Positions 1 through 64,000 of a DNA stretch of 64,000 nucleotides are shown in pieces; position 1 is the first letter of the stretch; the number at the start of each line of letters is the position of its first letter. Under the pieces are notes generated by a model. It was not told the origin of the DNA. It ran no database searches and saw nothing but the letters and a program-made list of their open reading frames with translations. Both the position numbers and the translations under genes were made by a program. Source of the stretch: Gautieria morchelliformis (lineage: Eukaryota > Basidiomycota > Agaricomycetes > Gomphales > Gomphaceae); contig WHVA01000184.1 of the NCBI GenBank assembly GCA_015179125.1, positions 1 to 64,000 of the forward strand, written 5' to 3'.

Positions 1-2
1 TC

Positions 3-401
3 CTCTCGGTCTTAATCACCATTATTGATCTCTGTCAGTATAATGCAAGGCATTTCCCTCGCATTTTTCAGCTTGCCATGGACTATCTACCAGGTCAAGC
101 CTCATCAGTGCCTGCTGAACGCGTTTTCTCATCCAGCGCTGAGACCGATACTCGACGCCGAAACCGCATTGCACCCGACCTTATGGAACAGCTACAAATG
201 CTTAAGTATATGCTGAAGAAGGATAGGTTGGATTTCACTGGCTCCTGGAAGTCTGAAGAGAAAGAACTGGAGCAGGAGAATGAATATGAGGACCGAGGCC
301 TCTCGGCGATCAATGGACACCTTCACTGGCAGGACGAGAGCTGGGATTCTGTTGAGGAGGTTACGGACGAAGGGTATAGCTACCCCGAGGAGACTGAGTA
401 A
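3..401 (+). CDS. hAT transposase, C-terminal dimerisation region (partial)
   Basis: The frame is open from the window edge to the stop at 401. It encodes the conserved tail of hAT-family transposases: an N-x-R-x-F-P segment, then A-M-D-Y-L-P, then SSVPAERVFSSSAETDT, then RRNRIAPDLMEQLQMLK. This is the hATC dimerisation motif, which holds the active transposase oligomer together at the transposon ends. The last 45 residues are acidic and variable, as is usual for this end. An AG at 37-38 after a pyrimidine-rich stretch could be an intron acceptor, so the exon may begin at 39. The catalytic and BED zinc-finger parts would lie to the left, outside the window. No terminal inverted repeat could be identified downstream. 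This is probably a relic. Confidence 0.85.
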   Translation, partial: LSVLITIIDLCQYNARHFPRIFQLAMDYLPGQASSVPAERVFSSSAETDTRRRNRIAPDLMEQLQMLKYMLKKDRLDFTGSWKSEEKELEQENEYEDRGLSAINGHLHWQDESWDSVEEVTDEGYSYPEETE

Positions 402-1576
402 TTTTGGTTGTCACTAATCTAGTATATTTTGTTCATCAATCTAATATAAGTTGCTGAGTTTGAATGTGGGTCACTCTTGACCGTCGTGTTCCTGCCAGCA
501 GCTTCAGTGTCGACACCACCCGATGTCCTGCAGATGTAAGTGGATGAGTATCACTGTTATTTGACCCAATTTTCACCTGGTGACAGGTGCAATTGTAGTA
601 TTCCCGGCCAAACACAAGAGTCAAACAGCGTACGGGAAGTGCCCGATCACCCTGCGGCCCCAGACGTGTGTCCATATCCAAACCTGACCTGTGCACGGGT
701 GCGGGTGCAGGTGGCACGTCAACACCACGACTGGCTACCAGCTCGTTGCGCGCACTGGGATTGGGATATCGGGACTCAGCCTGGCACGCGAAGAAACAAG
801 GCCACTGTCGGGAAGATCGCACGGTGCAGCGGGCGCGATGGGCGGGCTGCAGCCTCAGCTGCAGCTGTGCAGGTGCACTGCTGGGTCACAGTGCACGGAG
901 GGAGGATGGCGATGTCGATGTGAACGTGTGTGGGGAGCGCTGGACCGGGCTCTCAGCTGGATGGATATGTTGTAGGCAGCTCTAATGGGAGGATACAGAG
1001 GAGGGTGGTGGGCAAGACCATGGTGAATGTTGATGGGGGGATGGAAGAAGCGGGGGATGTGGCGAGAGGAGAGAAAGAAAGAGCCCTTGCGTTGCATATA
1101 TGTGATTTCCCTTCTGTTGGGGTACCGGTACTTGTCGTGATCAATTGCTTGGGGTTTTTCTGGCGCTGAGCATTTTTTTCATTGATATTTATAGTTGCTG
1201 CGCTGACTACAAGCCGAGCAAAGTCCGCGCACAGCAAAAGCTAGCAAAAGCAAAGTAGATTTTACGAAATTTTACAAATGTTAGTCCCCAAGTCACAGTC
1301 CTAGTCATTTCAAGTAGCTGGATTTCAGTTTTTCAAGTGGGTTTACCAAATACGCAGATTTGAGAGCAGATACTGCCCGAATCGCCGATTAGCACAGTTT
1401 GCAGATTTTGCGTCCGACAGCGTCCGATCCTAGCATAACCTCTTTTCACCGGGACTTACCAGTAGAGTTACCAGTAGAGTTACCAGTAGACGTGGGAATG
1501 ACAGGGGCATGCGTGCCAAACCAATCATTGGGACACGCGTACATGGTGCACAAGTTCAAAGATTGCCTAAAAGCCT
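402..1576. other. intergenic stretch without a supported gene
   Basis: No reading frame here shows a recognisable domain. The stretch 600-960 is GC-rich, with overlapping open frames on both strands typical of chance. A short tandem repeat lies at 1456-1491. Confidence 0.5.
1456..1491 (+). repeat. 12-bp tandem repeat, three units
   Basis: Three consecutive copies of TTACCAGTAGAG; the last ends in C instead of G. Confidence 0.9.
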
Positions 1577-1722
1577 TCAAGTTATAAAATATAGGATTCA
1601 CTATTATGTGTTGTTGCCTACTGGGAATAATTTTTTGAGCTAACAGAACACATAGTGGGACTTGTAGGATGTTGGTTTCATACGCCTTTCACACACTCGC
1701 TAATAATAGCACATGACGGGAG
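1577..1722 (+). repeat. duplicated upstream block of Z-A
   Basis: About 145 bp beginning near TATAAAATATAGGATTCACT recur with few changes at about 40460-40612 ahead of Z-E. This shows that the duplicated unit includes sequence well upstream of the Z gene. Confidence 0.8.
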
Positions 1723-1820
1723 TGGACGCAAAAACCAACCTGGCGGGTATGGGCGATCAAAATGAGAAGAAAAAGGAAGTTGGGTGCGCGCTAATTAAAG
1801 TGCAACACAGATTCAGGTGG

Positions 1821-1828
1821 TATTTAAG
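1821..1828 (+). promoter_or_regulatory. TATA-like box of Z-A, conserved in the Z family
   Basis: TATTTAAG lies 80 bp before the chosen ATG at 1901. The same or a one-base variant occurs at the same place ahead of the other copies, near 6865, 17462, 36599, 40722, 43290 and 47344. It is followed within about 20 bp by ATGGCTACC. If the box sets transcription 25-40 bp downstream, that first ATG would not be in the mRNA, which favours the downstream ATGGACGACTC as the start. Confidence 0.5.
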
Positions 1829-1900
1829 AGAGCAGCTCAACATGGCTACCACTCACACCCCACACAACTCTCACTGTCCTAGGTACAACTCGCGACTTTC

Positions 1901-2733
1901 ATGGACGACTCATCCCATTTGACAATGAACATCGACTTCCTGGGCCCTATGCCGGCGACTACGACATCAGGCCCCTCCCTAATCAGTCTGGATTGTCTTG
2001 GTATTTTACTCATCGACACATACTCTCTTACCGATGGAGACATTGCCCCCAGCAGTACATACCTTGCAGCACCACACAAAACAACAATTAACCATACACG
2101 CCTCAACTCTACTGCAGCCCCCGCATTCACCATCCATTCGTCACTGGTCAGTCGCCCATCTAGTGTCCTGCGTCGCTAGTCATCATGACACTGATGACAC
2201 ATGCAGAACACTACGGTTCATTCCATGGCTCCACCACAAGCGTCCGCCCAACCTCTCCTTCCTCCGTCTGAGTTTCCTCAGCACACCTTCAGCCAGGTCG
2301 GCACCTTCACCAGCTTGTCCGACCTGAAAATTTACATCAACGATGAAGGCAACACGTACCACCGCTGTGCATATCCAAACTGTTCGGACAAGGCTCGCTT
2401 CCCCAGCAAGAGACACGCGATCTCCCACATTCGTCGTGTCCACCTTAAAGAAAAGCCCTTTATATGCAGCTGGTATGTCGATCCCGTGTGTGAGCCTGAC
2501 ACACTTACAGTCTCTACAGCGGGAAGGTGTATGCATATGCCCAGGATGCGCAACGCCACGTTGATACGAAGAACCAGGGCCGTATTCACCAATGCAGCAT
2601 CTGGTGAGTACATTCTCCCAATTCTATTCCTGCACAGGTAGTCAATGCGTCAGTCTCCAGTAACAAGCGGTATGCCCGCCAGGACTACCGAGACCTACAC
2701 GAGAAGCGCTGCGTTCTGAAAGAGCGGGTCTGA
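1901..2733 (+). CDS. Z-A: three-finger zinc-finger protein, 222 aa, four exons
   Basis: Exons 1901-2146, 2207-2472, 2520-2603 and 2661-2733 join in frame to 223 codons including TGA. The introns of 60, 47 and 57 bp begin GTCAGT, GTATGT and GTGAGT and end in CAG. The N-terminus is acidic and hydrophobic (MDDSSHLTM..). Then comes a Pro/Gln-rich stretch, finger 1 (C-x4-C-x14-H-x4-H), a linker-like LKEKPF, a degenerate second finger split by intron 2, and a clean C-x2-C-x12-H-x3-C finger split by intron 3. The protein is probably nuclear and nucleic-acid binding; the target is unknown. Exon 2 is 9 nt shorter than in most copies (IIK before NDEG is lost), which keeps frame. The gene is convergent with the SAM gene at 2906-3978. 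I do not recognise a named orthologue. Confidence 0.75.
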
Positions 2734-2744
2734 AATTCGGCTTG

Positions 2745-3120
2745 CGCAATTTGATCATGACCATGTATGGATTCTGTATCACAACCATGTAGGACTAACG
2801 GTGTGCTTGAGCAATAAATATCAAGTATTTTACTGCCATTGGCCGCGAAGATAACTGGAAAGAAATATGTGGAAATAACTGGATGAAAGCGAGAATGACA
2901 GCGCTCTACAACTCACTCACTAAATTCCAGGTAAGGAAAAATTTAGCGTCTACTGCATTAAGAATAATAAGTAACAATAGTATGATCGAGGGATGTACCT
3001 GCGGATAGGTTTGAAGGCGATAGCGGCGTACTGCGCCGTGTGAACTATAAGCGCCATGGATGCCACCCTCGACGCTTTTGACCTCGCTCTCTGTTCTTTG
3101 GGCCACTTGGGCCTTTACGC
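2745..3120. repeat. block S, shared spacer after Z genes
   Basis: About 370 bp following Z-A recur after Z-C (18480-18830), Z-D (37590-38160), Z-E (41745-42110) and Z-F (44310-44830). Shorter or diverged versions follow Z-B (7800-7915) and Z-G (48370-48720). The block contains an AT-rich ATAAATAT tract just after each Z stop, a likely poly(A) region. It overlaps the 3' end of the convergent SAM gene. Confidence 0.8.
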
Positions 3121-3978
3121 ACTAGGTTTATACACGTAACGGAGCAGCTTACCTTGATTTCTTTCGTGGATGAGCTGGGAAATGTCGCGGCATGCAGAGG
3201 GGGTGGGATGGAGGGGCAGGGGTCGCCCGTTTTTAAGCGTATGGGGAGCGTGCTGGGGACGGGGGACGGGGGATCTGGAAGTGGAGTGGAGGGTCATCGC
3301 GAGCCGCTGGAGGTCGCGCTGGTTGCTGGAGGTCGCGCTGGTGCGACTTTGAGCACCTTTGGCGGAGACTCTTGAAGGTGTTCAGCATTTAGATGCGGGC
3401 ACTGATGGAGGCGATGCCCGTCTCGCCGAGGGTCTGCTGGTCGAGGTCGAGGAGAATGTCCCCGCGGATGTCGTGGTTCGCGAACGACTGGGCGTGGTGC
3501 GCGCACTTGTTGTCCGCGAGCCAGCGGGCGACGTGGCCATCATTCGACTGGCGCAGAAAGTCGAGGAAGGGCACCCCGGGCGGCGGCTCGAGGGGGTGTT
3601 CTGCAGGGGCCTCTCGGGGCGGGCTGCAGGATGGCGGGCTGCGGGGGCGACATTGAACGAGGGCGACGTCGGGGTCAAGCTATGCGGCGAGCCGCTCTCG
3701 AGGAGCGTCCCTTCCATGGAGATCATCGCGGGCGGCGAGCACGGAGAGCGTCGAGGACGTGGGAGGCAAGGTCGGCGAGGACGTGGACAACAGCGAGGGT
3801 GTCGAGGACGTGGATGACGACGAGCACGCTGAGCACGTCTCAGGTTCACGCTGCACGTCTCAGGTCCGCGATCGAGGTCGGAGACCACGGAAGCAGTCAC
3901 GCTTGTCACCAACGTGATGCTGACACTGCCAGTCGCATGTCCGCTCCTACCAGGAAGACGATTCGGAACTTGCAACAC
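2906..3978 (-). pseudogene. SAM-domain gene, copy A (broken)
   Basis: On the minus strand, 3574-3389 encodes a sterile alpha motif: HVARWLADNKCAHHAQSF, then HDIRGDILLDLDQQTL, then GIAS. This is the pattern of SAM domains in fungal MAPK-module proteins such as Ste50 and Ste11, which mediate protein-protein contacts. Compared with copy E, an AAA lysine codon after ARI has become TAA, ending the frame inside the last helix. Downstream, AATCAAG/GTAAGC near 3154 looks like a splice donor leading to a short exon and then a tail ending at 2906. The 5' part is Arg/Ser/Pro-rich in all frames and its start cannot be fixed. The gene points towards Z-A and ends about 170 bp from it. Confidence 0.6.
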
Positions 3979-4227
3979 GTCCGCTGTGCGTTTCCTCTAT
4001 CCGTGCTCGTCGTCTCAGACCGTGACTCTGAAGCGATCGCCCCGGTGTCTAGTTTAAACATTTTATCTGTTCAGGGTAAGAACGCATTTCGCCGCTGCTG
4101 TAACATTAGTGTGTTGTTACACCCAAGTTTTCTCCTCCGAAGTCGCGTCACTGGACAACCTTCTACATATGAACTCCGGCCTGTTTCCACTCTCAATGAC
4201 TGCGCTGTCTTTCCCTTGTCGCGGGCG

Positions 4228-4960
4228 TCAACCCTCATTCAGCGAGCCACCCCTATCGTTCAAAGGTTGATCCCAATTCCCCTGGCACCGCAGCTGTCGG
4301 AACTTGGTTACCATCTGATTAGAAACAGGCAAGCAGTCATGTACCTCGCTTGAACGTACACAATCTCCAAAGGAAGGTTCTGCCTGAGTTGGTGATCTCG
4401 ATGAGCTGCATGCCATGCAACAGACCCGGGGCAAGCAAACTGGTCGTCCATGTCCGTCATCGTCCACGTCGTCCGGATCTGGTATGTCCCCAGCATCGTT
4501 GGCTGCCACACTCTCGGTGCCTTGTGCCACCCAAAGCCCTCGGTGAATTTGCGTGAAAAGTGATCCTTGATTGTTTCTAGCACAACTCACAACGCACTTC
4601 CCTGCCGCTTCATCCGTCCCGTGGCCTTAGTGTTTGCATCAGTATTCCCAGCTAATGTCGACTTTAGATGGTGCCTGGGATTCAGCAACCACTGTATGCA
4701 TCAGCATCGAAGTTGCAGAAGTTCTGCGCCCCAGGGAGACTATATAGAATTACCATACAGCTGTGGGGTGGAAGAAAATTCTGGTCGTCGCTTGATCCAC
4801 GGTGCATCCAATCCAGCATCCGGCCAATGCAGCCTATGCCGCCTCCACCTCTATCACCAACTTCCTTGGTTGCTCAAAGCCGCGGTATGTCGCGCTCCTC
4901 AGTATGGCGTCTAGCGATTCAATCCTAAAATATGTGAACACCCCCGTTCGTCAGTCAACA
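4228..4960 (-). CDS. unrecognised ORF H, copy A
   Basis: Minus-strand coding potential shared with copy C at 19847-20371. The common core contains FTQIH-GLWVAQGTES-AANDAGDIPDP and then a DDQF-CPGSVAW segment. In copy A the frame carrying CPGSVAW is shifted relative to the first part, so this copy is probably damaged or spliced differently. No known domain, signal peptide or membrane segment is evident. It lies immediately upstream of the SAM gene on the same strand and could be part of the same transcription unit. Function unknown. Confidence 0.35.
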
Positions 4961-5059
4961 CTCGAGTACTCCCGGCCTGGCGTCCAAGCAGCGCGTCGAG
5001 ACCTATGAACGGGTGTAGGCATGTAACTTCATATTTCATCGACCTTCAGAGGCGGCCCG

Positions 5060-5650
5060 AGCCAGGCGTAATCGTTTGGATGCTTCAGACAATACGAGAA
5101 GCGGAAAGTCTCGAGCAGCAGGATTACGTGCTCTGGAAAATTATCAAGAAGAAATCATGATATACGATTATAGTCGACTAACTCATATATGGCCCGGCAA
5201 AATTCCTCCCGCTGCGGACCATTTCGTCAGTAGGTGAAGTAAAACGAGCTAAGTTGAACTGGAGTCGCTCCGGCCGTCTGCTCACTGCAACATGCTATCC
5301 GGCGTCGACTCTATGAACACAGACCACACGCGCATGATGCACCACCAGACGCACAGCACCACCAGCACCAGACAGTGCGCCGCACGTCCCCGTCACTGTC
5401 CGCTGTCCCACTGGTCGTATCGGCCCCTTCACTCCAGGGCAGAATCCTTTGGTGTAGGGGGGCGCCGGGGAGTGCCTGGTATTTCACGTCACATACTAGC
5501 CACGGTAGACCGCTGTACGCATAGTCTGCGTCGCCTTGCTCCCTTTGGAAGCAGAGGGACATGGGCTTCTTCTCGAAAGGTTTGTCTCGATGCAAACGGT
5601 GAAGACGCGGTGACAGTATGCGGGAGCTGTAACTGTATTATAGCTTAAAG
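5060..5650 (+). pseudogene. eroded caspase-like gene block T, copy A
   Basis: Homologous to the T blocks at 8690-9340, 38690-39360 and 44930-45570. In copies D and F this block encodes the C-terminal half of a peptidase C14-like protein. Here the core with the catalytic-cysteine motif is deleted. Only flanks remain, such as the GGGCAGAATCC stretch near 5438 that in other copies reads GQNPF. A minus-strand ORF at 5595-5311 is not conserved in frame and is judged a shadow. Confidence 0.5.
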
Positions 5651-5709
5651 GGCGCACACACACCACGCCCTCTCTCGCCAACACATTCCATTGCTAAGTA
5701 TCTTTGTGC

Positions 5710-6110
5710 GTACATGTGTGCCGGTGAAATGCAACGCTATAAGGATGTACAAAATCATGCAATCATTGCCGCACCAAGTTCCTGTCCAGTAGTGGCGGGG
5801 AAGCCTCGGTGGGTTCGATCATGAAGACGAGCTAAGGTCGGGATGAATGGAAGCTGGACCTGTCCACTATGTGAGCTGCGTATCGCGAAAATGGCTGGAG
5901 TGTGCATGCCAGGGAACATCCTTTCACACTGGCTGAACAACGGCTTCAAGGTGCTGTCGACCATGCGACACCGGTTTGCAACGAGTCACGACAGGGCTTG
6001 AGAAAATCGCGGGATCTATTGCGTCCACGGCCCATACCAGTATACGGCGAGACACGGCTATCGAGACGATGCCTGAGGCCTGAGCTTGAGGCCTCAGGAT
6101 TCTTAGATAT
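5710..6110 (+). repeat. block U, copy A
   Basis: About 400 bp repeated at 9385-9760, 35760-36140, 39400-39720 and 45575-45900. In the 35.8 kb and 9.5 kb copies the plus strand contains a short conserved reading (HY-x2-DLPGNT, SHW, GFEVLST). Copy A has a small deletion that shifts it. No known domain was recognised. Confidence 0.6.
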
Positions 6111-6671
6111 GAATGCGTGGCATCCGAATCCGGTGCCGGTGAACAGTTATGGAAGGGGCGTTAATCGTGTGATTATGTAACTGCCATTCCACCTCATGAT
6201 TCCTCATCTGATTCAGGGGTCGCCCGTTATGGAAGGTGACAGTATGTAAATGGCCCGTGGCCGGGCGAGAACGAGATTTTACCTTCTGGCAATATGCAGC
6301 GCTGTGTCAAAGCAAGTTTGAGTCAGATGTGGCAGTAACACGGATCCTACGAGCCAGTCCCGTGGTATGCAGCCGGACAGGTATGCTACTCCGATCGCAC
6401 ACATTCAAAACACAATGCGCGTGTGCACACGTATAATAAGACAATAGAACTACCTTATGTAGGGGAAATGTCCGAGTCGAGGGAGACCAAAGTTGGATCC
6501 TCTCCAGTAGCATCGGAGATCGAGATTTCTTCACTCTCCATCTCCGATGCTTTGTGGCGGGGACACAGAAGGCAACCTCTTACGGTGGCTATCTCAATCT
6601 CCATCGATAGAAGCTTGAGTTTCGCAGGAAATCGGACGTGTCTGGCACGCATCATGCCCCTGACGTGTGAC
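6111..6671. other. spacer upstream of Z-B
   Basis: No gene seen. The stretch 6290-6380 resembles sequence upstream of Z-C (17070-17210), Z-D (36355-36470) and Z-G (47020-47190): a GCTGTGTCGAAGC-like start and CCAGTCCTGCAAG-like centre. It is part of the duplicated 5' flank of Z genes. Confidence 0.5.
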
Positions 6672-6740
6672 GCCGTAAATAGTTACGCGAGCTCCGACCT
6701 CACGACTCGTGAGGTAGGAGCTCGCGTAACTATTAACGGC
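6672..6740. repeat. 69-bp near-perfect palindrome
   Basis: Two 34-bp arms starting GCCGTAAATAGTTACGCGAG and ending CTATTAACGGC pair with two mismatches and a one-base centre at CACGACTCGTG. Only 3 bp separate it from the next palindrome. Confidence 0.95.
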
Positions 6741-6743
6741 GAC

Positions 6744-6794
6744 TGTACAACATAAAGAGGCTGCACTCGGAGTACAGCCTCTTTATGCTGTACA
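6744..6794. repeat. 51-bp near-perfect palindrome
   Basis: Two 25-bp arms, TGTACAACATAAAGAGGCTG.. and ..CAGCCTCTTTATGCTGTACA, pair around ACTCGGAGT with two mismatches. The 3' half resembles a hairpin terminator, but this is nuclear fungal DNA and no such role is implied. Confidence 0.95.
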
Positions 6795-6938
6795 GCGGTC
6801 GCTCTGGCAGTTGCATTACATAAGGACTCAGTATGGGATCATCATTTCGTTCCACTATTCAGTATTTAGGCAAGCAACTCAACATGGCTACCACACCCCA
6901 CACAACTCTCAGCATCATAGGCACAACTAGCGACTTTC

Positions 6939-7748
6939 ATGGACGACTCATCCCATTTGACGATGGACCTCGACTTTCTGCACTGCCTCTCAAGTATCAG
7001 TACCGACACATACTCTCCTACCGATGCAGACGTTCCTGCCTCCAATGCCCCCATCAGTACGTACCTTGCAGCACCACACAAAACAACAATTAACCATACA
7101 TGCCTCAACACTACTTCAGCCCCCGCATTCAACGTGCATTCGCCACCGGTGAGTCGTCCATCGAGTGTCCTGCGTCGCAAGTCACCACGACACTGATGTG
7201 GCATGCAGAACACTACTGTTCATTCCATGGCTCCACCACAAGCGTCGCCCCAACCTCTCCTTCCTCCTTCCGAGTTTCCCCAGCACACGTTCAGCCAGGT
7301 CGGCACCCTCACCAGCTTGTCCGACCTCAAAATTTACATCATCATCAAGACCAATGATGAAGGCAACACATACCACAGCTGTGCATATCCAAACTGTTCG
7401 CACAAGGTTCACTTCCCTAGCAGGAGGCACGTGATCTCTCATATTCGTCGTGCCCACCTTAAAGAAAAGCCCTTCATGTGCAGCTGGTATGTCGATCCCG
7501 GGTGTGAGCCTGACACACTTACAGTCTCTGCAGCGGGAAGGTGTATGCATATGCCCAGGATGCGAAACGCCACGTCGATACGAAGAACCAGGGCAAAATT
7601 CACGAATGCTGCATCTGGTGAGCGCATCCTCCCCATTCTTTTCCTACACAGTTAATCAACGTGTCTGTCTACCAGTAACAAGTGGTATGCCCGCCAGGAC
7701 TACCGAGACCAACACGAGAAGCGCTGCGTCCTGAAAGAGCGAGACTGA
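6939..7748 (+). CDS. Z-B: zinc-finger protein, 214 aa, four exons
   Basis: Exons 6939-7148, 7209-7486, 7534-7617 and 7676-7748 give 215 codons with stop. Intron 1 has the best donor of the family (GTGAGT). Exon 1 is the shortest of all copies: about two dozen residues between DLDFL and DTYS are missing or replaced, still in frame. Exon 2 is 3 nt longer than usual (an added Ile in the IIIK tract). The last finger reads C-C-I-C then NKWYARQDYRDQHEKRC, so the C-x2-C-x12-H-x3-C spacing is kept with Cys replacing Ser. In finger 1 the sequence HKVHF replaces DKARF. This is the most diverged copy that still has an open frame; the palindrome pair lies 150 bp upstream of it. Confidence 0.7.
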
Positions 7749-8159
7749 AATTCGCAATTTCGTCATGACCATGTATAGATTGCTGTATCACAGCCATGTA
7801 GGACTAGCGGTGTACTTGACCAATAAATATCAAGTGTTTTACTGCCAATTGGCCACGAGGATGACTGGAAAAAAATGTGTGGAAACGCTATTGACGCTTT
7901 TGACTTCACTCTCTGCTCCTTTGGCCCAATAATACGGCACTTACCATTGGTGCTTAGTACGAGCAAAGGGATGTGTACCTTGGTTCCAGAAAGGTGGGTT
8001 TCGGCCGGTGACCGGGGATACGGCTCTCCATGCGGACCGGAAGCAGCCGGAGGCAGAACCGGTGAGGGTGACGGCACTGCAATGGCAACTGTGTCTGTAA
8101 ACACTAGGACCATATACTAAGCTATGTCGAGTACAGTTTCAAACCTCCACTCAGTGTCA

Positions 8160-8560
8160 GCAAATTTACATTCTACTAAGCTGGAGCAATGTCGATATCT
8201 GCGATCGGGACGTCCTCGACATAAAACAAGAATTTTTTTGGAACTATACGCGTAGAACGACATCTACTTCTGGGTGCAGTCCGTTGAGAATCACGGGAAA
8301 AACATGTCGCACATCGTCCTAGTTGCGGGATTCCCGTACATAAAGTGTCTCGATTTCGATCTCGATCTTGAGTGCGACTCCTCGCATTCAAACTTCAGGA
8401 TTCAGACGCGCACAGCTCGGCTAAACTCTATCGGCGTATGTTACACAGTTTCCCTTGCCTTGTGTGGTTGGTGTGATGTCGCGAACCCTTCACGTACCAG
8501 TTTTCTCGTTTGGAGATTCAAATTTCAAATGCGGCGCAGGCCCTGTAAGTTGAACAGTCT
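8160..8560. repeat. block X, copy B
   Basis: About 400 bp beginning near CAATGTCGATATCTGCGATC recur at 38200-38560 and, more diverged, at 50920-51200. Only the last copy has a clear open frame. It lies between Z-B and the T block, the same order as after Z-D. Confidence 0.7.
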
Positions 8561-8689
8561 TCGTGCATTGTTTATTCTATATTTATATTCTCTTTACGCT
8601 CACAAACTACTTTCTCCTGGTGTAACTGTTCATCCTCCACCGTTGTCAAATGAGAATGAACTACAATAACTCGGTCAAGAGATCTAGGA

Positions 8690-9340
8690 ACGTTTAGGGG
8701 CAGCCCGACCCAGACACAATCGATTGGATACATCAGACAATCTTCTCCTCCTCAGGCAATGAGAAGCGGGAAGTATCGAGCAGTAAGGATAGTACGACCT
8801 CTGGCAGATAGTCAGGAAGAAATCATGATAGAGAATTATAGTCGACTAACTGATTTGTGGCCCGGCAAAATTCCTCCACCCTGCGGACAATTTCGTCAGT
8901 AGGTGAAGTAAAACCAGCTAAGTTGAAGTACTAGAGTCGCTCCGTCGCTCTACTCACTGCAACATGATTACGTCGACTTTGTCCCCTCTTTTCCCTCGGG
9001 GTATGAACACAGACGCACGTTCATGATGCACCACCAGACGTACAGCACCACCAGCATCAAACAGTGCACCGCACGTCCCCGTCACTATCGCCTGTCCCCC
9101 TGATCGTATCTGCCGCCTCACACCAGGGCAGAATCCCTTCGTGTAGGGGGGCGCCGGGGAGTGCTTGATATTCCATGTCACATAGCCTCAGTATACCGCG
9201 GCGCTATACGCCGCCTTGTCCCTTTGGAAACAGAGGGACATGGGCTTCGTCTCGAAAGGTTTGTCTCGATGCAAACAGTTAAGATGACCTGACACTATGC
9301 AGGAGCTGTAACTGTATTAGCTTAGAGGGCGCACACACAT
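8690..9340 (+). pseudogene. eroded caspase-like gene block T, copy B
   Basis: Same block as at 5060-5650, with the same core deletion. The 3' end still reads GQNPFV, a stop, then GGAGECLIFHVT and a stop, on the plus strand at about 9127-9184. This corresponds to GQNPFVYGAAKDRLIFQVT in copy F. It is too decayed to be functional. Confidence 0.5.
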
Positions 9341-9384
9341 CATGCCCTCTCTCGCCAACACATTTTATTGCTAAGTATCTTTGT

Positions 9385-9760
9385 GTGTACATGTGCACCG
9401 GTGAAATGCAGCGCTATATGCCTACCGTACGGATGTGCAAAACCATGCAATCATTGCCGCGCCGAGTCCGGTCCAGCAGTGGGGAAGCCTTTTGTCCGGC
9501 AGCTGGGTATGTATAGCTCGGTGGGTTCGTGAAGACGAGCCTAAGGTCGGGATGAATGGAAGCTCGACGTGCCCATTATGTGAGCTGCGTATCACGAAAA
9601 TGGGCGGAGTGTGCATTATTTCAATGACCTACCAGGGAACACCCTTTCGCACTGGCTGAACAGCGGCTTCGAGGTGCTGTCGACCATACGACACCCGTTT
9701 GCAACGACAGCGTGGGACTTGCTTACCTATCGCGTCCAGGGCTCATGCCAGTATACGACG
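9385..9760 (+). repeat. block U, copy B
   Basis: Second copy of the U block. The plus strand reads ENGRSVHYFNDLPGN, then LSHWLNSGFEVLST, without a stop over about 35 codons. The product is unrecognised. Confidence 0.55.
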
Positions 9761-9779
9761 AGACACGCCTGAGCAGTAC

Positions 9780-10283
9780 CGGGGTGACTTTGGAGAATGG
9801 GGTGCGGGACTGGGTGGGGGGCGCTCGGGGGGGAGGGAGAGAGGAAGATCACGGAGTTGCGGGCGACGTCCTTGATAGACGAGCTGGAATGGTTATGGGT
9901 ATGTATGGCCTTGCGGCCGGGGCAGGGGCGCTGGCGGGCGTTTCCGCGGATGAGCTGGAGAAGGTCGCGGGGCGCAGCCGGGGTGAGATGGGGGCGGGTG
10001 TCACCTGTTTTCTAAGCGTTTGGGCAGCGCGCTGCGGACGGAGAACGCGGATCTGGAGGTGGGTCAAAGTGGAGGGCCATCGGGAGTCGCTGGAGGTCTC
10101 GCTGGAGGTCGCGCTGGAGCACGCTGGGGGCGGGTCGAGCGGGATTTTCTGCAGGGACAGTCCACTGGCGGGTGGCGCGGGAGGGCGAGGGCGGTGATGG
10201 CAGGGAGGGCGTGGAGGGCAGCAAGGACGTGGAGGACGGGGAAGACGAGACGAAGATGTCAGAGACGTGAGCAAAGATGGTGA
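9780..10283 (-). pseudogene. SAM gene remnant, copy B
   Basis: Minus-strand GC-rich sequence matches the flanks of the SAM gene: IPLDPPPA before the domain and a CRDLSQLI-like tail after it. The whole SAM domain between them is missing. The same deletion state occurs at 39690-40079, so both remnants may descend from one deleted copy. The long minus-strand ORF 10364-9849 runs across this remnant in an Arg/Pro/Ser-rich frame and is unlikely to be a protein. Confidence 0.5.
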
Positions 10284-12114
10284 TTGATTATGTAACGGCC
10301 ACTCCATATGTCGGTGCCGATGTATCTGCCCACGGGTAGCGTTGCCAAAGATAATGCGTGGCATCCGCGGGGGTGGCCACTTGCAAGGAGGCCTTTACGA
10401 AATCGTCAATGGCAAGCATTTTCACACGGCACCGGGCGGCATGTATATTAAACACCGCCTTGTCCCGAAATAGTGGCAAGAAATTACGCGACAAAATGTA
10501 CGCGAATTAAGATTCGAGACCTTATCACGGCGCTTCGCTCCAGATTACGGTCGACGGATATCTCGATGATATTCCAAAAATAATCGGTAGGTCATCCAAC
10601 TGTTATCCAAATAACTCCATTGCGAGATTTGACTGATTGTCCAAATATAATCGACATGTCATCCCAGATGTCACCCAAATATCGCTAGCTGCTAAGAAAC
10701 TTTTACTGCGTCGGCGTCCCCGGCTGCCGCCTTGCAAATATAGTAGCGTAAAACATACAGAGTAAAATATATACACTGTTTGATAGCGACCCTGTAACGA
10801 GATGAGAGTACCATATATATGTTGCCCCAAGCTCATGGCCATGTGCTGAGCGATTTGCAGATGCAGTGGTGGAGTAGATCCAGCCACCCAATCCCCAATC
10901 GCTGTAGCTGTGACGTCGCGCTAATTTTAGACTATGTATTTCTATGTTAGTACAGTCCCCAATATACAAACTGCCTGTGCACATACCATTATTACAAGCT
11001 ATCCCCACACAGCGATTCCCAGCCTAATACAGCAAGTTGCTGAGATGGATGGGCTGGTGGGAAAGGTGGCGAGAGCGTCGGAAGAAGACAACAAAAATAT
11101 TTTAGGCACACTGGAGGCCCAAGATAAAGATTTCACGAACCTCGAGGCCCGATTCAAGTCGTTCGAGGAGCCGAGTGAGAAGATAACAAGGGCCAAATGC
11201 TTGGGAGGTGGAGAAGTTCCGGGATCTGATGAAAAGGAAGTGGATGGCAACACGGCAACACTCTGAAGGGCACGATAAAGTCAAACTTCGCAACGGGGAA
11301 CTTACCAGTATTAGCGCTCATAATATGTTCATCTTGTTTATCGCCTGGTTCACCAAATGGGAATAGCTGAGTGCGTGGTATAAATGAAGGATCTTGTCGG
11401 ATGTCTGGTGCCTCAGAGTTAGAGTCAGATTCCTCCGGTGAGCTATCAGAGACAGAAAGAAGGCTGTCCTTGAAGAGATAATGACACTGGTGGAGATTGA
11501 TGAAGACGGCTGTCCGGCGTGTTGGGTTTAAAGTTCGCAGGGACTGAAGGCGATAGTGGGGACAAAAAAGTGGAAAGACTTGTATAACAAAAATCACCTA
11601 ATAATGCCTTGAGAACAATAAGTGCTACACGAACCTCGGCTTACACTCCCCATCCCTTTCTTTCCGTGTCCACCTGGTTTGTGAGTCCGAGGGACCGGGC
11701 TCTCCAAGCGATTGCGTCAAGAACCACATTGGGTGTCAGTACAATGCATTCATGTTCTCATCTGTGAGTAATCGCGCAAATGGCTGTTGGGGAGTCGTGA
11801 GGGCAAACATTCTACTCGACTTGACTGAGAGCCAGCATCTAAGGAAGGGGTGTGAGATGTGCCTGGAGATGCGGGGGGTGGTGACTAGCATCCCTTCATA
11901 ACTAAATTCTCCGGCAACATATTGGACGTGATTAGAGTTCGCGAGCTCTGGGGCTTCAGCATCCCGCTGCAGATGCCGCTTGAATGTCCGGCTCTGCTGC
12001 CAGGGCATAACCGCCTTTTTGCATAGGGTACACGGCAGCGAAGAAGACCAAGTATTCTAAGATGACGCAATGTCAAACGGAGCCTAGCTATAGCTCAGAG
12101 CAGTGGGAGTGATG
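10284..12114. other. non-cluster spacer with one possible fragment
   Basis: No confident gene. On the minus strand at about 12040-11740 there is CTLCKK..V-x3-QQSRTFKRHLQR, which looks like a degenerate single zinc finger (C-x2-C..H), followed by about 70 unremarkable residues. It may be a fragment of a transposon-linked ORF. A serine/acidic minus-strand frame near 11500-11300 has no recognisable domain. Confidence 0.3.
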
Positions 12115-12207
12115 TGTCAGATCCTGAGTTCGAAGGTGGAATCAACGAGTAAGATTCCAACTTCGAACTCAGCCGCTATGTAGCTACTGGGAGCTGACTA
12201 ATCGACA
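12115..12207 (-). repeat. LTR of Copia 1 (3' LTR)
   Basis: TGTCAG..TCGACA, 93 bp, identical to 16447-16539. It contains a 20-bp inverted repeat: CTGAGTTCGAAGGTGGAATC pairs with GATTCCAACTTCGAACTCAG around a 9-base loop, with one mismatch. Confidence 0.95.
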
Positions 12208-15200
12208 GTAACCAGGCAATCTCCCAGTTAGAAAAGTCCCATGGCATGCCTATGCCGCTCCATCGCCTCACGGAGCAATGCCTTTGTTAAGAGGCCCGCC
12301 GGCATATCCTTCGTGGGTACGTACTTCACTTGAATTATTTTCTGTGCGACTTTCTCCCGTAACCAGAAGAATCTAAGGTCGAGGTGTTTCATACGGCCAT
12401 GGTGCTCGGGGTTTTTCGCTACGGATAAGGCGGACTGGTTGTCTATGTAGAGGTAGGACGGCTTCTCGATCTTCGAGTCGAGTTCGTCGAACAGGTTCCG
12501 TAACCACATGATTTCAGTTCCGGCTAGGGTTGCCGCTACGAACTCTGCTTCCGTTGTGGAGAGGGTGACGATGTTTTGCAGTTTGCTAGCCCAACTGATA
12601 GCTCCTGTGCCGATCTTTGTGAGGAATCCGGAGGTCGACCTGCCGTTATCTAAGTTCCCGCCGTGATCAGCATCCGTCCACGTTTGGAACGTCTCAGTCG
12701 AGTCGTTGGGGGCAAAAGTGAGTGCTAGATCCATGGTTCCTTTCAAGTAATGCAGCAGGTGCTTCACGGCCGCCCAATGGGCGGGACCGGGGTTCGAGTT
12801 GAAACAGGCAAGACATCCGACGGCATATGCGATGTCGGGGCGAGTCGCTATAGCGAGATAATTCAGCGCGCCGACTGCGTTTAGGTACGGTGTGTTCCGC
12901 ATTTCTTCGACTTCTTCTGGGGTTGATGGACCCATCGCTGAGCTCAAGTTCAGGCCAGGAGTCATGGGTGTCGAAACTGGGCGACACTCCATCATGTGAA
13001 AACGGTTTAGGATGTCTTGTATGTATTGTTTTTGGGATAGTTTCAGTGTCCTTTTCAAGCGGTTGTAGTTTACTTCCACTCCCAATAGCGATGTCATTTC
13101 TCCTAGGTCCTTCAACTTGAATATCTTGGCGAGTTCGTTCTTTACTCGGTCGAGATCCTGTTTGGAGTTCGATACTAGGGTTAGATCGTCAACGAAAACA
13201 GGGATGACAATCTTTGTGGTGCCGCTCGCCCAAATGTAAACGCTCGGGTCGGATTGGAGACGTTTGAAGCTTATGCTTTCCAGTGCGGCCCCAAGCCTCT
13301 CGTACCACAGTCTTCCGCTTTGTTTGAGACCATAGATTCCTCTCTTCAGTTTACATACCCAGTTTTCACCTCCTTGGTGGTATCCCTCCGGCTGATCCAT
13401 GTATATATTTGCATCGTCACCTAGTACTCCATTAAGATAGGCGTTCGAGATGTCTACTGACTCGATGTGCGCTCCTTGAAGTGCTCCTTGCGCCAGTATA
13501 GTACGCAAGGCGGCCCATCTCGCTGTGGGAGCAAAAACCTCGTCGTAGTCAATACCTGGCCGTTGGGTATACCCTTTTGCCACTAGACGGCTCTTGTACT
13601 TGTCCAGGGATCCGTCCGAGTGGAGCTTAATTCGGAACACCCATCTTGATCCAATGGCCTTTTCTCCCGGTGGTAGTTTTACCAGTTCCCATGTTCCATT
13701 GTTTAGAAGCGCTTGGATTTCAGTGTCTGTTGATTCTTTCCATAGTTGGCTATCGGATCGTCGCATTGCTTCTGCGAAGGTTCTTGGGACTCTGTCATCC
13801 TTGATCGTCGCATTCAGAGCTATCTCAATGGTACCTGATGATGGCATGTTGCTGCTGACAGCGATTGGTCCATCGTGGACGAATTCCAGGGCCTCGATGA
13901 TGGATGCAATTATTGCTGCACCCCCATCAGGGTCCGAATCGAGGTCTGGTGGTGGGCGTGGCCTGAAAAATGGGTCATGAAGCTGGCGGTAGTCAACTCG
14001 GGCTGTGTTCCTGCTTGAACGGCGGGGCTCGTCAATGGGCAAGTGTGGTGGTTCAGGGATTTGAGGGATGGGGAGGTTTTCGTGGTCGTCGTCGAGGGGT
14101 TCAGGGTCAGGGTTTGGATCCTGTGGTTCTTGTGCGACATCTGGAGGAGCAGTGACTTCTCTCGGGAGTGGAAACACAGGTAGGAGCGATTCTTGGTCAG
14201 TGGAGCTCGAGGTGGATAGTCCTGGGAATTCAGATTCATTGAATATGACATCCCGAGAGATGATGGTGCGTTTCGTGACAGGGTCAAGGCAGCGCCAGCC
14301 CTTGTACCCGGTTTCGAAACCGAGGTAGATACACTTTCGGGTTCTTGGTTGCAGTCCGGTCCGGTCTTCCTTCTGCACGTGGACGTAGGCCGTGCATCCA
14401 AAGGTTCGAAGCATTCCTAGATCTGGTCTTTGGCCATGCCAAGCTTTGTACGGCATCATGTTTGGGAGTGCTGAGGTTGGGTGGCGTTAACGATGCGTAC
14501 TAGCAGTTTTAGGGCGTCCCCCCACATCATTGCTGGCAGGTGAGCTTGTTGTAGTAGCGCAATTGTACCTTCAATGAGAGTACGGTTTGTGCGCTCCGAG
14601 ATCCCGTTTTGTTGTGGTGTACCTTTTGTGGTATGCTCATGGATGATACCTCGACGTTTGAAGTGCTCGTCCCATTTCTTGCCTATGTACTCCCCACCTT
14701 TGTCGTCTCTGAACCTTCTCACCCTCTCGCCCGTTTGGTTTTCAGCAAAGGCTTCGTAGGCACAGTATGCGTCGAAAGCTTCATCTTTCGTTCTCAGGAG
14801 ATACACACATCTGTATCTTGTGTGGTCATCCGTGAACGTTATCCAGTATCGATGCCCAGTCGCTGAGCGAACTGGCAGCGGCCCGTGTACGTCTGATACA
14901 ACAAGATCGAGTGGTTTCGAGGCACGGCTATCGGTCCTTTTTGGGAAAGGATTGCGGTGTTGTTTTGCAGCGATGCACGGCTCACAGATAGCTGGCAGAG
15001 TTTCCTTTGATTTTATTTGAATCCCATGGGCCATGTTGTTCTCTAACAGCTTATCCAGGCGTGCCGATCCGATGTGTGCGAGGCGTTGGTGCCATAAGGA
15101 GCGATCCTCTAGAGGCGACGATGAGGCAGTAAAGGTATGTTCTGGGTCGGGTATAGTGTTCCCAATCAGGAAACCCATACCATTCTGTACTGCTGCATAG

Positions 15201-16420
15201 AAGCGCAGGTTCCCATCTTGGAAGAACGAGATGCGGTCTCTCACAATACTGACTTGGAATTCATGATGTGTAGTGAGATGTAGGACAGCGAGCAGGTTGT
15301 TTTGGAGGGCTGGTACGTGTAAGACTTTCGAGAAAATGACATTTCGCCCTGTTCTTCCATCTATCATCGGCGCAAATAGGACCCGTCCCTTCCCGGCTGA
15401 ATACACTATCTCATTTGTTGCCAGTCGAATGGGTACGCGGTATGGCTCGTAGTCTCGAAGCCAATGATGGTGTGGCGTCATATGGCTAGTGGCACCTGTA
15501 TCAGTGTTCCAATGTAGATCAGCGTTGCTGCTGATAGGTGACGAGTGGAGGGATCGTAGACTCACGTTTCCGGCAAGTTCTTGCACTACTGGGTTTGGCA
15601 CGCTCTCTTTTGCTTGGTTCGCGTTCCGGCCGTCCTGTCTCTGTCGTGCAGGTCGAAGCTCTGGATGCGCGATCCAGCACTGGTCTGCAGAGTGGCCTTG
15701 CTTCCTGCATGCTGAGCACGTTGGAACGACGGTCTTCTTTTCTCTGGCTATGGTGAGCGCTGCTCCCGATGATGCTAGGCTTGCTTGGCGCTTCATGTCC
15801 TCGTTCCTGAAGGCAGTGGAGACGGTGGTACGATCGAGTGTGCCGATCAGGAGTAGGGATGAGGTGAACGCGCCGTACTCGGTTTGGTTGAGTCCTGCGA
15901 TAGCTGCATGGATCCCGATTTCGTCGACGATGCTCTGGACGGTGAGAGCGCTGGGTGCTAGAGCTGTGAGATCGTTCGTTGCGGCGTTTATACGGGTGAT
16001 GTACTCTGTAAGGGACTCAGGGTCCTCCTTTCGTATGTCCAGCAGTTTCTGTATTGCGTGGAATCGGCTGTTCGCCACTTGGGATCGGTGAGCCATTTTC
16101 AGTTTCTTCCACATCTCAATTGGATCGTCCATCACGCCCTCGATGTGGACCTACTGTGTGTGGGACAACGACTTCAGGAGAATACCGGCGGCTTCTTCTC
16201 TTTTCATTAACCACTTTTCTATTAGCGCTGCTTCGGTTGGCTTCTTCGAGTCTTCCGTGACTATTCGCCACGCGTTGATGGTCATCAACTTTCCTTGCAT
16301 CTCAACCGTCCACGTGTTGTAGTTGGTGCTCGTAAGTTTGATGCCTCTCGCGCGGTTCTCGGTTTCTGAGTCCGACATGATAGGAGATGGTGGTTAAGGC
16401 TCGGATGTATTCTTTTTCCT

Positions 16421-16446
16421 TCGATCAAGGCACGGGGCCCATAACC
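16421..16446 (-). other. primer-binding site of Copia 1
   Basis: Directly inside the 5' LTR the minus strand reads GGTTATGGGCCCCGTGCC. GGTTATGGGCCC is the sequence Drosophila copia and relatives use to pair with the anticodon region of initiator tRNA-Met (half-tRNA priming). Confidence 0.75.
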
Positions 16447-16539
16447 TGTCAGATCCTGAGTTCGAAGGTGGAATCAACGAGTAAGATTCCAACTTCGAAC
16501 TCAGCCGCTATGTAGCTACTGGGAGCTGACTAATCGACA
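16447..16539 (-). repeat. LTR of Copia 1 (5' LTR)
   Basis: Identical to 12115-12207, same TG..CA ends and internal hairpin. Confidence 0.95.
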
Positions 16540-17459
16540 GATAACGACATGATGAGGCCGTTGAAGAGAAGACGCGACGCGACGCGGCTTCACGTGACTG
16601 TGGCAGATGCGTCTTGTGACCACTGACGAGCCTAAGTCAAATCCCGACGCAGGTGCACTATAGAAATATATATTACTTATATCTACGTAACGCCATGAGC
16701 TGGAGCTCAGCTCGCCACTTTTCACACCAGAGATATTTCAAATTTCATCCAGGAGTAACCCCGGCGACACCCCCACGCGACTTCTGGATGAAAGTTGGAT
16801 ATTATTTGAAAATTGATATAAAAGTCGCCAGGCGATTTCTTGGTCTAAAATGCGGTGTATTAGGAGCTGCCCGAGTGTGCGCGATCAAGGACTGGGGAGA
16901 GATCTTGATCTAGACATGAGAGGGATCTGTCAGTGTTGGCAGAACCGGTGTCTTGCCGGCTGATATTATGCTTCTCGCGCTCGCGTGATGGGCTCGTGGG
17001 GCTCGCGCTCGCGTGGTCAATTCTCGTATCGCTGCCAGTGGTTTTTATCTTCCTGGCAATTTACGTAAAGCGCTGTGTCGAAGCTAAATCTAATGTATAA
17101 CCGGATGTGGGAAGTACTTTTACAGTGAGTCAGGCCTGCAAGTATTTCCTAAGAGCAGTAGACGTGGGTGGAGACCAGCCGGCCTGAGCCAATATTGTGG
17201 AGCTGGACAGGGGTGTCGGGTAAATCTCATATCATGCGTAGGTCCATGTAGACGCGTCTGCTTCTCATCTTCTCACGTATCTCGGGGCGTTAAATCTCAT
17301 ATCATGCGTAGGTCCATGTAGACGCGTCTGCTTCTCATCTTCTCGCGTATCTCAGCTTCTCACGCATCTCAGCTTCTCACGCAGCATGTCCGAGTTCCTA
17401 GATACCTTCGGAGCCCTTTCGAAAGGCTGTTCAGTGCATTGCATAACCGCCAGATGGTG
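16540..17459. other. spacer upstream of Z-C
   Basis: No gene seen. It contains a gapped inverted repeat near 16725-16815 (TTTCATCCAG..CTGGATGAAA), the Z-type upstream block at 17070-17210 and the tandem duplication at 17221-17360. Confidence 0.5.
17221..17360 (+). repeat. 70-bp tandem duplication
   Basis: Two units of 70 bp starting TAAATCTCATATCATGCGTA, with very few differences. They are followed by two 17-bp units of CTCAGCTTCTCACGCAT to 17386. Confidence 0.9.
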
Positions 17460-17538
17460 GTATTTAAATGCAACTCAACATGGCTACCACCCACACCCCG
17501 CACAACTCCCACTGTCCTAGGTGCAACTCGCCACTTTC

Positions 17539-18400
17539 ATGAACGACTCATCCCATTTGACAATGAACCTCGACTTCCTGGGCCCCATGCCGGCGACTAC
17601 GACACCAGGCCCCTGTCTCTCAACTATCAGTCTGGATTGTCTTGGTATTTTACTCACCGACACATACTCTCTTACCGATGCAGATATTGCCGCCTCCAAT
17701 GGCCCCATCAGTACGTACCTTGCAGCACCACACAAAACAACAATTAACCATACGTGCCTCAACTCTACTGCAGCCCCCGCATTCAACATGCATTCGCCAC
17801 CGGTCAGTCGTCCATCTAGCGTCCTGCCTCATAGTAGCCATCACGACACTGATGTGGCATGCAGAACACTACTGTTCATTCCATGGCTCCACCACAAGCG
17901 TCGGCCCAACCTCTCCTTCCTCCGTCCCAGTTTCCCCAGCACACCTTCAGCCAGGTCGGCACCTTCACCAGCTTGTCCGACCTGAAAATTTACATCATCA
18001 AGACCAATGATGAAGGGAACACATACCACCGCTGTGCATATCCAAACTGTTCGGACAAGGCTCGCTTCCCTAGCAGGAGGCACACGATCTCTCACATTCG
18101 TCGTGTCCACCTGAAAGAAAAGCCCTTTATATGCAGCTGGTATGTGGGTCCCGGGAGTGAGCCTGACACACTTACAGCCTCTACAGCGGGAAGATGTATG
18201 CATATGCCCAGGATGCGAAACGCCACATCGATACGAAGAACCAGGGCCGTATTCACGAATGCAGCATCTGGTGAGTACATTCTCCCAATTCTATTCCTGC
18301 ACAGGTAGTCAATGCGTCAGTCTCCAGTAACAAGCGGTATGCCCGCCAGGACTACCGAGACCTACACGAGAAGCGTTGCATTCTGAAAGAGCGGGTCTGA
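17539..18400 (+). CDS. Z-C: zinc-finger protein, 231 aa, four exons
   Basis: Exons 17539-17802, 17865-18139, 18187-18270 and 18328-18400 give 232 codons with stop. Intron 1 has a GTCAGT donor like Z-A. The start reads MNDSSHLTM rather than MDDSS. All zinc ligands of finger 1 and the last finger are present. Without splicing, exon 1 would read through into a different frame, so the conserved downstream protein depends on intron removal. The TATA-like TATTTAAA is at 17462. It is convergent with SAM copy C and is the last Z copy before the Helitron/Copia interruption. Confidence 0.75.
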
Positions 18401-18763
18401 AATTCGGCTTGCACAATTTGATCATGACCATGTATGGATTGCTGTATCACAACCAACCCCAACTCCAACATGTAGGACTAGCGGTGTGTTTGAGCAATAA
18501 ATATTAAGTATTTTACTGCCATTGGCCACGAGGATGACTGGAGAGAAATGTTGGAAATAACTGGATGAAAGCAAGACTGACAGCGCTCTACTGACTCACT
18601 AAATTCCGGGCAAAGGAAAATTTTAGCGTCTACTGCATTAAGAATAATAAGTAATAATAGTATAATCGAGAGACGTACCTACGGATAGGTTTGAAGGCGA
18701 TAGCGGCGTACCGCGCCGTGTGAACTATAAGCGCCATGGTTGCCACCCTTGACGCTTTTGAGC

Positions 18764-19650
18764 TCACACTGTGTTTCTTGGACCACTTTGGCCTTTACAC
18801 GCTAGGTTTATACACGTGACGGAGCAGCGTACCTTGATTTCTTTCGTGGATGAGCTGGGAAAGGTCGCGGCATGCAGAGGGGTGGGTCGCCCGTCCTTAA
18901 ACGTATGGGGAGCGTGCTGGGGACGGGGGACGGGGGACGGTGGATCTGGAGGTGGCTCAAAGTGGAGGGCCATCGCGGGCCGCTGGAGGTCGCGCTGGTT
19001 GCTGGAGGTCGTGCTGGTGCGACTCTGAGCACCTTTGGCGGAGGCTCTTGAAGGTGTTCAGCATTTTGATGCGGTCACCGAGGGAGGCGATGCCCATCTC
19101 GCGGAGGGTCTGCTGGTCGAGATCGGGTGAGAATGTCCCCGCGGATGTCGTGGTGCGCGAACGACTGGGCGTGGTGCGCGCACTTGTTGTCCGCCAGCCA
19201 GCGGGCGACGTGGTCGCCGTTCGGAACCGTTCCACTGGCGCAGAAAGTCGAGGAAGGGCACGCCAGGCGGCGGGTCGAGGGGGATGTTCTGCGGGGGCCT
19301 CTCGGGGCGGGGTGCAGGATGGCGGGCTGCGGGGGCGACATTGAACGAGGACGACGTCGGCGTCGAGCTGTGCGGCGAGCCGCTCTCGAGGAGCGTGATG
19401 GAAGGGACGCTCCTCGAGAGGAGCTGCGATGATCTTGATGGAAGTTCCATCAAGATCATCGCAGGCAGCAAGCACGGAGAGCGTCGAGGACGTCGGAGGC
19501 CAGGCCGGAGAGGACTTGGACGATGGCGAGGGTGTCGAGGATGTGGATGACGACGAGTGCGCTGAGCACGTCTCAGCCACGGTCCGCGATCGATGTCGGA
19601 AGCAGTCACGCTTGTCACAAACGTGATACTGACACAGATGTCCGGTGTCA
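18764..19650 (-). pseudogene. SAM-domain gene, copy C (broken, with inverted micro-duplication)
   Basis: The SAM domain is present but split between two frames: HVARWLADNKCAHHAQSF..HHDIRGDIL in one (19341-19075) and DLDQQTLREMGIASLGDRIKM in another (ORF 19580-18957). At least two frame changes relative to copy E are therefore needed. At 19383-19462 a segment present once in copies A and E (about 40 bp) is present forward, inverted and forward again, forming two back-to-back hairpins. The tail after the SAM domain ends in DGPPL as in copy E. Not functional as it stands. Confidence 0.6.
19383..19462. repeat. pair of adjacent hairpins from a local inversion-duplication
   Basis: 19383-19420: a 14-bp stem (CTCTCGAGGAGCGT) with a 10-base loop. 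19426-19462: an 18-bp stem (GCGATGATCTTGATGGAA) with a one-base loop. Copies A and E carry only the uninterrupted forward sequence. Confidence 0.95.
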
Positions 19651-19846
19651 TTTTATCTGCTGCCCAAGCTTTCTCCTCTGAAGCTGAACAACGCGTTATT
19701 GTCGCGTCACTGCATCCCTTTTTAATCATTCAGCGACCCTGCCTGAATTCTCCCACTTGGTCTATCTGGAGCGTTGGTCCATACCAGGACGTACATGTCA
19801 TGTGTCGCTGCCAAAACTCATCAGCGCGCCGCTCGAGCATTCACGT

Positions 19847-20371
19847 TCAAGGTTGATCAGAATCCCATGGAAGACAAACAATCTCCAAAGGAACGGTTAT
19901 GCCTGATTTGGTGATCTCGACGTTCCATGCAACAGACCCGGGGCAAACAAACTGGTCGTCTATGTGTGGATCTGGTATGTCCCCAGCATCGTTGGCTGCC
20001 GCACTCTCGGTGCCTTGTGCCACCCAAAGCCCTCCGTGAATTTGCGTGAAAAAGCGATCCTGGTTATTTCTAGCACAACTCACAACGCACTCGCCGGCCG
20101 CAGCCTTCTTCCGTCCCGTGGCCTTCGTGTTTGCATCAGTATTTCCAACTAGTGTCGACTTTAGACCATGCCTGGGATTCAGAAACCATATGATGTCAGC
20201 ATCGAAGTTACAGAAGTTCCGCGCCGCTGGGAGACTGCTGGACCATAGTCGTGCTCCCATACAGATACATAGCGCGTACACACAGAACATGCTCACGTGT
20301 ATAGGATTACCATACAGATGTGGCTGGAAAAAAATGCTGTTCGTCGCTTGATCCCCGGTGAGTTCATCCAA
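19847..20371 (-). CDS. unrecognised ORF H, copy C, 174 aa
   Basis: One open minus-strand frame of 174 codons starting MDELTGDQATNS. Its C-terminal half (GRKKAAAGECVVSCARNNQ, FFTQIHGGLWVAQGTES, DDQFVCPGSVAWNVEIT) corresponds to the core seen in copy A at 4590-4228, with better frame continuity. The protein has mixed composition, several cysteines and no signal peptide or membrane helix that I can identify. It lies just upstream of SAM copy C on the same strand, the same order as copy A. The matching block is absent from the 36-48 kb part of the cluster. No family was recognised. Confidence 0.45.
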   Translation of the reverse strand: MDELTGDQATNSIFFQPHLYGNPIHVSMFCVYALCICMGARLWSSSLPAARNFCNFDADIIWFLNPRHGLKSTLVGNTDANTKATGRKKAAAGECVVSCARNNQDRFFTQIHGGLWVAQGTESAAANDAGDIPDPHIDDQFVCPGSVAWNVEITKSGITVPLEIVCLPWDSDQP

Positions 20372-20519
20372 TCCAGCATCCGGTCAGTGCCGCCAGTGCC
20401 GCCTCCACCTCTATGTCGGGTGCTCAAAGCCGCGTACTGCCAAGTATGCCGCGCTCCGGCTCAGTATGGCGTCTTCAAGCGATTCAATCCTAAAATATCT
20501 GAACACCCAAATTCGCACT

Positions 20520-22011
20520 AGTCTGTGATGGAGGTTGATTTTATTGTAACCAAAGAGCTGTGTACAGCCATGGTGCAGCATGGCGCATGGATGGGTATTT
20601 GCCACAGACCCCGTGCTGACTGGGAGAGGTGGAACACCGTGTGGACGTGCTATGCGACACGAGCTCACTGATCAGCAACAAAGGAGCGTGCGAGAAAGAT
20701 GAGGGGATCTCGACCTAGCAGCGGTCACGTCCGAGTCAATAAATGGACGAATTGAGAGAAGCGGTGTTGGTGAAGCGGTGTTGTGCGTGAGGCGGTGTTG
20801 TGCGTGAGGCGGTGTTGTGCGTGAGGCGGTGTTGTGCGTGAGGCGGTGTTGTGCGTGAGGCGGTGTTGTGCGTGAGGCGGTGTTGTGCGTGAGGCGGTGT
20901 TGTGCGTGAGGCGGTGTTGTGCGTGAGGCGGTGTTGTGCGTGAGGCGGTGTTGTGCGTGAGGCGGTGTTGTGCATGAAGCGGTGTTGTGCATGATAGATT
21001 CCCTTGTTCCCTTGTCGAAGACAAGGGCTCTCTAAGGTCCAGAAATATAGATCCAACATGATGTTTCTTTGTATTTAATGATGTGTATGGAACGATTTCA
21101 TCTAAACTGCGGAATGTCTTGTAATTTCGTAATTTTGTCCTCCCTCTTCTTGGTAAAAGAAAGGTATTTGATAATTGGTGGTGTCGCACGGGTTGCCATC
21201 TTCGTTGCGTATCTTATCTTTCATCCATTTTGGAGTCGTGCCCGTGTCGTCATTTATCCGCCCCTGTCGCTGAGTTTACCCCTCATCCTTTCCTCACCAT
21301 ACGATGTTTACTGCACGTAATATTTCCATCGTGGAGCGGCAACGACGGGGTGATCAAGTCGTGCGGTGTATTCCAGCTTTTGCCGTGCGTCGCTGATGTG
21401 TTTCAATGGATTTGTTCCATTCTTTAGCTTCGTGTTTTCGAACTGCCATCCTTCGAAGAGATATTGGATGTATCTTTCTCGCAAAGCGCGCCCGTTGCCC
21501 TGGACGTAGAAGAAACAATGTATGTGGTGATTTACATTGTCGTCCGTGTTTCAGAAGGTTCGTTTCTGTGGTCACTTACTCGAAACTTTGCCGCCCTTCC
21601 TTCAACAGCTTCTTCTGAAGTAAATACCGTTGGAGACATTTGAAAGTTTGTTTAAATGGGTGTCGTTGTACATCCCTCGTGTGAATGGAACCTACTGTAT
21701 TTGTGCTACTGTACAATACAATTGGTGACAACGGAACAGATGTACAGTTTTCCCTGCCGTGTATGAGGTTTGGAGAACGGACCGATGTAGATGTACAAAT
21801 TTTTCGGGTCTTGTAGCAGATTGGGTGGACGTTTTTTCGAACCGTGTAGGAAACTCGGATGAGCATGACGTTGATGGCTTCGTTGCCGTTAAGTCCATAC
21901 AACAGATGTACGATTTTTTTTTTTCGGCCTTGTAGGAGATTTGGAGCGCGTTTTATCGAATCGTGTAGGAAAGTTGGAGGAGCCCGATGCTGATGGCAGA
22001 CTTCGGGAACG
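20520..22011. other. junction between the cluster and the Helitron
   Basis: Holds the 17-bp minisatellite and, at 21740-22011, degenerate tandem repeats. Long minus-strand frames over the minisatellite are a by-product of its stop-free unit. Helitron 5' terminus not located. Confidence 0.5.
20772..20992 (-). repeat. 17-bp minisatellite, 13 units
   Basis: Thirteen consecutive units of GAGGCGGTGTTGTGCGT (first unit GAAG; the last two carry CAT instead of CGT). A diverged partial unit precedes them. Because 17 is not a multiple of three and the minus-strand unit lacks stops, all three minus frames stay open through the array. Confidence 0.97.
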
Positions 22012-22015
22012 TCAA
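21789..22015. repeat. about 115-bp degenerate tandem repeat, two units
   Basis: Units beginning AGATGTACAAATTTTTCGGG (about 21791) and AGATGTACGATTTTTTTTTT (about 21905) share the order: T-tract, CTTGTAG.AGATT, TTTTTTCGAA.CGTGTAGGAAA, GATG..GATGGC. A third, shorter relative precedes them near 21740. It lies next to the Helitron accessory gene. Confidence 0.7.
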
Positions 22016-23116
22016 TCGTCATCAGACGAGCTGACTACGTGTTTCCCCTTCCCCTTTGTAGCCGCCGAGCGAGGAGGTGGTCCGACCGGGCCATCTCGTA
22101 CATTCTTGCGTTTATAAGGAGATACCGGTTTCGCAGGCCCCAGGGAGTGAACAACTACTTGTCTTATGTTGCCGTTGAATGCATCGAACGACAACGACTC
22201 CTCGGGTTTTTTGATATGACTGTGAGACACCGATAAATGAAGCTGGGCCAAAGCTCCGTTTAATGTCTCTGACGTTTCCTCGGGTGGAACGAATTCCTTG
22301 CGAAAATATACTGGCAGCAAGCGAACTTCGTAGTCGGTCGCGACTTGGTCAAACCGTTCTCTGAATTCTCTGGGTACCGGATATGACATCGTTTCCTCGT
22401 CCATGGTGGCCTGGGACGATGCTGACTGCGTGCCTGCAAATTAAGACAATGGGATGATGTTGTGGGACAGCGGACAGGACACGTACTTTTTTTGGTGGTG
22501 AAGTCTTCCAGATAACGGTAAGATGCCACGGGGCCTGGCTAAACGGAAACAGGTTGTCAATTGCTTCATATCTTAGTGCTTGATTTTATACCCTTTTTTC
22601 GAATACTGCCAGGCTGGTGATAACCTGAGTGTCTGTGGTCGAGGTCTCCAGGAGATAACGACGGTCCTGTGTCTTTGCAATTTGACCTTAAAGAACTCTG
22701 AACAAATCCACGGCCTGATTGTAGATGTTCCTTAACGTTGGATCTGAGGGCGCCGCGCAAATCATGCGATACTTAGCCTTTTCTAACGTTCCTACGTTCC
22801 CAGAATAGGCCCCCAAAGGTCCCACGTAAAGCCTAGCGATCTATTGAGGGGAGGTTCTTAGTGTTGACTGCGAAACGCACCTATTGGAAGTGATCTGAAC
22901 GGGAAACACGAAATCGGCTTCTATGTCGCTCGACCTCTGAGTGACCACAGATGAACCGCCAACGGCTTCCCACTGAAGGGATTGCAAGAGGTTATCCTGA
23001 TTGACGAAGAAGGGATAGTCCTCCATCGATTTTATGACTTCCTCGCTTTTCATGGTGATGGAAGAAGAGTCGACAGCTGTTTTAGCTGAGAAAGATGAGA
23101 CAACTTGCGGACACAA
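22012..23116 (-). CDS. Helitron accessory gene of unknown function (multi-exon, damaged)
   Basis: Read on the minus strand. The 5' exon from about 23050 contains MKSEEVIKSMEDYPFFVNQD and DIEADFVFPVQITS. A middle segment (about 22760-22592) contains RNIYNQAVDLFRVL, and further on RYLLETSTTDTQVITSL. Two clear 53-nt GT-AG introns (22539-22591 and 22434-22486) link a small exon (PGPVASYRYLEDFTTKK) to the last exon, which ends in SSSDDD at 22012. The final part contains REFRERFDQVATDYEVRLLP and a basic KRKN stretch that could be a nuclear signal. The middle segment has one in-frame TAA at 22688-22690, and the first splice junction is not resolved. I do not recognise the family. Its head-to-head position with Rep-Hel suggests a helper, perhaps nucleic-acid binding; that is inference. 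Confidence 0.5.
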
Positions 23117-23247
23117 AATATAATCCCGAGGGGTGAACTGATTACCGATTATAAACGCTCGTCTCTGACCTTACGACTTGTGAAGGGAGATGCAGAGTGA
23201 AGGTAAATCCTAATTGATCGTTACTACTCACAGTGGAATAACAACTG

Positions 23248-26200
23248 ATGTTTTCTTCAGACGAGCATTGTTTCTTTTTTGACGGAACCGACGTCGTTGA
23301 TGAACTTTCATTGCTGTCTGTGGTGGAGATCGTTGAATTGTTACCTGAGGTGAATTGGGTTGCCAGAGTACTAGGAACACGTCTTCAAGTGATGAAAGTC
23401 GTGTCCTTGTTACCGGGGGAACTGCAACAAAGGGTGATGATGGCGGGGAGGACCAAGAAATACCTAGATGATCAACTATCAAAGAAAATCAGGACGTCCG
23501 TCGATCTATCAAGGAAGAGGAAAAGAGAGCAGGATGAAAACTATTATGAATCAAAACATCTTCACCTTTGGAATCATGTTGACGACGATGCCGACTATCT
23601 TGAGCCTGTCGAGCTCCGACTGCAGTTGGAACGTCTGGGAATGTTTATAGACAAATCATCGAACAAGTACGTGCAGCAGGTGGTCTGCTACGTCTGTGCT
23701 CGACGCATGGAAAAAATCAAATCGCGTTACACCACTATAGACGATCTCCCTCACCATGAAATGCTCCTGCCGGCAAAATATAATCCACATCACCAACTCA
23801 CACATGGCATGTTGCTCCACGCGTCTGCATTGACGACCAGGAGCGAAACGACTTATGGTCGTGTATGTTTCGAGTGTTGGGAAAGTCTGTGCGGAGGGCA
23901 GCGTCCTCGTTTATCTTTAGGGAACAATCTATGGATCGGCGCCGTACCCTTTGAATTGTCATCCCTCACCCTTCCAGAGCAGATTTTAATATCTCGGTTT
24001 TATCCCGCAGCTTATATTGTGAAACTTTATCCTAAACGAAGAGGGGCGTCATCCTGGGACTGTCAACAACTAAACTCAGGTCTACGAGGTAATGTGTCTA
24101 CGTACCAATTAGATCCTTCCCAAGTGGCACACATGGCCTCTGGATTACTACTGCCGAGTAATCCTTCTATATTGGTGGCCATAATTTCGGTTACCTTGGT
24201 GGGTCCAAGAAACATCAAGGAAAAAACGTTGAGAGGTCTGCTACAAGTTCGTCGGACACGAGTTCTGGACGCGTTGTTATGGCTGAAAACCCACAATCTG
24301 TTGTATCACGCGGTCAAGATTGACATGGACGCCATCCGTCAATTACCCATGGGTGGAATCCCTGACTCTATCGTGGACAATGTTAAAACTGATCCTTCCT
24401 TGCACGTTCTTGCCAATGAACAAGGCGAGACTGTACCGGATTTCGACGTAGAAGATGACGGGGAGAACGGTTAATATACAATCTCCACCCTTGATGATCC
24501 TTCTTCACATACCTCATTTCTAGAATGTGAACGAACCAAGTCATCACGTCAACTCCAACATCCGAGCATCATCCCAATACAAGAACTTGGCGTTGTTGAC
24601 GTCAAAGGCGAAGATGTGGCATCAACGTCTTTGGTAGCAAAAGCGTTGGAAAATGCTGCCAACACCGTTATTGTTAATGAGGAGGATGATGAAACCCACA
24701 TCTACAGGAGAAGTAGTGATTTTGTAAACAAATACGCTCGACGAGATCCCCATGGAATTCTTACAGATGGTGCCCACGATGTTCCAAATCACCTCCTTGG
24801 GGCCTATCCCTACCTTTTTCCCTACGGAGAAGGCGGATTCGAAGTCGACAGACCTCGTGCTGTGTCCTACGTCGAACACGCTCGATGGGCCTTGCAGTAT
24901 GATGATAGACAGTTTTCCACCCATATGTCCTTTATCTTTCAAGTTTTCAGTGTTATCCAAAAACATCAAGTTTGCCAGTCGACGGAGTTACAGGTCTGTC
25001 TGGTTTAAAATACAGTGAAATACGCGCCATAAACTGTCGAACAGGTTAATCAACGTTACTTCAATTCCCAAAGAAATGAATTCAAAAAAATTACCGTCAA
25101 AGAACTACAACTCGCTGCAGATGAGGAACGTCGCCGTGTTCCGTTTAGTAATCCTCAGGTGAAGAATTTACGCAGAGTCGTTACCGCTAGTCGAAGGAAA
25201 GTTATCGGAACGGATGAATCACGTTCAGCAATACGTTCAAAGATATATGGACTCACTCTTCGGAAAAACCCTGCGAGTCTATGGATTACTTTGAATTTCG
25301 CGGACACAGATGATCCTATCGTTCAGATCTTGGCGGGTGAGGAGATCGACATGGACAAATTTTTAGCAACAGCTGGTCCTGATCGCAGTTGACGTGCTAT
25401 AAATACCGCGTCTAACCCTTTTGCTGCTGCTAAATATTTCCACTTGTCGGTAAAGATGGTCCTGGAAGAGTTGTTCGGTATCACAGTTGACGCCTATGGG
25501 CACATTCACCGGCAAACGGGGATATACGGCAAGGTCACTGGATATGTTGGCACCGTCGAGGCCCAGGGAAGAGGGTCCCTTCACCTTCATTTATTACTGT
25601 GGCTAGTAGGCGCTCCCACCTTGACTCGAATGCATGAGATGCTTTGCACTGAAGCATTTCGTGCAAAAATGTGCGCCTTCGTGAGAAGTAACATCACAGC
25701 TCACATTGATGGTATATCCGATGAAGCACTACAAACAGAATCAATTGAAATGAAGACCGCGCACAAAAAAAGAGCTACAGCTTATTCTAGGCCTCTAGAT
25801 CCTCGTCGCAGCAGATTTATGTCCTCAGTTACCGATGTCGTTCACAGCCTAGCTCAAACTTTGCAGGTACACGTACACTCAACGCAAGCGTGTTTGAAAT
25901 TGGATACGAGGGGACGTTTTAAATGCAAGAGACATGCCCCTTGGGATATAGCCGACGCTGAATCTGTAGATGAAGATGGTCGATGGTGGCCGAAGAGAAC
26001 ATATGGCATGCTAAATAATTGGAACAATATCGTCTTGTTAGCGACCCGGGCCAATAACAACATCAAGTTATTAACCAACGGTTCTGACACCAAAGATGTC
26101 GCTTGGTATACTACCAAATATGTGGTAAAACATCAAGCTAAATCCAGCAACATGTCAGCATTGTTAGCTAAAAGATTGGCTTACAACCGTACCGATACCA

Positions 26201-29153
26201 CCGAGTCTACTTCTAATCGAGATGCGAACAAACGTTTAATCACCCAATGTGTCAACTCCTTAAGTAGAGATCAAGAACTATCCTCACAACAAGTGGTGTC
26301 ATATATTATGGGCTGGAACGATCGTTACTTGTCCCACAGTTATGTTGCCTTTCATTGGTCAGGAGCAATCGCCGAATTGCGGAAATGTTTTCCTTTGATC
26401 AACGATACAGTCAATCTACACCCTTCTAGGTAAGCGGTTCATGTCATTGCTCTTCAAACAATGATTGTTAAAAAACAAACCGTTGTTCTTCCTTACCAAT
26501 GCAGCAACAACCTTTCTGATCCAGATACAGTCTTACACGTCGTCGGTAATAATCTTGAACTGAAAAGCCAAGTCAACGACTACAAGAACCGTGGTTTACA
26601 GTTGGAACGATACAGTCTGTTTCAATTTTTATTGGATTCGTACGAACCAAGAAAATCAGTCAAAAAGACAGGCAAAACGTCCAATAGCCGTATACCATAT
26701 ATGGATGGTGTCGAAGCTTATAAAGATCGTTTTCGAGTGTTACGCACGCCAGGTCATGAGATGATGCCAGACTTTCTTGGGCAATGGCTTCCTCGACGTG
26801 ACGATCCAGCCGTGCGAAACCTCTACTGCGCGTCAGTAATGTTGCTGTTAAAACCATGGCGACAAATACCTGACATTCTAGACCACGGCTCCACGTGGGA
26901 AACGTCCTTGGAAGACTTTTTGTCCAATGCTTCACAGTCAACAAAGAATCTGTTGGATAATTTTCAGTTCTACTATGCCTGTGAACATTCCGCAGGAAAG
27001 AAGAAAGGGTGTGATGAAACTCGTTATAATCCTGAAACCGTATTCCCCGATTTACTGGATCCGGTTGAGAATTCGTCCCAAAACAACGAGGAGACGGCGT
27101 ACAATATCGAACAAATAGCCGAAGACGTTATCCCTACCCGCGAGATTTTACATGGCAGACAAGCTGTCGACATCGGTATCCGTACAGGCGTATTTTCCGA
27201 TTCAGACCATTGGACCGTCGAACACAACGACGTCACATACCCCGAACCTGTATTACTGGAGCGAAATCTGGAATGGCAAGAAGTGATCAAAGAGTACTCT
27301 CGGTTAGAAAACGACCAACGTTTATTGCCACCGCTTCGGCCATTTGTATCAGCTTACCCCGGCGACGTCCAACCCCCTTCGGTAAGACCATCGTTGATGA
27401 CAGACAACGCGCAGCAACCCACCATCCCTACGTTCCCGGACGGTTTATCCAACCTCAGTAGTCAGCAACGTCGGGCCTTCGGTATCATCGACAACCACTT
27501 GGAAAAAAACCTCCAAGGCAAAAATCCAGAGCAACTGTTGATGTTAATGATGGGTTCCGGAGGTGTAGGCAAGTCGACAGTAATAGACATGGCAACGGAA
27601 TTATTTGACCGTCGTAACTGCAGACACAAATTAGCGAAGACGGGTATGACAGGAATCGCAGCTTCAAACATACGAGGTTACACTTTGCATTGGTGGGGAG
27701 CGTTGCCAATATATATCCCATCATCTCCCGACTACCATAAAGAACCTGGTCGAGACGCGAAAAAACGTCGAGAGGATAACATAGGTCCGGTGGAATATCT
27801 GTTCATAGATGAAATTTCGATGGCTATCGCGGACCTGCTGGGACTACTTTCAGCTATCACATCATCCACCAAATCCAAAGACAGTTCATGCACTCTACCG
27901 TTCGGTGGTAAACTCAACGTCATCCTGGTCGGAGACTTTCACCAGTTCCCCCCTCCGAAAAGGGCTTCGTCCGCACTTTATCGGTCATCGCCAAGTACCA
28001 CGTACTGGGAGGCATTGGCCAAAACGTGTTCCATCAGTTCAAGACTGTTGTCTTATTAAAAGAACAAAAGAGAATCGACGACGCACTTTGGGCCGATATA
28101 TTGGAACGGTCCCGTTACGGGGCTTGCACAGAACCAGACCTCCACGAATTCCATTAACTGATCTTGACTCACGAGTCTTGTCAAGTACCTGATTTCACCC
28201 AGCCCCCTTGGAACAAGGTTGTCTTGGTAACTCCACGACACGGCATGCGAATGGAATGGAACGACACTGCTCTGCGCCAACATTGCAGGACCACCGCTAA
28301 GTCCCTGTTTGTGTCACCCGCGGAGGACACCGTAGGTCCGGAAAACGTTGAACTTTCTCCCCAACAGAAACTATTGGTTGCCGCCTCAGAAGGAAAAGAA
28401 CGGTTAGCTCGAAAAGTCAAACTAGCTGAAGGAATGAGGGCTATGCTTACTTGGAACCTCATGGTATCGGCTGACCTAGCGAATGGGACTCAAGGAACAG
28501 TGGAAAAAATCTTCCTCGATCCCCGAGAGACGCTCACGTCATCCATGACCTCCCAAAACGTCGTTCACCTGCAATATCCCCCTGGCCTTATCCTCTTTCG
28601 TCCTGACGCGACTCCTTTGAAGAATCCGAAAGGGTTGTCCAGCGGAGTAATACCTATTGAGCCTTCGAAAAAAGGGATGGAGATAAGGTATCCTAACAGA
28701 AGCAAATCAACGATCCGGAGGAGACAATTCTCGCTTACGGCTGCATATGCCTTCACAGATTACAAAGCTCAGGGTCAGATGTTATGACCCATAATAATCG
28801 ACATAGGCAACCCACCGTCAGGCGGTTTAAACGTGTTCAACGCGTATGTAGCTATATCTCGTGGAAGAAGTCGTGAAATGGTCAGGCTCCTATGGGACTT
28901 TAACACCAACATCTTTACGAGTCACCCCAACCTCGACCTTGCCGAATGCGACAGAGGCTTGGAAAGACTCGACAATGAAACCGAAAAAATTTACGCGTCA
29001 CTTTATTCACCACACGTAAGTCGTTTGACGAGTCAACCAGGAACACTAACCAATATACTCCCCAACCTACCCAGAACTCATAACGCCACATTCTCTTATT
29101 CCTTTTATTCTTTCCAACGCTTTTTTTCGTTCACTCTCGACTTGTACTTATAA
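23248..29153 (+). pseudogene. Helitron Rep-helicase gene
   Basis: 23248-24469: N-terminal region with Cys-rich VCYVCARR and the LPEQILISRFYP/YIVKLYPKRR segment typical of fungal Helitrons. 24524-26429: Helitron-like N and Rep domains, with the HUH motif in GRGSLHLHLLLW (about 25572-25610) and the two-tyrosine motif YTTKY (about 26105-26120). 26505-28.9 kb: Pif1-type helicase with Walker A GSGGVGKS, Walker B FIDEISM, GDFHQFPP, a late ADLANGTQG and FTDYKAQGQ, then NAYVAISRGRS. Frame-preserving introns are likely at 24470-24523 (54 nt), 24994-25044 (51 nt) and 26430-26504 (75 nt, strong GTAAGC..TGCAG). Real damage: in-frame stops at 25390, 28155 and 28785, and a frameshift near 27960. Not functional. 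Confidence 0.85.
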
Positions 29154-29219
29154 AAAACCCGTTTTTCCACTCTATAAGACTTTTTGCCCATACGTAGTCG
29201 AAACAAACCGACAAATAAT

Positions 29220-29379
29220 TGATGGATGTGGATGATAGTAAAGAGCAACTTGTTGTTTTTATTGGAATCGACTCGCGATGTCTCAGACAAATATACAGTA
29301 TATGTAACAACGGTAGCTACGGGATTTGGAGCGGAGCAGGATCTGGGTTGGAATGGGGTTGAGCGATGGCGTCAAGTCA
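29220..29379 (-). repeat. LTR of Copia 2 (3' LTR)
   Basis: 160 bp, TGATGG..AAGTCA; matches 35403-35552 except for ten extra bases. Confidence 0.95.
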
Positions 29380-30261
29380 ATACACTCCCCGAGCGAAACA
29401 AGAGATAGAAAAAAGAAAATAGACCGTTTGAGATAGAAGAACAAATCAAAACATGCCTAATTTTTGTACGAGGAATTTGTGTTGCGGGAGCGGCAAGGCT
29501 TTGGTGAGGACATCGGCGATGTTATCAGCGGATTTGACATAAGTGATACCTGCCTCATCATGCGCGACGAGTTCCCGAATCCAGTGGCATTCGATACGGA
29601 GATGCTTGGTGCGAGGGTGGTGCGAGACATCCTGGATGTTCGAGATTGTCTGGAGGTTGTCGCAATAGATGTGAATGGGGTCGGTGCAGGGAAGGGAGAG
29701 TTCGTCGAGGAGATGTGATACCCAAAGAGCGTGTTTAGCTCCGGGTATCAGGGCCATAGACTCAGATTCAGTCGTTGAGAGAGCGATCCGGGTCTGTTTC
29801 TTAGATAACCAAGCGACGGCGCACCCATTATACATGCAAAAATAGCCACCAACAGAGTGAGAATCGGCCAGACCTGCAAAGTCGGCGTCGGCATAGATCT
29901 CGATGAAGGGCGTGGAGGGTGTACGGCGTAGGACGATGCCCATGTCACGAGTGCCTTTTAGATAGCGTATGACGCGTTTTACCGCCGTCCAGTGAGCCTC
30001 TGTGTAATTGTGTGTGTGTCGACTCAGTTGCTGGACGGTGAAGGCGACGTCGGGGCAAGAGCCTAGGGCCGCGTACATAAGAGAACCGATCGCCTGCGCA
30101 TAAGGGACATCCGGTGCAGGTTCACCAGCAGAGCGGGGCGTCAGCGACTTTATCTCATGCACAGCAGGCGTATCGACCGGCGGTGCCTCGATGAGATTGA
30201 ATCGCTGAATGATCACGTCGATGTAATGGCCCTGGGAGAGTTTAATAAAATCCCGGTGAGG

Positions 30262-31793
30262 TGTCAAGATTGGATTATAGGCGTTAATATCGCATGTTAG
30301 TGGCGAATGCCCGAATAGCGTGTGCAATCTAGCGAATCGCCCAGCGAACAGTACCGAAGAGGTAAGGGTTAAGAAGTAAGAGGGTTACTCAAAAGGAATT
30401 CGCCCTGATCTACAGTCATAGCGAAATAGCCCATGGCACTTGAAGATGTAACGTGCAAGGTGTCACGGAAAGGTTGTCTAAGTGGCGACAATCCTTTCAC
30501 CCACGAAGGCACTCCTTCGGAGCCCTTCGCTGACAGCACAGAAAATAACTCGAAGGATAAGGTAACAAAGATGAAGTATGAGAACTCACCAGTGATGCCT
30601 AAGTCCTCTTCTGGTCGAAGATAGAAATCTACAGGAGAAGGCTCAAGGCGATGATCACAGCGAGGTCAAGTTTGCACAAGATGGACGTATGATAATTAAA
30701 CTGGAGAATATACATGCGAATGTAGACTACTTATACCGAATGCTCATATGGTGCTAGCGAATAGGAACGAGGCCGTCTGGAGTCAGGGTTGGATAGGGGT
30801 GTGCGGTCAGGATACATAATAGATGAAATAGACATACAATAGAATGGAAGAGGGGTGCGAACATGAAACAATGGAGAGGAAAGAGGGCGAAGGCCCCTAT
30901 GTACGAAAACACGCCTTGGGACCTGCATATACACCACCCTGCACGGACTCTTCATCTGCTGGGTTGGTCCCACATGACCTATGGGTAGGATGCCCCGCGA
31001 ATGCATTCTGGACATAGGAACACCCAAAGGGGGTTGAGTTGAGAAGATGATGGGACCAGTGATGAACCATCAACCCGGGTAAAGGATGTTGATTGTGTTT
31101 TGATGGCATGCCTGCTGGCGAATGATGCGAGTAGCGAATGGTCATATGGCGAATGTGGCGACTAGCGAATGGAGCGAGGAGTGAATGGAGCGAAGACACG
31201 CGAACATGGAAGAGTGGTGAAAGGGACAACAGGGATAGCTGGGTGCAAGAAATAAATGAGTCATGACAGCCTGCACGTCCTTGCAATTCATGATAGGACC
31301 AGTGATGAACCAACAATCCAGGTAAAGGATGTCGATTGTGTTCGATGGCATGGCTACTGGCAAATGATGCAAGTAGCGAATGGCCAGTTGGCGAATGTGG
31401 CGGATAGTGAATCGAGCAAGGAGTGAATGGAGCGAAGCCGAGCGAACATGGAAGAGTGGTGAAAGGGAAAACAGGGATAGCTTGATACAAGAAATGAATG
31501 TGTCATGACAACTGTGTAGTGAAAACTTCAGCGAAGCTAATTCATCCTGCGCTGCAGTGGTGCGAGTCCCATTGAGTCCAACCTGCATGGAGGCTGCAAC
31601 TGACACTATCCGAATGCATCCTGAGCATGTGGGTCTGGCGTGCTGGCAGGAATGATGCAAATAGCGAAAGCGAAAGCAGTATGGCGACGAATATTTTGGC
31701 AAGATATTCGCTGGTTTAGGAAGTCGTTCGCTGGTTCAGGAAGTCATTCGCCTTGTGCTGAGGGATGATTTGCAGGATAAACGAATCATGACA
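30262..31793 (-). mobile_element. solo LTR, family L4, nested in Copia 2 (fossil)
   Basis: 1,532 bp from TGTCAAGATTGG to CATGACA, flanked by a perfect 5-bp duplication TGAGG (30257-30261 and 31794-31798), so it inserted after Copia 2. It is rich in GCGAATG/TAGCGAA motifs. A tandem duplication of about 243 bp (units from about 31053 and 31296) makes it longer than the related copy at 54936-56188. No coding region. Confidence 0.9.
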
Positions 31794-34700
31794 TGAGGGT
31801 CTATTTCGACTCTGATGCCGAGGATTTTGAGCATTTCGCCAAGCTCCTTCATGTTAAAATTAGAATGCAGGAGATGTTTGACACGCGCCATCAAAATCCT
31901 CGTACTAGCAAAGAGCCTGAGATCGTCGACGTAAATTGTGATAATCGTGAGATGATCGCCGGTCTTCTTATAGAAGATGCAGTCATCTGCATGACTGCCC
32001 GTGAAGCCATCCTCGAATAAGACTGTGGTGAGCTTCTTGTACCAGGAACGGCCAGACTGCTTCAAGCCGTAAATGGCGCAGCACAGCTTCAGGACACGTC
32101 CGGATCCATCGTCGAAGCCATCAGGCTGGCGCATGTAGATCTCCTCATCTAGAGTAGAATTCAAATACGCGCCTTTGACGTCCATCATCTCAATGTCCCA
32201 CCCCTTTTGGATGGTGACTGCGAGGATGAGCCGGAGACTGTCCAGCTTGACGACTGGTGACGTAACCTCAAAATAGTCCATGCCAGGACGCTGCGTGAAT
32301 CCCTGGGCGACCACCCTCGCCTTTCCCAGCTCAAATGCACCCTCTGCATCTGTTTTGGCCGCGTATACCCACCGGCTCCCTACCACATTCTTTCCAGCTG
32401 GCAACTCGACCAGCTCCCACGTGCCTACTTCCGCATGCTGCCTCATCTCGACCTCCATCGCCTCCCTCCATATCGGGAAGTTCTCCTGGCTCAGCGCCTC
32501 TGCATAGGAGAGCGGCTCCGTCACGATCTCCGTCGCTGACAAGGCTCGCTCGCCCTCATGCATGAGGCGGTAGTCAGGGACAGGTCGCGCCGCGATCCTG
32601 GTGCTGCACCTCGGTTCCTCTGGTTCCGCGGCCAGAGGACCCTGAGGCGCAGGGATGGCCGCAGGGGCTGGGGCCAAGTGGGCAGTGGGAGGGGCGCCTC
32701 TGGATCCGGCAGTGAGCATAGGGTCAGGGTCATCATCGGCATCAAGCGCGGAATGTAAGGTGTTGTCAGTATCATCGAGGATAATGTCCCTAGAGGTTTG
32801 AACACGGTGGGATGCAGTATTGTAATACCTCCAGGCCTTAGAGTTTGCAGACACACCGGTAAAAACATGCTGTTCTGACTTCGGCTCCAGTTTGGTTCGC
32901 CGTTGATCAGGAACTTTGACCCAGCATTTCCTGCCAAACTCAGCCAATCTGTTGATTTTCGGCTTCTTACCGAAGAACGCTTGGTATGGTGTAAGGGCTG
33001 CCCCTAGTGCCTTGGTTGGTGTTCGGTTCTTAATGTAGCATGCATAAGCAACGGCCTCCGGCCAAAGCAGTTTGGGGACCTGCTTGGCAAACATCATGGC
33101 ACGTGCATGCTCGAGCAGGGTGCGGTTCAGCCGCTCAGCGATACCGTTTTGGGCTGGTGAGTAGGGGGCTGTAAACTCCATGAGGATACCCTTCCCGGCA
33201 CAGAAGGCCTTGAAGGCCGCATTCACGTATTCACCGCCACCATCGCTCCGGAACCGTTTAAGGTGCTGTCCAGTTTGAGTTTCAACCAGGGCGGCGTAGT
33301 CTTTGAATCGGTCTAAGATGCCGTCCTTCGTATGACTAAAATAAATGGTTGAATAGCGGCTCTTGGCGTCAGTGAATGAGTAAAAATAGCGCTCATGCAC
33401 CGGCCCTTCTGTATTTGCCGGTCCCCAAACGTCAGAGACAGTTAGGTCACCTACATACGCAGCGGTGTCCTCCGCGCGTTTAGGGAATGGGTCCACATGG
33501 TGCTTGCCCTGGATACAGGCGACACACTGTGAGATCGGGATGGATGTATCCACGTCCATGCCAAGGACTAGGTTACCGGTCTTCATCAGTTTGATAGCAC
33601 TGATGTTCACATGGCCAAGGACCCAGTGCCACTCATCCCAGGACTTCGGCTTAGCCACAGCGGCAAAATCTGTTTGAATGCCAGGACGGATCCGGGCACG
33701 CATGAGGTAAATGCGCCCTACCTTGCACCCTCAGCGAACACTGTCCCATTCCGGGAACGGAACCTCACAGCGTCGCTGGTGAACAGAGCAAGGTGCCCCA
33801 TGTCTGTCATCCGTCCAACGCTCAGGATGTTATTCGGTGCATCTGGTGCGTGCTTCACATCTGTGAGCTTCACCGTGAACTTCCGGTCACCGGTGTGGAA
33901 TTCCATCTGAACAACACCACGCCCAAGAGTCCGCAACGGGCTCCCAGGCGCGATCCCATCAATCTCGGAAATTTCCGGCTTGAATTTGATGAAGTGGGAT
34001 CGGTCCCGCGCAATATGGGTCGTTGACCCTGTGTCTGCCAGCCAGTCAGACGCAGAAATGTCAGTGCGGCATGTCAGGTCTTCGGCAATTGAGGAATGAT
34101 CGCTCGGATCAGTGGACTCTATGGCAGCAAAAGCGAATTCGTCAGCAGCGCTCTGGTTGTCGATAGCCTGCTTAGTAGAATCAGTAGGATTCTTAGCCTT
34201 GTCCCTTTCCACCACTTAGGTGCTTCCCCTGCCTTGCCTCCACCCTTAGCCCAACAATCCTTAACCCAGTGACCCTTCTTTCCACAGTTGTTGCACTTCC
34301 CTTTCGTGGCGCCATCACTTCGTCCCTTCCCCTTTCCACGTCTGTCTAGCACCCTCAGAGCCGTCTCGCCCTGAGTGGACCGGCGCATCCGATCCTCCTC
34401 TAGGACACGAGCGATCAAGGCCTCGGAGGAGAGTGTGGGAAGGGAGGCGTTGATGGCAGTAAGGAATGTGGACCAAGAAGCTGGAAGTGACGTAAGGAGT
34501 GTGGAACAGAAGTCATGGTCACTAATTAGTTCGCCGAGCATGTGGAGTTGTCTCTGCAGGCCGCGGAGCTTACGTATATGTTCTTCCATATTTGTACCCT
34601 CCACTGCGAAGGTACGGAAAAAATCACGGCATACGTTAATTTTACCCAGCCGCCCTTTTGCTTCAAAGATAGTGAGCAAGGCTAGCCATACCCCTCGTGC

Positions 34701-34919
34701 CATCGTGGCACCATACGTGTAGACTAGGTAATCATCGCTGATGCGAAGGCTAATGGCTGCAAATGCCTGTTGGTCCTTTTTCATCCAATCTGCGATCGCC
34801 CGCTTTTCAGGGTTGGTCACATTGTCAATGTCGGCCGGCTCTGGCTTCTCTGCCCCTCCCGATGCATGTTGTAGGAATGAACGCGTAAGCATAATGGCAA
34901 ACCGCGTCACCCCGTGTCA

Positions 34920-35402
34920 CCCCATTGTGACAAAGCATGCGCAGTCTCATTGTTCTATGTTTTTCTTTGTCCAAATGTCCTTATTGTAGTAAATTCTTAT
35001 TGTTCTTTAGGAACTATAAGTAGCTAGTATTTTCTTTGCTCTACCTCAGTACTTTGCATCGAAGCAAGCACTGAGTAAGAAAAGCATTATTAGTCTCGCA
35101 TTCACTTTAGCTCATTTATACGATTTGTAGCATTATCGTATAGGTAAAATATCATAGTACTTTGCATCGAAGCAAGCACTGAGCATTATCGTATAGTTCA
35201 CATATTCTCACACGTGTTCCCAGAGATCTTGCTCAAGTAAGATCCAACGCATCTTTTCTTTCCATGCGGGGTAGTTATCTCCGGTGAGTGGTTCGATCCG
35301 GTATAACGAACTTGGCTGCGTGAGTGCGGTAGACATAGCGGTTTTAGTGATTGTTACAGAGATTTTTTTTTGTCAAGGTTTTAAAGCGCAGGGCCCATAA
35401 CC
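34920..35402 (-). other. leader and primer-binding site of Copia 2
   Basis: Next to the 5' LTR the minus strand reads GGTTATGGGCCCTGCGC (35386-35402), the same half initiator tRNA-Met primer site as Copia 1. The leader also holds two copies of AGTACTTTGCATCGAAGCAA (near 35048 and 35156). Confidence 0.75.
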
Positions 35403-35552
35403 TGATGGATGTGGATGATAGTAAAGAGCAACTTGTTGTTTTTATTGGAATCGACTCGCGATGTCTCAGACAAATATACAGTATATGTAATACGGGATTT
35501 GGAGCGGAGCAGGATCTGGGTTGGAATGGGGTTGAGCGATGGCGTCAAGTCA
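35403..35552 (-). repeat. LTR of Copia 2 (5' LTR)
   Basis: 150 bp with TG..CA ends, followed on its outer side by the target duplication ATAAT. Confidence 0.95.
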
Positions 35553-35759
35553 ATAATAATCACAACGGTAAACCTTTACACCTTCGACAAGGGTGCCGCC
35601 GGCAACGCCGGCTTCTAGTGATATATGATGTGCCCACAGAATCAGTCTAAAGCGTGATGCGTGACGTCATGTCGTGCCAGTAGCGAATGCTTCTTAGGGA
35701 GACCGCTGCGCAATGCGGCGCTCTGCTGGACGCGGCTGCCTGCTCACAGGCAGCTTGGC

Positions 35760-36140
35760 TAATGCCGTGCCGAGTTCCGGTCCAGCAGTGGCGGGGAAGC
35801 GTTTTGTCCGGCAGCTGAGTATATACGGCTAGAGTGGGTTCATGAAGATGAGCCTAAGGTCGGGATGAATGGACGCTCGACCTGCCCACTTGTGAGCTGC
35901 GTATCACGAAAATGGCTGGAGTGTGCATTATTCCAAGGACCTGCCAGGGAACACGGTTTCACACTGGCGGAACAACGGCTTCGAGGTGCTGTCGACCATG
36001 CGACACGCGTTTGCAACGACAGGGCTTGACAAAATCGCGGGACTTGGTTACCTATTGCGTCCACGGGTCATACCAATATATGACGGGACATGGCTATCGA
36101 GACCATGCCTGCAGTGCCGGGGTGACTTGGGAGAATGATT
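35760..36140 (+). repeat. block U, copy upstream of Z-D
   Basis: Plus strand keeps an open stretch MHYSKDLPGNTVSHWRNNGF, then EVLSTMRHAFATT, the longest reading of the U blocks (35923-36138). Unrecognised. It marks where the cluster resumes after the transposon interruption. Confidence 0.55.
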
Positions 36141-36668
36141 ATATAATGGCCACTTCGATCGACTGGCATGCTCCATCGATGCATCTACCGGTACCAGTAT
36201 ATTTGGCCTACGGGTAGCGTTGCCACACAAGGTAATGATAGATATTATTGGGATATCAGTAGGTCGCACGTGGCTCCCCGTGCACAGGGCCTGGAGACTC
36301 TTGGGGTTGAGGTCGAATCCTGCTAGTGTGCTCGCCAAGTTTGCGGTTCAATTCGTAGCGCTGTGTCGAAGCAACTTTTAGTGCTAAAACTAACCTATAA
36401 CCAGACGTGGCAGGTACTTCCTAAAGGGCAGTACTAAGACGTGGGTAGGGTGTCGGCGCTAGACGGGGCATCAGCATTTGACAATGTGAGGTAGGCGCTG
36501 GTTCCTGATGTCTTTTATATACCTGATGTCTTTTATATATCAGATACGCGTGCGACACGTCCGAGTTCCCGGGTAGGGCCACCATTCAGGTTGTACTGTA
36601 TTTAAGCAAGCAACTCATGGCTACCACTCACTACCCGCACAACTCTCACTGTACAACTCGCGACTTTC
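36141..36668. other. upstream region of Z-D
   Basis: No gene seen. The Z-type upstream block is at 36355-36470, a short direct repeat ATGTCTTTTATATA lies near 36509-36540, and the TATA-like TATTTAAG is at 36599. Confidence 0.5.
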
Positions 36669-37534
36669 ATGGACGATTCATCGCTTTTGACAATGGACCT
36701 CGATGACTTCCTGGGCCCCATGCGGGCGACTGTTAGAGCTACCCATACGACACCATGCCCCTGCATCTCAAGCATCAGTCTGGATTGTCTTGGTATTTCA
36801 CTCGCCGACACATACTCTCTTACTGATGCAAACATTGCTGCCTCCAATGGCCCCATCAGTACGTACCTTGCAGCACCACACAACACAAAAATTAACCATA
36901 CATACCTCAACCCTACTGCAGCCCCCGCATTCGCCACCGGTGAGTCGTCCATCTAGTGTCCTGTGTCGCTGTCATCACGACACTGATGTGGCATGCAGAA
37001 CACTACTGTTCATTCCATGGCACCACCACAAGCGTCGGCCCAACCTCTCCTTCCTCCGTCCCAGTTTCCCCAGCACACCTTCAGCCAGGTCGGCACCTTC
37101 ACCAGCTTTTCCGACCTCGAAATTTACATCATCAAGACCAACGATGATCGCAACACATACCACAGCTGTGCATATCCAAACTGTTCGGACAAGGCTCGCT
37201 TCCCTAACAAGAGACATGCGATCTCTCACATTCGTCGTGTCCACCTTAAAGAGAAGCCCTTTATATGCAGCTGGTATGTAGATGCAGAGTGTGAGCCTGG
37301 CACACTTACAGTGTCTACAGCGGGAAGGTGTATGCTTACGCCCAGGATGCGAAACGCCACGTCGATACAAAGAACCAGGGCAAAATCCACGAATGCAGCA
37401 TCTGGTGAGCACATTCTCCCCATTCTGTTCCCGCACAGTTAGTCAACGTGTCAGTCTCCAGTAACAAGCGGTATGCCCGCCAGGACTACCGAGACCAACA
37501 CGAGAAGCACTGCGTCCTGAAAGAGAGGGACTGA
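36669..37534 (+). pseudogene. Z-D: zinc-finger gene with frameshift in exon 1
   Basis: Same four-exon layout: exon 1 36669-36939, exon 2 from 36999, and all splice sites with GT-AG. Exon 1 lacks 11 bp just before the donor. Where other copies read GCATTC-x11-GCCACTG, this one goes straight from CATTC to GCCACCG; the deleted segment ends in the same CATTC, as expected for slippage between direct repeats. The shift moves exon 2 into a frame that stops within about 50 codons, before all zinc fingers. Exons 2-4 themselves remain open and well conserved, so the damage looks recent. Translation from ATG at 36993 (MQNTTV) inside the intron/exon border could still give the finger domain. Confidence 0.7.
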
Positions 37535-38199
37535 AATTCGAGTTGCGCAATTTGATCATGACCATGTATGGATTGCCGTATCACAGCCATGTAGGACTAG
37601 CGGTGTGTTTGCCAATAAATGTCAAGTTACTGCCATTAGCCGCGAGGATGACTCGAAAGAAATGTGTGGAAATAACTAGATGAAAGTGAGAATGACAGCG
37701 CTCTACAACTCACTCACTAAATTCCGGGAAAAGGAAATATTTAGGGTCCACTGCATCAAGAATAATAAGTAAAATAGTATAATCGAGAGATGTACCTGCG
37801 GATAGGTTTGAAGGTGCCGATAGCGGCGGTACGTGAGAACTATAAGCGCCATGGGTGCCATCCTTGAGCCTTTTGACATCGCTCTTTGTTCCTTGGGCCA
37901 CAGCTTTTGAGCACTAGTCGAAGTCGCGAACATTTTTGCCAGACGGTACGAATGATGCCATGCAGATGCCGGACACGTGACTGGAGCGCCTTGAATTTCC
38001 CATATAGTTGTGTGGATCGCCGCCGGGGACCCGGGATATGGCTCTCCAAAACGACGGCCAAAAACCAACTCATTAGAGGGGTACGTGCTTCGGAAGACTA
38101 GCAAGGAGCCGAAGGCAGAAAGACAGTGTGAGTGGAAACTGCTGTCTCTGAACACTCGGGCCATATACTATGTAAGCGATGTCGAGTAGTATAGTTTCA

Positions 38200-38560
38200 A
38201 ACTTCAGTTCCACATTCTCCTAGTCACAAACCTGGGGCAATGTCGATATCTGCGATCGGGACGTCCTCGACATAAAAATAAAATTCTGGCAACTACACAT
38301 GTAGAACGACATCACTTCTGGGCGCAATCCGTCGAGAATCACGATACAGACATGTCCGACATCGTCCTAGTTACGGGATTCCAGTACATAAGGTGTTGTC
38401 GATTCCGATGCTCGATTTGAGTGCGACTCCTCGCAGTCAACTTCAGGATTCAGACGCGCGGGGTATTCTCCACAGCTTACCTTGCAATGTCGAGATGACT
38501 TGATGTTAAACCCTTCACGTACCAGTTCCAAAATTTCAAATGTGCACAGACCCTGTAAGT
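38200..38560. repeat. block X, copy D
   Basis: Same sequence as 8160-8560, with scattered small indels; no conserved frame. Confidence 0.65.
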
Positions 38561-38689
38561 TGGACAGTCTTCTCCCGTAATACGTGGATTGTTTATTATA
38601 GATATATATTCGCTTTACGCTGACAAACTACTTTCCCCTGATGTAACTGTTCATCCTCCACCGTCGTCAAATGAGAATGAACACGGTCA

Positions 38690-39219
38690 AGCGATCTAGG
38701 AACGTGTAGGCGCAGCCCGACCCGGACATAATCGATTGGATACTTCAGACAATCTTCTCCTCCTCAGGCAACGAGAAGCGAAATTCTCGAGCAGTAGGGT
38801 GAGTGCGACCTCTGTGAGATCATCAGGAAGAAATCATGGTAAATAATTATAGTCGATTGACTCATTTGTAGCCGGCAAAATTATTTTCCCCTGTGGACAA
38901 CTTCGTTAGTAGGTGATGTACACAGACTCGATGATGCATTACTAGACATGCACTAGGATGCTGATCTACAACCGCTACTGGACGGTGTGCCGCACGTACC
39001 TGTCCCGGTCCCCCTGTGGAATACGGACACATCTGCCTCGCCGCGTGCCAGTCCTACGAAGCTGCACGCCACACCGACGACGGGGACGTGTTCACCACGT
39101 ATTTCCTGCACTGGCTTCGTAAGGTTGCCGTGTCCCGCACGCTGTAAATTGGATGAATCGGGAAGAATCCCTTCGTGTACGGGGCCACTAGGGATAGGTT
39201 GATATTTCAAGTCACGTAG
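38690..39219 (+). pseudogene. caspase-like (peptidase C14) gene, copy D, C-terminal half
   Basis: One plus-strand frame ending at the TAG 39217-39219 reads, apart from stops, PHVPVPVPVEYGHICLAACQ, then SYEAARHTDDGDVFTTYFLH, WLRKVAVSRTL and KNPFVYGATRDRLIFQVT. H-[IV]-x-LAAC-x3-E-A followed by G-x-FT-x2-FL-x2-L is the catalytic-cysteine region of fungal caspase-like/metacaspase proteins, and a closing (K/R)DR-[LI]-F is usual for these. Interruptions: a stop upstream of DADLQPLLDG and two stops between SRTL and KNPF. The N-terminal half with the catalytic histidine was not found. A minus-strand ORF at 39300-38953 overlaps but is judged a shadow. Confidence 0.6.
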
Positions 39220-39399
39220 CCACGGTACATCGGTATACATACACCTATGTCGCCCTTCCGAAGCAGAGGGACATGGGCTTCTCGAAAGATTTGTCTCCAT
39301 GGAAACAGTGAAGACGCAAGAGCTGTAGCTGTATTATATCTTAGAAGGCGCACACACACCATCCCTCTCTCGACAACACATTCGATTGCTGAGTATCGT

Positions 39400-39720
39400 C
39401 GTATGTACATGTGTACCAATGAAATACAACACGATATACTTACCGTACAGATGTACAAAATCGTGCAATCATTGGGCCGAGTTCCGGGCCAGCAGTGACG
39501 GCAAAGCATTTGTCTGGCAGTTGAGTGTGTATGACTCGGTGGGGCGTTATGAAGACGAGCCTAAGGTCGGGATGAATGGAAGCTTGACATGCCTACTATG
39601 GGAGCTGCGTGTCACCACGTGTTGGCAGACGGTTCTCCGATACCACCCATTGGTGACCAAGACGGACGGTACAGGGATCCTATTTACAACCGGCTAGTAC
39701 ACCGTTTGGCTGAGGAATGA
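39400..39720 (+). repeat. block U, copy after T-D
   Basis: Shares EDEPKVGMNGSLTC-type reading with the 9.4 and 45.6 kb copies, then diverges at GTTGGCAGACGGTTCTC, which it shares only with the 45.8 kb copy. Confidence 0.55.
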
Positions 39721-40079
39721 ATGGGTACGGGTACGGCCTTGCGGCTGGGGCAGGGCGGGCGTTTTCGCGGATGAGCTGGGGAAGGTCGCAGGACGCAGGA
39801 GGGGTGAGATGGAGGGGCGGGGGTCGCCCGTTTCCTAAGTGTGGGCAGCGCGCTGCGGACGCGGGACGGGGGATCCGGAGGTGGGTCAAAGTGGAGGGCC
39901 ATCGGGAGTGGCTGGAGGTGGCGCTGGAGCACGCTGGGGGCGGGTCGAGAGGGATGTTCTGGAGGGACAGTCCACTGGCTGCAGTGGAGGGCGAGGACGT
40001 GGAGGGCAGCGAGGACGTGGAGGAAGCCGAGACGAAGACGGGAGAGACAGACACGAGCAAAGATAACATGATTATGTAA
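39690..40079 (-). pseudogene. SAM gene remnant, copy D
   Basis: Minus-strand flanks of the SAM gene joined without the domain: QNIPLDPPPA then directly the HSRWPSTL tail. Same deletion type as 9780-10283. A tail reading LPQLIREN matches LSQLIHER of copies A and E. Confidence 0.5.
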
Positions 40080-40801
40080 CGGCCACTCCTGGCATGACGC
40101 TCCGCAGGAGGTTCTTTCTGGAAAGTGTGCATGGCAGCCAGGCCAGGTTCACGGGCGCTGCATGCTCACGAGACCCGCGCCCGCGCCACTACTCTATCGG
40201 TCCCGATGCATCTACCATGGCATCCGATTCAGCCAGGTATGGAAGGCTTTAGAGGAGGGCCGTCTTGGCGTGTTGTTGCCGGGATTGTTGCCGGTGACCG
40301 GTGACCCGGTGTTGATGCCGGTTCGCGCCCCGATCTGGCAGTGACAATAGTGACAATGATCATGTACTATGCGCTGGACAGGGGCATCATGCGTGCCAGA
40401 CAATTGCCATTGCATTACATAAGGGGAGAGAACAACTTCCCAGTGTGCACAACTTCAAAGATTGCCTCAAAGCCTTATAAATATAGGATTCACTATTATG
40501 TGCTGTAGCCTACTTGGACTAAATTTTTGAGCTAATAGAACACATAGTGGGACTTGCAGGGTGTTGGTTTCAGACTCCTTTCACACGCTCGCTAATAATA
40601 GCCACCATAACGGGGCTGGCAGTGCTGGAAGTTGAGATGACCTACTGTGCGTGACGTTATGTACGGAAAGCGGAAAAAAAAGGTGTGCGCGCCAATATTG
40701 AAAGTGCAATACCGACTCAGGTGTTTAAGAGAGCAACTCAACATGGCTACCACTCACACCCCGAACAACTCTCACTGTCCTGGGTACAACTCGCGACTTT
40801 C
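40080..40801. other. upstream region of Z-E
   Basis: No gene seen. Contains the upstream block shared with Z-A (40460-40612) and the TATA-like GTTTAAGA at 40723. Confidence 0.5.
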
Positions 40802-41675
40802 ATGGACGACTCCTCCCATTTTACAATAGACCTCGACTTCCTGGGCCCCATGCGGACGACTGTTGTAGCTACCCATATGACACCAGGCCCCTGCCTCTCA
40901 AGTATCAGTCTGGATTGTCTTGATATTTTACTCGCCAACACATACTCTCTTACTGATGCAAACATTGCTGCCTCCAATGGCCCCATCAGTACGTACCTTG
41001 CAGCACCACACAACAGAAAAATTAACCATACATACCTCAACGCTACTGCAGCCCCCGCATTCACCATGCATTCGCCACTGGTGAGTCGTCCATCTAGTGT
41101 CCTGCGTCGCTGTCATCACGACACTGATGTGGCATGCAGAACACTACTGTTCATTCCATGGCACCACCACAAGCGTCGGCCCAACCTCTCCTTCCTCCGT
41201 CCCAGTTTCCCCAGCACACCTTCAGCCAGGTCGGCACCTTCACCAGCTTTTCCGACCTCGAAATTTACATCATCAAGACCAACGATGAAAGCAACACATA
41301 CCACAGCTGTGCATATCCAAACTGTTCGGACAAGGCTCGCTTCCCTAGCAAGAGACATGCGATCTCTCACATTCGTCGTGTCCACCTCAAAGAAAAGCCC
41401 TTCATGTGCAGCTGGTATGTCCATCCCCGGTGTGAGCCCGACATACTTACAGTCTCTACAGCGGGAAGGTGTATGCATATGCCCAGGATGCGAAACGCCA
41501 CATCGATACGAAGAACCAGGGCCGTATTCACGAATGCAGCATCTGGTGAGTACATTCTCCCAATTCTATTCCTGCACAGGTAGTCAATGCGTCAGTCTCC
41601 AGTAACAAGCGGTATGCCCGCCAGGACTACCGAGACCTACACGAGAAGCGCTGCATTCTGAAAGAGCGGGTCTGA
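40802..41675 (+). CDS. Z-E: zinc-finger protein, 236 aa, four exons (reference copy)
   Basis: Exons 40802-41080, 41140-41414, 41462-41545 and 41603-41675 give 237 codons with stop. Introns are 59, 47 and 57 bp, with donors GTGAGT, GTATGT and GTGAGT. Residues 1-93 are acidic/hydrophobic and Ser/Thr-rich. 94-140 are Pro/Gln-rich. Finger 1 uses C150, C155, H170 and H175. The linker LKEKPF recalls the TGEKP linker of C2H2 proteins. Finger 2 is atypical (C183-x-C185, H198). Finger 3 is C210-x2-C213-x12-H226-x3-C230. Introns 2 and 3 cut the second cysteine codons of fingers 2 and 3. An in-frame upstream extension to 40685 exists in this copy only and is not conserved. Role: probable DNA/RNA-binding regulator; the target is unknown. 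Convergent with SAM copy E. Confidence 0.8.
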
Positions 41676-42072
41676 AATTCGGCTTGCACAATTTGATCAT
41701 GACCATGTATGGATTGCTGTATTACAACCAACCCCAACCCCAACATGTAGGACTAGCGGTGTGCTTGAGCAATAGATATTAAGTATTTTACTGCCATTGG
41801 CCGCGAAGATGACTGGAAAGAAATGTGTGGAAATAACTGGATGAAAGAGAGAATGACAGCGTTCTACGACTCACTCACTAAATTCCAGGCAAAGGAAAAT
41901 TTTAGCGTCTACTGCATTAAGAATAATAAGTAATAATAGATTAATCGAGAGACGTACCTGCGGATAGGTTGAAGGCGATAGCGGCGTACCGCGCCGTGTG
42001 AACTATAAGCACCATAGATGCCACCGTCGACGCTTTTGAGCTCACTCTGTGCTCCTTGGGCCACTTTGGCCT

Positions 42073-42782
42073 TTACACGCTAGGTTTATACACGTGACGG
42101 AGCAGCGTACCTTGATTTCTTTCATGGATGAGCTGGGAAAGGTCGCGGCATGCAGAGGGGGTGGGACGGAGGGGCGAGGGTCGCCCGTTGTTAAACGTAT
42201 GGGGAGCGTGCTGGGGACGGGGGACGGTGGATCTGGAGCTCAAAGTGGAGGGCCATCGCGAGCCGCTGGAGGTCGCGCTGGTTGCTGGAGGTCGCGCTGG
42301 TGCGACTCTGAGCACCTTTGGGGGAGGCTCTTGAAGGTGTTCAGCATTTTTATGCGGTCACCGAGGGAGGCGATGCCAATCTCCCGGAGAGTCTGCTGGT
42401 CGAGGTCGGGGAGAATGTCCCCGCGGATGTCGTGATTCGCGAACAACTGGGTGTGGTGTGCGCACTTGTTGTCCGCGAGCCAGCGGGCGACGTGGCCGTC
42501 GTTCCACCGGCGCAGATAGTCGAGGAAGGGCATGCCGGCCGGCGGGTCGAGGGGGATGTTCTGCAGGGGCCTCTCGGGGCGGGCAGCGCGCTGGCGGGCG
42601 GCGGGGGCGAGAATGAACGCGACGTCGGCGTCGATCTGTGCGGCGAGCCGCTCTCGAGGAGCGTCCCTTCCATCAAGATCATCGCGGGCAGCGAGCACGA
42701 AGAAGAGCGTCGAGGACGTGGATGACGACGAGCACGCTGAGCACGTCTCAGCCGTGGTCCGCGATCGAGGTCGGAGACACAA
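42073..42782 (-). CDS. SAM-domain protein, copy E (best preserved)
   Basis: One minus-strand frame, 42782-42240, gives up to 180 residues. The SAM domain is at about 95-157: GHVARWLADNKCAHH, FANHDIRGDILPDLDQQTL, REIGIASLGDRIKMLNTFKS. It keeps the hydrophobic pattern of the five helices and the usual GI-x3-G-x-R near the end helix. The N-terminal 70 residues are Ser/Arg/Ala-rich and may be partly noncoding; an internal Met at residue 84 (MPFLDYL) is an alternative start. The frame closes at DGPPL. A separate minus frame to 42073 (CRDLSQLIHERNQG followed by a GTACGC donor) could be a further exon. SAM domains mediate homo- or hetero-oligomerisation. The match to Ste50/Ste11-type SAM is by eye. 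Confidence 0.55.
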
Positions 42783-42849
42783 CGGAAGCAGTCAGCTTGT
42801 CACAAACGTGATGCTGACACAGTCGCAGTCACCATGAAGACGACTCGGA

Positions 42850-43289
42850 ACTTGCAACACGTCCGCTGTGCGTTTCATCTATCCGTACTCGTCGTCGCGA
42901 TTCGCCCCGGTATCTAGTTTAAACTTTTATCCGTTCAGGTTAAGAACGCTGCCCAAGCTTTCTCCTCTGAAATCTCCCCAAGAAGCGGGGCCCCGGGGTC
43001 CGTACCGCTCGGCTCGGAATCGGGCGTGATTAACGAATTTGCGCGTAGTTCAGATTCGGATTCACACTGAGTCTATCTTAAGGTGATTAACCGATTGCGC
43101 GCAGTACCAGACGGCGATACAAGGGAGCCTCGTGTAACGGCGTGCCAAGCTGGACAGGGGGAATGTGAGAAAAGGAGGCGGACTCTAGAAGGCATCAAAT
43201 GACCGTAACCGCCATCCCACCTCACGTGATCCTCCCGGCGCTCAGAACTTCTATTTCAATCCTGGCGGCCAGACCGATTCCTGTACATG
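42850..43289. other. junction between Z-E/SAM-E and Z-F units
   Basis: No gene seen. Homology to the SAM-A upstream flank ends near 42970 at CTTTCTCCTCTGAA, a probable duplication breakpoint; unrelated sequence follows up to the Z-F promoter. Confidence 0.45.
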
Positions 43290-43370
43290 GTATTTAAGCA
43301 AGCAACTCAACATGGCTACCACTCACTCCCCGCACAACTCTCACTGTCCTAGGTACAACTCGCGACTTTC

Positions 43371-44252
43371 ATGGACGATTCATCCCTTTTGACAATGGAC
43401 CTCGGTGACTTCCTGGGCCCCATGCGGGCGACTGTTAGAGCTACCCAGACGACACCATGCCCCTGCCTCTCAAGCATCAGCCTGGATTGTCTTCGTATTT
43501 CACTCACCGACACATACTCTCTTACCGATGGAGACATTGCTGCCTTCAATGCCCCCACGGAGGCCATCAATACGTACCTTGCAGCACCACACAAAACGAC
43601 AATTAACCATACACCCCTCAACACTACTTCAGCCCCAGCATTCATCATCCATTCATCACTGGTCAGTCGTCCATCTAGTGTCCTGCGTCCCTAGTCACCA
43701 TGACAATGGCATGCAGAACACTACTGTTCATTCCATGACTCCACCACAAGCGTTGGGCCAACCTCTCCTTCCTCCATCCGAGTTTCCTCAGCACACGTTC
43801 AGCCAGGTCGGCACTCTCACAAGCTTCTCCGACCTGAAAATTTACATCATCAAGACCAATGATGAAGGCAACACATACCATCGCTGCGCATATCCAAACT
43901 GTTCGGACAAGGGCCGCTTCCCTAGCAAGAGACACGCGATCTCTCACATTCGTCGTGTCCACATTAAAGAAAAGCCCTTCATGTGCAGCTGGTATGTCCA
44001 TCCCCGGTGTGAGCCTGACATACTAACAGTTTCTACAGCGGGAAGATGTATGCATATGCCCAGGATGCGAAACGCCACGTCGATACGAAGAACCAGGGCC
44101 GTATTCATGAATGCAGCATCTGGTGAGTACATTCTCCCCATTCTGTTCCTGCACAGTTAGTCAATGCGTCAGTCTCCAGTAACAAGCGGTATGCCCGCCA
44201 GGACTATCGAGACCTACACGAGAAGTGCTGCATCCTGAAAGAGCGGGTCTGA
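43371..44252 (+). CDS. Z-F: zinc-finger protein, 240 aa, four exons
   Basis: Exons 43371-43661, 43717-43991, 44039-44122 and 44180-44252 give 241 codons with stop. Intron 1 is the shortest (55 bp; GTCAGT donor). Exon 1 carries an in-frame addition shared only with Z-G (PTEA before I-x-TY), and both read MDDSSLLTMDLG, so F and G are sister copies. Finger 1 has DKGRF in place of DKARF, and the linker reads IKEKPF. The long unspliced plus frame from 43405 to 44160 only partly overlaps the true protein. TATA-like TATTTAAG at 43290. Intact by inspection. Confidence 0.77.
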
Positions 44253-44929
44253 AATTCGGCTTGCTCAATTGATCATGGCCATGTATGCATTGCTGTATCA
44301 CAACCATGTAAGATCAGCGGTCTGTTTGAGCTATAAGTATCAAGTATTTTACTGCGCACTGGTCACGAGGATGACTGGAAAGAATGTGTGGAAATAACTG
44401 GATGAAATTGAGAATGACAGCGCTCTACAACTCACTCACTAAATTCCGGGCAAAGGAGAAGATTTAGGGTCCACTGCATCAAGAATAATAAGTAATAATA
44501 GTGTAATCGAGAGATGTACCTGCGGATAGGTTTGAAGGCGCCGATAGCGGCGGTACGTGAGAACTATAAGCGCCACGGATGCCATCCTCGAGCCTTTTGA
44601 CCTCGCTCTCTGTTCCTTGGGCCACAGCTTTTGAGTATTAGTCGAAGTCGCGAACATTGTTGCCAGACGGTACGAATGATGCCGTAACAGATGCGGGACA
44701 CGTGACTGGAGCAGCGTACCTTGATTTCCCCATATAAGTAGCTATGTGGATCGCCGCCGGTGACCCGGGATGCGGCTCTCCACGAAGGCCAAAAACAAAA
44801 ACAAACCCACTGGAGGGTCACGCGCTTCGAAAGACTAACCTCGAGATGAGATATTGCAGATCAGAGAGAGGAGCAATAGACGCCGGTGCGCCAGCCCCAT
44901 CGCGACGCCACTTCAGGAACTGAAACCTG

Positions 44930-45514
44930 ATATATCGATAATCGATTGGATACTTCAGGCAATCTTCTCCTCAGGCAACGAGAAGCAGGAAGTCTCGAGA
45001 GTTCGGCCTCTGTGGCAGATCATCAGGAAGAAATCATGATAAAGAGTTATAGTCTAGTCGACGACTAACTCATTTGTAGCCCGGCAAAATTATTCCCCGG
45101 TAGGTGATGTAAAACGAGCTAAGTTGAACTCGAGTTGCTCCGGGTGCCTACTCACTGCAACATGCTATCCGATCTCGACCTTGTTCCTCGATCCATATGT
45201 ACACAGGCACGATGATGCATTAATGCTAGACACGCACTAGGATCCTGATCTACCACCACCTGGACAGTGCGCCGCACGTACCCGTCACGGCCCCCTGTGG
45301 AATACGGACACAGCACCACATATCTCCCTCGGCGGCCACGTGCCAGTACTATGAAGCTGCACGCCACACCGACGACGGGGGCGTGTTCACCACGTATTGC
45401 CTGCACTGGCTTCATAAGGTTGCCGTGTCCCGCACGTTGTACATTGGATGAATCGGGCAGAATCCCTTCGTGTACGGGGCCGCTAAGGATAGGTTGATAT
45501 TTCAAGTCACGTAG
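44930..45514 (+). pseudogene. caspase-like (peptidase C14) gene, copy F, C-terminal half
   Basis: The plus-strand frame ending at TAG 45512-45514 contains TCQYYEAARHTDDGGVFTTY, CLHWLHKVAVSRTLYIG, one TGA, then IGQNPFVYGAAKDRLIFQVT. This continues the copy D reading with a single stop where D has two. Upstream of the cysteine an indel relative to copy D changes GHICLAAC to HHISPSAATC, damaging the strand before the catalytic Cys. The overlapping minus-strand ORF 45631-45152 includes the same bases and is judged a shadow. Together D and F show that this block once encoded a protein on the plus strand. Confidence 0.6.
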
Positions 45515-45574
45515 CCACGGTACATCGCTATACATACACTTGTGTAGCCCTTCCGAAGCAGAGGGACTAATGTA

Positions 45575-45900
45575 CATGTGTACCGGTGAAATACAAGGCA
45601 AGATACTTACCGTACGGATGTACAAAATCATGCAATCATTACGCCGAGTTCCCGTCCAGCAGTGGCGGCCAAGCCTTTGTCTGGGAGCTGAGTATGTATG
45701 ACTCGGTGGGGCGTTATGAAGACGAGCCTAAGGTCGGGATGAATGGAAGCTTGATGTGCCTACTGTGGGAGCTGCGTGTCACCAAAATGGCGCGTTGGCA
45801 GACGGTTCTCCGATACCACGAATTGTTGACCAAGACGGATGGCACGGGGATCCTAATGTGGGGAGTTTTACGACCGGCCAGGAAGGTTACACCGTTCGGT
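45575..45900 (+). repeat. block U, copy F
   Basis: Plus-strand open stretch EDEPKVGMNGSLMC then LLWELRVTKMARW; second half shared with the 39.5 kb copy. Unrecognised. Confidence 0.55.
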
Positions 45901-46371
45901 TCAGGGATGAATGGGTATGGGCATGGCCGGGGGAGGCACGCTGCTGGGCGTTTTCGCGGATGAGCTGGGAAATGTCGCGGGACGCAGAGGTGATGGGTGG
46001 AGAGGCGGGGCACGCCAGGTTTTTAAGCGTACGGTGAGCGTGCTGCGGACGGGGCACGGTGGATCTGGAGGTGGCTCCAAGAGGGTCACGGGTGTGACTG
46101 GAGGTCGCGCTGGTGCAACTCTGAGCACCTTTGGCGGAGGCTCTTGAAGAGTTCAGCATTTGATGCGGTCACCGACGGAGGCGATGCCCATCTCGCGAAG
46201 GGCTCTGCTGGTCGAAGTCGGGAAGAATTTCGGCGGAGATGTTCCACTGTCGCGTTGAGGGAGGTGAGGGCAGCGAGGACGTGGAGGACGTGGAAGACGA
46301 GACGAAGACGGAGCAAAGATAACGTTATTAACCGCGTGATTATGTAACGGGCACTTCACACGGTGATGCAT
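45901..46371 (-). pseudogene. SAM gene remnant, copy F
   Basis: Retains only the last SAM helices (REMGIASVGDRIK) and the tail (RDISQLIREN), with a deletion of the N-terminal part of the domain. This deletion differs from that in the 9.8 and 39.7 kb remnants. Confidence 0.5.
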
Positions 46372-47343
46372 GAACGTTTGAACCGGTACCGGTACATACG
46401 TGGGTTCAATTTATATAGTGCCCTGGATATTTCTTAGCGAAGAAGCTAGCCATAATGCATAAGTATCGGCTTTACATGTCGGCATCCAAACAAGGCACTG
46501 CAGCACAACATCCTCCCAGTATCCTTCGACCAGACGCGCCTCGACCTCCGGCACATGCACAACCGTTGAAACGTACGTAGGAAGCTGGATGTATATCTCC
46601 CAAGACACCGTGCTCACTAGACATGCACACACGGGAATTTGTAACCTACGAGCCGGCCGACGCTCCTTACGCTTCTTCGATCAGGCCAATAGACTCTGCA
46701 TGCTCCCATTCTTCCAATACCTGGACCATATTTTACAATGTTCCGCGGTCCCACCACGGCGCACACTGCGGGTGCCTTGCGGCTCATCACTATATGTCGG
46801 CCCCGACTCGGAGTCCCAATTACTTGGCGGTTGGGCAAGCTTAAAGTTAAAATGCCCTGGATGACTGCGTCATGCGATGCAGCAATTATGTATGCACTAA
46901 CATAGCTCCTGTGCTCGCGTCAGAAGTACACTACGCCAAGCTATGGAAATGTGTATAGGCTCATCATCCATTACGGCAGGAGTTCGCGCTGGCGGTCGAT
47001 TTTACCTTCCCCGCGCGCAATTTGGCAGCAAGCAACGTTTAGTGCTACAACTAATGTATAACCATGTGTCAAGTATCCCTACAGTAACACGGGTCCCTAG
47101 GCCCTACGAGCCAGTCCTGCAAGTGCTTCAGCTACGCGCAGGAGACGTGGGTTGGAATCCTGCCGGACTGAGCCATTGCAGGTACGTAGGTATGCAGCTG
47201 AGTGCCAGGGGCATCATGTGTACACGACCGAGTTTCGGAGTTTCTATACCTATAATTGACCTCCCTCTTTGGAAAAGCTGTTCAGTACATAAGGTTATGC
47301 ACGGAGGATGGGTTCCCACACTGTTTCAGTCCAGACCGATTCA
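46372..47343. other. spacer upstream of Z-G
   Basis: No supported gene; short frames near 46600-46860 have no recognisable features. The Z-type upstream block recurs at 47020-47190, and the TATA-like ATTTAAG is at 47345. Confidence 0.5.
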
Positions 47344-47425
47344 TGGATTTAAGCAAGCAACTCAACATGGCTACCACTCATTCCTCGCACAACTCTCACC
47401 GTCCTAGGTACAACTCGCGACTTTC

Positions 47426-48303
47426 ATGGACGATTCATCCCTTTTGACAATGGACCTCGGTTACTTCCTGGGCCCCATGCGGGCGACTGTTAGAGCTACC
47501 CATACGACGCCATTCCCCTGCCTCTCAAGCATCAGTCTGGATGGTCTTGGTATTTCACTCACCGACACATACTCTCTTACCGATGGAGACATTGCTGCCT
47601 CCAATGCCCCCACGGAGGCCATCAGTACGTACCTTGCAGCACCACACAACACAACAATTAACCATACACCCCTCAACTCTACTGCAGCCCCCGCATTCAC
47701 CATGCATTCGCCACTGGTGAGTCGTCCATCTAGTGTCCTGCGTCGCTAGTCACCACGACACTGATGTGGCATGCAGAACACTACTGTTCATTCCATGGCT
47801 CCACCACAAGCGTCGGGCCTTCCTCCATCCGAGTCTCCCCAGCACACGTTCAGCCAGGCCGGCACCCTCACCAGCTTGTCCGACCTGAAAATTTACATCA
47901 TCAAGATCAATGATCAAGGCAACACATACCACCGCTGTGCATATCCAAACTGTTCGGACAAGGCTCGCTTCCCTAGCAAGAGACACGCGATCTCTCACAT
48001 TCGTCGTGTCCATCTTAAAGAAAAGCCGTTCATATGCAGCTGGTAAGCCGATCCCGGATGTGAGTGTGACCGACTTACAGTATTTACAGCGGGAAGATGT
48101 ATGCATATGCCCAGGGTGCGAAACGCCACGTCGATACGAAGAACCAGGGTAGAATCCACGAATGCAACATCTGGCGAGTACAGTCTCCCAATTCTGTTCC
48201 TGCACAGTTAGTCAATGCGTCAGTCTCCAGTAACAAGCGGTATGCCCGTCAGGACTACCGAGACCAGCACGAGAAGTGCTGCCTCCTGAAAGAGGGCGAC
48301 TGA
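47426..48303 (+). CDS. Z-G: zinc-finger protein, 237 aa, four exons
   Basis: Exons 47426-47716, 47777-48042, 48090-48173 and 48231-48303 give 238 codons with stop. Two splice oddities: intron 2 has GTAAGC instead of GTATGT, and intron 3 starts GCGAGT, so it would be a GC-AG intron, a minor but functional class in fungi. Exon 2 lacks 9 nt in the Pro-rich part (QASGLPPSES) yet stays in frame. The last finger ends HEKCC. It shares the PTEA addition with Z-F. It is the last cluster member; a diverged S block follows, then the MFS gene on the same strand. Confidence 0.72.
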
Positions 48304-48591
48304 AATTCGAGTTGCGCAATTTCATCATGACCATGTGGATAGCTGTATAAGCTACGACCATTACAACAGAGTTATTGAATTTTTGTCGAGTATTTCATTC
48401 GTGTGAGACAGCAGTGTTTGGACATAATGAATGAAAGAGAGAATGACAGTGCCCTACGAGTTAAAAAATTCTATGGGAAAAGGGCAATTTAGCGTTTCCT
48501 GGATCGAAAGTTAAGCAGCCAGACTCGGAGACGCACCTGTAAATAGTTTTGAGCTACTAGATAAGCGCCGTGTATGCCTTTTGACCTCGCT

Positions 48592-48614
48592 CTCTCTCTC
48601 TTTCTCTCTCCAGG
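48592..48614 (+). promoter_or_regulatory. CT-rich tract upstream of the MFS gene
   Basis: CTCTCTCTCTTTCTCTCTCC lies about 155 bp before the transporter start. Pyrimidine tracts are common in fungal promoters. It sits in the diverged S block of the Z-G unit, where other copies have CTCGCTCTCTGTTC. Confidence 0.4.
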
Positions 48615-48768
48615 CTTTTGCGCAACGTTTCGCGTGACTTACAACTAGCGTACCTTAATTTCCCCATATAGCTGTGTGATCGGATCGCGGCCGGTGACCC
48701 GGGATACGGCTCTCCAATTTGTCGTACTCTTCTGGTTTCTGAGGGGAGTTCCCGTCCTGTTCTACCTT

Positions 48769-50624
48769 ATGACTTATCCAGCACCTGACGTTCATCCGGG
48801 TGGAAGCCATAGGATGCTCTCTCGACGTTCTCGGCTGACGTTGACATGCATCTCTGTAGCCCTGAATACGTACGATATCATCTCAACTTTCCAGACGCCA
48901 CTTGTTGCTAAAACCAAAAGCTAGGACGACAGCAGGAGGGATATTCACCTTTCCCCTCATAGCAGAGTCATCTGACATCTCTCGGTTTCGTTTGACCCAA
49001 CCTCAGCTATCCACCATTGTCCTCGCGTGAGAGCCTTATTAGAGCGCCTGAATGTAGGAGCTGACTAGCTGGGGGCACCCTGCATGGCATTGTCATAGAG
49101 GCATGATTGGTCAATACCCATTTGCACCTGTGGTAGGAAGTGCCGTTGATCGAGTCGGCCCTTGGGCATGTTCGCTCGCAGCGGCCATCCTATTTTCCAC
49201 CGGCTTTGGGCTGTTCTCGTTAGAGTTCCGCACTTTTTCAGAATCAATCTCGCAACCATCATCAGGATCGTTTCTTCGACTTGTGTTCTTCTATTTCCTC
49301 GCAGGCCTTGGCACTGTGACCTCGTAAAGACTTAATTCGCATCTCTGGTTATTTCATTTGACTGTATCCAGGTACTTTTCCGCGTTATTTTCGGCATCCA
49401 AAAATTTCCCCGAGTATTCTGGTCTAGCAGCCGGTGTTACCATGGCCTTGTTTGGACTCTCGCCCTTGATCTTGTCTTTTTTCGCCTCAACCTGGTTCAC
49501 CGACGCGCAAGGGGATCTCAATGTATCGGATTTCACTGCTTTCCTTGCTATTCTTACTGGTGTGGTTCACATTATCGGGGCTATCACTATGACCGTAGAA
49601 GTTCAGCCAAAACAAGACGTACTTTATACTTCTCCCACCTTTGGAGGGCTGCCTGAAGATCAGGCCGGCGAGGCAAATTCAGAAGCTACGCCTCTGTTAC
49701 CGAAAAAGTCGGGCTTGCAAACGTATGACCGAGTATGGGATGTCTTGCGCGACTACCACTTCTGGGTGCTGGCACTTGTGGTACTACTTGCTCTGGGATC
49801 AGTGAGTGACAAATATTTTCATGTACATGCCTTGTTTGGCTTATCTGGGTTTCAGTGTGAGATGGTGATTGCTAACATCGGCACCATCTCGCTGGCCCTA
49901 CCCGGATTACCCGCACCCTCAGCTCTGGCCTACAAGGCCCGAGTATCCACGGCCGCGACTCAGGTCCGGCTACTCTCATTATCTAATACAATATCTCGCA
50001 TTACTATAGGACCCATGGCGGATTTCGTTTCTCCCGTCGCGTCCTACCTTCCCTCGGGTTTGTTGGCGCTGCCGCGTCAGCATAGAGTCAGCCGCGTGGC
50101 TTTCTTGCTGGGAGCCTGCGTTCTAATGACCCTCGCATTCATCTGGATGACATTTGGTGTTACAAGTCAACAAGGGATATGGGCATTCAGGTTTGCACCC
50201 GTTGATGATCGGACGAGAGGACATTTACAAACACCCTTTCTATTCCAGTATTGGTATCGGCATTGCGTACGGATCCATCTTCACGGTGCTGTGAGTAACT
50301 CTGCATATTGTCTTTGTAGTCCACATGGGATTAACTGCGCCTCGCAGACCCAGCCTCATAGCCAGCATTTGGGGAAATACCACACTTGCGCGAAACTTTG
50401 GATTGATTACGTATTTCCCCTTCGTTGGAACGTCCGCGTTCTCTTACCTATATGCCTTTGTGGCAAGTGCAGCGACGGAGACCAAAGATGGGGATGGATA
50501 TTCTGAGGGCGCTTGCGTGGGTAAACACTGCTGGAGTGTCACGTTCTGTATCTGCGCCGGCTGTGGGCTTGTGGCAGCAAGCTGTTCTGCCTTCCTTTGG
50601 AAGAGGTGGCGAGGTCAGGTTTGA
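48769..50624 (+). CDS. MCH1: Mch1-like major facilitator transporter, 503 aa, seven exons
   Basis: Exons 48769-48869, 48925-49026, 49099-49323, 49372-49801, 49856-50190, 50249-50290 and 50348-50624 join in frame to 504 codons with stop. All introns are GT-AG and 48-72 bp long. The product is a multi-pass membrane protein of the nodulin-like/Mch1 branch of MFS. Diagnostic stretches are LTQPQLSTIVLAGMIGQYPF, DRVGPWACSLAAAILFSTGF, YFSALFSASKNFPEYSGLAAG, CEMVIANIGTISLAL and SIWGNTTLARNFG. A long hydrophilic loop with EATPLLPKK separates the two halves. Yeast Mch1 is a vacuolar-membrane MFS protein of uncertain substrate. MLSRRSR at 48814 is an alternative start. No frame damage; single copy here. 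It is the first clear non-repetitive host gene in the window. Confidence 0.88.
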
Positions 50625-50849
50625 AAGACAGCATTAGTTGGAACTCTGGGTTTTATATTATTGTACCATTACCAGACTGTTCGTAAAGCCTTCAGGGATA
50701 CTTGCTGATATCATATCCGTTGACAGGTAACCGGTTCACTTAGGCACTACTACTTGTGCTGGAGCAACGCCCGCAGCCTACCGTGGACGCCAACGTATGA
50801 GGCAGAAATCAGAAATATCCATTGACGGTGTGACTTCAGTGGGCAACTG

Positions 50850-51200
50850 ATGCAGTCTGTCAACACACAGTCTAGAAAATGGTGTCGAGATGTTTTCCCA
50901 AGGGCCATTCCTGTACCCACTGGCAGGGCAACGTCGATATTTACGATCTGGCCCTGGGATGTTCTAGACGGAATAGGAATATACTGGGTAGTATACATGC
51001 AGAACTACATCTACTTCTGGGTGAAATCCGTTCAGTGTCACGATAAAAACATGACCGTCCTAGTTACGGGATTCCAGTACAAACGGTGTGTCAACTCTGA
51101 TGCTCGATTTCGAGCGAGACTCCTGGCTGGCATTCCCTGTTCAAGTATCAGACACGCACATCTGCAAGTTGGAGATTCAAGTGTAGCACGGGCCCAGTAA
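50850..51200 (+). CDS. small hypothetical ORF in block X, copy G, 116 aa
   Basis: Open frame with MQNYIYFWVKSVQCHDKNMT, then VLVTGFQYKRCVNSDARFRA. The matching X blocks at 8160-8560 and 38200-38560 align in DNA (GTCCTAGTTACGGGATTCCA) but have lost the frame. This may be the least damaged copy of an unidentified short gene, or chance openness. It lies 3' of the MFS gene. Confidence 0.3.
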   Translation: MQSVNTQSRKWCRDVFPRAIPVPTGRATSIFTIWPWDVLDGIGIYWVVYMQNYIYFWVKSVQCHDKNMTVLVTGFQYKRCVNSDARFRARLLAGIPCSSIRHAHLQVGDSSVARAQ

Positions 51201-51531
51201 GAGGTCTTCTCCGATATTGTGTTATCGGAGGAATCAAAAGATCGGGGTAAATGGCTCAGAATGCGAACGTTTGAGGTACGGCCGAAAGAACTGGGGCTCA
51301 GTTATTGGAAGGACCATGTAAGTACATTTTTGCAGTACGCGAAATTCCGGTCCCATCTCTAGCATGATGAGGCCAGCAGCCTGGAAATTCTGGATGCATT
51401 GTAGCTTGAACCCGTACGATCACAAGTTGAACGAGGTAATCGACTAGCAGAAAGAAGGGTCCAGGAGAACTTGTGAATGCGCAGGATTGCAACATGACGG
51501 AGGAAAGAAATGCTCACCGACACCAAACAAA

Positions 51532-52509
51532 TCAAAGAGTTTTCTGCGCACTGTTTACGGGAGACAAGATCAGTCCCATGGCAATGGCCCAATCCTCTCG
51601 TCCAGATGCCCTTATCATCTCCTCTGCCAGATCCAGTCGCCGTGTGTATTGCGTCGGCCCGCCTGTAGTAAACACAACACGGTTAAACATTCGAAGGTTC
51701 TTGGTCAGGGAATTGCATAATCCCAACAGAGCCACGGATATCAACAACAAGCAGCCGATGAGCAAGTTGCCAACAGTGGAAGCATTACTCGCGACCGCCG
51801 CTGAGACATACACCAGCAGTGTCGCAAAACCGGTGGCAAATCCCTCGACTGTCGTCTCGTCACGGAGCCACTGCCCAGCAGTTACCGCTTTCAGGTCGTC
51901 GACCAATCCTCGCATCCGCACCCAGCGATCTTGGCTGAGCGTTACCAATAGATCGCCAGGCGGGCCCTTCTCCTCCGCTCCTTTCCACCCCGGCATGCTT
52001 CGCCGCTTGATCACCACCACGTTTAAGAGGCGTGCGAGCATCAACAGCAGCAATACACCGATGGCCCAGAAATCGCGAATGGCTCCAAGAAGTGCCACGA
52101 CAACAATGGTCAGAGCGACACCCAGGAGATACAGCAAGGATGCTGCAATGTCCTCTGTTAATAACAAGTCTCTGAGCCAGCCAACGACAGAGGATTTAGA
52201 GTCGTATTGTACGACTTGGACGTTTACGAGACAACTTGGCTTTCCTACTTTCTGGAGATAGCTGACGGTCGCTTGGTTCTCGATGCGGAATGCATATCCC
52301 GTGGTCATTGCACCTGCGGCTGGCAGCTCTCCGCCATTGACATCTGATGCGGCGTTCTGACGATGGATGCCGGGTGCCAAGAAGAGCACGTCGAGGAAGG
52401 AAGCAGAACCTTTGAGGGCGGTTCTGTGTGCGATGGTCGAGAGGTCTGCTAACGCGACAAGGCCTGCAGCACTGAGGGAGAAGCTTGTCATAGATGATTT
52501 GGTGAACAT
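51532..52509 (-). CDS. predicted multi-pass membrane protein, 325 aa
   Basis: Single open minus-strand frame from ATG 52509 to the stop at 51532, no introns needed. Four strong hydrophobic segments at about residues 121-144, 146-168, 222-241 and 247-266. The first pair is followed by a basic KRRSMPGWKG cytosolic-type turn. The N-terminus has a weaker hydrophobic stretch (residues 10-22), perhaps a signal anchor. The C-terminus reads GPTQYTRRLDLAEEMIRASG then REDWAIAMGLIL, a hydrophilic amphipathic tail. It resembles hypothetical proteins of mushroom-forming fungi with this RRLDLAEEM ending, but I cannot name a family or function. A TTAAATATTAAG element lies about 35-45 bp upstream. Downstream lies about 1 kb to the transporter gene (tail to tail). 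Confidence 0.75.
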   Translation of the reverse strand: MFTKSSMTSFSLSAAGLVALADLSTIAHRTALKGSASFLDVLFLAPGIHRQNAASDVNGGELPAAGAMTTGYAFRIENQATVSYLQKVGKPSCLVNVQVVQYDSKSSVVGWLRDLLLTEDIAASLLYLLGVALTIVVVALLGAIRDFWAIGVLLLLMLARLLNVVVIKRRSMPGWKGAEEKGPPGDLLVTLSQDRWVRMRGLVDDLKAVTAGQWLRDETTVEGFATGFATLLVYVSAAVASNASTVGNLLIGCLLLISVALLGLCNSLTKNLRMFNRVVFTTGGPTQYTRRLDLAEEMIRASGREDWAIAMGLILSPVNSAQKTL

Positions 52510-53346
52510 TCCGCAGAAGTAGTCTGGAGTAGTAAGGAGCCAACCTTAAATATTAAGTACTCGCTATGGCTCGCTCGCCTACCGGCCTCGCCCAGGCCAC
52601 GCACTCAGAAAATTATTGATTCAATATTGCTGCGCTGGATGTGGCATGTTCAGAAAGAATATCACACCATCCACGGGCGGACGTCAATAGCAAGCTGTCC
52701 GTTGGGGAGGGTGACACTGCCAGCAACGTAGCGCAGCCAGAGCTGTTTCTGGACAAATAATGCCTGTTTTGGGACATCTGTTCCGGCCTCAGCGTTACAT
52801 AATCACCCTGTGACATCATATTTGGACACGCGGCAAATAACGCTCAACTACTAGAGGCCGGCGCGCCGGCGAATTGGTCGAGGACCGCGTAGTGATTGAA
52901 CGTTTTGTGAGAGGAACGGAATGAAGTTAAGAGTTGAAAATGTATATTTAAGTTTCGTTTACATACATCCAGTATTTAGATATAATTAATGTGTCGGCTT
53001 TGTATAAAGCCGAGTCTCCTTGAGCAGTATCTTCTTTGGCATTTCCAAGTATTACCTCTCCCAATAAACTGAAGAACGGTTTGTTTTTCGTAGATACCTC
53101 TATTTTTTTTATAACCATAAAACATGATTCTGTGCTTTCTGATAGATATGACACAAAACAAAAGACCTACAAGAAGCTCCATGCCAGACCTACAGCTTCG
53201 CTGATACCAGTTGTGATGAACCTAAGGAACAACACTGAAGAAGAAATTTCATGTATCGTACATGATGCAGTGGTGATAGGTAGAAAACGTGAATCTTTGG
53301 GAAACGAGCAAGTAAATCAGATCGACAATGATTTCGCCAACAAAAC
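52510..53346. other. spacer between the membrane-protein gene and the LTR mosaic
   Basis: Includes a GGCCGGCGCGCCGGCG palindrome near 52858. AT-rich open frames on both strands at 52950-53390 show no recognisable domain. Confidence 0.45.
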
Positions 53347-54834
53347 TGTAAATAACCTATGTATCTACATGTACACTAGTTATTCATAATCCCAGTGGGC
53401 CCCTTAGGGACCCACTGTATAGTTTATGTGGCTGCCATCGCATCTTACCCTTACACTGTCACTACTGTGTAGGAACCAGCTTTCTAGTTTAAAAATCTCG
53501 AAAAAAGCATTAAAAAGTCTGTAAAAACCTTTTTCCCATCTTAACATCAGCCAATACACACAGATTTGATGGGGAACTGTTTTTAGAATATTCCTTGAAT
53601 TTTCTTGCATTTTTTCGCCAATTTTCCTGACCTCCTTGGCTCAAAACTGCTTTATTGTGTTTGACAAAGGCTATGAACCCATGAGAGTCCATAACTTTGT
53701 CATCGGCGCTCAATTTCGAACTCCGACCGGAGCGATCCTCGAACGCGCTTATTCAGAGCCGCACGTCCTCAAACACCCACAACTCCGACACTTTGGCTCT
53801 TTCAATCTCAGCTGAGATTGGGAATATCCGGTGCAGCTTACACAAGCCTGTACACTTAAATATAGTTCAAACCCAGCAGACACATGACTTGCCTCATAGC
53901 AACCATGGCTGTGTAAGGCTATGCTGGGCAGTGCAAATCAGAGAAGGTGATTGGCTATCTATTCTTAATTTCCTTGCACAAACACACCACTATAGTTACG
54001 AGGGTGTGTTTTAGCTGTGCAAATATTTACTTATGACATCACTCGCCTAATAGATAGAAGCTCCCCATTTTACGTAATCCTGTGTAATTTACAATATAAA
54101 AGGAGGCCATTCTGACCCCCTAGGAGAATCATCCAATCTAGCAATCTACTGCTTCTATCCTACACGTGACTCGTGTGACTTGCATCTTACTAAGCTGCTA
54201 ACCCCAGCTAGGGTTATTCACTTACTTTAGTGTCTAATTCCTTGTTAAGTAGACTTTTCTGCTTAGCCACCTAGACTAATCCTCCGGGTGTAATTCTACA
54301 GAGTGAGTCTGTCAATTGATAGTCTTGCCATTCGCACTCCAATACCCGAGAGAGTTGATCAGTTGATTTTCCTGGTTAATATCTTTCACAAGTCAATTCC
54401 TGTTACTTGTAAAAGCCGCTTTAGATTCTATTCTTTGCCTCTCGTTTTATTGCTGTGCGCTGGTAGATTATCAGGGCAGTCCATTTATAAACTCGCCTGC
54501 TAAGTACATTCCTTTATATTTTGGAATACGCTTGGACCCCGATAGTGTCCTTGAACCTACATTCTTTTAGTTTATTGTTCAGTGCTGCTAAGAAACGCAT
54601 TGCCTTCCATCCGTATCAACTTGGACTAGTTTTTACATGGATTGCAACCAAGGTACAAATATTAAATTATTTCCGGAGTTGTGCTGCAGCATTGTTTAAT
54701 ATTCTTTGAGTCTCGTAAACGACACGTTCTGATAGATTGAAGTGTTAGCAATAACACCAAAGTCTTGAAGGGTTCCAAAACAACTACGTAGCATTCAGAA
54801 TACCACTCCTTGGTCAAGTTCTGTTGTGCCCTTG
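53347..54834 (+). mobile_element. LTR of family L3, copy a, interrupted by a solo L2 LTR (fossil)
   Basis: L3 sequence at 53347-53465 and 54783-54834, truncated at its 3' end; the gap is the solo L2 LTR. The complete L3 LTR is about 214 bp with TGTAAA..TTTACA ends (see 57990-58203). Confidence 0.75.
53466..54782 (+). mobile_element. solo LTR, family L2 (Gypsy-type), inserted in L3 (fossil)
   Basis: 1,317 bp from TGTGTAGGAACC to GGTTCCAAAACA, flanked by a perfect 5-bp duplication ACTAC (53461-53465 and 54783-54787). TATA-like ACAATATAAAAGGAGG near 54090. Inverted relative to the L2 copy at 60427-62505. Confidence 0.9.
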
Positions 54835-56293
54835 TGTATCTACATGTACACTAGTTATTACATAATCCCAGTGGGCCCCTTAGGGACCCACTGTATAGTT
54901 TATGCATGGGAACTGGTCAGCGGTTGCCATCACATTGTCATGACACGTTTATTTCTCATACTCAGGTGCTCTGTCCTGCCATTTCTCACCCCATTTCCGT
55001 GTTCGTTCCGATCACCATTGTCATGTTCAGCAACCGATTCTCGCTGTTCGCGCCAATTACCATAGCCACGCCGTCAAACGCACGATCGACGTCTTTGGAC
55101 TGACTTGGCAGTCATCGCTGGGTCTACCACCTCCTCTGCTCGACCCTCTTCCGATGGTGTTCTGATAATTGGATTGTCATGACCTGTGTATTTCCTGCAC
55201 CTTGTTATCCCCATTTCCCCTTTTTCTACTCCTCCCCAGTGTTCGCTCGGCTTCGCCCGGCTTCGCCCTCCACCTCGACCTCTCCTCCTCTATGTCACCT
55301 CTGTTCGCCCTTCCTCGCATTTCGCCGAACGGCCATTCGCTGCTCGCATCATTCGCCAGCAGGCACACCATCAAATCACGATCAACATCCCTATCCGGCA
55401 TGATGGCTCATCAGTAACTCCATCAGCTTCTCGATCCAACCCCCTTTTGGTGTTCATATGAGCAGGGTGCGTTCGCGGGACGTCCTACCCGTAGGTCGTG
55501 TGGGATCAACCCAGTAGATGAAGAACCCGTGCAGGGCAGTGTATATGCGGGCCCCAAGACATGATTTCGTACACAGGTGTCTTCGCCACCTTCACTCTCC
55601 GTCGTTTCATGTTCTCCCTCTTCTCTCATTCTATTGTATGTTTATTTCATCTATGTTGTATCATGACTGCGCACCCCTATCCAACCCTGACTCGTGACGG
55701 CCTCTTTCCTATTCGCTGATACCTTACGAGCATTCGATATAAGTAGTTTACATTCGCATGTATATTCCCCAGTTCAATTATCATACGTTGTTCATCTTGT
55801 GCAAATTTGACCTCGCTGTGGTCATCGTCTTAAGCCTTCTCTTGGAGATTCCCATCTTTGACTAGCAGAGGGTTTAGGCATCACTGGTGAGTTCCCATAC
55901 TTCATCTTCGTTACCTTAGCCTTCGAGCCATTTTCTGTGCTGTCGGCGAAGGGATTGTCGAGACTTAGACAGCCCTTCCGTGAGACCTTGCACGTTATAT
56001 CGTCAAGTGCCACGGGCTATTTCGCTACGACTGTAGATAGGGTGATCCCCGTTCGGGCAACCCTCTTACCTTGTGAACATTCATTGGTTCATCTATTTGC
56101 CGAATGGCATACTTATTTGCACAAGTTATTTGGGCATTCGCTGTGTTCACTAATACACGATATTAACGCCTAAAAACCAATCTTGACACGCATCTTACCC
56201 TTACACTGTCACTAGGTAGCATTCAGAATACCACTCCTTGGTCAAGTTCTGTTGTGTCCTTGTGATACAATGCATAAGATCTACATCTTTACA
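54835..56293 (+). mobile_element. LTR of family L3, copy b, interrupted by a solo L4 LTR (fossil)
   Basis: L3 sequence at 54835-54935 and 56189-56293, lacking about 13 bp at its 5' end where it abuts L3 copy a; interrupted by L4. Confidence 0.75.
54936..56188 (+). mobile_element. solo LTR, family L4 (fossil)
   Basis: 1,253 bp from TGTCATGACACG to CCAATCTTGACA, flanked by CACAT and CGCAT (one mismatch). Related to the solo LTR nested in Copia 2, in the opposite orientation and without its internal duplication. Confidence 0.85.
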
Positions 56294-57989
56294 CCTTTTT
56301 GAACTATCCTGCGGTTGATCGCCACGTGACCAACCAATTGTGGATTCGAAGCAATCTTGAAAAAGATTGCTGCGTCGACAACTAAACATCGTTGATACCC
56401 TCCAGTAGACCCTCTACTGTCGGCTGCAAGCGTGATGATTCCACGCAGTCGAAGATGGACACGAGCGTCGAGCTCGCGGTCCACGCCACAGGCACAACCC
56501 AGTGACACAATGGCTGACGCTACCCTGGACCAAGAGTCCAGAACACCCGAAGACGGAGAGATTGTAGATCTCACCGCCCTCGTCCCCCCAATAGAGGACG
56601 AGGAAAATTCCGACCATGTCTCGCCGAGCATGGTTGAGGAGGAGACATCGCCGGGTGACAAGCCAGTGCCGCCCCCCAATCCCCTCTGCCCAGAGACAAA
56701 GGGAAAGGCAGAGAGGTCTCACCGTTGTCAGATGGCAGAGCATCAACATCGAGACGGGCACAAAGCCACGACTCGAACCGCCGCTCGCGAAGCAGAGTGA
56801 TGACGATCGTCCCTGAAGGAGGATGAAAGCAAAAAAGGCGAGCCCCCAACGATGGTCAGGGCTCGGAATACTCGAGCTCAAGTCACAAGAGCTTGAGAAC
56901 TCACGCCATCGACAATGAGACGGCAGAGGCACTGAATAAGCAGGTGCAGGATGCGCTGCATTGGAGCGCCCTTACGTGCCACAAGCATGATCAGCTAACA
57001 TCGCAGCTTGACAACATTGCCTCCGCCTGTAAGGGCAACCCTGGCTAGTCGTGGAGATCACACTACCACACAACTGACAAGGGGAAATCCAAAGTATGTA
57101 TAAATGAACAAAGTATACCAGAGAGGGGATTCTCACCTGACAAGGGGAAATCCAAAGAGAAAAGTCTAAGGACCCCCAATGTCAGCGAGCCCGTATTATA
57201 CTACGCTGCGCAGCCAGGGACCACACTTGGCACCCGCCATCAACCCTGCACCTCCCTGTCCCTTGATCGACCCTTGATGCCGCCTATTATGCGAGTCGCT
57301 TGATTTCCGACACTGTTCCGAGAGTGGAAGTCGGAAATGGAGTGGAACTGGCGAGGCAAACAGAACTGGTGGAAGTTCTCCCAGAAGCGGAATCGTTTCC
57401 GAAAGCGGAGGCGGAGATGAAATCGGAACTGGAAGCGGAGTCGGAAATGGGGTCGGAACTGGATGTGGTGTCGGAACTGGAAATGGAAAGCAGGGTGTCC
57501 CCTGACACCGCCCTTGTGGTAATCGGCAAGGAACTCCACCAAGCCGAGGAGATCAGGCTGCAAGACGCTGCCATGCTGGAGAACGTCCAGACGGCCCTCC
57601 GCTCATGCGGGGAACGCGACGTGCCACACCAAAGCTCGCGACAGTCTGCAGCTAGTGAACGTGGTCATGACGCGGAAGACCCGCGATGAAAGGAACTGGA
57701 CAGGCAGCGAATGCCGCCGCCAGCCATCCCGGTCGAACAGGACATGTGGTTCAGAAATGAACCCCAAGAGACACCGGCTGCCCCAACGGATGGCCGCAAG
57801 ACGATCCAACAGATCGTCAGGGAACAGGTCGCTTCAGAGCCTGACTCTGAAACGACGACAGAGAGCCTAGAGCTCGAAGTCGTGCACTGGCAGCGAAAAG
57901 AGGCCACAGCCGCATGCCGCCATACGTGGGCCCTCGAGCTGCTAGCTGAGGAAGCAGTGGCCCAAAGCCACACTGCTCAGCAGCCTGAC
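56294..57989 (+). mobile_element. internal fragments of an LTR element, Gag-like (fossil)
   Basis: Acidic, Glu/Pro-rich plus-strand reading at 56432-56800 and Gln/Glu-rich reading at 57540-58010, without recognisable enzyme domains. Between them (57290-57500) lies a purine-rich repeat of GGAAnCGGAG/GTCGGAA type. Broken at several places. Confidence 0.5.
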
Positions 57990-58203
57990 TGTAAAGATGT
58001 CGATCTTATGCCTTGTATCACAAGGGCACAGCAGAACTTGACCAAGGAGTGGTATTCTGAATGCTACGTAGTGACAGTGTAAGGGTAAGCTGCGATGGGA
58101 ACCGCTGATCGGTTCCCATGCATAAACTATACAGTGGGTCCCTAAGGGGCCCACTGGGGTTATGTAGTAACTAGTGTACATGTAGATACATAGGGTATTT
58201 ACA
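57990..58203 (-). repeat. L3 LTR, copy c, complete (fossil)
   Basis: 214 bp on the minus strand from TGTAAATACCC to ATCTTTACA. A purine tract AGAGGGGGAGGG (58204-58215, minus strand) directly precedes it, as expected for a 3' LTR. Confidence 0.8.
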
Positions 58204-60426
58204 CCCTCCCCCTCTATAGACAACTATAGGGTACCGCTTAGGACTCATAGAGGTCATCCATGATGGCGTCCTCTAGCGTTTCTGATACGATGACATTGTC
58301 ATCGTACGGGGCCGGTGGAGCACGTGACTCCTCCGAAGGCACCTCCGCATCCATGGGGGTGGTTGAGTGAGGTGGTTCTCCCTCACCACTGGTGGTGGTT
58401 TCAGCTTGGTTGATGGGGCCTGCATCCTCACGGAGCATGGCCTCGACGGCCAGGTCCTCAGCCTGGGGAGGAGGCCGGAAGCACGCCAGCTCTTGATTGA
58501 GCTGAGCGGTCGCGGCACCACGGCCCTCAAGTGGCTGGTCTCGAGGACCTTTTGTTGGCCCTCCCGAGCGGCGGCACTGAACGCTGCGCCGGTGATGCTG
58601 CGTTGAACATACTGTTCAATGCGCGTCGCTCGTTTGCAAGTGACCCCGGTGTAGTGGGCCAGCCATATCGCGATCTTGGCGAGCGGGATGTCGGGGCCAG
58701 CTCGGCCCCCCACGGGATATGGGCCTGTGATGGAGAGCTGCAGACTGGTGCTCTGCGGTGTCAGGCATTCCCTGGCATCGACGAAGCTCGACCATTGGTC
58801 GGTTGAGCCGAACAAGTCGAGAAGTCTCAACTTGAGAGGTGACGTGACCCCTTTAACATGGGGTGCGAGGGCCTTCAACCACATCCAGACATCCATGTCA
58901 TCTAGGTTGAAGGTTCCATCCGCATTGTCACGGATGGCAGATGGGATTCCTTCGGGGTTGTGTATCCAACCCCTTAGGATGGCGGCGATGTCGTGCGGGG
59001 TACCGCTCACTATCATGAGACAATCCCTTTTGGGATTGCAAGCGCGTTGCTTGTGCTCGATGCGCTTGAACACGCCGATCATCTCGCGCATGTGCGCGAG
59101 TTGCAGTGTTTCTTTTGCACGCGCTAGGAGCTCAACGAAGTGTGGGTCATTGAGCAGGCAGACGTTGTACCATTGAGTACGACACTGTTGAGCCTTTCCT
59201 ACTGGTCGTGGTAGGAGGCCCGTCTCGGAGACCGGTGGGTCTCCGAGTGGTATGATCACTCCCTCCCCCAGGTAGGGAGGGTGAACTGTCCCCGCCGGTG
59301 GTGGCAGGTCCATGTGAGGCCCGATGTACTAGGCCTCGACCAATGCTACCTGCTGTTGTAGGGCAGGGTCATTGATCATGTGTGACGGTGACGCTGCCAG
59401 GTATGCGCCGATTGCACTTTCCCTCGCAATGGCTAAACCATTGACGGTGTTGGAGGTGCCGCGCAATTTCTTGCGCTTCTTTGTTGGCTGCTCAGCCAGC
59501 CGCTGAGCTCTTTCCGGGTCGTACGTCTTCCAGACGGAGGAGTCGGACTCACATCCCTCTGGGACGCCGTACGCTGCATCAGATGGCGCGCTCTGCCCCT
59601 CTGTCGTTGTCGTTGTTGGGGTGGGAGCCGATAATCGGGACGCTAGCCCTGATGTTGAGCGCGCTGGCAAGGGTGCCGTCCCGTGAGATGATGAGGGCCC
59701 GGCCACTGGGTCTGTGGCCGGGTCATGGCGCGGCCTTTTTGAGGCTGTGTGGGCGAACTTGAGCTGGAGCTGGGCTGCGCTTAGCTGCTCCTTGAGCTCT
59801 TTTATTTTGGCATGCTCGGCTTCGAGCGCGTCGTCACAGTCTTCGACTGCACGTTCCAAGTCCTTGACCTCCTTCTTGAGGTCATGGATGTCCCAGAGAG
59901 GCTCCTCCCGCGCATCACGTGTGATGCCCCTCAGGAACCATCCCCAGGCCACGTCAGCGGTGTCGCCAATGTCTTCATCCCACAGTTTGACCTTGTGGGT
60001 GCCTGTCGCAGCCTGTAGGTGCGTGGCGTAGTCCACGCACGTGGCGCAATCGTCCGGGTGAACGATTGCCAAAGCGTCTTCCCATCCTACGATCATCCAG
60101 TTTTCTTGGTCGACTGGAGCTCGTAGGATGTCTGTAGCCCCCTGTCTCAGGGCCGTTGCACACGTCGTGGACGTTGACAGATCAACGTCCATCCCATCTT
60201 TGGGGGGCATCATCTTCGTGGGTAGATGATGGTGGTTTGCTTCCAAGAAGCAATGCACCCTCGGAAAGATCTGAGGCGAAAATTTAACCGCGCCGTGGCC
60301 GGCACGTCACGTGGTATGCACGTGACAGACGCATCTAGCGGCGTCTGGGGAGGTCGCGTGGTTTGCTCCTGGAGCTCTAGATAGCTATCTAGGGCTTCAA
60401 GATCCTTGCATGATGATATGGGTTCC
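58204..60426 (-). mobile_element. Gag-only LTR element interior, L3 family (fossil)
   Basis: Minus-strand Gag-like coding from 60258 to 58238. The first part has a coiled coil (KKEVKDLERAVEDCDDALEA..) and a basic KRPRHD stretch; the second contains a conserved globular segment (..MIGVFKRIEHKQRACNPKRD..). No protease, reverse transcriptase or integrase is seen. It ends in the polypurine tract and L3 LTR copy c; its 5' LTR has been replaced by the L2 LTR to the right. About one or two breaks. Confidence 0.6.
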
Positions 60427-62505
60427 TGTTTTGGAACCCTTCAAGACTTTGGTGTTATTGCTAACACTTCAATCTATCAGAATGTGTCATTTACGAGACT
60501 CAAAGAATATTAAACAATGCTGCAGCACAACTCCGGAAATAATTTAATATTTGTACCTTGGTTGCAATCCGCGTAAAAACTAGTCCAAGTTAATACAGAT
60601 GGAAGGCAATACGTTTCTTAGCAGCACTGAACAATAAACTAAAAGAATGTAGGTTCAAGGACACTATCGGGGTCCAAGCGTATTCCAAAATATAAAGGAA
60701 TGTACTTAGTAGGCGAGTTTATAAATGGACTGCCCTGATAATCTACCAGCGCACAGCAATAAAACGAGGGATGAACGAGTTTTAGAAGTGACTTGTGAAA
60801 GTCTCTAATCAGGAAAATCGACTGATCAGATTGTCTCGGGTATTGGAGTGCGAATGGCAAGACTATCAATTGACAGACTCACTCTGTAGAATTACACCCG
60901 GAGGATTAGTCCAAGTGGCTAAGCAGTAAAGTAACTACTTAACAAGGAATTAGACACTAAAGTAAGTGAATAACCCTAGCTGGGATTAGCAGCTTAGTAA
61001 GATGCAAGTCACACAAGGTCACGTGGATAGAAGATGGTAGATTGCTAGAATGATGATTCAAGGAGGTCAGAATGGCCTCCTTTTATATTGTAAAATACAC
61101 AGGATTACGTAAAATGGGGTTCTTCTATCTATTAGGCGAGTGATGTCATATGTAAATATTTGCACTGCTGAAACACACCCTCGTAACTATTGCGGTGTGT
61201 TTGTGCAAAGAAATTTGAAATAGATAGTCAATCACCTTCCCTGGTTTGCACAGCCTTTCACAGCCTTTCACAGCCATACACAGCCTTGCACTGCCCTGCA
61301 CAGCCCTACACAGCTGCTATGACATCAAGGGACCTATTTGGTGTCATAGCGTTGCGTTTGGAGGATTCATTCCTCCAACAGGCTTTGTCAAACCTGCACC
61401 CTAGTTTTGGCTTTGTACATCTTTGTGTGACTTTGTACGCAGCCTTGCACAGGCTTGTGTAAGCGGTAGAGGACACATTCAATCTCAGTGGCTGAGTTTG
61501 AGTGAGCCAAGGTACCGGAGTTGTAGGTGCTTGAGTGTCTGCAACTCCGAGTTCACAGTTCGTGGGAAGCTCTGGTCGGAGTTTGAAACTGAGCGGCTGT
61601 GGCAGAGTTGTGGACCTGCATGGGTTCATAACTCTGCCTGACAGAATAAGGAGCTTTTGAGCCAGGGAAGTGTTACGACCGTTCATTTCCGATTTCTGAC
61701 CTTCAGTTCCGCAACACTTTCCGCCCCTCCGATATTTCCGACATCCCGCCCCTTGTTCATTTCCCTTGTTCTTTCAACTCTATTACTCGGACCCACCGGA
61801 CCCACCTCACCGTTCATCAAGACCACATGTCTGGCCCTCCTTGTGTTTCGTTGTCAAGACATGTTTTCCCGACCCCTTGTTCTTTGCCATTGTTCTACCT
61901 TACCCTGAACCTCCCTTGTAGTCCCATTGTTCCCAATTAATTAGTTCCCACGCATTGTCTACTCGACTTCCACTTCCCCCGGAATTTGCTTAGTACTACC
62001 CCATTACCTATTGTCTCAGCTCTTTGTATAAAAGCCTGTCATGTATGTCTGTTATTCTGCAATCAGATAATCACCTTCGATACTTGATTTCCTTCACTCT
62101 ATCTCCTGTTCTTAGCACAGCGAGTCTAGCAAGACCTCAGTCTCTCCGCCTCCCGTCTTTCCGCCTTCCGCCTCAGTTCCGACTCAAATTCCGACCAACC
62201 TCTAGTTCAGTACTTTCCGACTTCCGACTCATTTCCGAAATACTTAGGACGATAGTTCATTGGGGGCGCAACCTACAAGTTGAAGCCGCTGTCCTTTCCA
62301 GTTCCGACTTAGCGGAAATCTCGATACGTAACAGGAAGCCAAGTTAGATGGCGAAGAAATAAAAGGAAATTCAAGGAATATTTGAATAGAATTCTCCCAA
62401 CAATAGCCATGTGTATTAGCTACTATCAGCTGGGAAAACAAGGTTTTAAAGCGATTTTTATCCTTTTTTTTCATGAGGCTTTTCGTTAGCAACGGTTCCC
62501 ACACA
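60427..62505 (-). mobile_element. LTR of the L2 Gypsy element, carrying a nested solo LTR (fossil)
   Basis: Minus-strand TGTGTGGGAACC at 62505 to GGTTCCAAAACA at 60427. About 1.4 kb without the nested L5 LTR. TATA-like ACAATATAAAAGGAGG near 61085. It directly follows the Gypsy pol on the minus strand, so it is that element's 3' LTR. Confidence 0.85.
61671..62333 (+). mobile_element. solo LTR, family L5, nested in the L2 LTR (fossil)
   Basis: 663 bp, TGTTACGACC..ATACGTAACA, with a perfect 5-bp duplication GGAAG (61666-61670 and 62334-62338). TTTGTATAAAAGCC near 62022 is a likely TATA box. Rich in TTCCGACT-like repeats. Youngest layer at this spot. Confidence 0.93.
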
Positions 62506-64000
62506 TGGATGCCGAATCTTGGGTGTGCACCCGGGTTCGCCATGATCTTCGCGAACATGGGCTCCTTATGGTAGGAGTCACGTAGGACCTTTGGCAGGTC
62601 CAAGTTTTCTTCTACGCTTACGTGTAGGGAAGTTCCGTCATTGCTTGCGGCAATGACGCAGATGTCGTTGTCGTTGTCGTTGTCTGGCAATGATGCGTCG
62701 TGGCGAGGTTCCTTGATGGAGCCTTCGTTCACATTCATAGCCGCTGCTTCTAATATTCGCGGCTCTGTTTTCTCCGTGAGGCGAGTTGATCACCTCGTAG
62801 CTGCTGTACACAGCTCCATGTATCGGTCAGTGGGCATTAGCTCACCGTCCGAGTCTAGTCACGCATCTGCATTGACAAAGACATGATCTGGGTGCTTCTC
62901 GTCACCCATATCACTCTCATAGTAGCGGGATAAGCAGTCCACTACTTTGTTCTCAACGCCGTCAACGTGGACGGTGTTGTAATTGAAGTGGGATAGGAAC
63001 TCCCACCACCGGACCTGTCTATCAGACAGGTTCTTTTGGGTCTCGAAGTACTCAAGACCCTTGTGGTCCATGACTAGGGTGAACTTTGGCCTTAGGAGTT
63101 TGTCCTCCCATTTCATGAGGGCTTCGAGCACGGCGATGGTTTCGTGCTCGTGTGTTCTGTAGTGTTGCTGCACAACACTGAACTTCTTTGACAAGCCAGC
63201 TGGTCAACAGGTCTTCCATTCTGGTCCCTGGCCATAGACAGCACTGACACCAGACTTTGAACCGTTGGTGATGACCCATATTGGGTCCGCGTTCCGTGCG
63301 TCAATGGGATGCAAGATCAGGGCCTTGCAGGCCAGCACCCTTATGCTGTGGAAGCATTTGTCCAGCAACAGCGTCCATTCAAATGGATGGTTGTTGCACA
63401 CACATCCCGATAAGGGAGTGGTGTATGCGCTGATATCTGGCATGTAGTGTGCCAGGTATTGGACGAGAATGAGGAATCTCTGCATGTCATTAAACGTGCG
63501 AGGCCTCCTCCACTCGCGGATGCGTTGCATTTTGTAACCATCCACGTGAACCCCTTGGCCATCTATGATATGGCCAAGGCACTCCATTCTTTCTGAATAG
63601 AGATCAACCTTCTTTTTACTTAAGAAGAGATGGCTGCTCCGTAATCTCTCGAAGACTATGCGGAGGTGTTCCTCGTGCTCTTGTATCGAGTGTGAGAAGA
63701 TGAAAATATCATCCATGTAGACATGGACGAAGCGACCTATGCAGTCGCAGAATATCAATGTCATGAGATGTTGAAACACCGATGGGGCGTTGCAGTCCCC
63801 CATCTGTATCACTTGGCACCTGAATGTGCCAAGGATCGTCGCAAAGGCCATCTTTGGGACGTCTTCAGGACGAATACGGATTTGCTTAGATGCCTCCGAC
63901 ATATCGAGTTTCGTCCTGTATTTGCAGTGAGCGACATCGCTCCTGATAACATCCTGATCTGGGAAGGGTGTCACGTCCTTCAGCGTGTTCTCCTTCTGCT
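62506..64000 (-). mobile_element. Ty3/Gypsy pol, 3' part (fossil, continues past the window)
   Basis: Minus strand: reverse transcriptase with Y-M-D-D and downstream LGHIIDGQGV (63974-63204), RNase H/connection region with a chromatin-distal VRWWEFLSHFNY segment (63194-62859), then a poorly conserved region up to the L2 LTR. Integrase is not evident before the LTR, so the 3' part is deleted. About two or more breaks. Confidence 0.85.

Follow-up and report, generated by a model that had tools for sequence, protein, structure and literature searches.

Seven zinc-finger genes and their surroundings

The 64,000-nt stretch of DNA analysed here (the window), which probably comes from a mushroom-type fungus, carries seven copies of a zinc-finger gene, ZA to ZG, every one on the forward strand and with the same four-exon build (Table 1). 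Seven copies sharing four coding exons had been proposed in an initial annotation, whose end points, 1901 and 48303, proved exact. Searching the window by tblastn (E up to 1) returned no eighth copy, and no RNA family was found in it at gathering scores. The start ATG of exon 1 is present in all copies, and spliced frames are open from end to end in six of the seven. The exception is ZD, for which an 11-bp loss had been reported; we confirm this deletion, which leaves an exon 1 of 271 nt, and the full frame breaks within exon 2.

From ZA to ZG, exon 1 measures 246, 210, 264, 271, 279, 291 and 291 nt, and exon 2 measures 266, 278, 275, 275, 275, 275 and 266 nt. ZD exon 1 aside, these are the lengths to which the initial annotation had ascribed an open frame, and its 236-residue ZE protein is reproduced by our gene model. 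Exon 4 is 73 nt in 7/7 copies, as claimed. Exon 3 is 93 nt if it begins after the first AG of intron 2 and 84 nt if it begins after the second, 9 nt on; either holds in all seven copies and is in frame, so that the earlier figure of 84 nt stands given the second acceptor. We prefer the second AG because the 9-nt stretch between the two is variable (4/9 positions) but constant in its CAG end, because intron 2 is then 47 rather than 38 nt, and because the finger then reads C-x1-C-x12-H. Intron boundaries are GT-AG, with the sole exception of a GC-AG pair at ZG intron 3.

Table 1. Gene copies, flanking signals and SAM-domain segments, in positions of the window
Feature	Position	Strand	Exons	Remarks
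TATA-like box TATTTA	1821-1826	+		80 bp before ZA ATG
ZA	1901-2733	+	1901-2146, 2207-2472, 2520-2603, 2661-2733	open, 222 aa; exon 3 starts at second acceptor
AATAAA	2813-2818	+		80 bp past ZA stop
Decayed SAM-domain segment, ZA unit	3284-3883	-		interrupted by three in-frame stops; frame shifted locally in one stretch
ZB	6939-7748	+	6939-7148, 7209-7486, 7534-7617, 7676-7748	open, 214 aa
ZC	17539-18400	+	17539-17802, 17865-18139, 18187-18270, 18328-18400	open, 231 aa
Decayed SAM-domain segment, ZC unit	18960-19604	-		frame changes; in-frame part is C-terminal part of domain only
ZD	36669-37534	+	36669-36939 (11-bp deletion), 36999-37273, 37321-37404, 37462-37534	exons 2-4 open, frame as in other copies
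ZE	40802-41675	+	40802-41080, 41140-41414, 41462-41545, 41603-41675	open, 236 aa
SAM-domain ORF stretch, ZE unit	42240-42791	-		PF07647, E 2.1e-12; best-preserved SAM segment; known as ORF stretch only
ZF	43371-44252	+	43371-43661, 43717-43991, 44039-44122, 44180-44252	open, 240 aa
SAM-domain remnant, ZF unit	46098-46243	-		pieces in three frames
ZG	47426-48303	+	47426-47716, 47777-48042, 48090-48173, 48231-48303	open, 237 aa; GC donor at intron 3

Upstream homology at the start codon is limited to 70-102 bp in 18/21 copy pairs, and in most pairs begins about at a TATA-like box; the likeness of ZA and ZE extends further, to about 355 bp. The box itself, TATTTA, occurs in five copies, at -76 (ZB), -78 (ZC), -70 (ZD) and -80 (ZF) in addition to ZA, and is absent as such upstream of ZE and ZG. 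Leader gaps between copies are 1, 2, 2, 3, 4, 4 and 7 nt long, so the frame of a 5' leader ATG near -60 is not kept, and we rejected a coding reading of it. Downstream, AATAAA lies 74 (ZB), 96 (ZC) and 80 bp (ZD) past the stop, as well as behind ZA; none occurs within 200 bp of the stop in ZE, ZF or ZG, and the 3' flank of ZG differs from those of the other copies. The neighbourhood is rich in transposons, with parts of Copia, Helitron-like and hAT elements.

A SAM-domain stretch on the opposite strand of the same units was duplicated with the gene and is decayed in most of them. Apart from the segments in Table 1, the ZB and ZD units (about 9895-10305 and 39721-40089) hold only a nine-residue SAM piece found by tblastn, which by itself is not significant.

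Uneven coding constraint

Our results support coding constraint that is genuine yet uneven, acting on exons 2-4 by residue and on exon 1 by frame only. Gap blocks in the exons are divisible by three in 10/11 cases, compared with 3/22 in other parts of the same alignment and 8/44 in pooled flank alignments (Fisher p 1.4e-5 against exons), which bears out the earlier contrast between in-frame exon indels and out-of-frame spacer indels. The flank pool comprises five of six aligned pairs, the A-F pair being excluded for drawing on stretches already used (8/50 if included); ZA and ZE stretches recur within the pool, so the independence of its indels is incomplete. The gap blocks also vary with the alignment, and a 45-nt gap in ZB overlaps a 15-nt gap of ZA and ZC.

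Across all seven copies, exons 2-4 give an omega of 0.307 (2dlnL 30.6 against omega=1) and a pooled pN/pS of 0.32 (95% CI 0.21-0.48), with variable columns distributed 21/17/43 over the three codon positions. Exon 1 has an omega of 1.41, not significantly different from neutral, a pN/pS of 0.96 (CI 0.58-1.80) and a flat codon-position pattern (21/22/23). Omega values come from our own likelihood calculation with F3X4 frequencies and are approximate, because under mosaicism no single tree fits all columns; the tree-free bootstrap behind the pN/pS intervals agrees with them. The initial annotation had claimed coding constraint and named a dN/dS near 1 beforehand as refuting it. Exon 1 shows such a value but the finger half does not, and the claim thus stands by residue for exons 2-4 and by frame alone for exon 1.

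These observations make it likely, as far as sequence can tell, that the copies are live genes. We consider it unlikely that the family died recently, leaving an ancestral signature of constraint on pseudogenes that now drift, even though ZD is broken, exon 1 looks neutral and ZG departs from the others in its GC donor and 3' flank. Some branches also fit such decay, since on exons 2-4 ZB has an omega of 0.87, indistinguishable from neutral, and for ZE and ZG, each by itself, omega=1 is likewise not rejected (2dlnL 1.21 and 2.75). However, internal branches make up 13% of the length of the tree of the six open copies, so most change lies on single-copy branches, and four of these seven branches reject omega=1 on exons 2-4 with an uncorrected significance of about 5% or better (2dlnL 14.4 for ZA, 5.8 for ZF, 4.0 for ZD and 3.84 for ZC). 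Six open frames would also be very unlikely under neutrality: simulated from the ZE coding sequence at 0.03 substitutions/site, a copy stayed open in 5.7% of 4000 runs, a share that drops further at higher divergence, in a model of independent copies with all substitutions equally likely. Additionally, the co-duplicated SAM segments have decayed, unlike the gene. The window thereby offers a clear case of selection seen through indels, with the frame of the gene kept in 6/7 copies beside a mostly decayed neighbour.

Exon 1 might instead be a non-coding leader of live genes, with translation starting at an exon 2 methionine (HSM-A/T-PPQ). Its neutral pN/pS and flat codon-position pattern would fit, as would the ZD branch, where omega on exons 2-4 is 0.32 despite loss of the exon 1 frame. 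We find this improbable, given that 7/8 gap blocks in exon 1 alone are divisible by three and that exon 1 is open in six copies with its ATG in all seven. The avoidance of stop codons there is not telling by itself (0.8 nonsense changes expected, 0 seen).

Finger architecture and class

On inspection by eye of the seven translations, finger 1 is C-x4-C-x14-H-x4-H, finger 2 is C-x1-C-x12-H with K at the fourth ligand place, and finger 3 is C-x2-C-x12-H-x3-C; the initial annotation gave the same patterns and called the middle finger degenerate. Zinc-ligand residues are invariant in 7/7 copies. None of the three fingers fits the canonical motif C-X2,4-C-X12-H-X3,4,5-H, and on its sequence the protein is classed as C2H2-like, not as a canonical C2H2 member.

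The earlier statement that the arrangement matches no nameable family does not hold at class level. From about residue 146 to 230, the protein matches solved C2H2 arrays of two and three fingers, with a best E of 1.9e-10 in a profile search and whole-sequence E values in phmmer against PDB chains of 1.9e-12 for ZNF568, 6.3e-8 for KLF5 and about 1e-5 for forms of Zif268; the best single stretch reaches an E of only 0.0019. For curated models the statement holds: with the six intact proteins, every Pfam zinc-finger model listed scores short of its cut-off (best E per model 0.0012 to 0.033; bit scores listed for ZE), and ZE and ZC fall under every Pfam cut-off shown. BIRD/IDD plant factors have a four-finger array, of which the third-finger model alone appears among the matches listed (best E 0.0012; 19 bits where the cut-off is 27). 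We found no KRAB or other effector domain in the six proteins at E up to 1 among the seven Pfam families listed, in a scan where HMMER filters drop most weak matches. Searches with one protein and with a six-protein alignment found no relatives in viral contigs, and none were found in prokaryote genome contigs; prokaryotic and viral collections say little on a fungal gene.

Nine of twelve predicted base-contact positions (-1, 2, 3 and 6 of the three helices, assigned from the canonical frame) are identical in all copies, and the copies therefore probably read much the same site. Binding to DNA would be through fingers 1 and 3, the middle finger having one ligand fewer.

Origin of the array and comparison with known families

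The array is both tandem and mosaic. Spacers have segments in common, in one orientation and with order largely kept. Over intron 3, ZE matches both ZA and ZC without a difference, whereas over intron 1 it is 85% like the former and 90% like the latter. ZD and ZE agree at 98-99% across intron 1 and the early part of exon 2, and at 79% across intron 2. Mosaicism was assessed in 105 uncorrected tests of 400 permutations each, 18 of which are listed, and the different 3' flank of ZG confounds those that involve this copy. That the gene is instead transposable-element cargo, with copies that are insertions, is very improbable: the transposon-rich surroundings and the left boundary near -80 common to most copy pairs would suit it, whereas the single orientation of all seven copies, the co-duplicated spacers, the ZA-ZE likeness far upstream of that boundary, inverted matches between 900-bp flanks of only 0-11 nt at longest around all seven genes (no longer than in shuffles) and the fact that 0/14 inverted self-matches of the window (E up to 1e-3) bracket a copy all speak against it.

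We regard it as quite probable that the locus holds tandemly amplified, lineage-restricted small C2H2-type genes, which are probably each transcribed on their own and encode nuclear DNA-binding regulators. Lineage restriction is something we infer because the copies are tandem and alike. On this reading, a unit of gene plus spacer was multiplied by unequal crossing over, transposons later broke up the array, and gene conversion carried stretches from copy to copy. The copies would differ in their N-terminal region and in the timing of expression, and ZD may be a pseudogene or encode a shorter protein from the exon 2 methionine. A bolder proposal, which we hold to be doubtful, is that these regulators combine a common DNA-reading end with free-running N-termini and exchanged upstream promoters, which would set paralogues with unlike effector regions and timing in competition for shared sites. 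ZD, whose exons 2-4 stay constrained although its exon 1 frame is lost, would then be a natural fingers-only competitor.

The copies most resemble Krueppel-type C2H2 factors (KLF4/5, Zif268/EGR1, ZNF568, ZBTB7A), whose solved two- and three-finger arrays their fingers match. The pairwise alignment with Zif268 covers half of finger 1 as well as fingers 2 and 3; 23/70 residues are identical, and there are two one-residue gaps. A further likeness is the KEKPF linker that joins fingers 1 and 2. They differ from that type in the ligand pattern of all three fingers and in scoring under the cut-off of the Pfam C2H2 models.

Tandem C2H2 genes have already been described in basidiomycetes. As far as its available sections go, a survey of 30 species reports 1032 C2H2 genes, expansions particular to certain clades, tandem duplication among wood decayers and, for every syntenic cluster, a Ka/Ks below 1, and those sections name no array of the present kind (PMC12295980). 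According to the same sections, the survey used PF00096 and dropped proteins without canonical C-X2,4-C-X12-H-X3,4,5-H (PMC12295980). By our reading, the type found here, with no finger fitting that motif, would have been left out. Regulator counts in such fungi may be low where surveys by canonical motif miss this zinc-finger type.

Mammalian KRAB zinc-finger genes lie in clusters. Excerpts from two reports describe KRAB families as lineage-specific C2H2 genes linked with transposons (PMC4592553, PMC7289599). Compared with those clusters, the genes here have no KRAB or other effector domain found with Pfam, carry three fingers only, and have predicted contact residues that are conserved rather than diversified. 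Their fingers are somewhat unusual; in other respects, they form a duplicated regulator family of an ordinary sort.

Gene copies and constraint on their exons

One gene occurs seven times between 1901 and 48303 of the window, always on the + strand; the copies are called ZA to ZG from left to right, and no eighth was found in the window. Our models recover the seven copies and the exon lengths of the initial annotation (exon 1, 210-291 nt; exon 2, 266, 275 or 278 nt; exon 4, 73 nt in all seven). Its constant 84-nt exon 3 holds with the second of two candidate intron 2 acceptor AGs, spaced 9 nt, and becomes 93 nt with the first. The second is more likely the acceptor, because the 9-nt stretch varies at four of nine positions among the seven copies, always ending in CAG, because intron 2 then measures 47 nt and not 38, and because finger 2 then shows the ordinary x12 spacing from its second cysteine to the histidine. 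ATG-to-TGA frames are open in six of the seven copies; the 11-bp loss claimed for ZD is a deletion in exon 1, and the full frame breaks in exon 2.

A single omega, fitted by likelihood and tested against 1, was 0.58 over all exons of the six open copies (2dlnL 9.7). Exon 1 gave 1.41 (2dlnL 1.7, not significant), exon 2 ahead of the fingers 0.26 (13.5), and the part from the fingers to the protein end 0.35 (11.7). With all seven copies included, exons 2-4 gave 0.31 (30.6). A tree-free codon bootstrap shows the same picture (exon 1, 0.96, 0.58-1.80; exons 2-4, 0.32, 0.21-0.48). Thus, the earlier argument for coding constraint stands for the finger half, where dN/dS is well below 1, but not for the residues of exon 1, where it is not. 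On single branches, omega=1 was rejected for exons 2-4 of ZA (0.09), ZF (0.26), ZD (0.32) and ZC (0.21) at about the 5% level or better, uncorrected, and was not rejected for ZE (0.27), ZG (0.40) and ZB (0.87).

Of 11 gap blocks in exons, 10 have lengths divisible by three (exon 1, 7/8; exon 2, 3/3; no gap blocks in exons 3 and 4); of 22 in non-exon parts of the same alignment, 3 do. The pooled flank alignments, with 8 of 44, bear out the out-of-frame spacer indels reported before. Mean pairwise distance rises from 0.073-0.078 for exons 2-4 and 0.096 for exon 1 to 0.098-0.169 for introns; the leader shows 0.124 and the 3' flank 0.183. With near-neutral omega and gap blocks in threes, exon 1 therefore looks unconstrained in its choice of residues but held to the reading frame, as one would expect of a loose N-terminus ahead of an important domain.

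An internal control is provided by SAM-domain segments on the - strand of the same units, a unit being a gene copy and its spacer (PF07647, E 2.1e-12, ZE unit). The long frame is kept in the ZE unit only: in the ZA segment three stops fall in frame and one stretch is locally shifted, the ZC segment changes frame, and the ZF segment remains as pieces of three frames. No segment was seen downstream of ZG. The decayed segments show what unguarded coding sequence looks like at this array. For the ZB and ZD units, tblastn recovers no more than a nine-residue piece (E 1.6 and 0.45, neither hit being significant on its own) within surrounding DNA that is alike; we infer that their SAM domain was deleted or never complete.

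Growth and make-up of the array

Spacer segments common to the units keep one orientation and largely one order. ZA, ZC and ZE resemble one another for 1.0-1.4 kb of 3' flank, and ZB, ZD and ZF have other 3' segments in common; because these form separate groups, the unit by which the array grew may have held two genes. The ZA-ZB spacer, sharing 5042-6059 with the ZB-ZC spacer, counts against a strict two-gene unit. Degraded spacer pieces past ZG suggest that the array may once have extended further right. Carriage of the gene copies as transposon cargo is unlikely, because all lie in one orientation and the left and right 900-bp flanks of each of the seven genes show no inverted match to each other beyond that of shuffles. 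Tandem amplification of this kind is common.

Across intron 3, ZE matches both ZA and ZC exactly, but across intron 1 it is 85% like ZA and 90% like ZC; ZD agrees with ZE at 98-99% across intron 1 and the early part of exon 2, but at 79% across intron 2. By such identities the copies are mosaics. Among 105 maximum-chi-square tests (400 permutations), all 18 listed reach the permutation floor; because ZG has a different 3' flank, which confounds the tests that involve it, the mosaicism call rests on the identity tables.

In 18 of 21 pairs, upstream homology begins at or close to a TATTTA box (-70 to -80) and covers no more than the 70-102 bp next to the ATG; five copies have the box, and ZE and ZG lack it. 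Upstream homology is longer in ZA-ZE (about 355 bp), ZA-ZG (126) and ZB-ZG (132), with weak separate matches further upstream in ZC-ZG, ZD-ZG and ZC-ZD. AATAAA lies 74-96 bp past the stop in ZA, ZB, ZC and ZD, and was not found within 200 bp of it in ZE, ZF and ZG.

Two Copia elements and one Helitron-like element are housed in the ZB-ZC and ZC-ZD spacers. The near-identical end repeats of the first Copia suggest a recent insertion. Judged by the style of its genes and by its transposons, the DNA probably comes from an agaricomycete.

Features of the array and its surroundings
Feature	Position	Strand	Details
hAT transposase C-terminal dimerisation part	78-398		Left window edge; PF05699, E 7.2e-5
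Two adjoining near-perfect hairpins	6671-6795		144-268 bp upstream of ZB start codon; 35-nt and 26-nt arms, each pair 1 nt apart
Copia element	12115-16545	-	ZB-ZC spacer; 99-bp end repeats 12115-12212, 16447-16545, 99% identical
Tandem repeat	20758-20994		ZC-ZD spacer; unit about 17 bp, from self-match offsets
Helitron-like element, in pieces	23242-28787	+	DUF6570, Helitron_like_N, PIF1 helicase
Second Copia element	29220-35555	-	End repeats 29220-29382, 35403-35555, 94% alike; gag recognised 34119-34916, pol 31736-33730
Second Copia, part without Pfam match	29446-30384		By eye, looks like remainder of pol
Second Copia, repeated segment	30523-31153		Reappears inverted at 55321-55953
SAM-domain stretch, ZE unit	42240-42791	-	Open over 183 codons; sister segments broken
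Degraded array-spacer pieces	48407-51163		48407-48504, 48647-48717, 50926-51163
Inverted-match cluster outside array	53347-62469		Largest pair 53905-54782 / 60427-61277, 884 columns, 90% alike
Palindrome	60367-60402		Only other inverted repeat in window besides the hairpins (22 nt or more, within 400 bp)

Protein class and known C2H2 genes

The initial annotation could name no family for the finger arrangement, and Pfam zinc-finger models indeed match only below their cut-offs. The class is nevertheless known, judging from residues about 146-230, which match C2H2 arrays of known structure (whole-sequence E: ZNF568, 1.9e-12; ZBTB7A, about 6e-9; KLF5, 6e-8; Zif268 forms, about 1e-5); single-stretch matches are weaker (best E 0.0019), and a six-sequence profile search gave a similar list. 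The Zif268 alignment takes in half of finger 1 together with fingers 2 and 3, interrupted by two gaps of one residue each. What is unusual is the ligand spacing, with zinc-ligand positions the same in all seven copies: C-x4-C-x14-H-x4-H in finger 1, C-x1-C-x12-H with lysine in the usual fourth-ligand place in finger 2, and C-x2-C-x12-H-x3-C in finger 3.

Nine of the twelve predicted base-contact positions (-1, 2, 3 and 6, assigned from the canonical frame) are identical across all seven copies; each finger has one exception, with N replacing S in ZD (finger 1), G replacing D in ZG (finger 2) and Q replacing L in ZB, ZD and ZG (finger 3). The D/L/F-rich start, MDDSS-LTMDLDFLGPM, gives the impression of an acidic activation motif. 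Protein function is inferred.

Neither the array nor the family was found by name in the literature searched, which covers few subscription journals. One survey reports 1032 C2H2 genes across 30 basidiomycete species; it found tandem copies among wood decayers, and Ka/Ks values under 1 (PMC12295980). That survey filtered for the canonical C2H2 motif, so genes of the ZA-ZG type would drop out of it.
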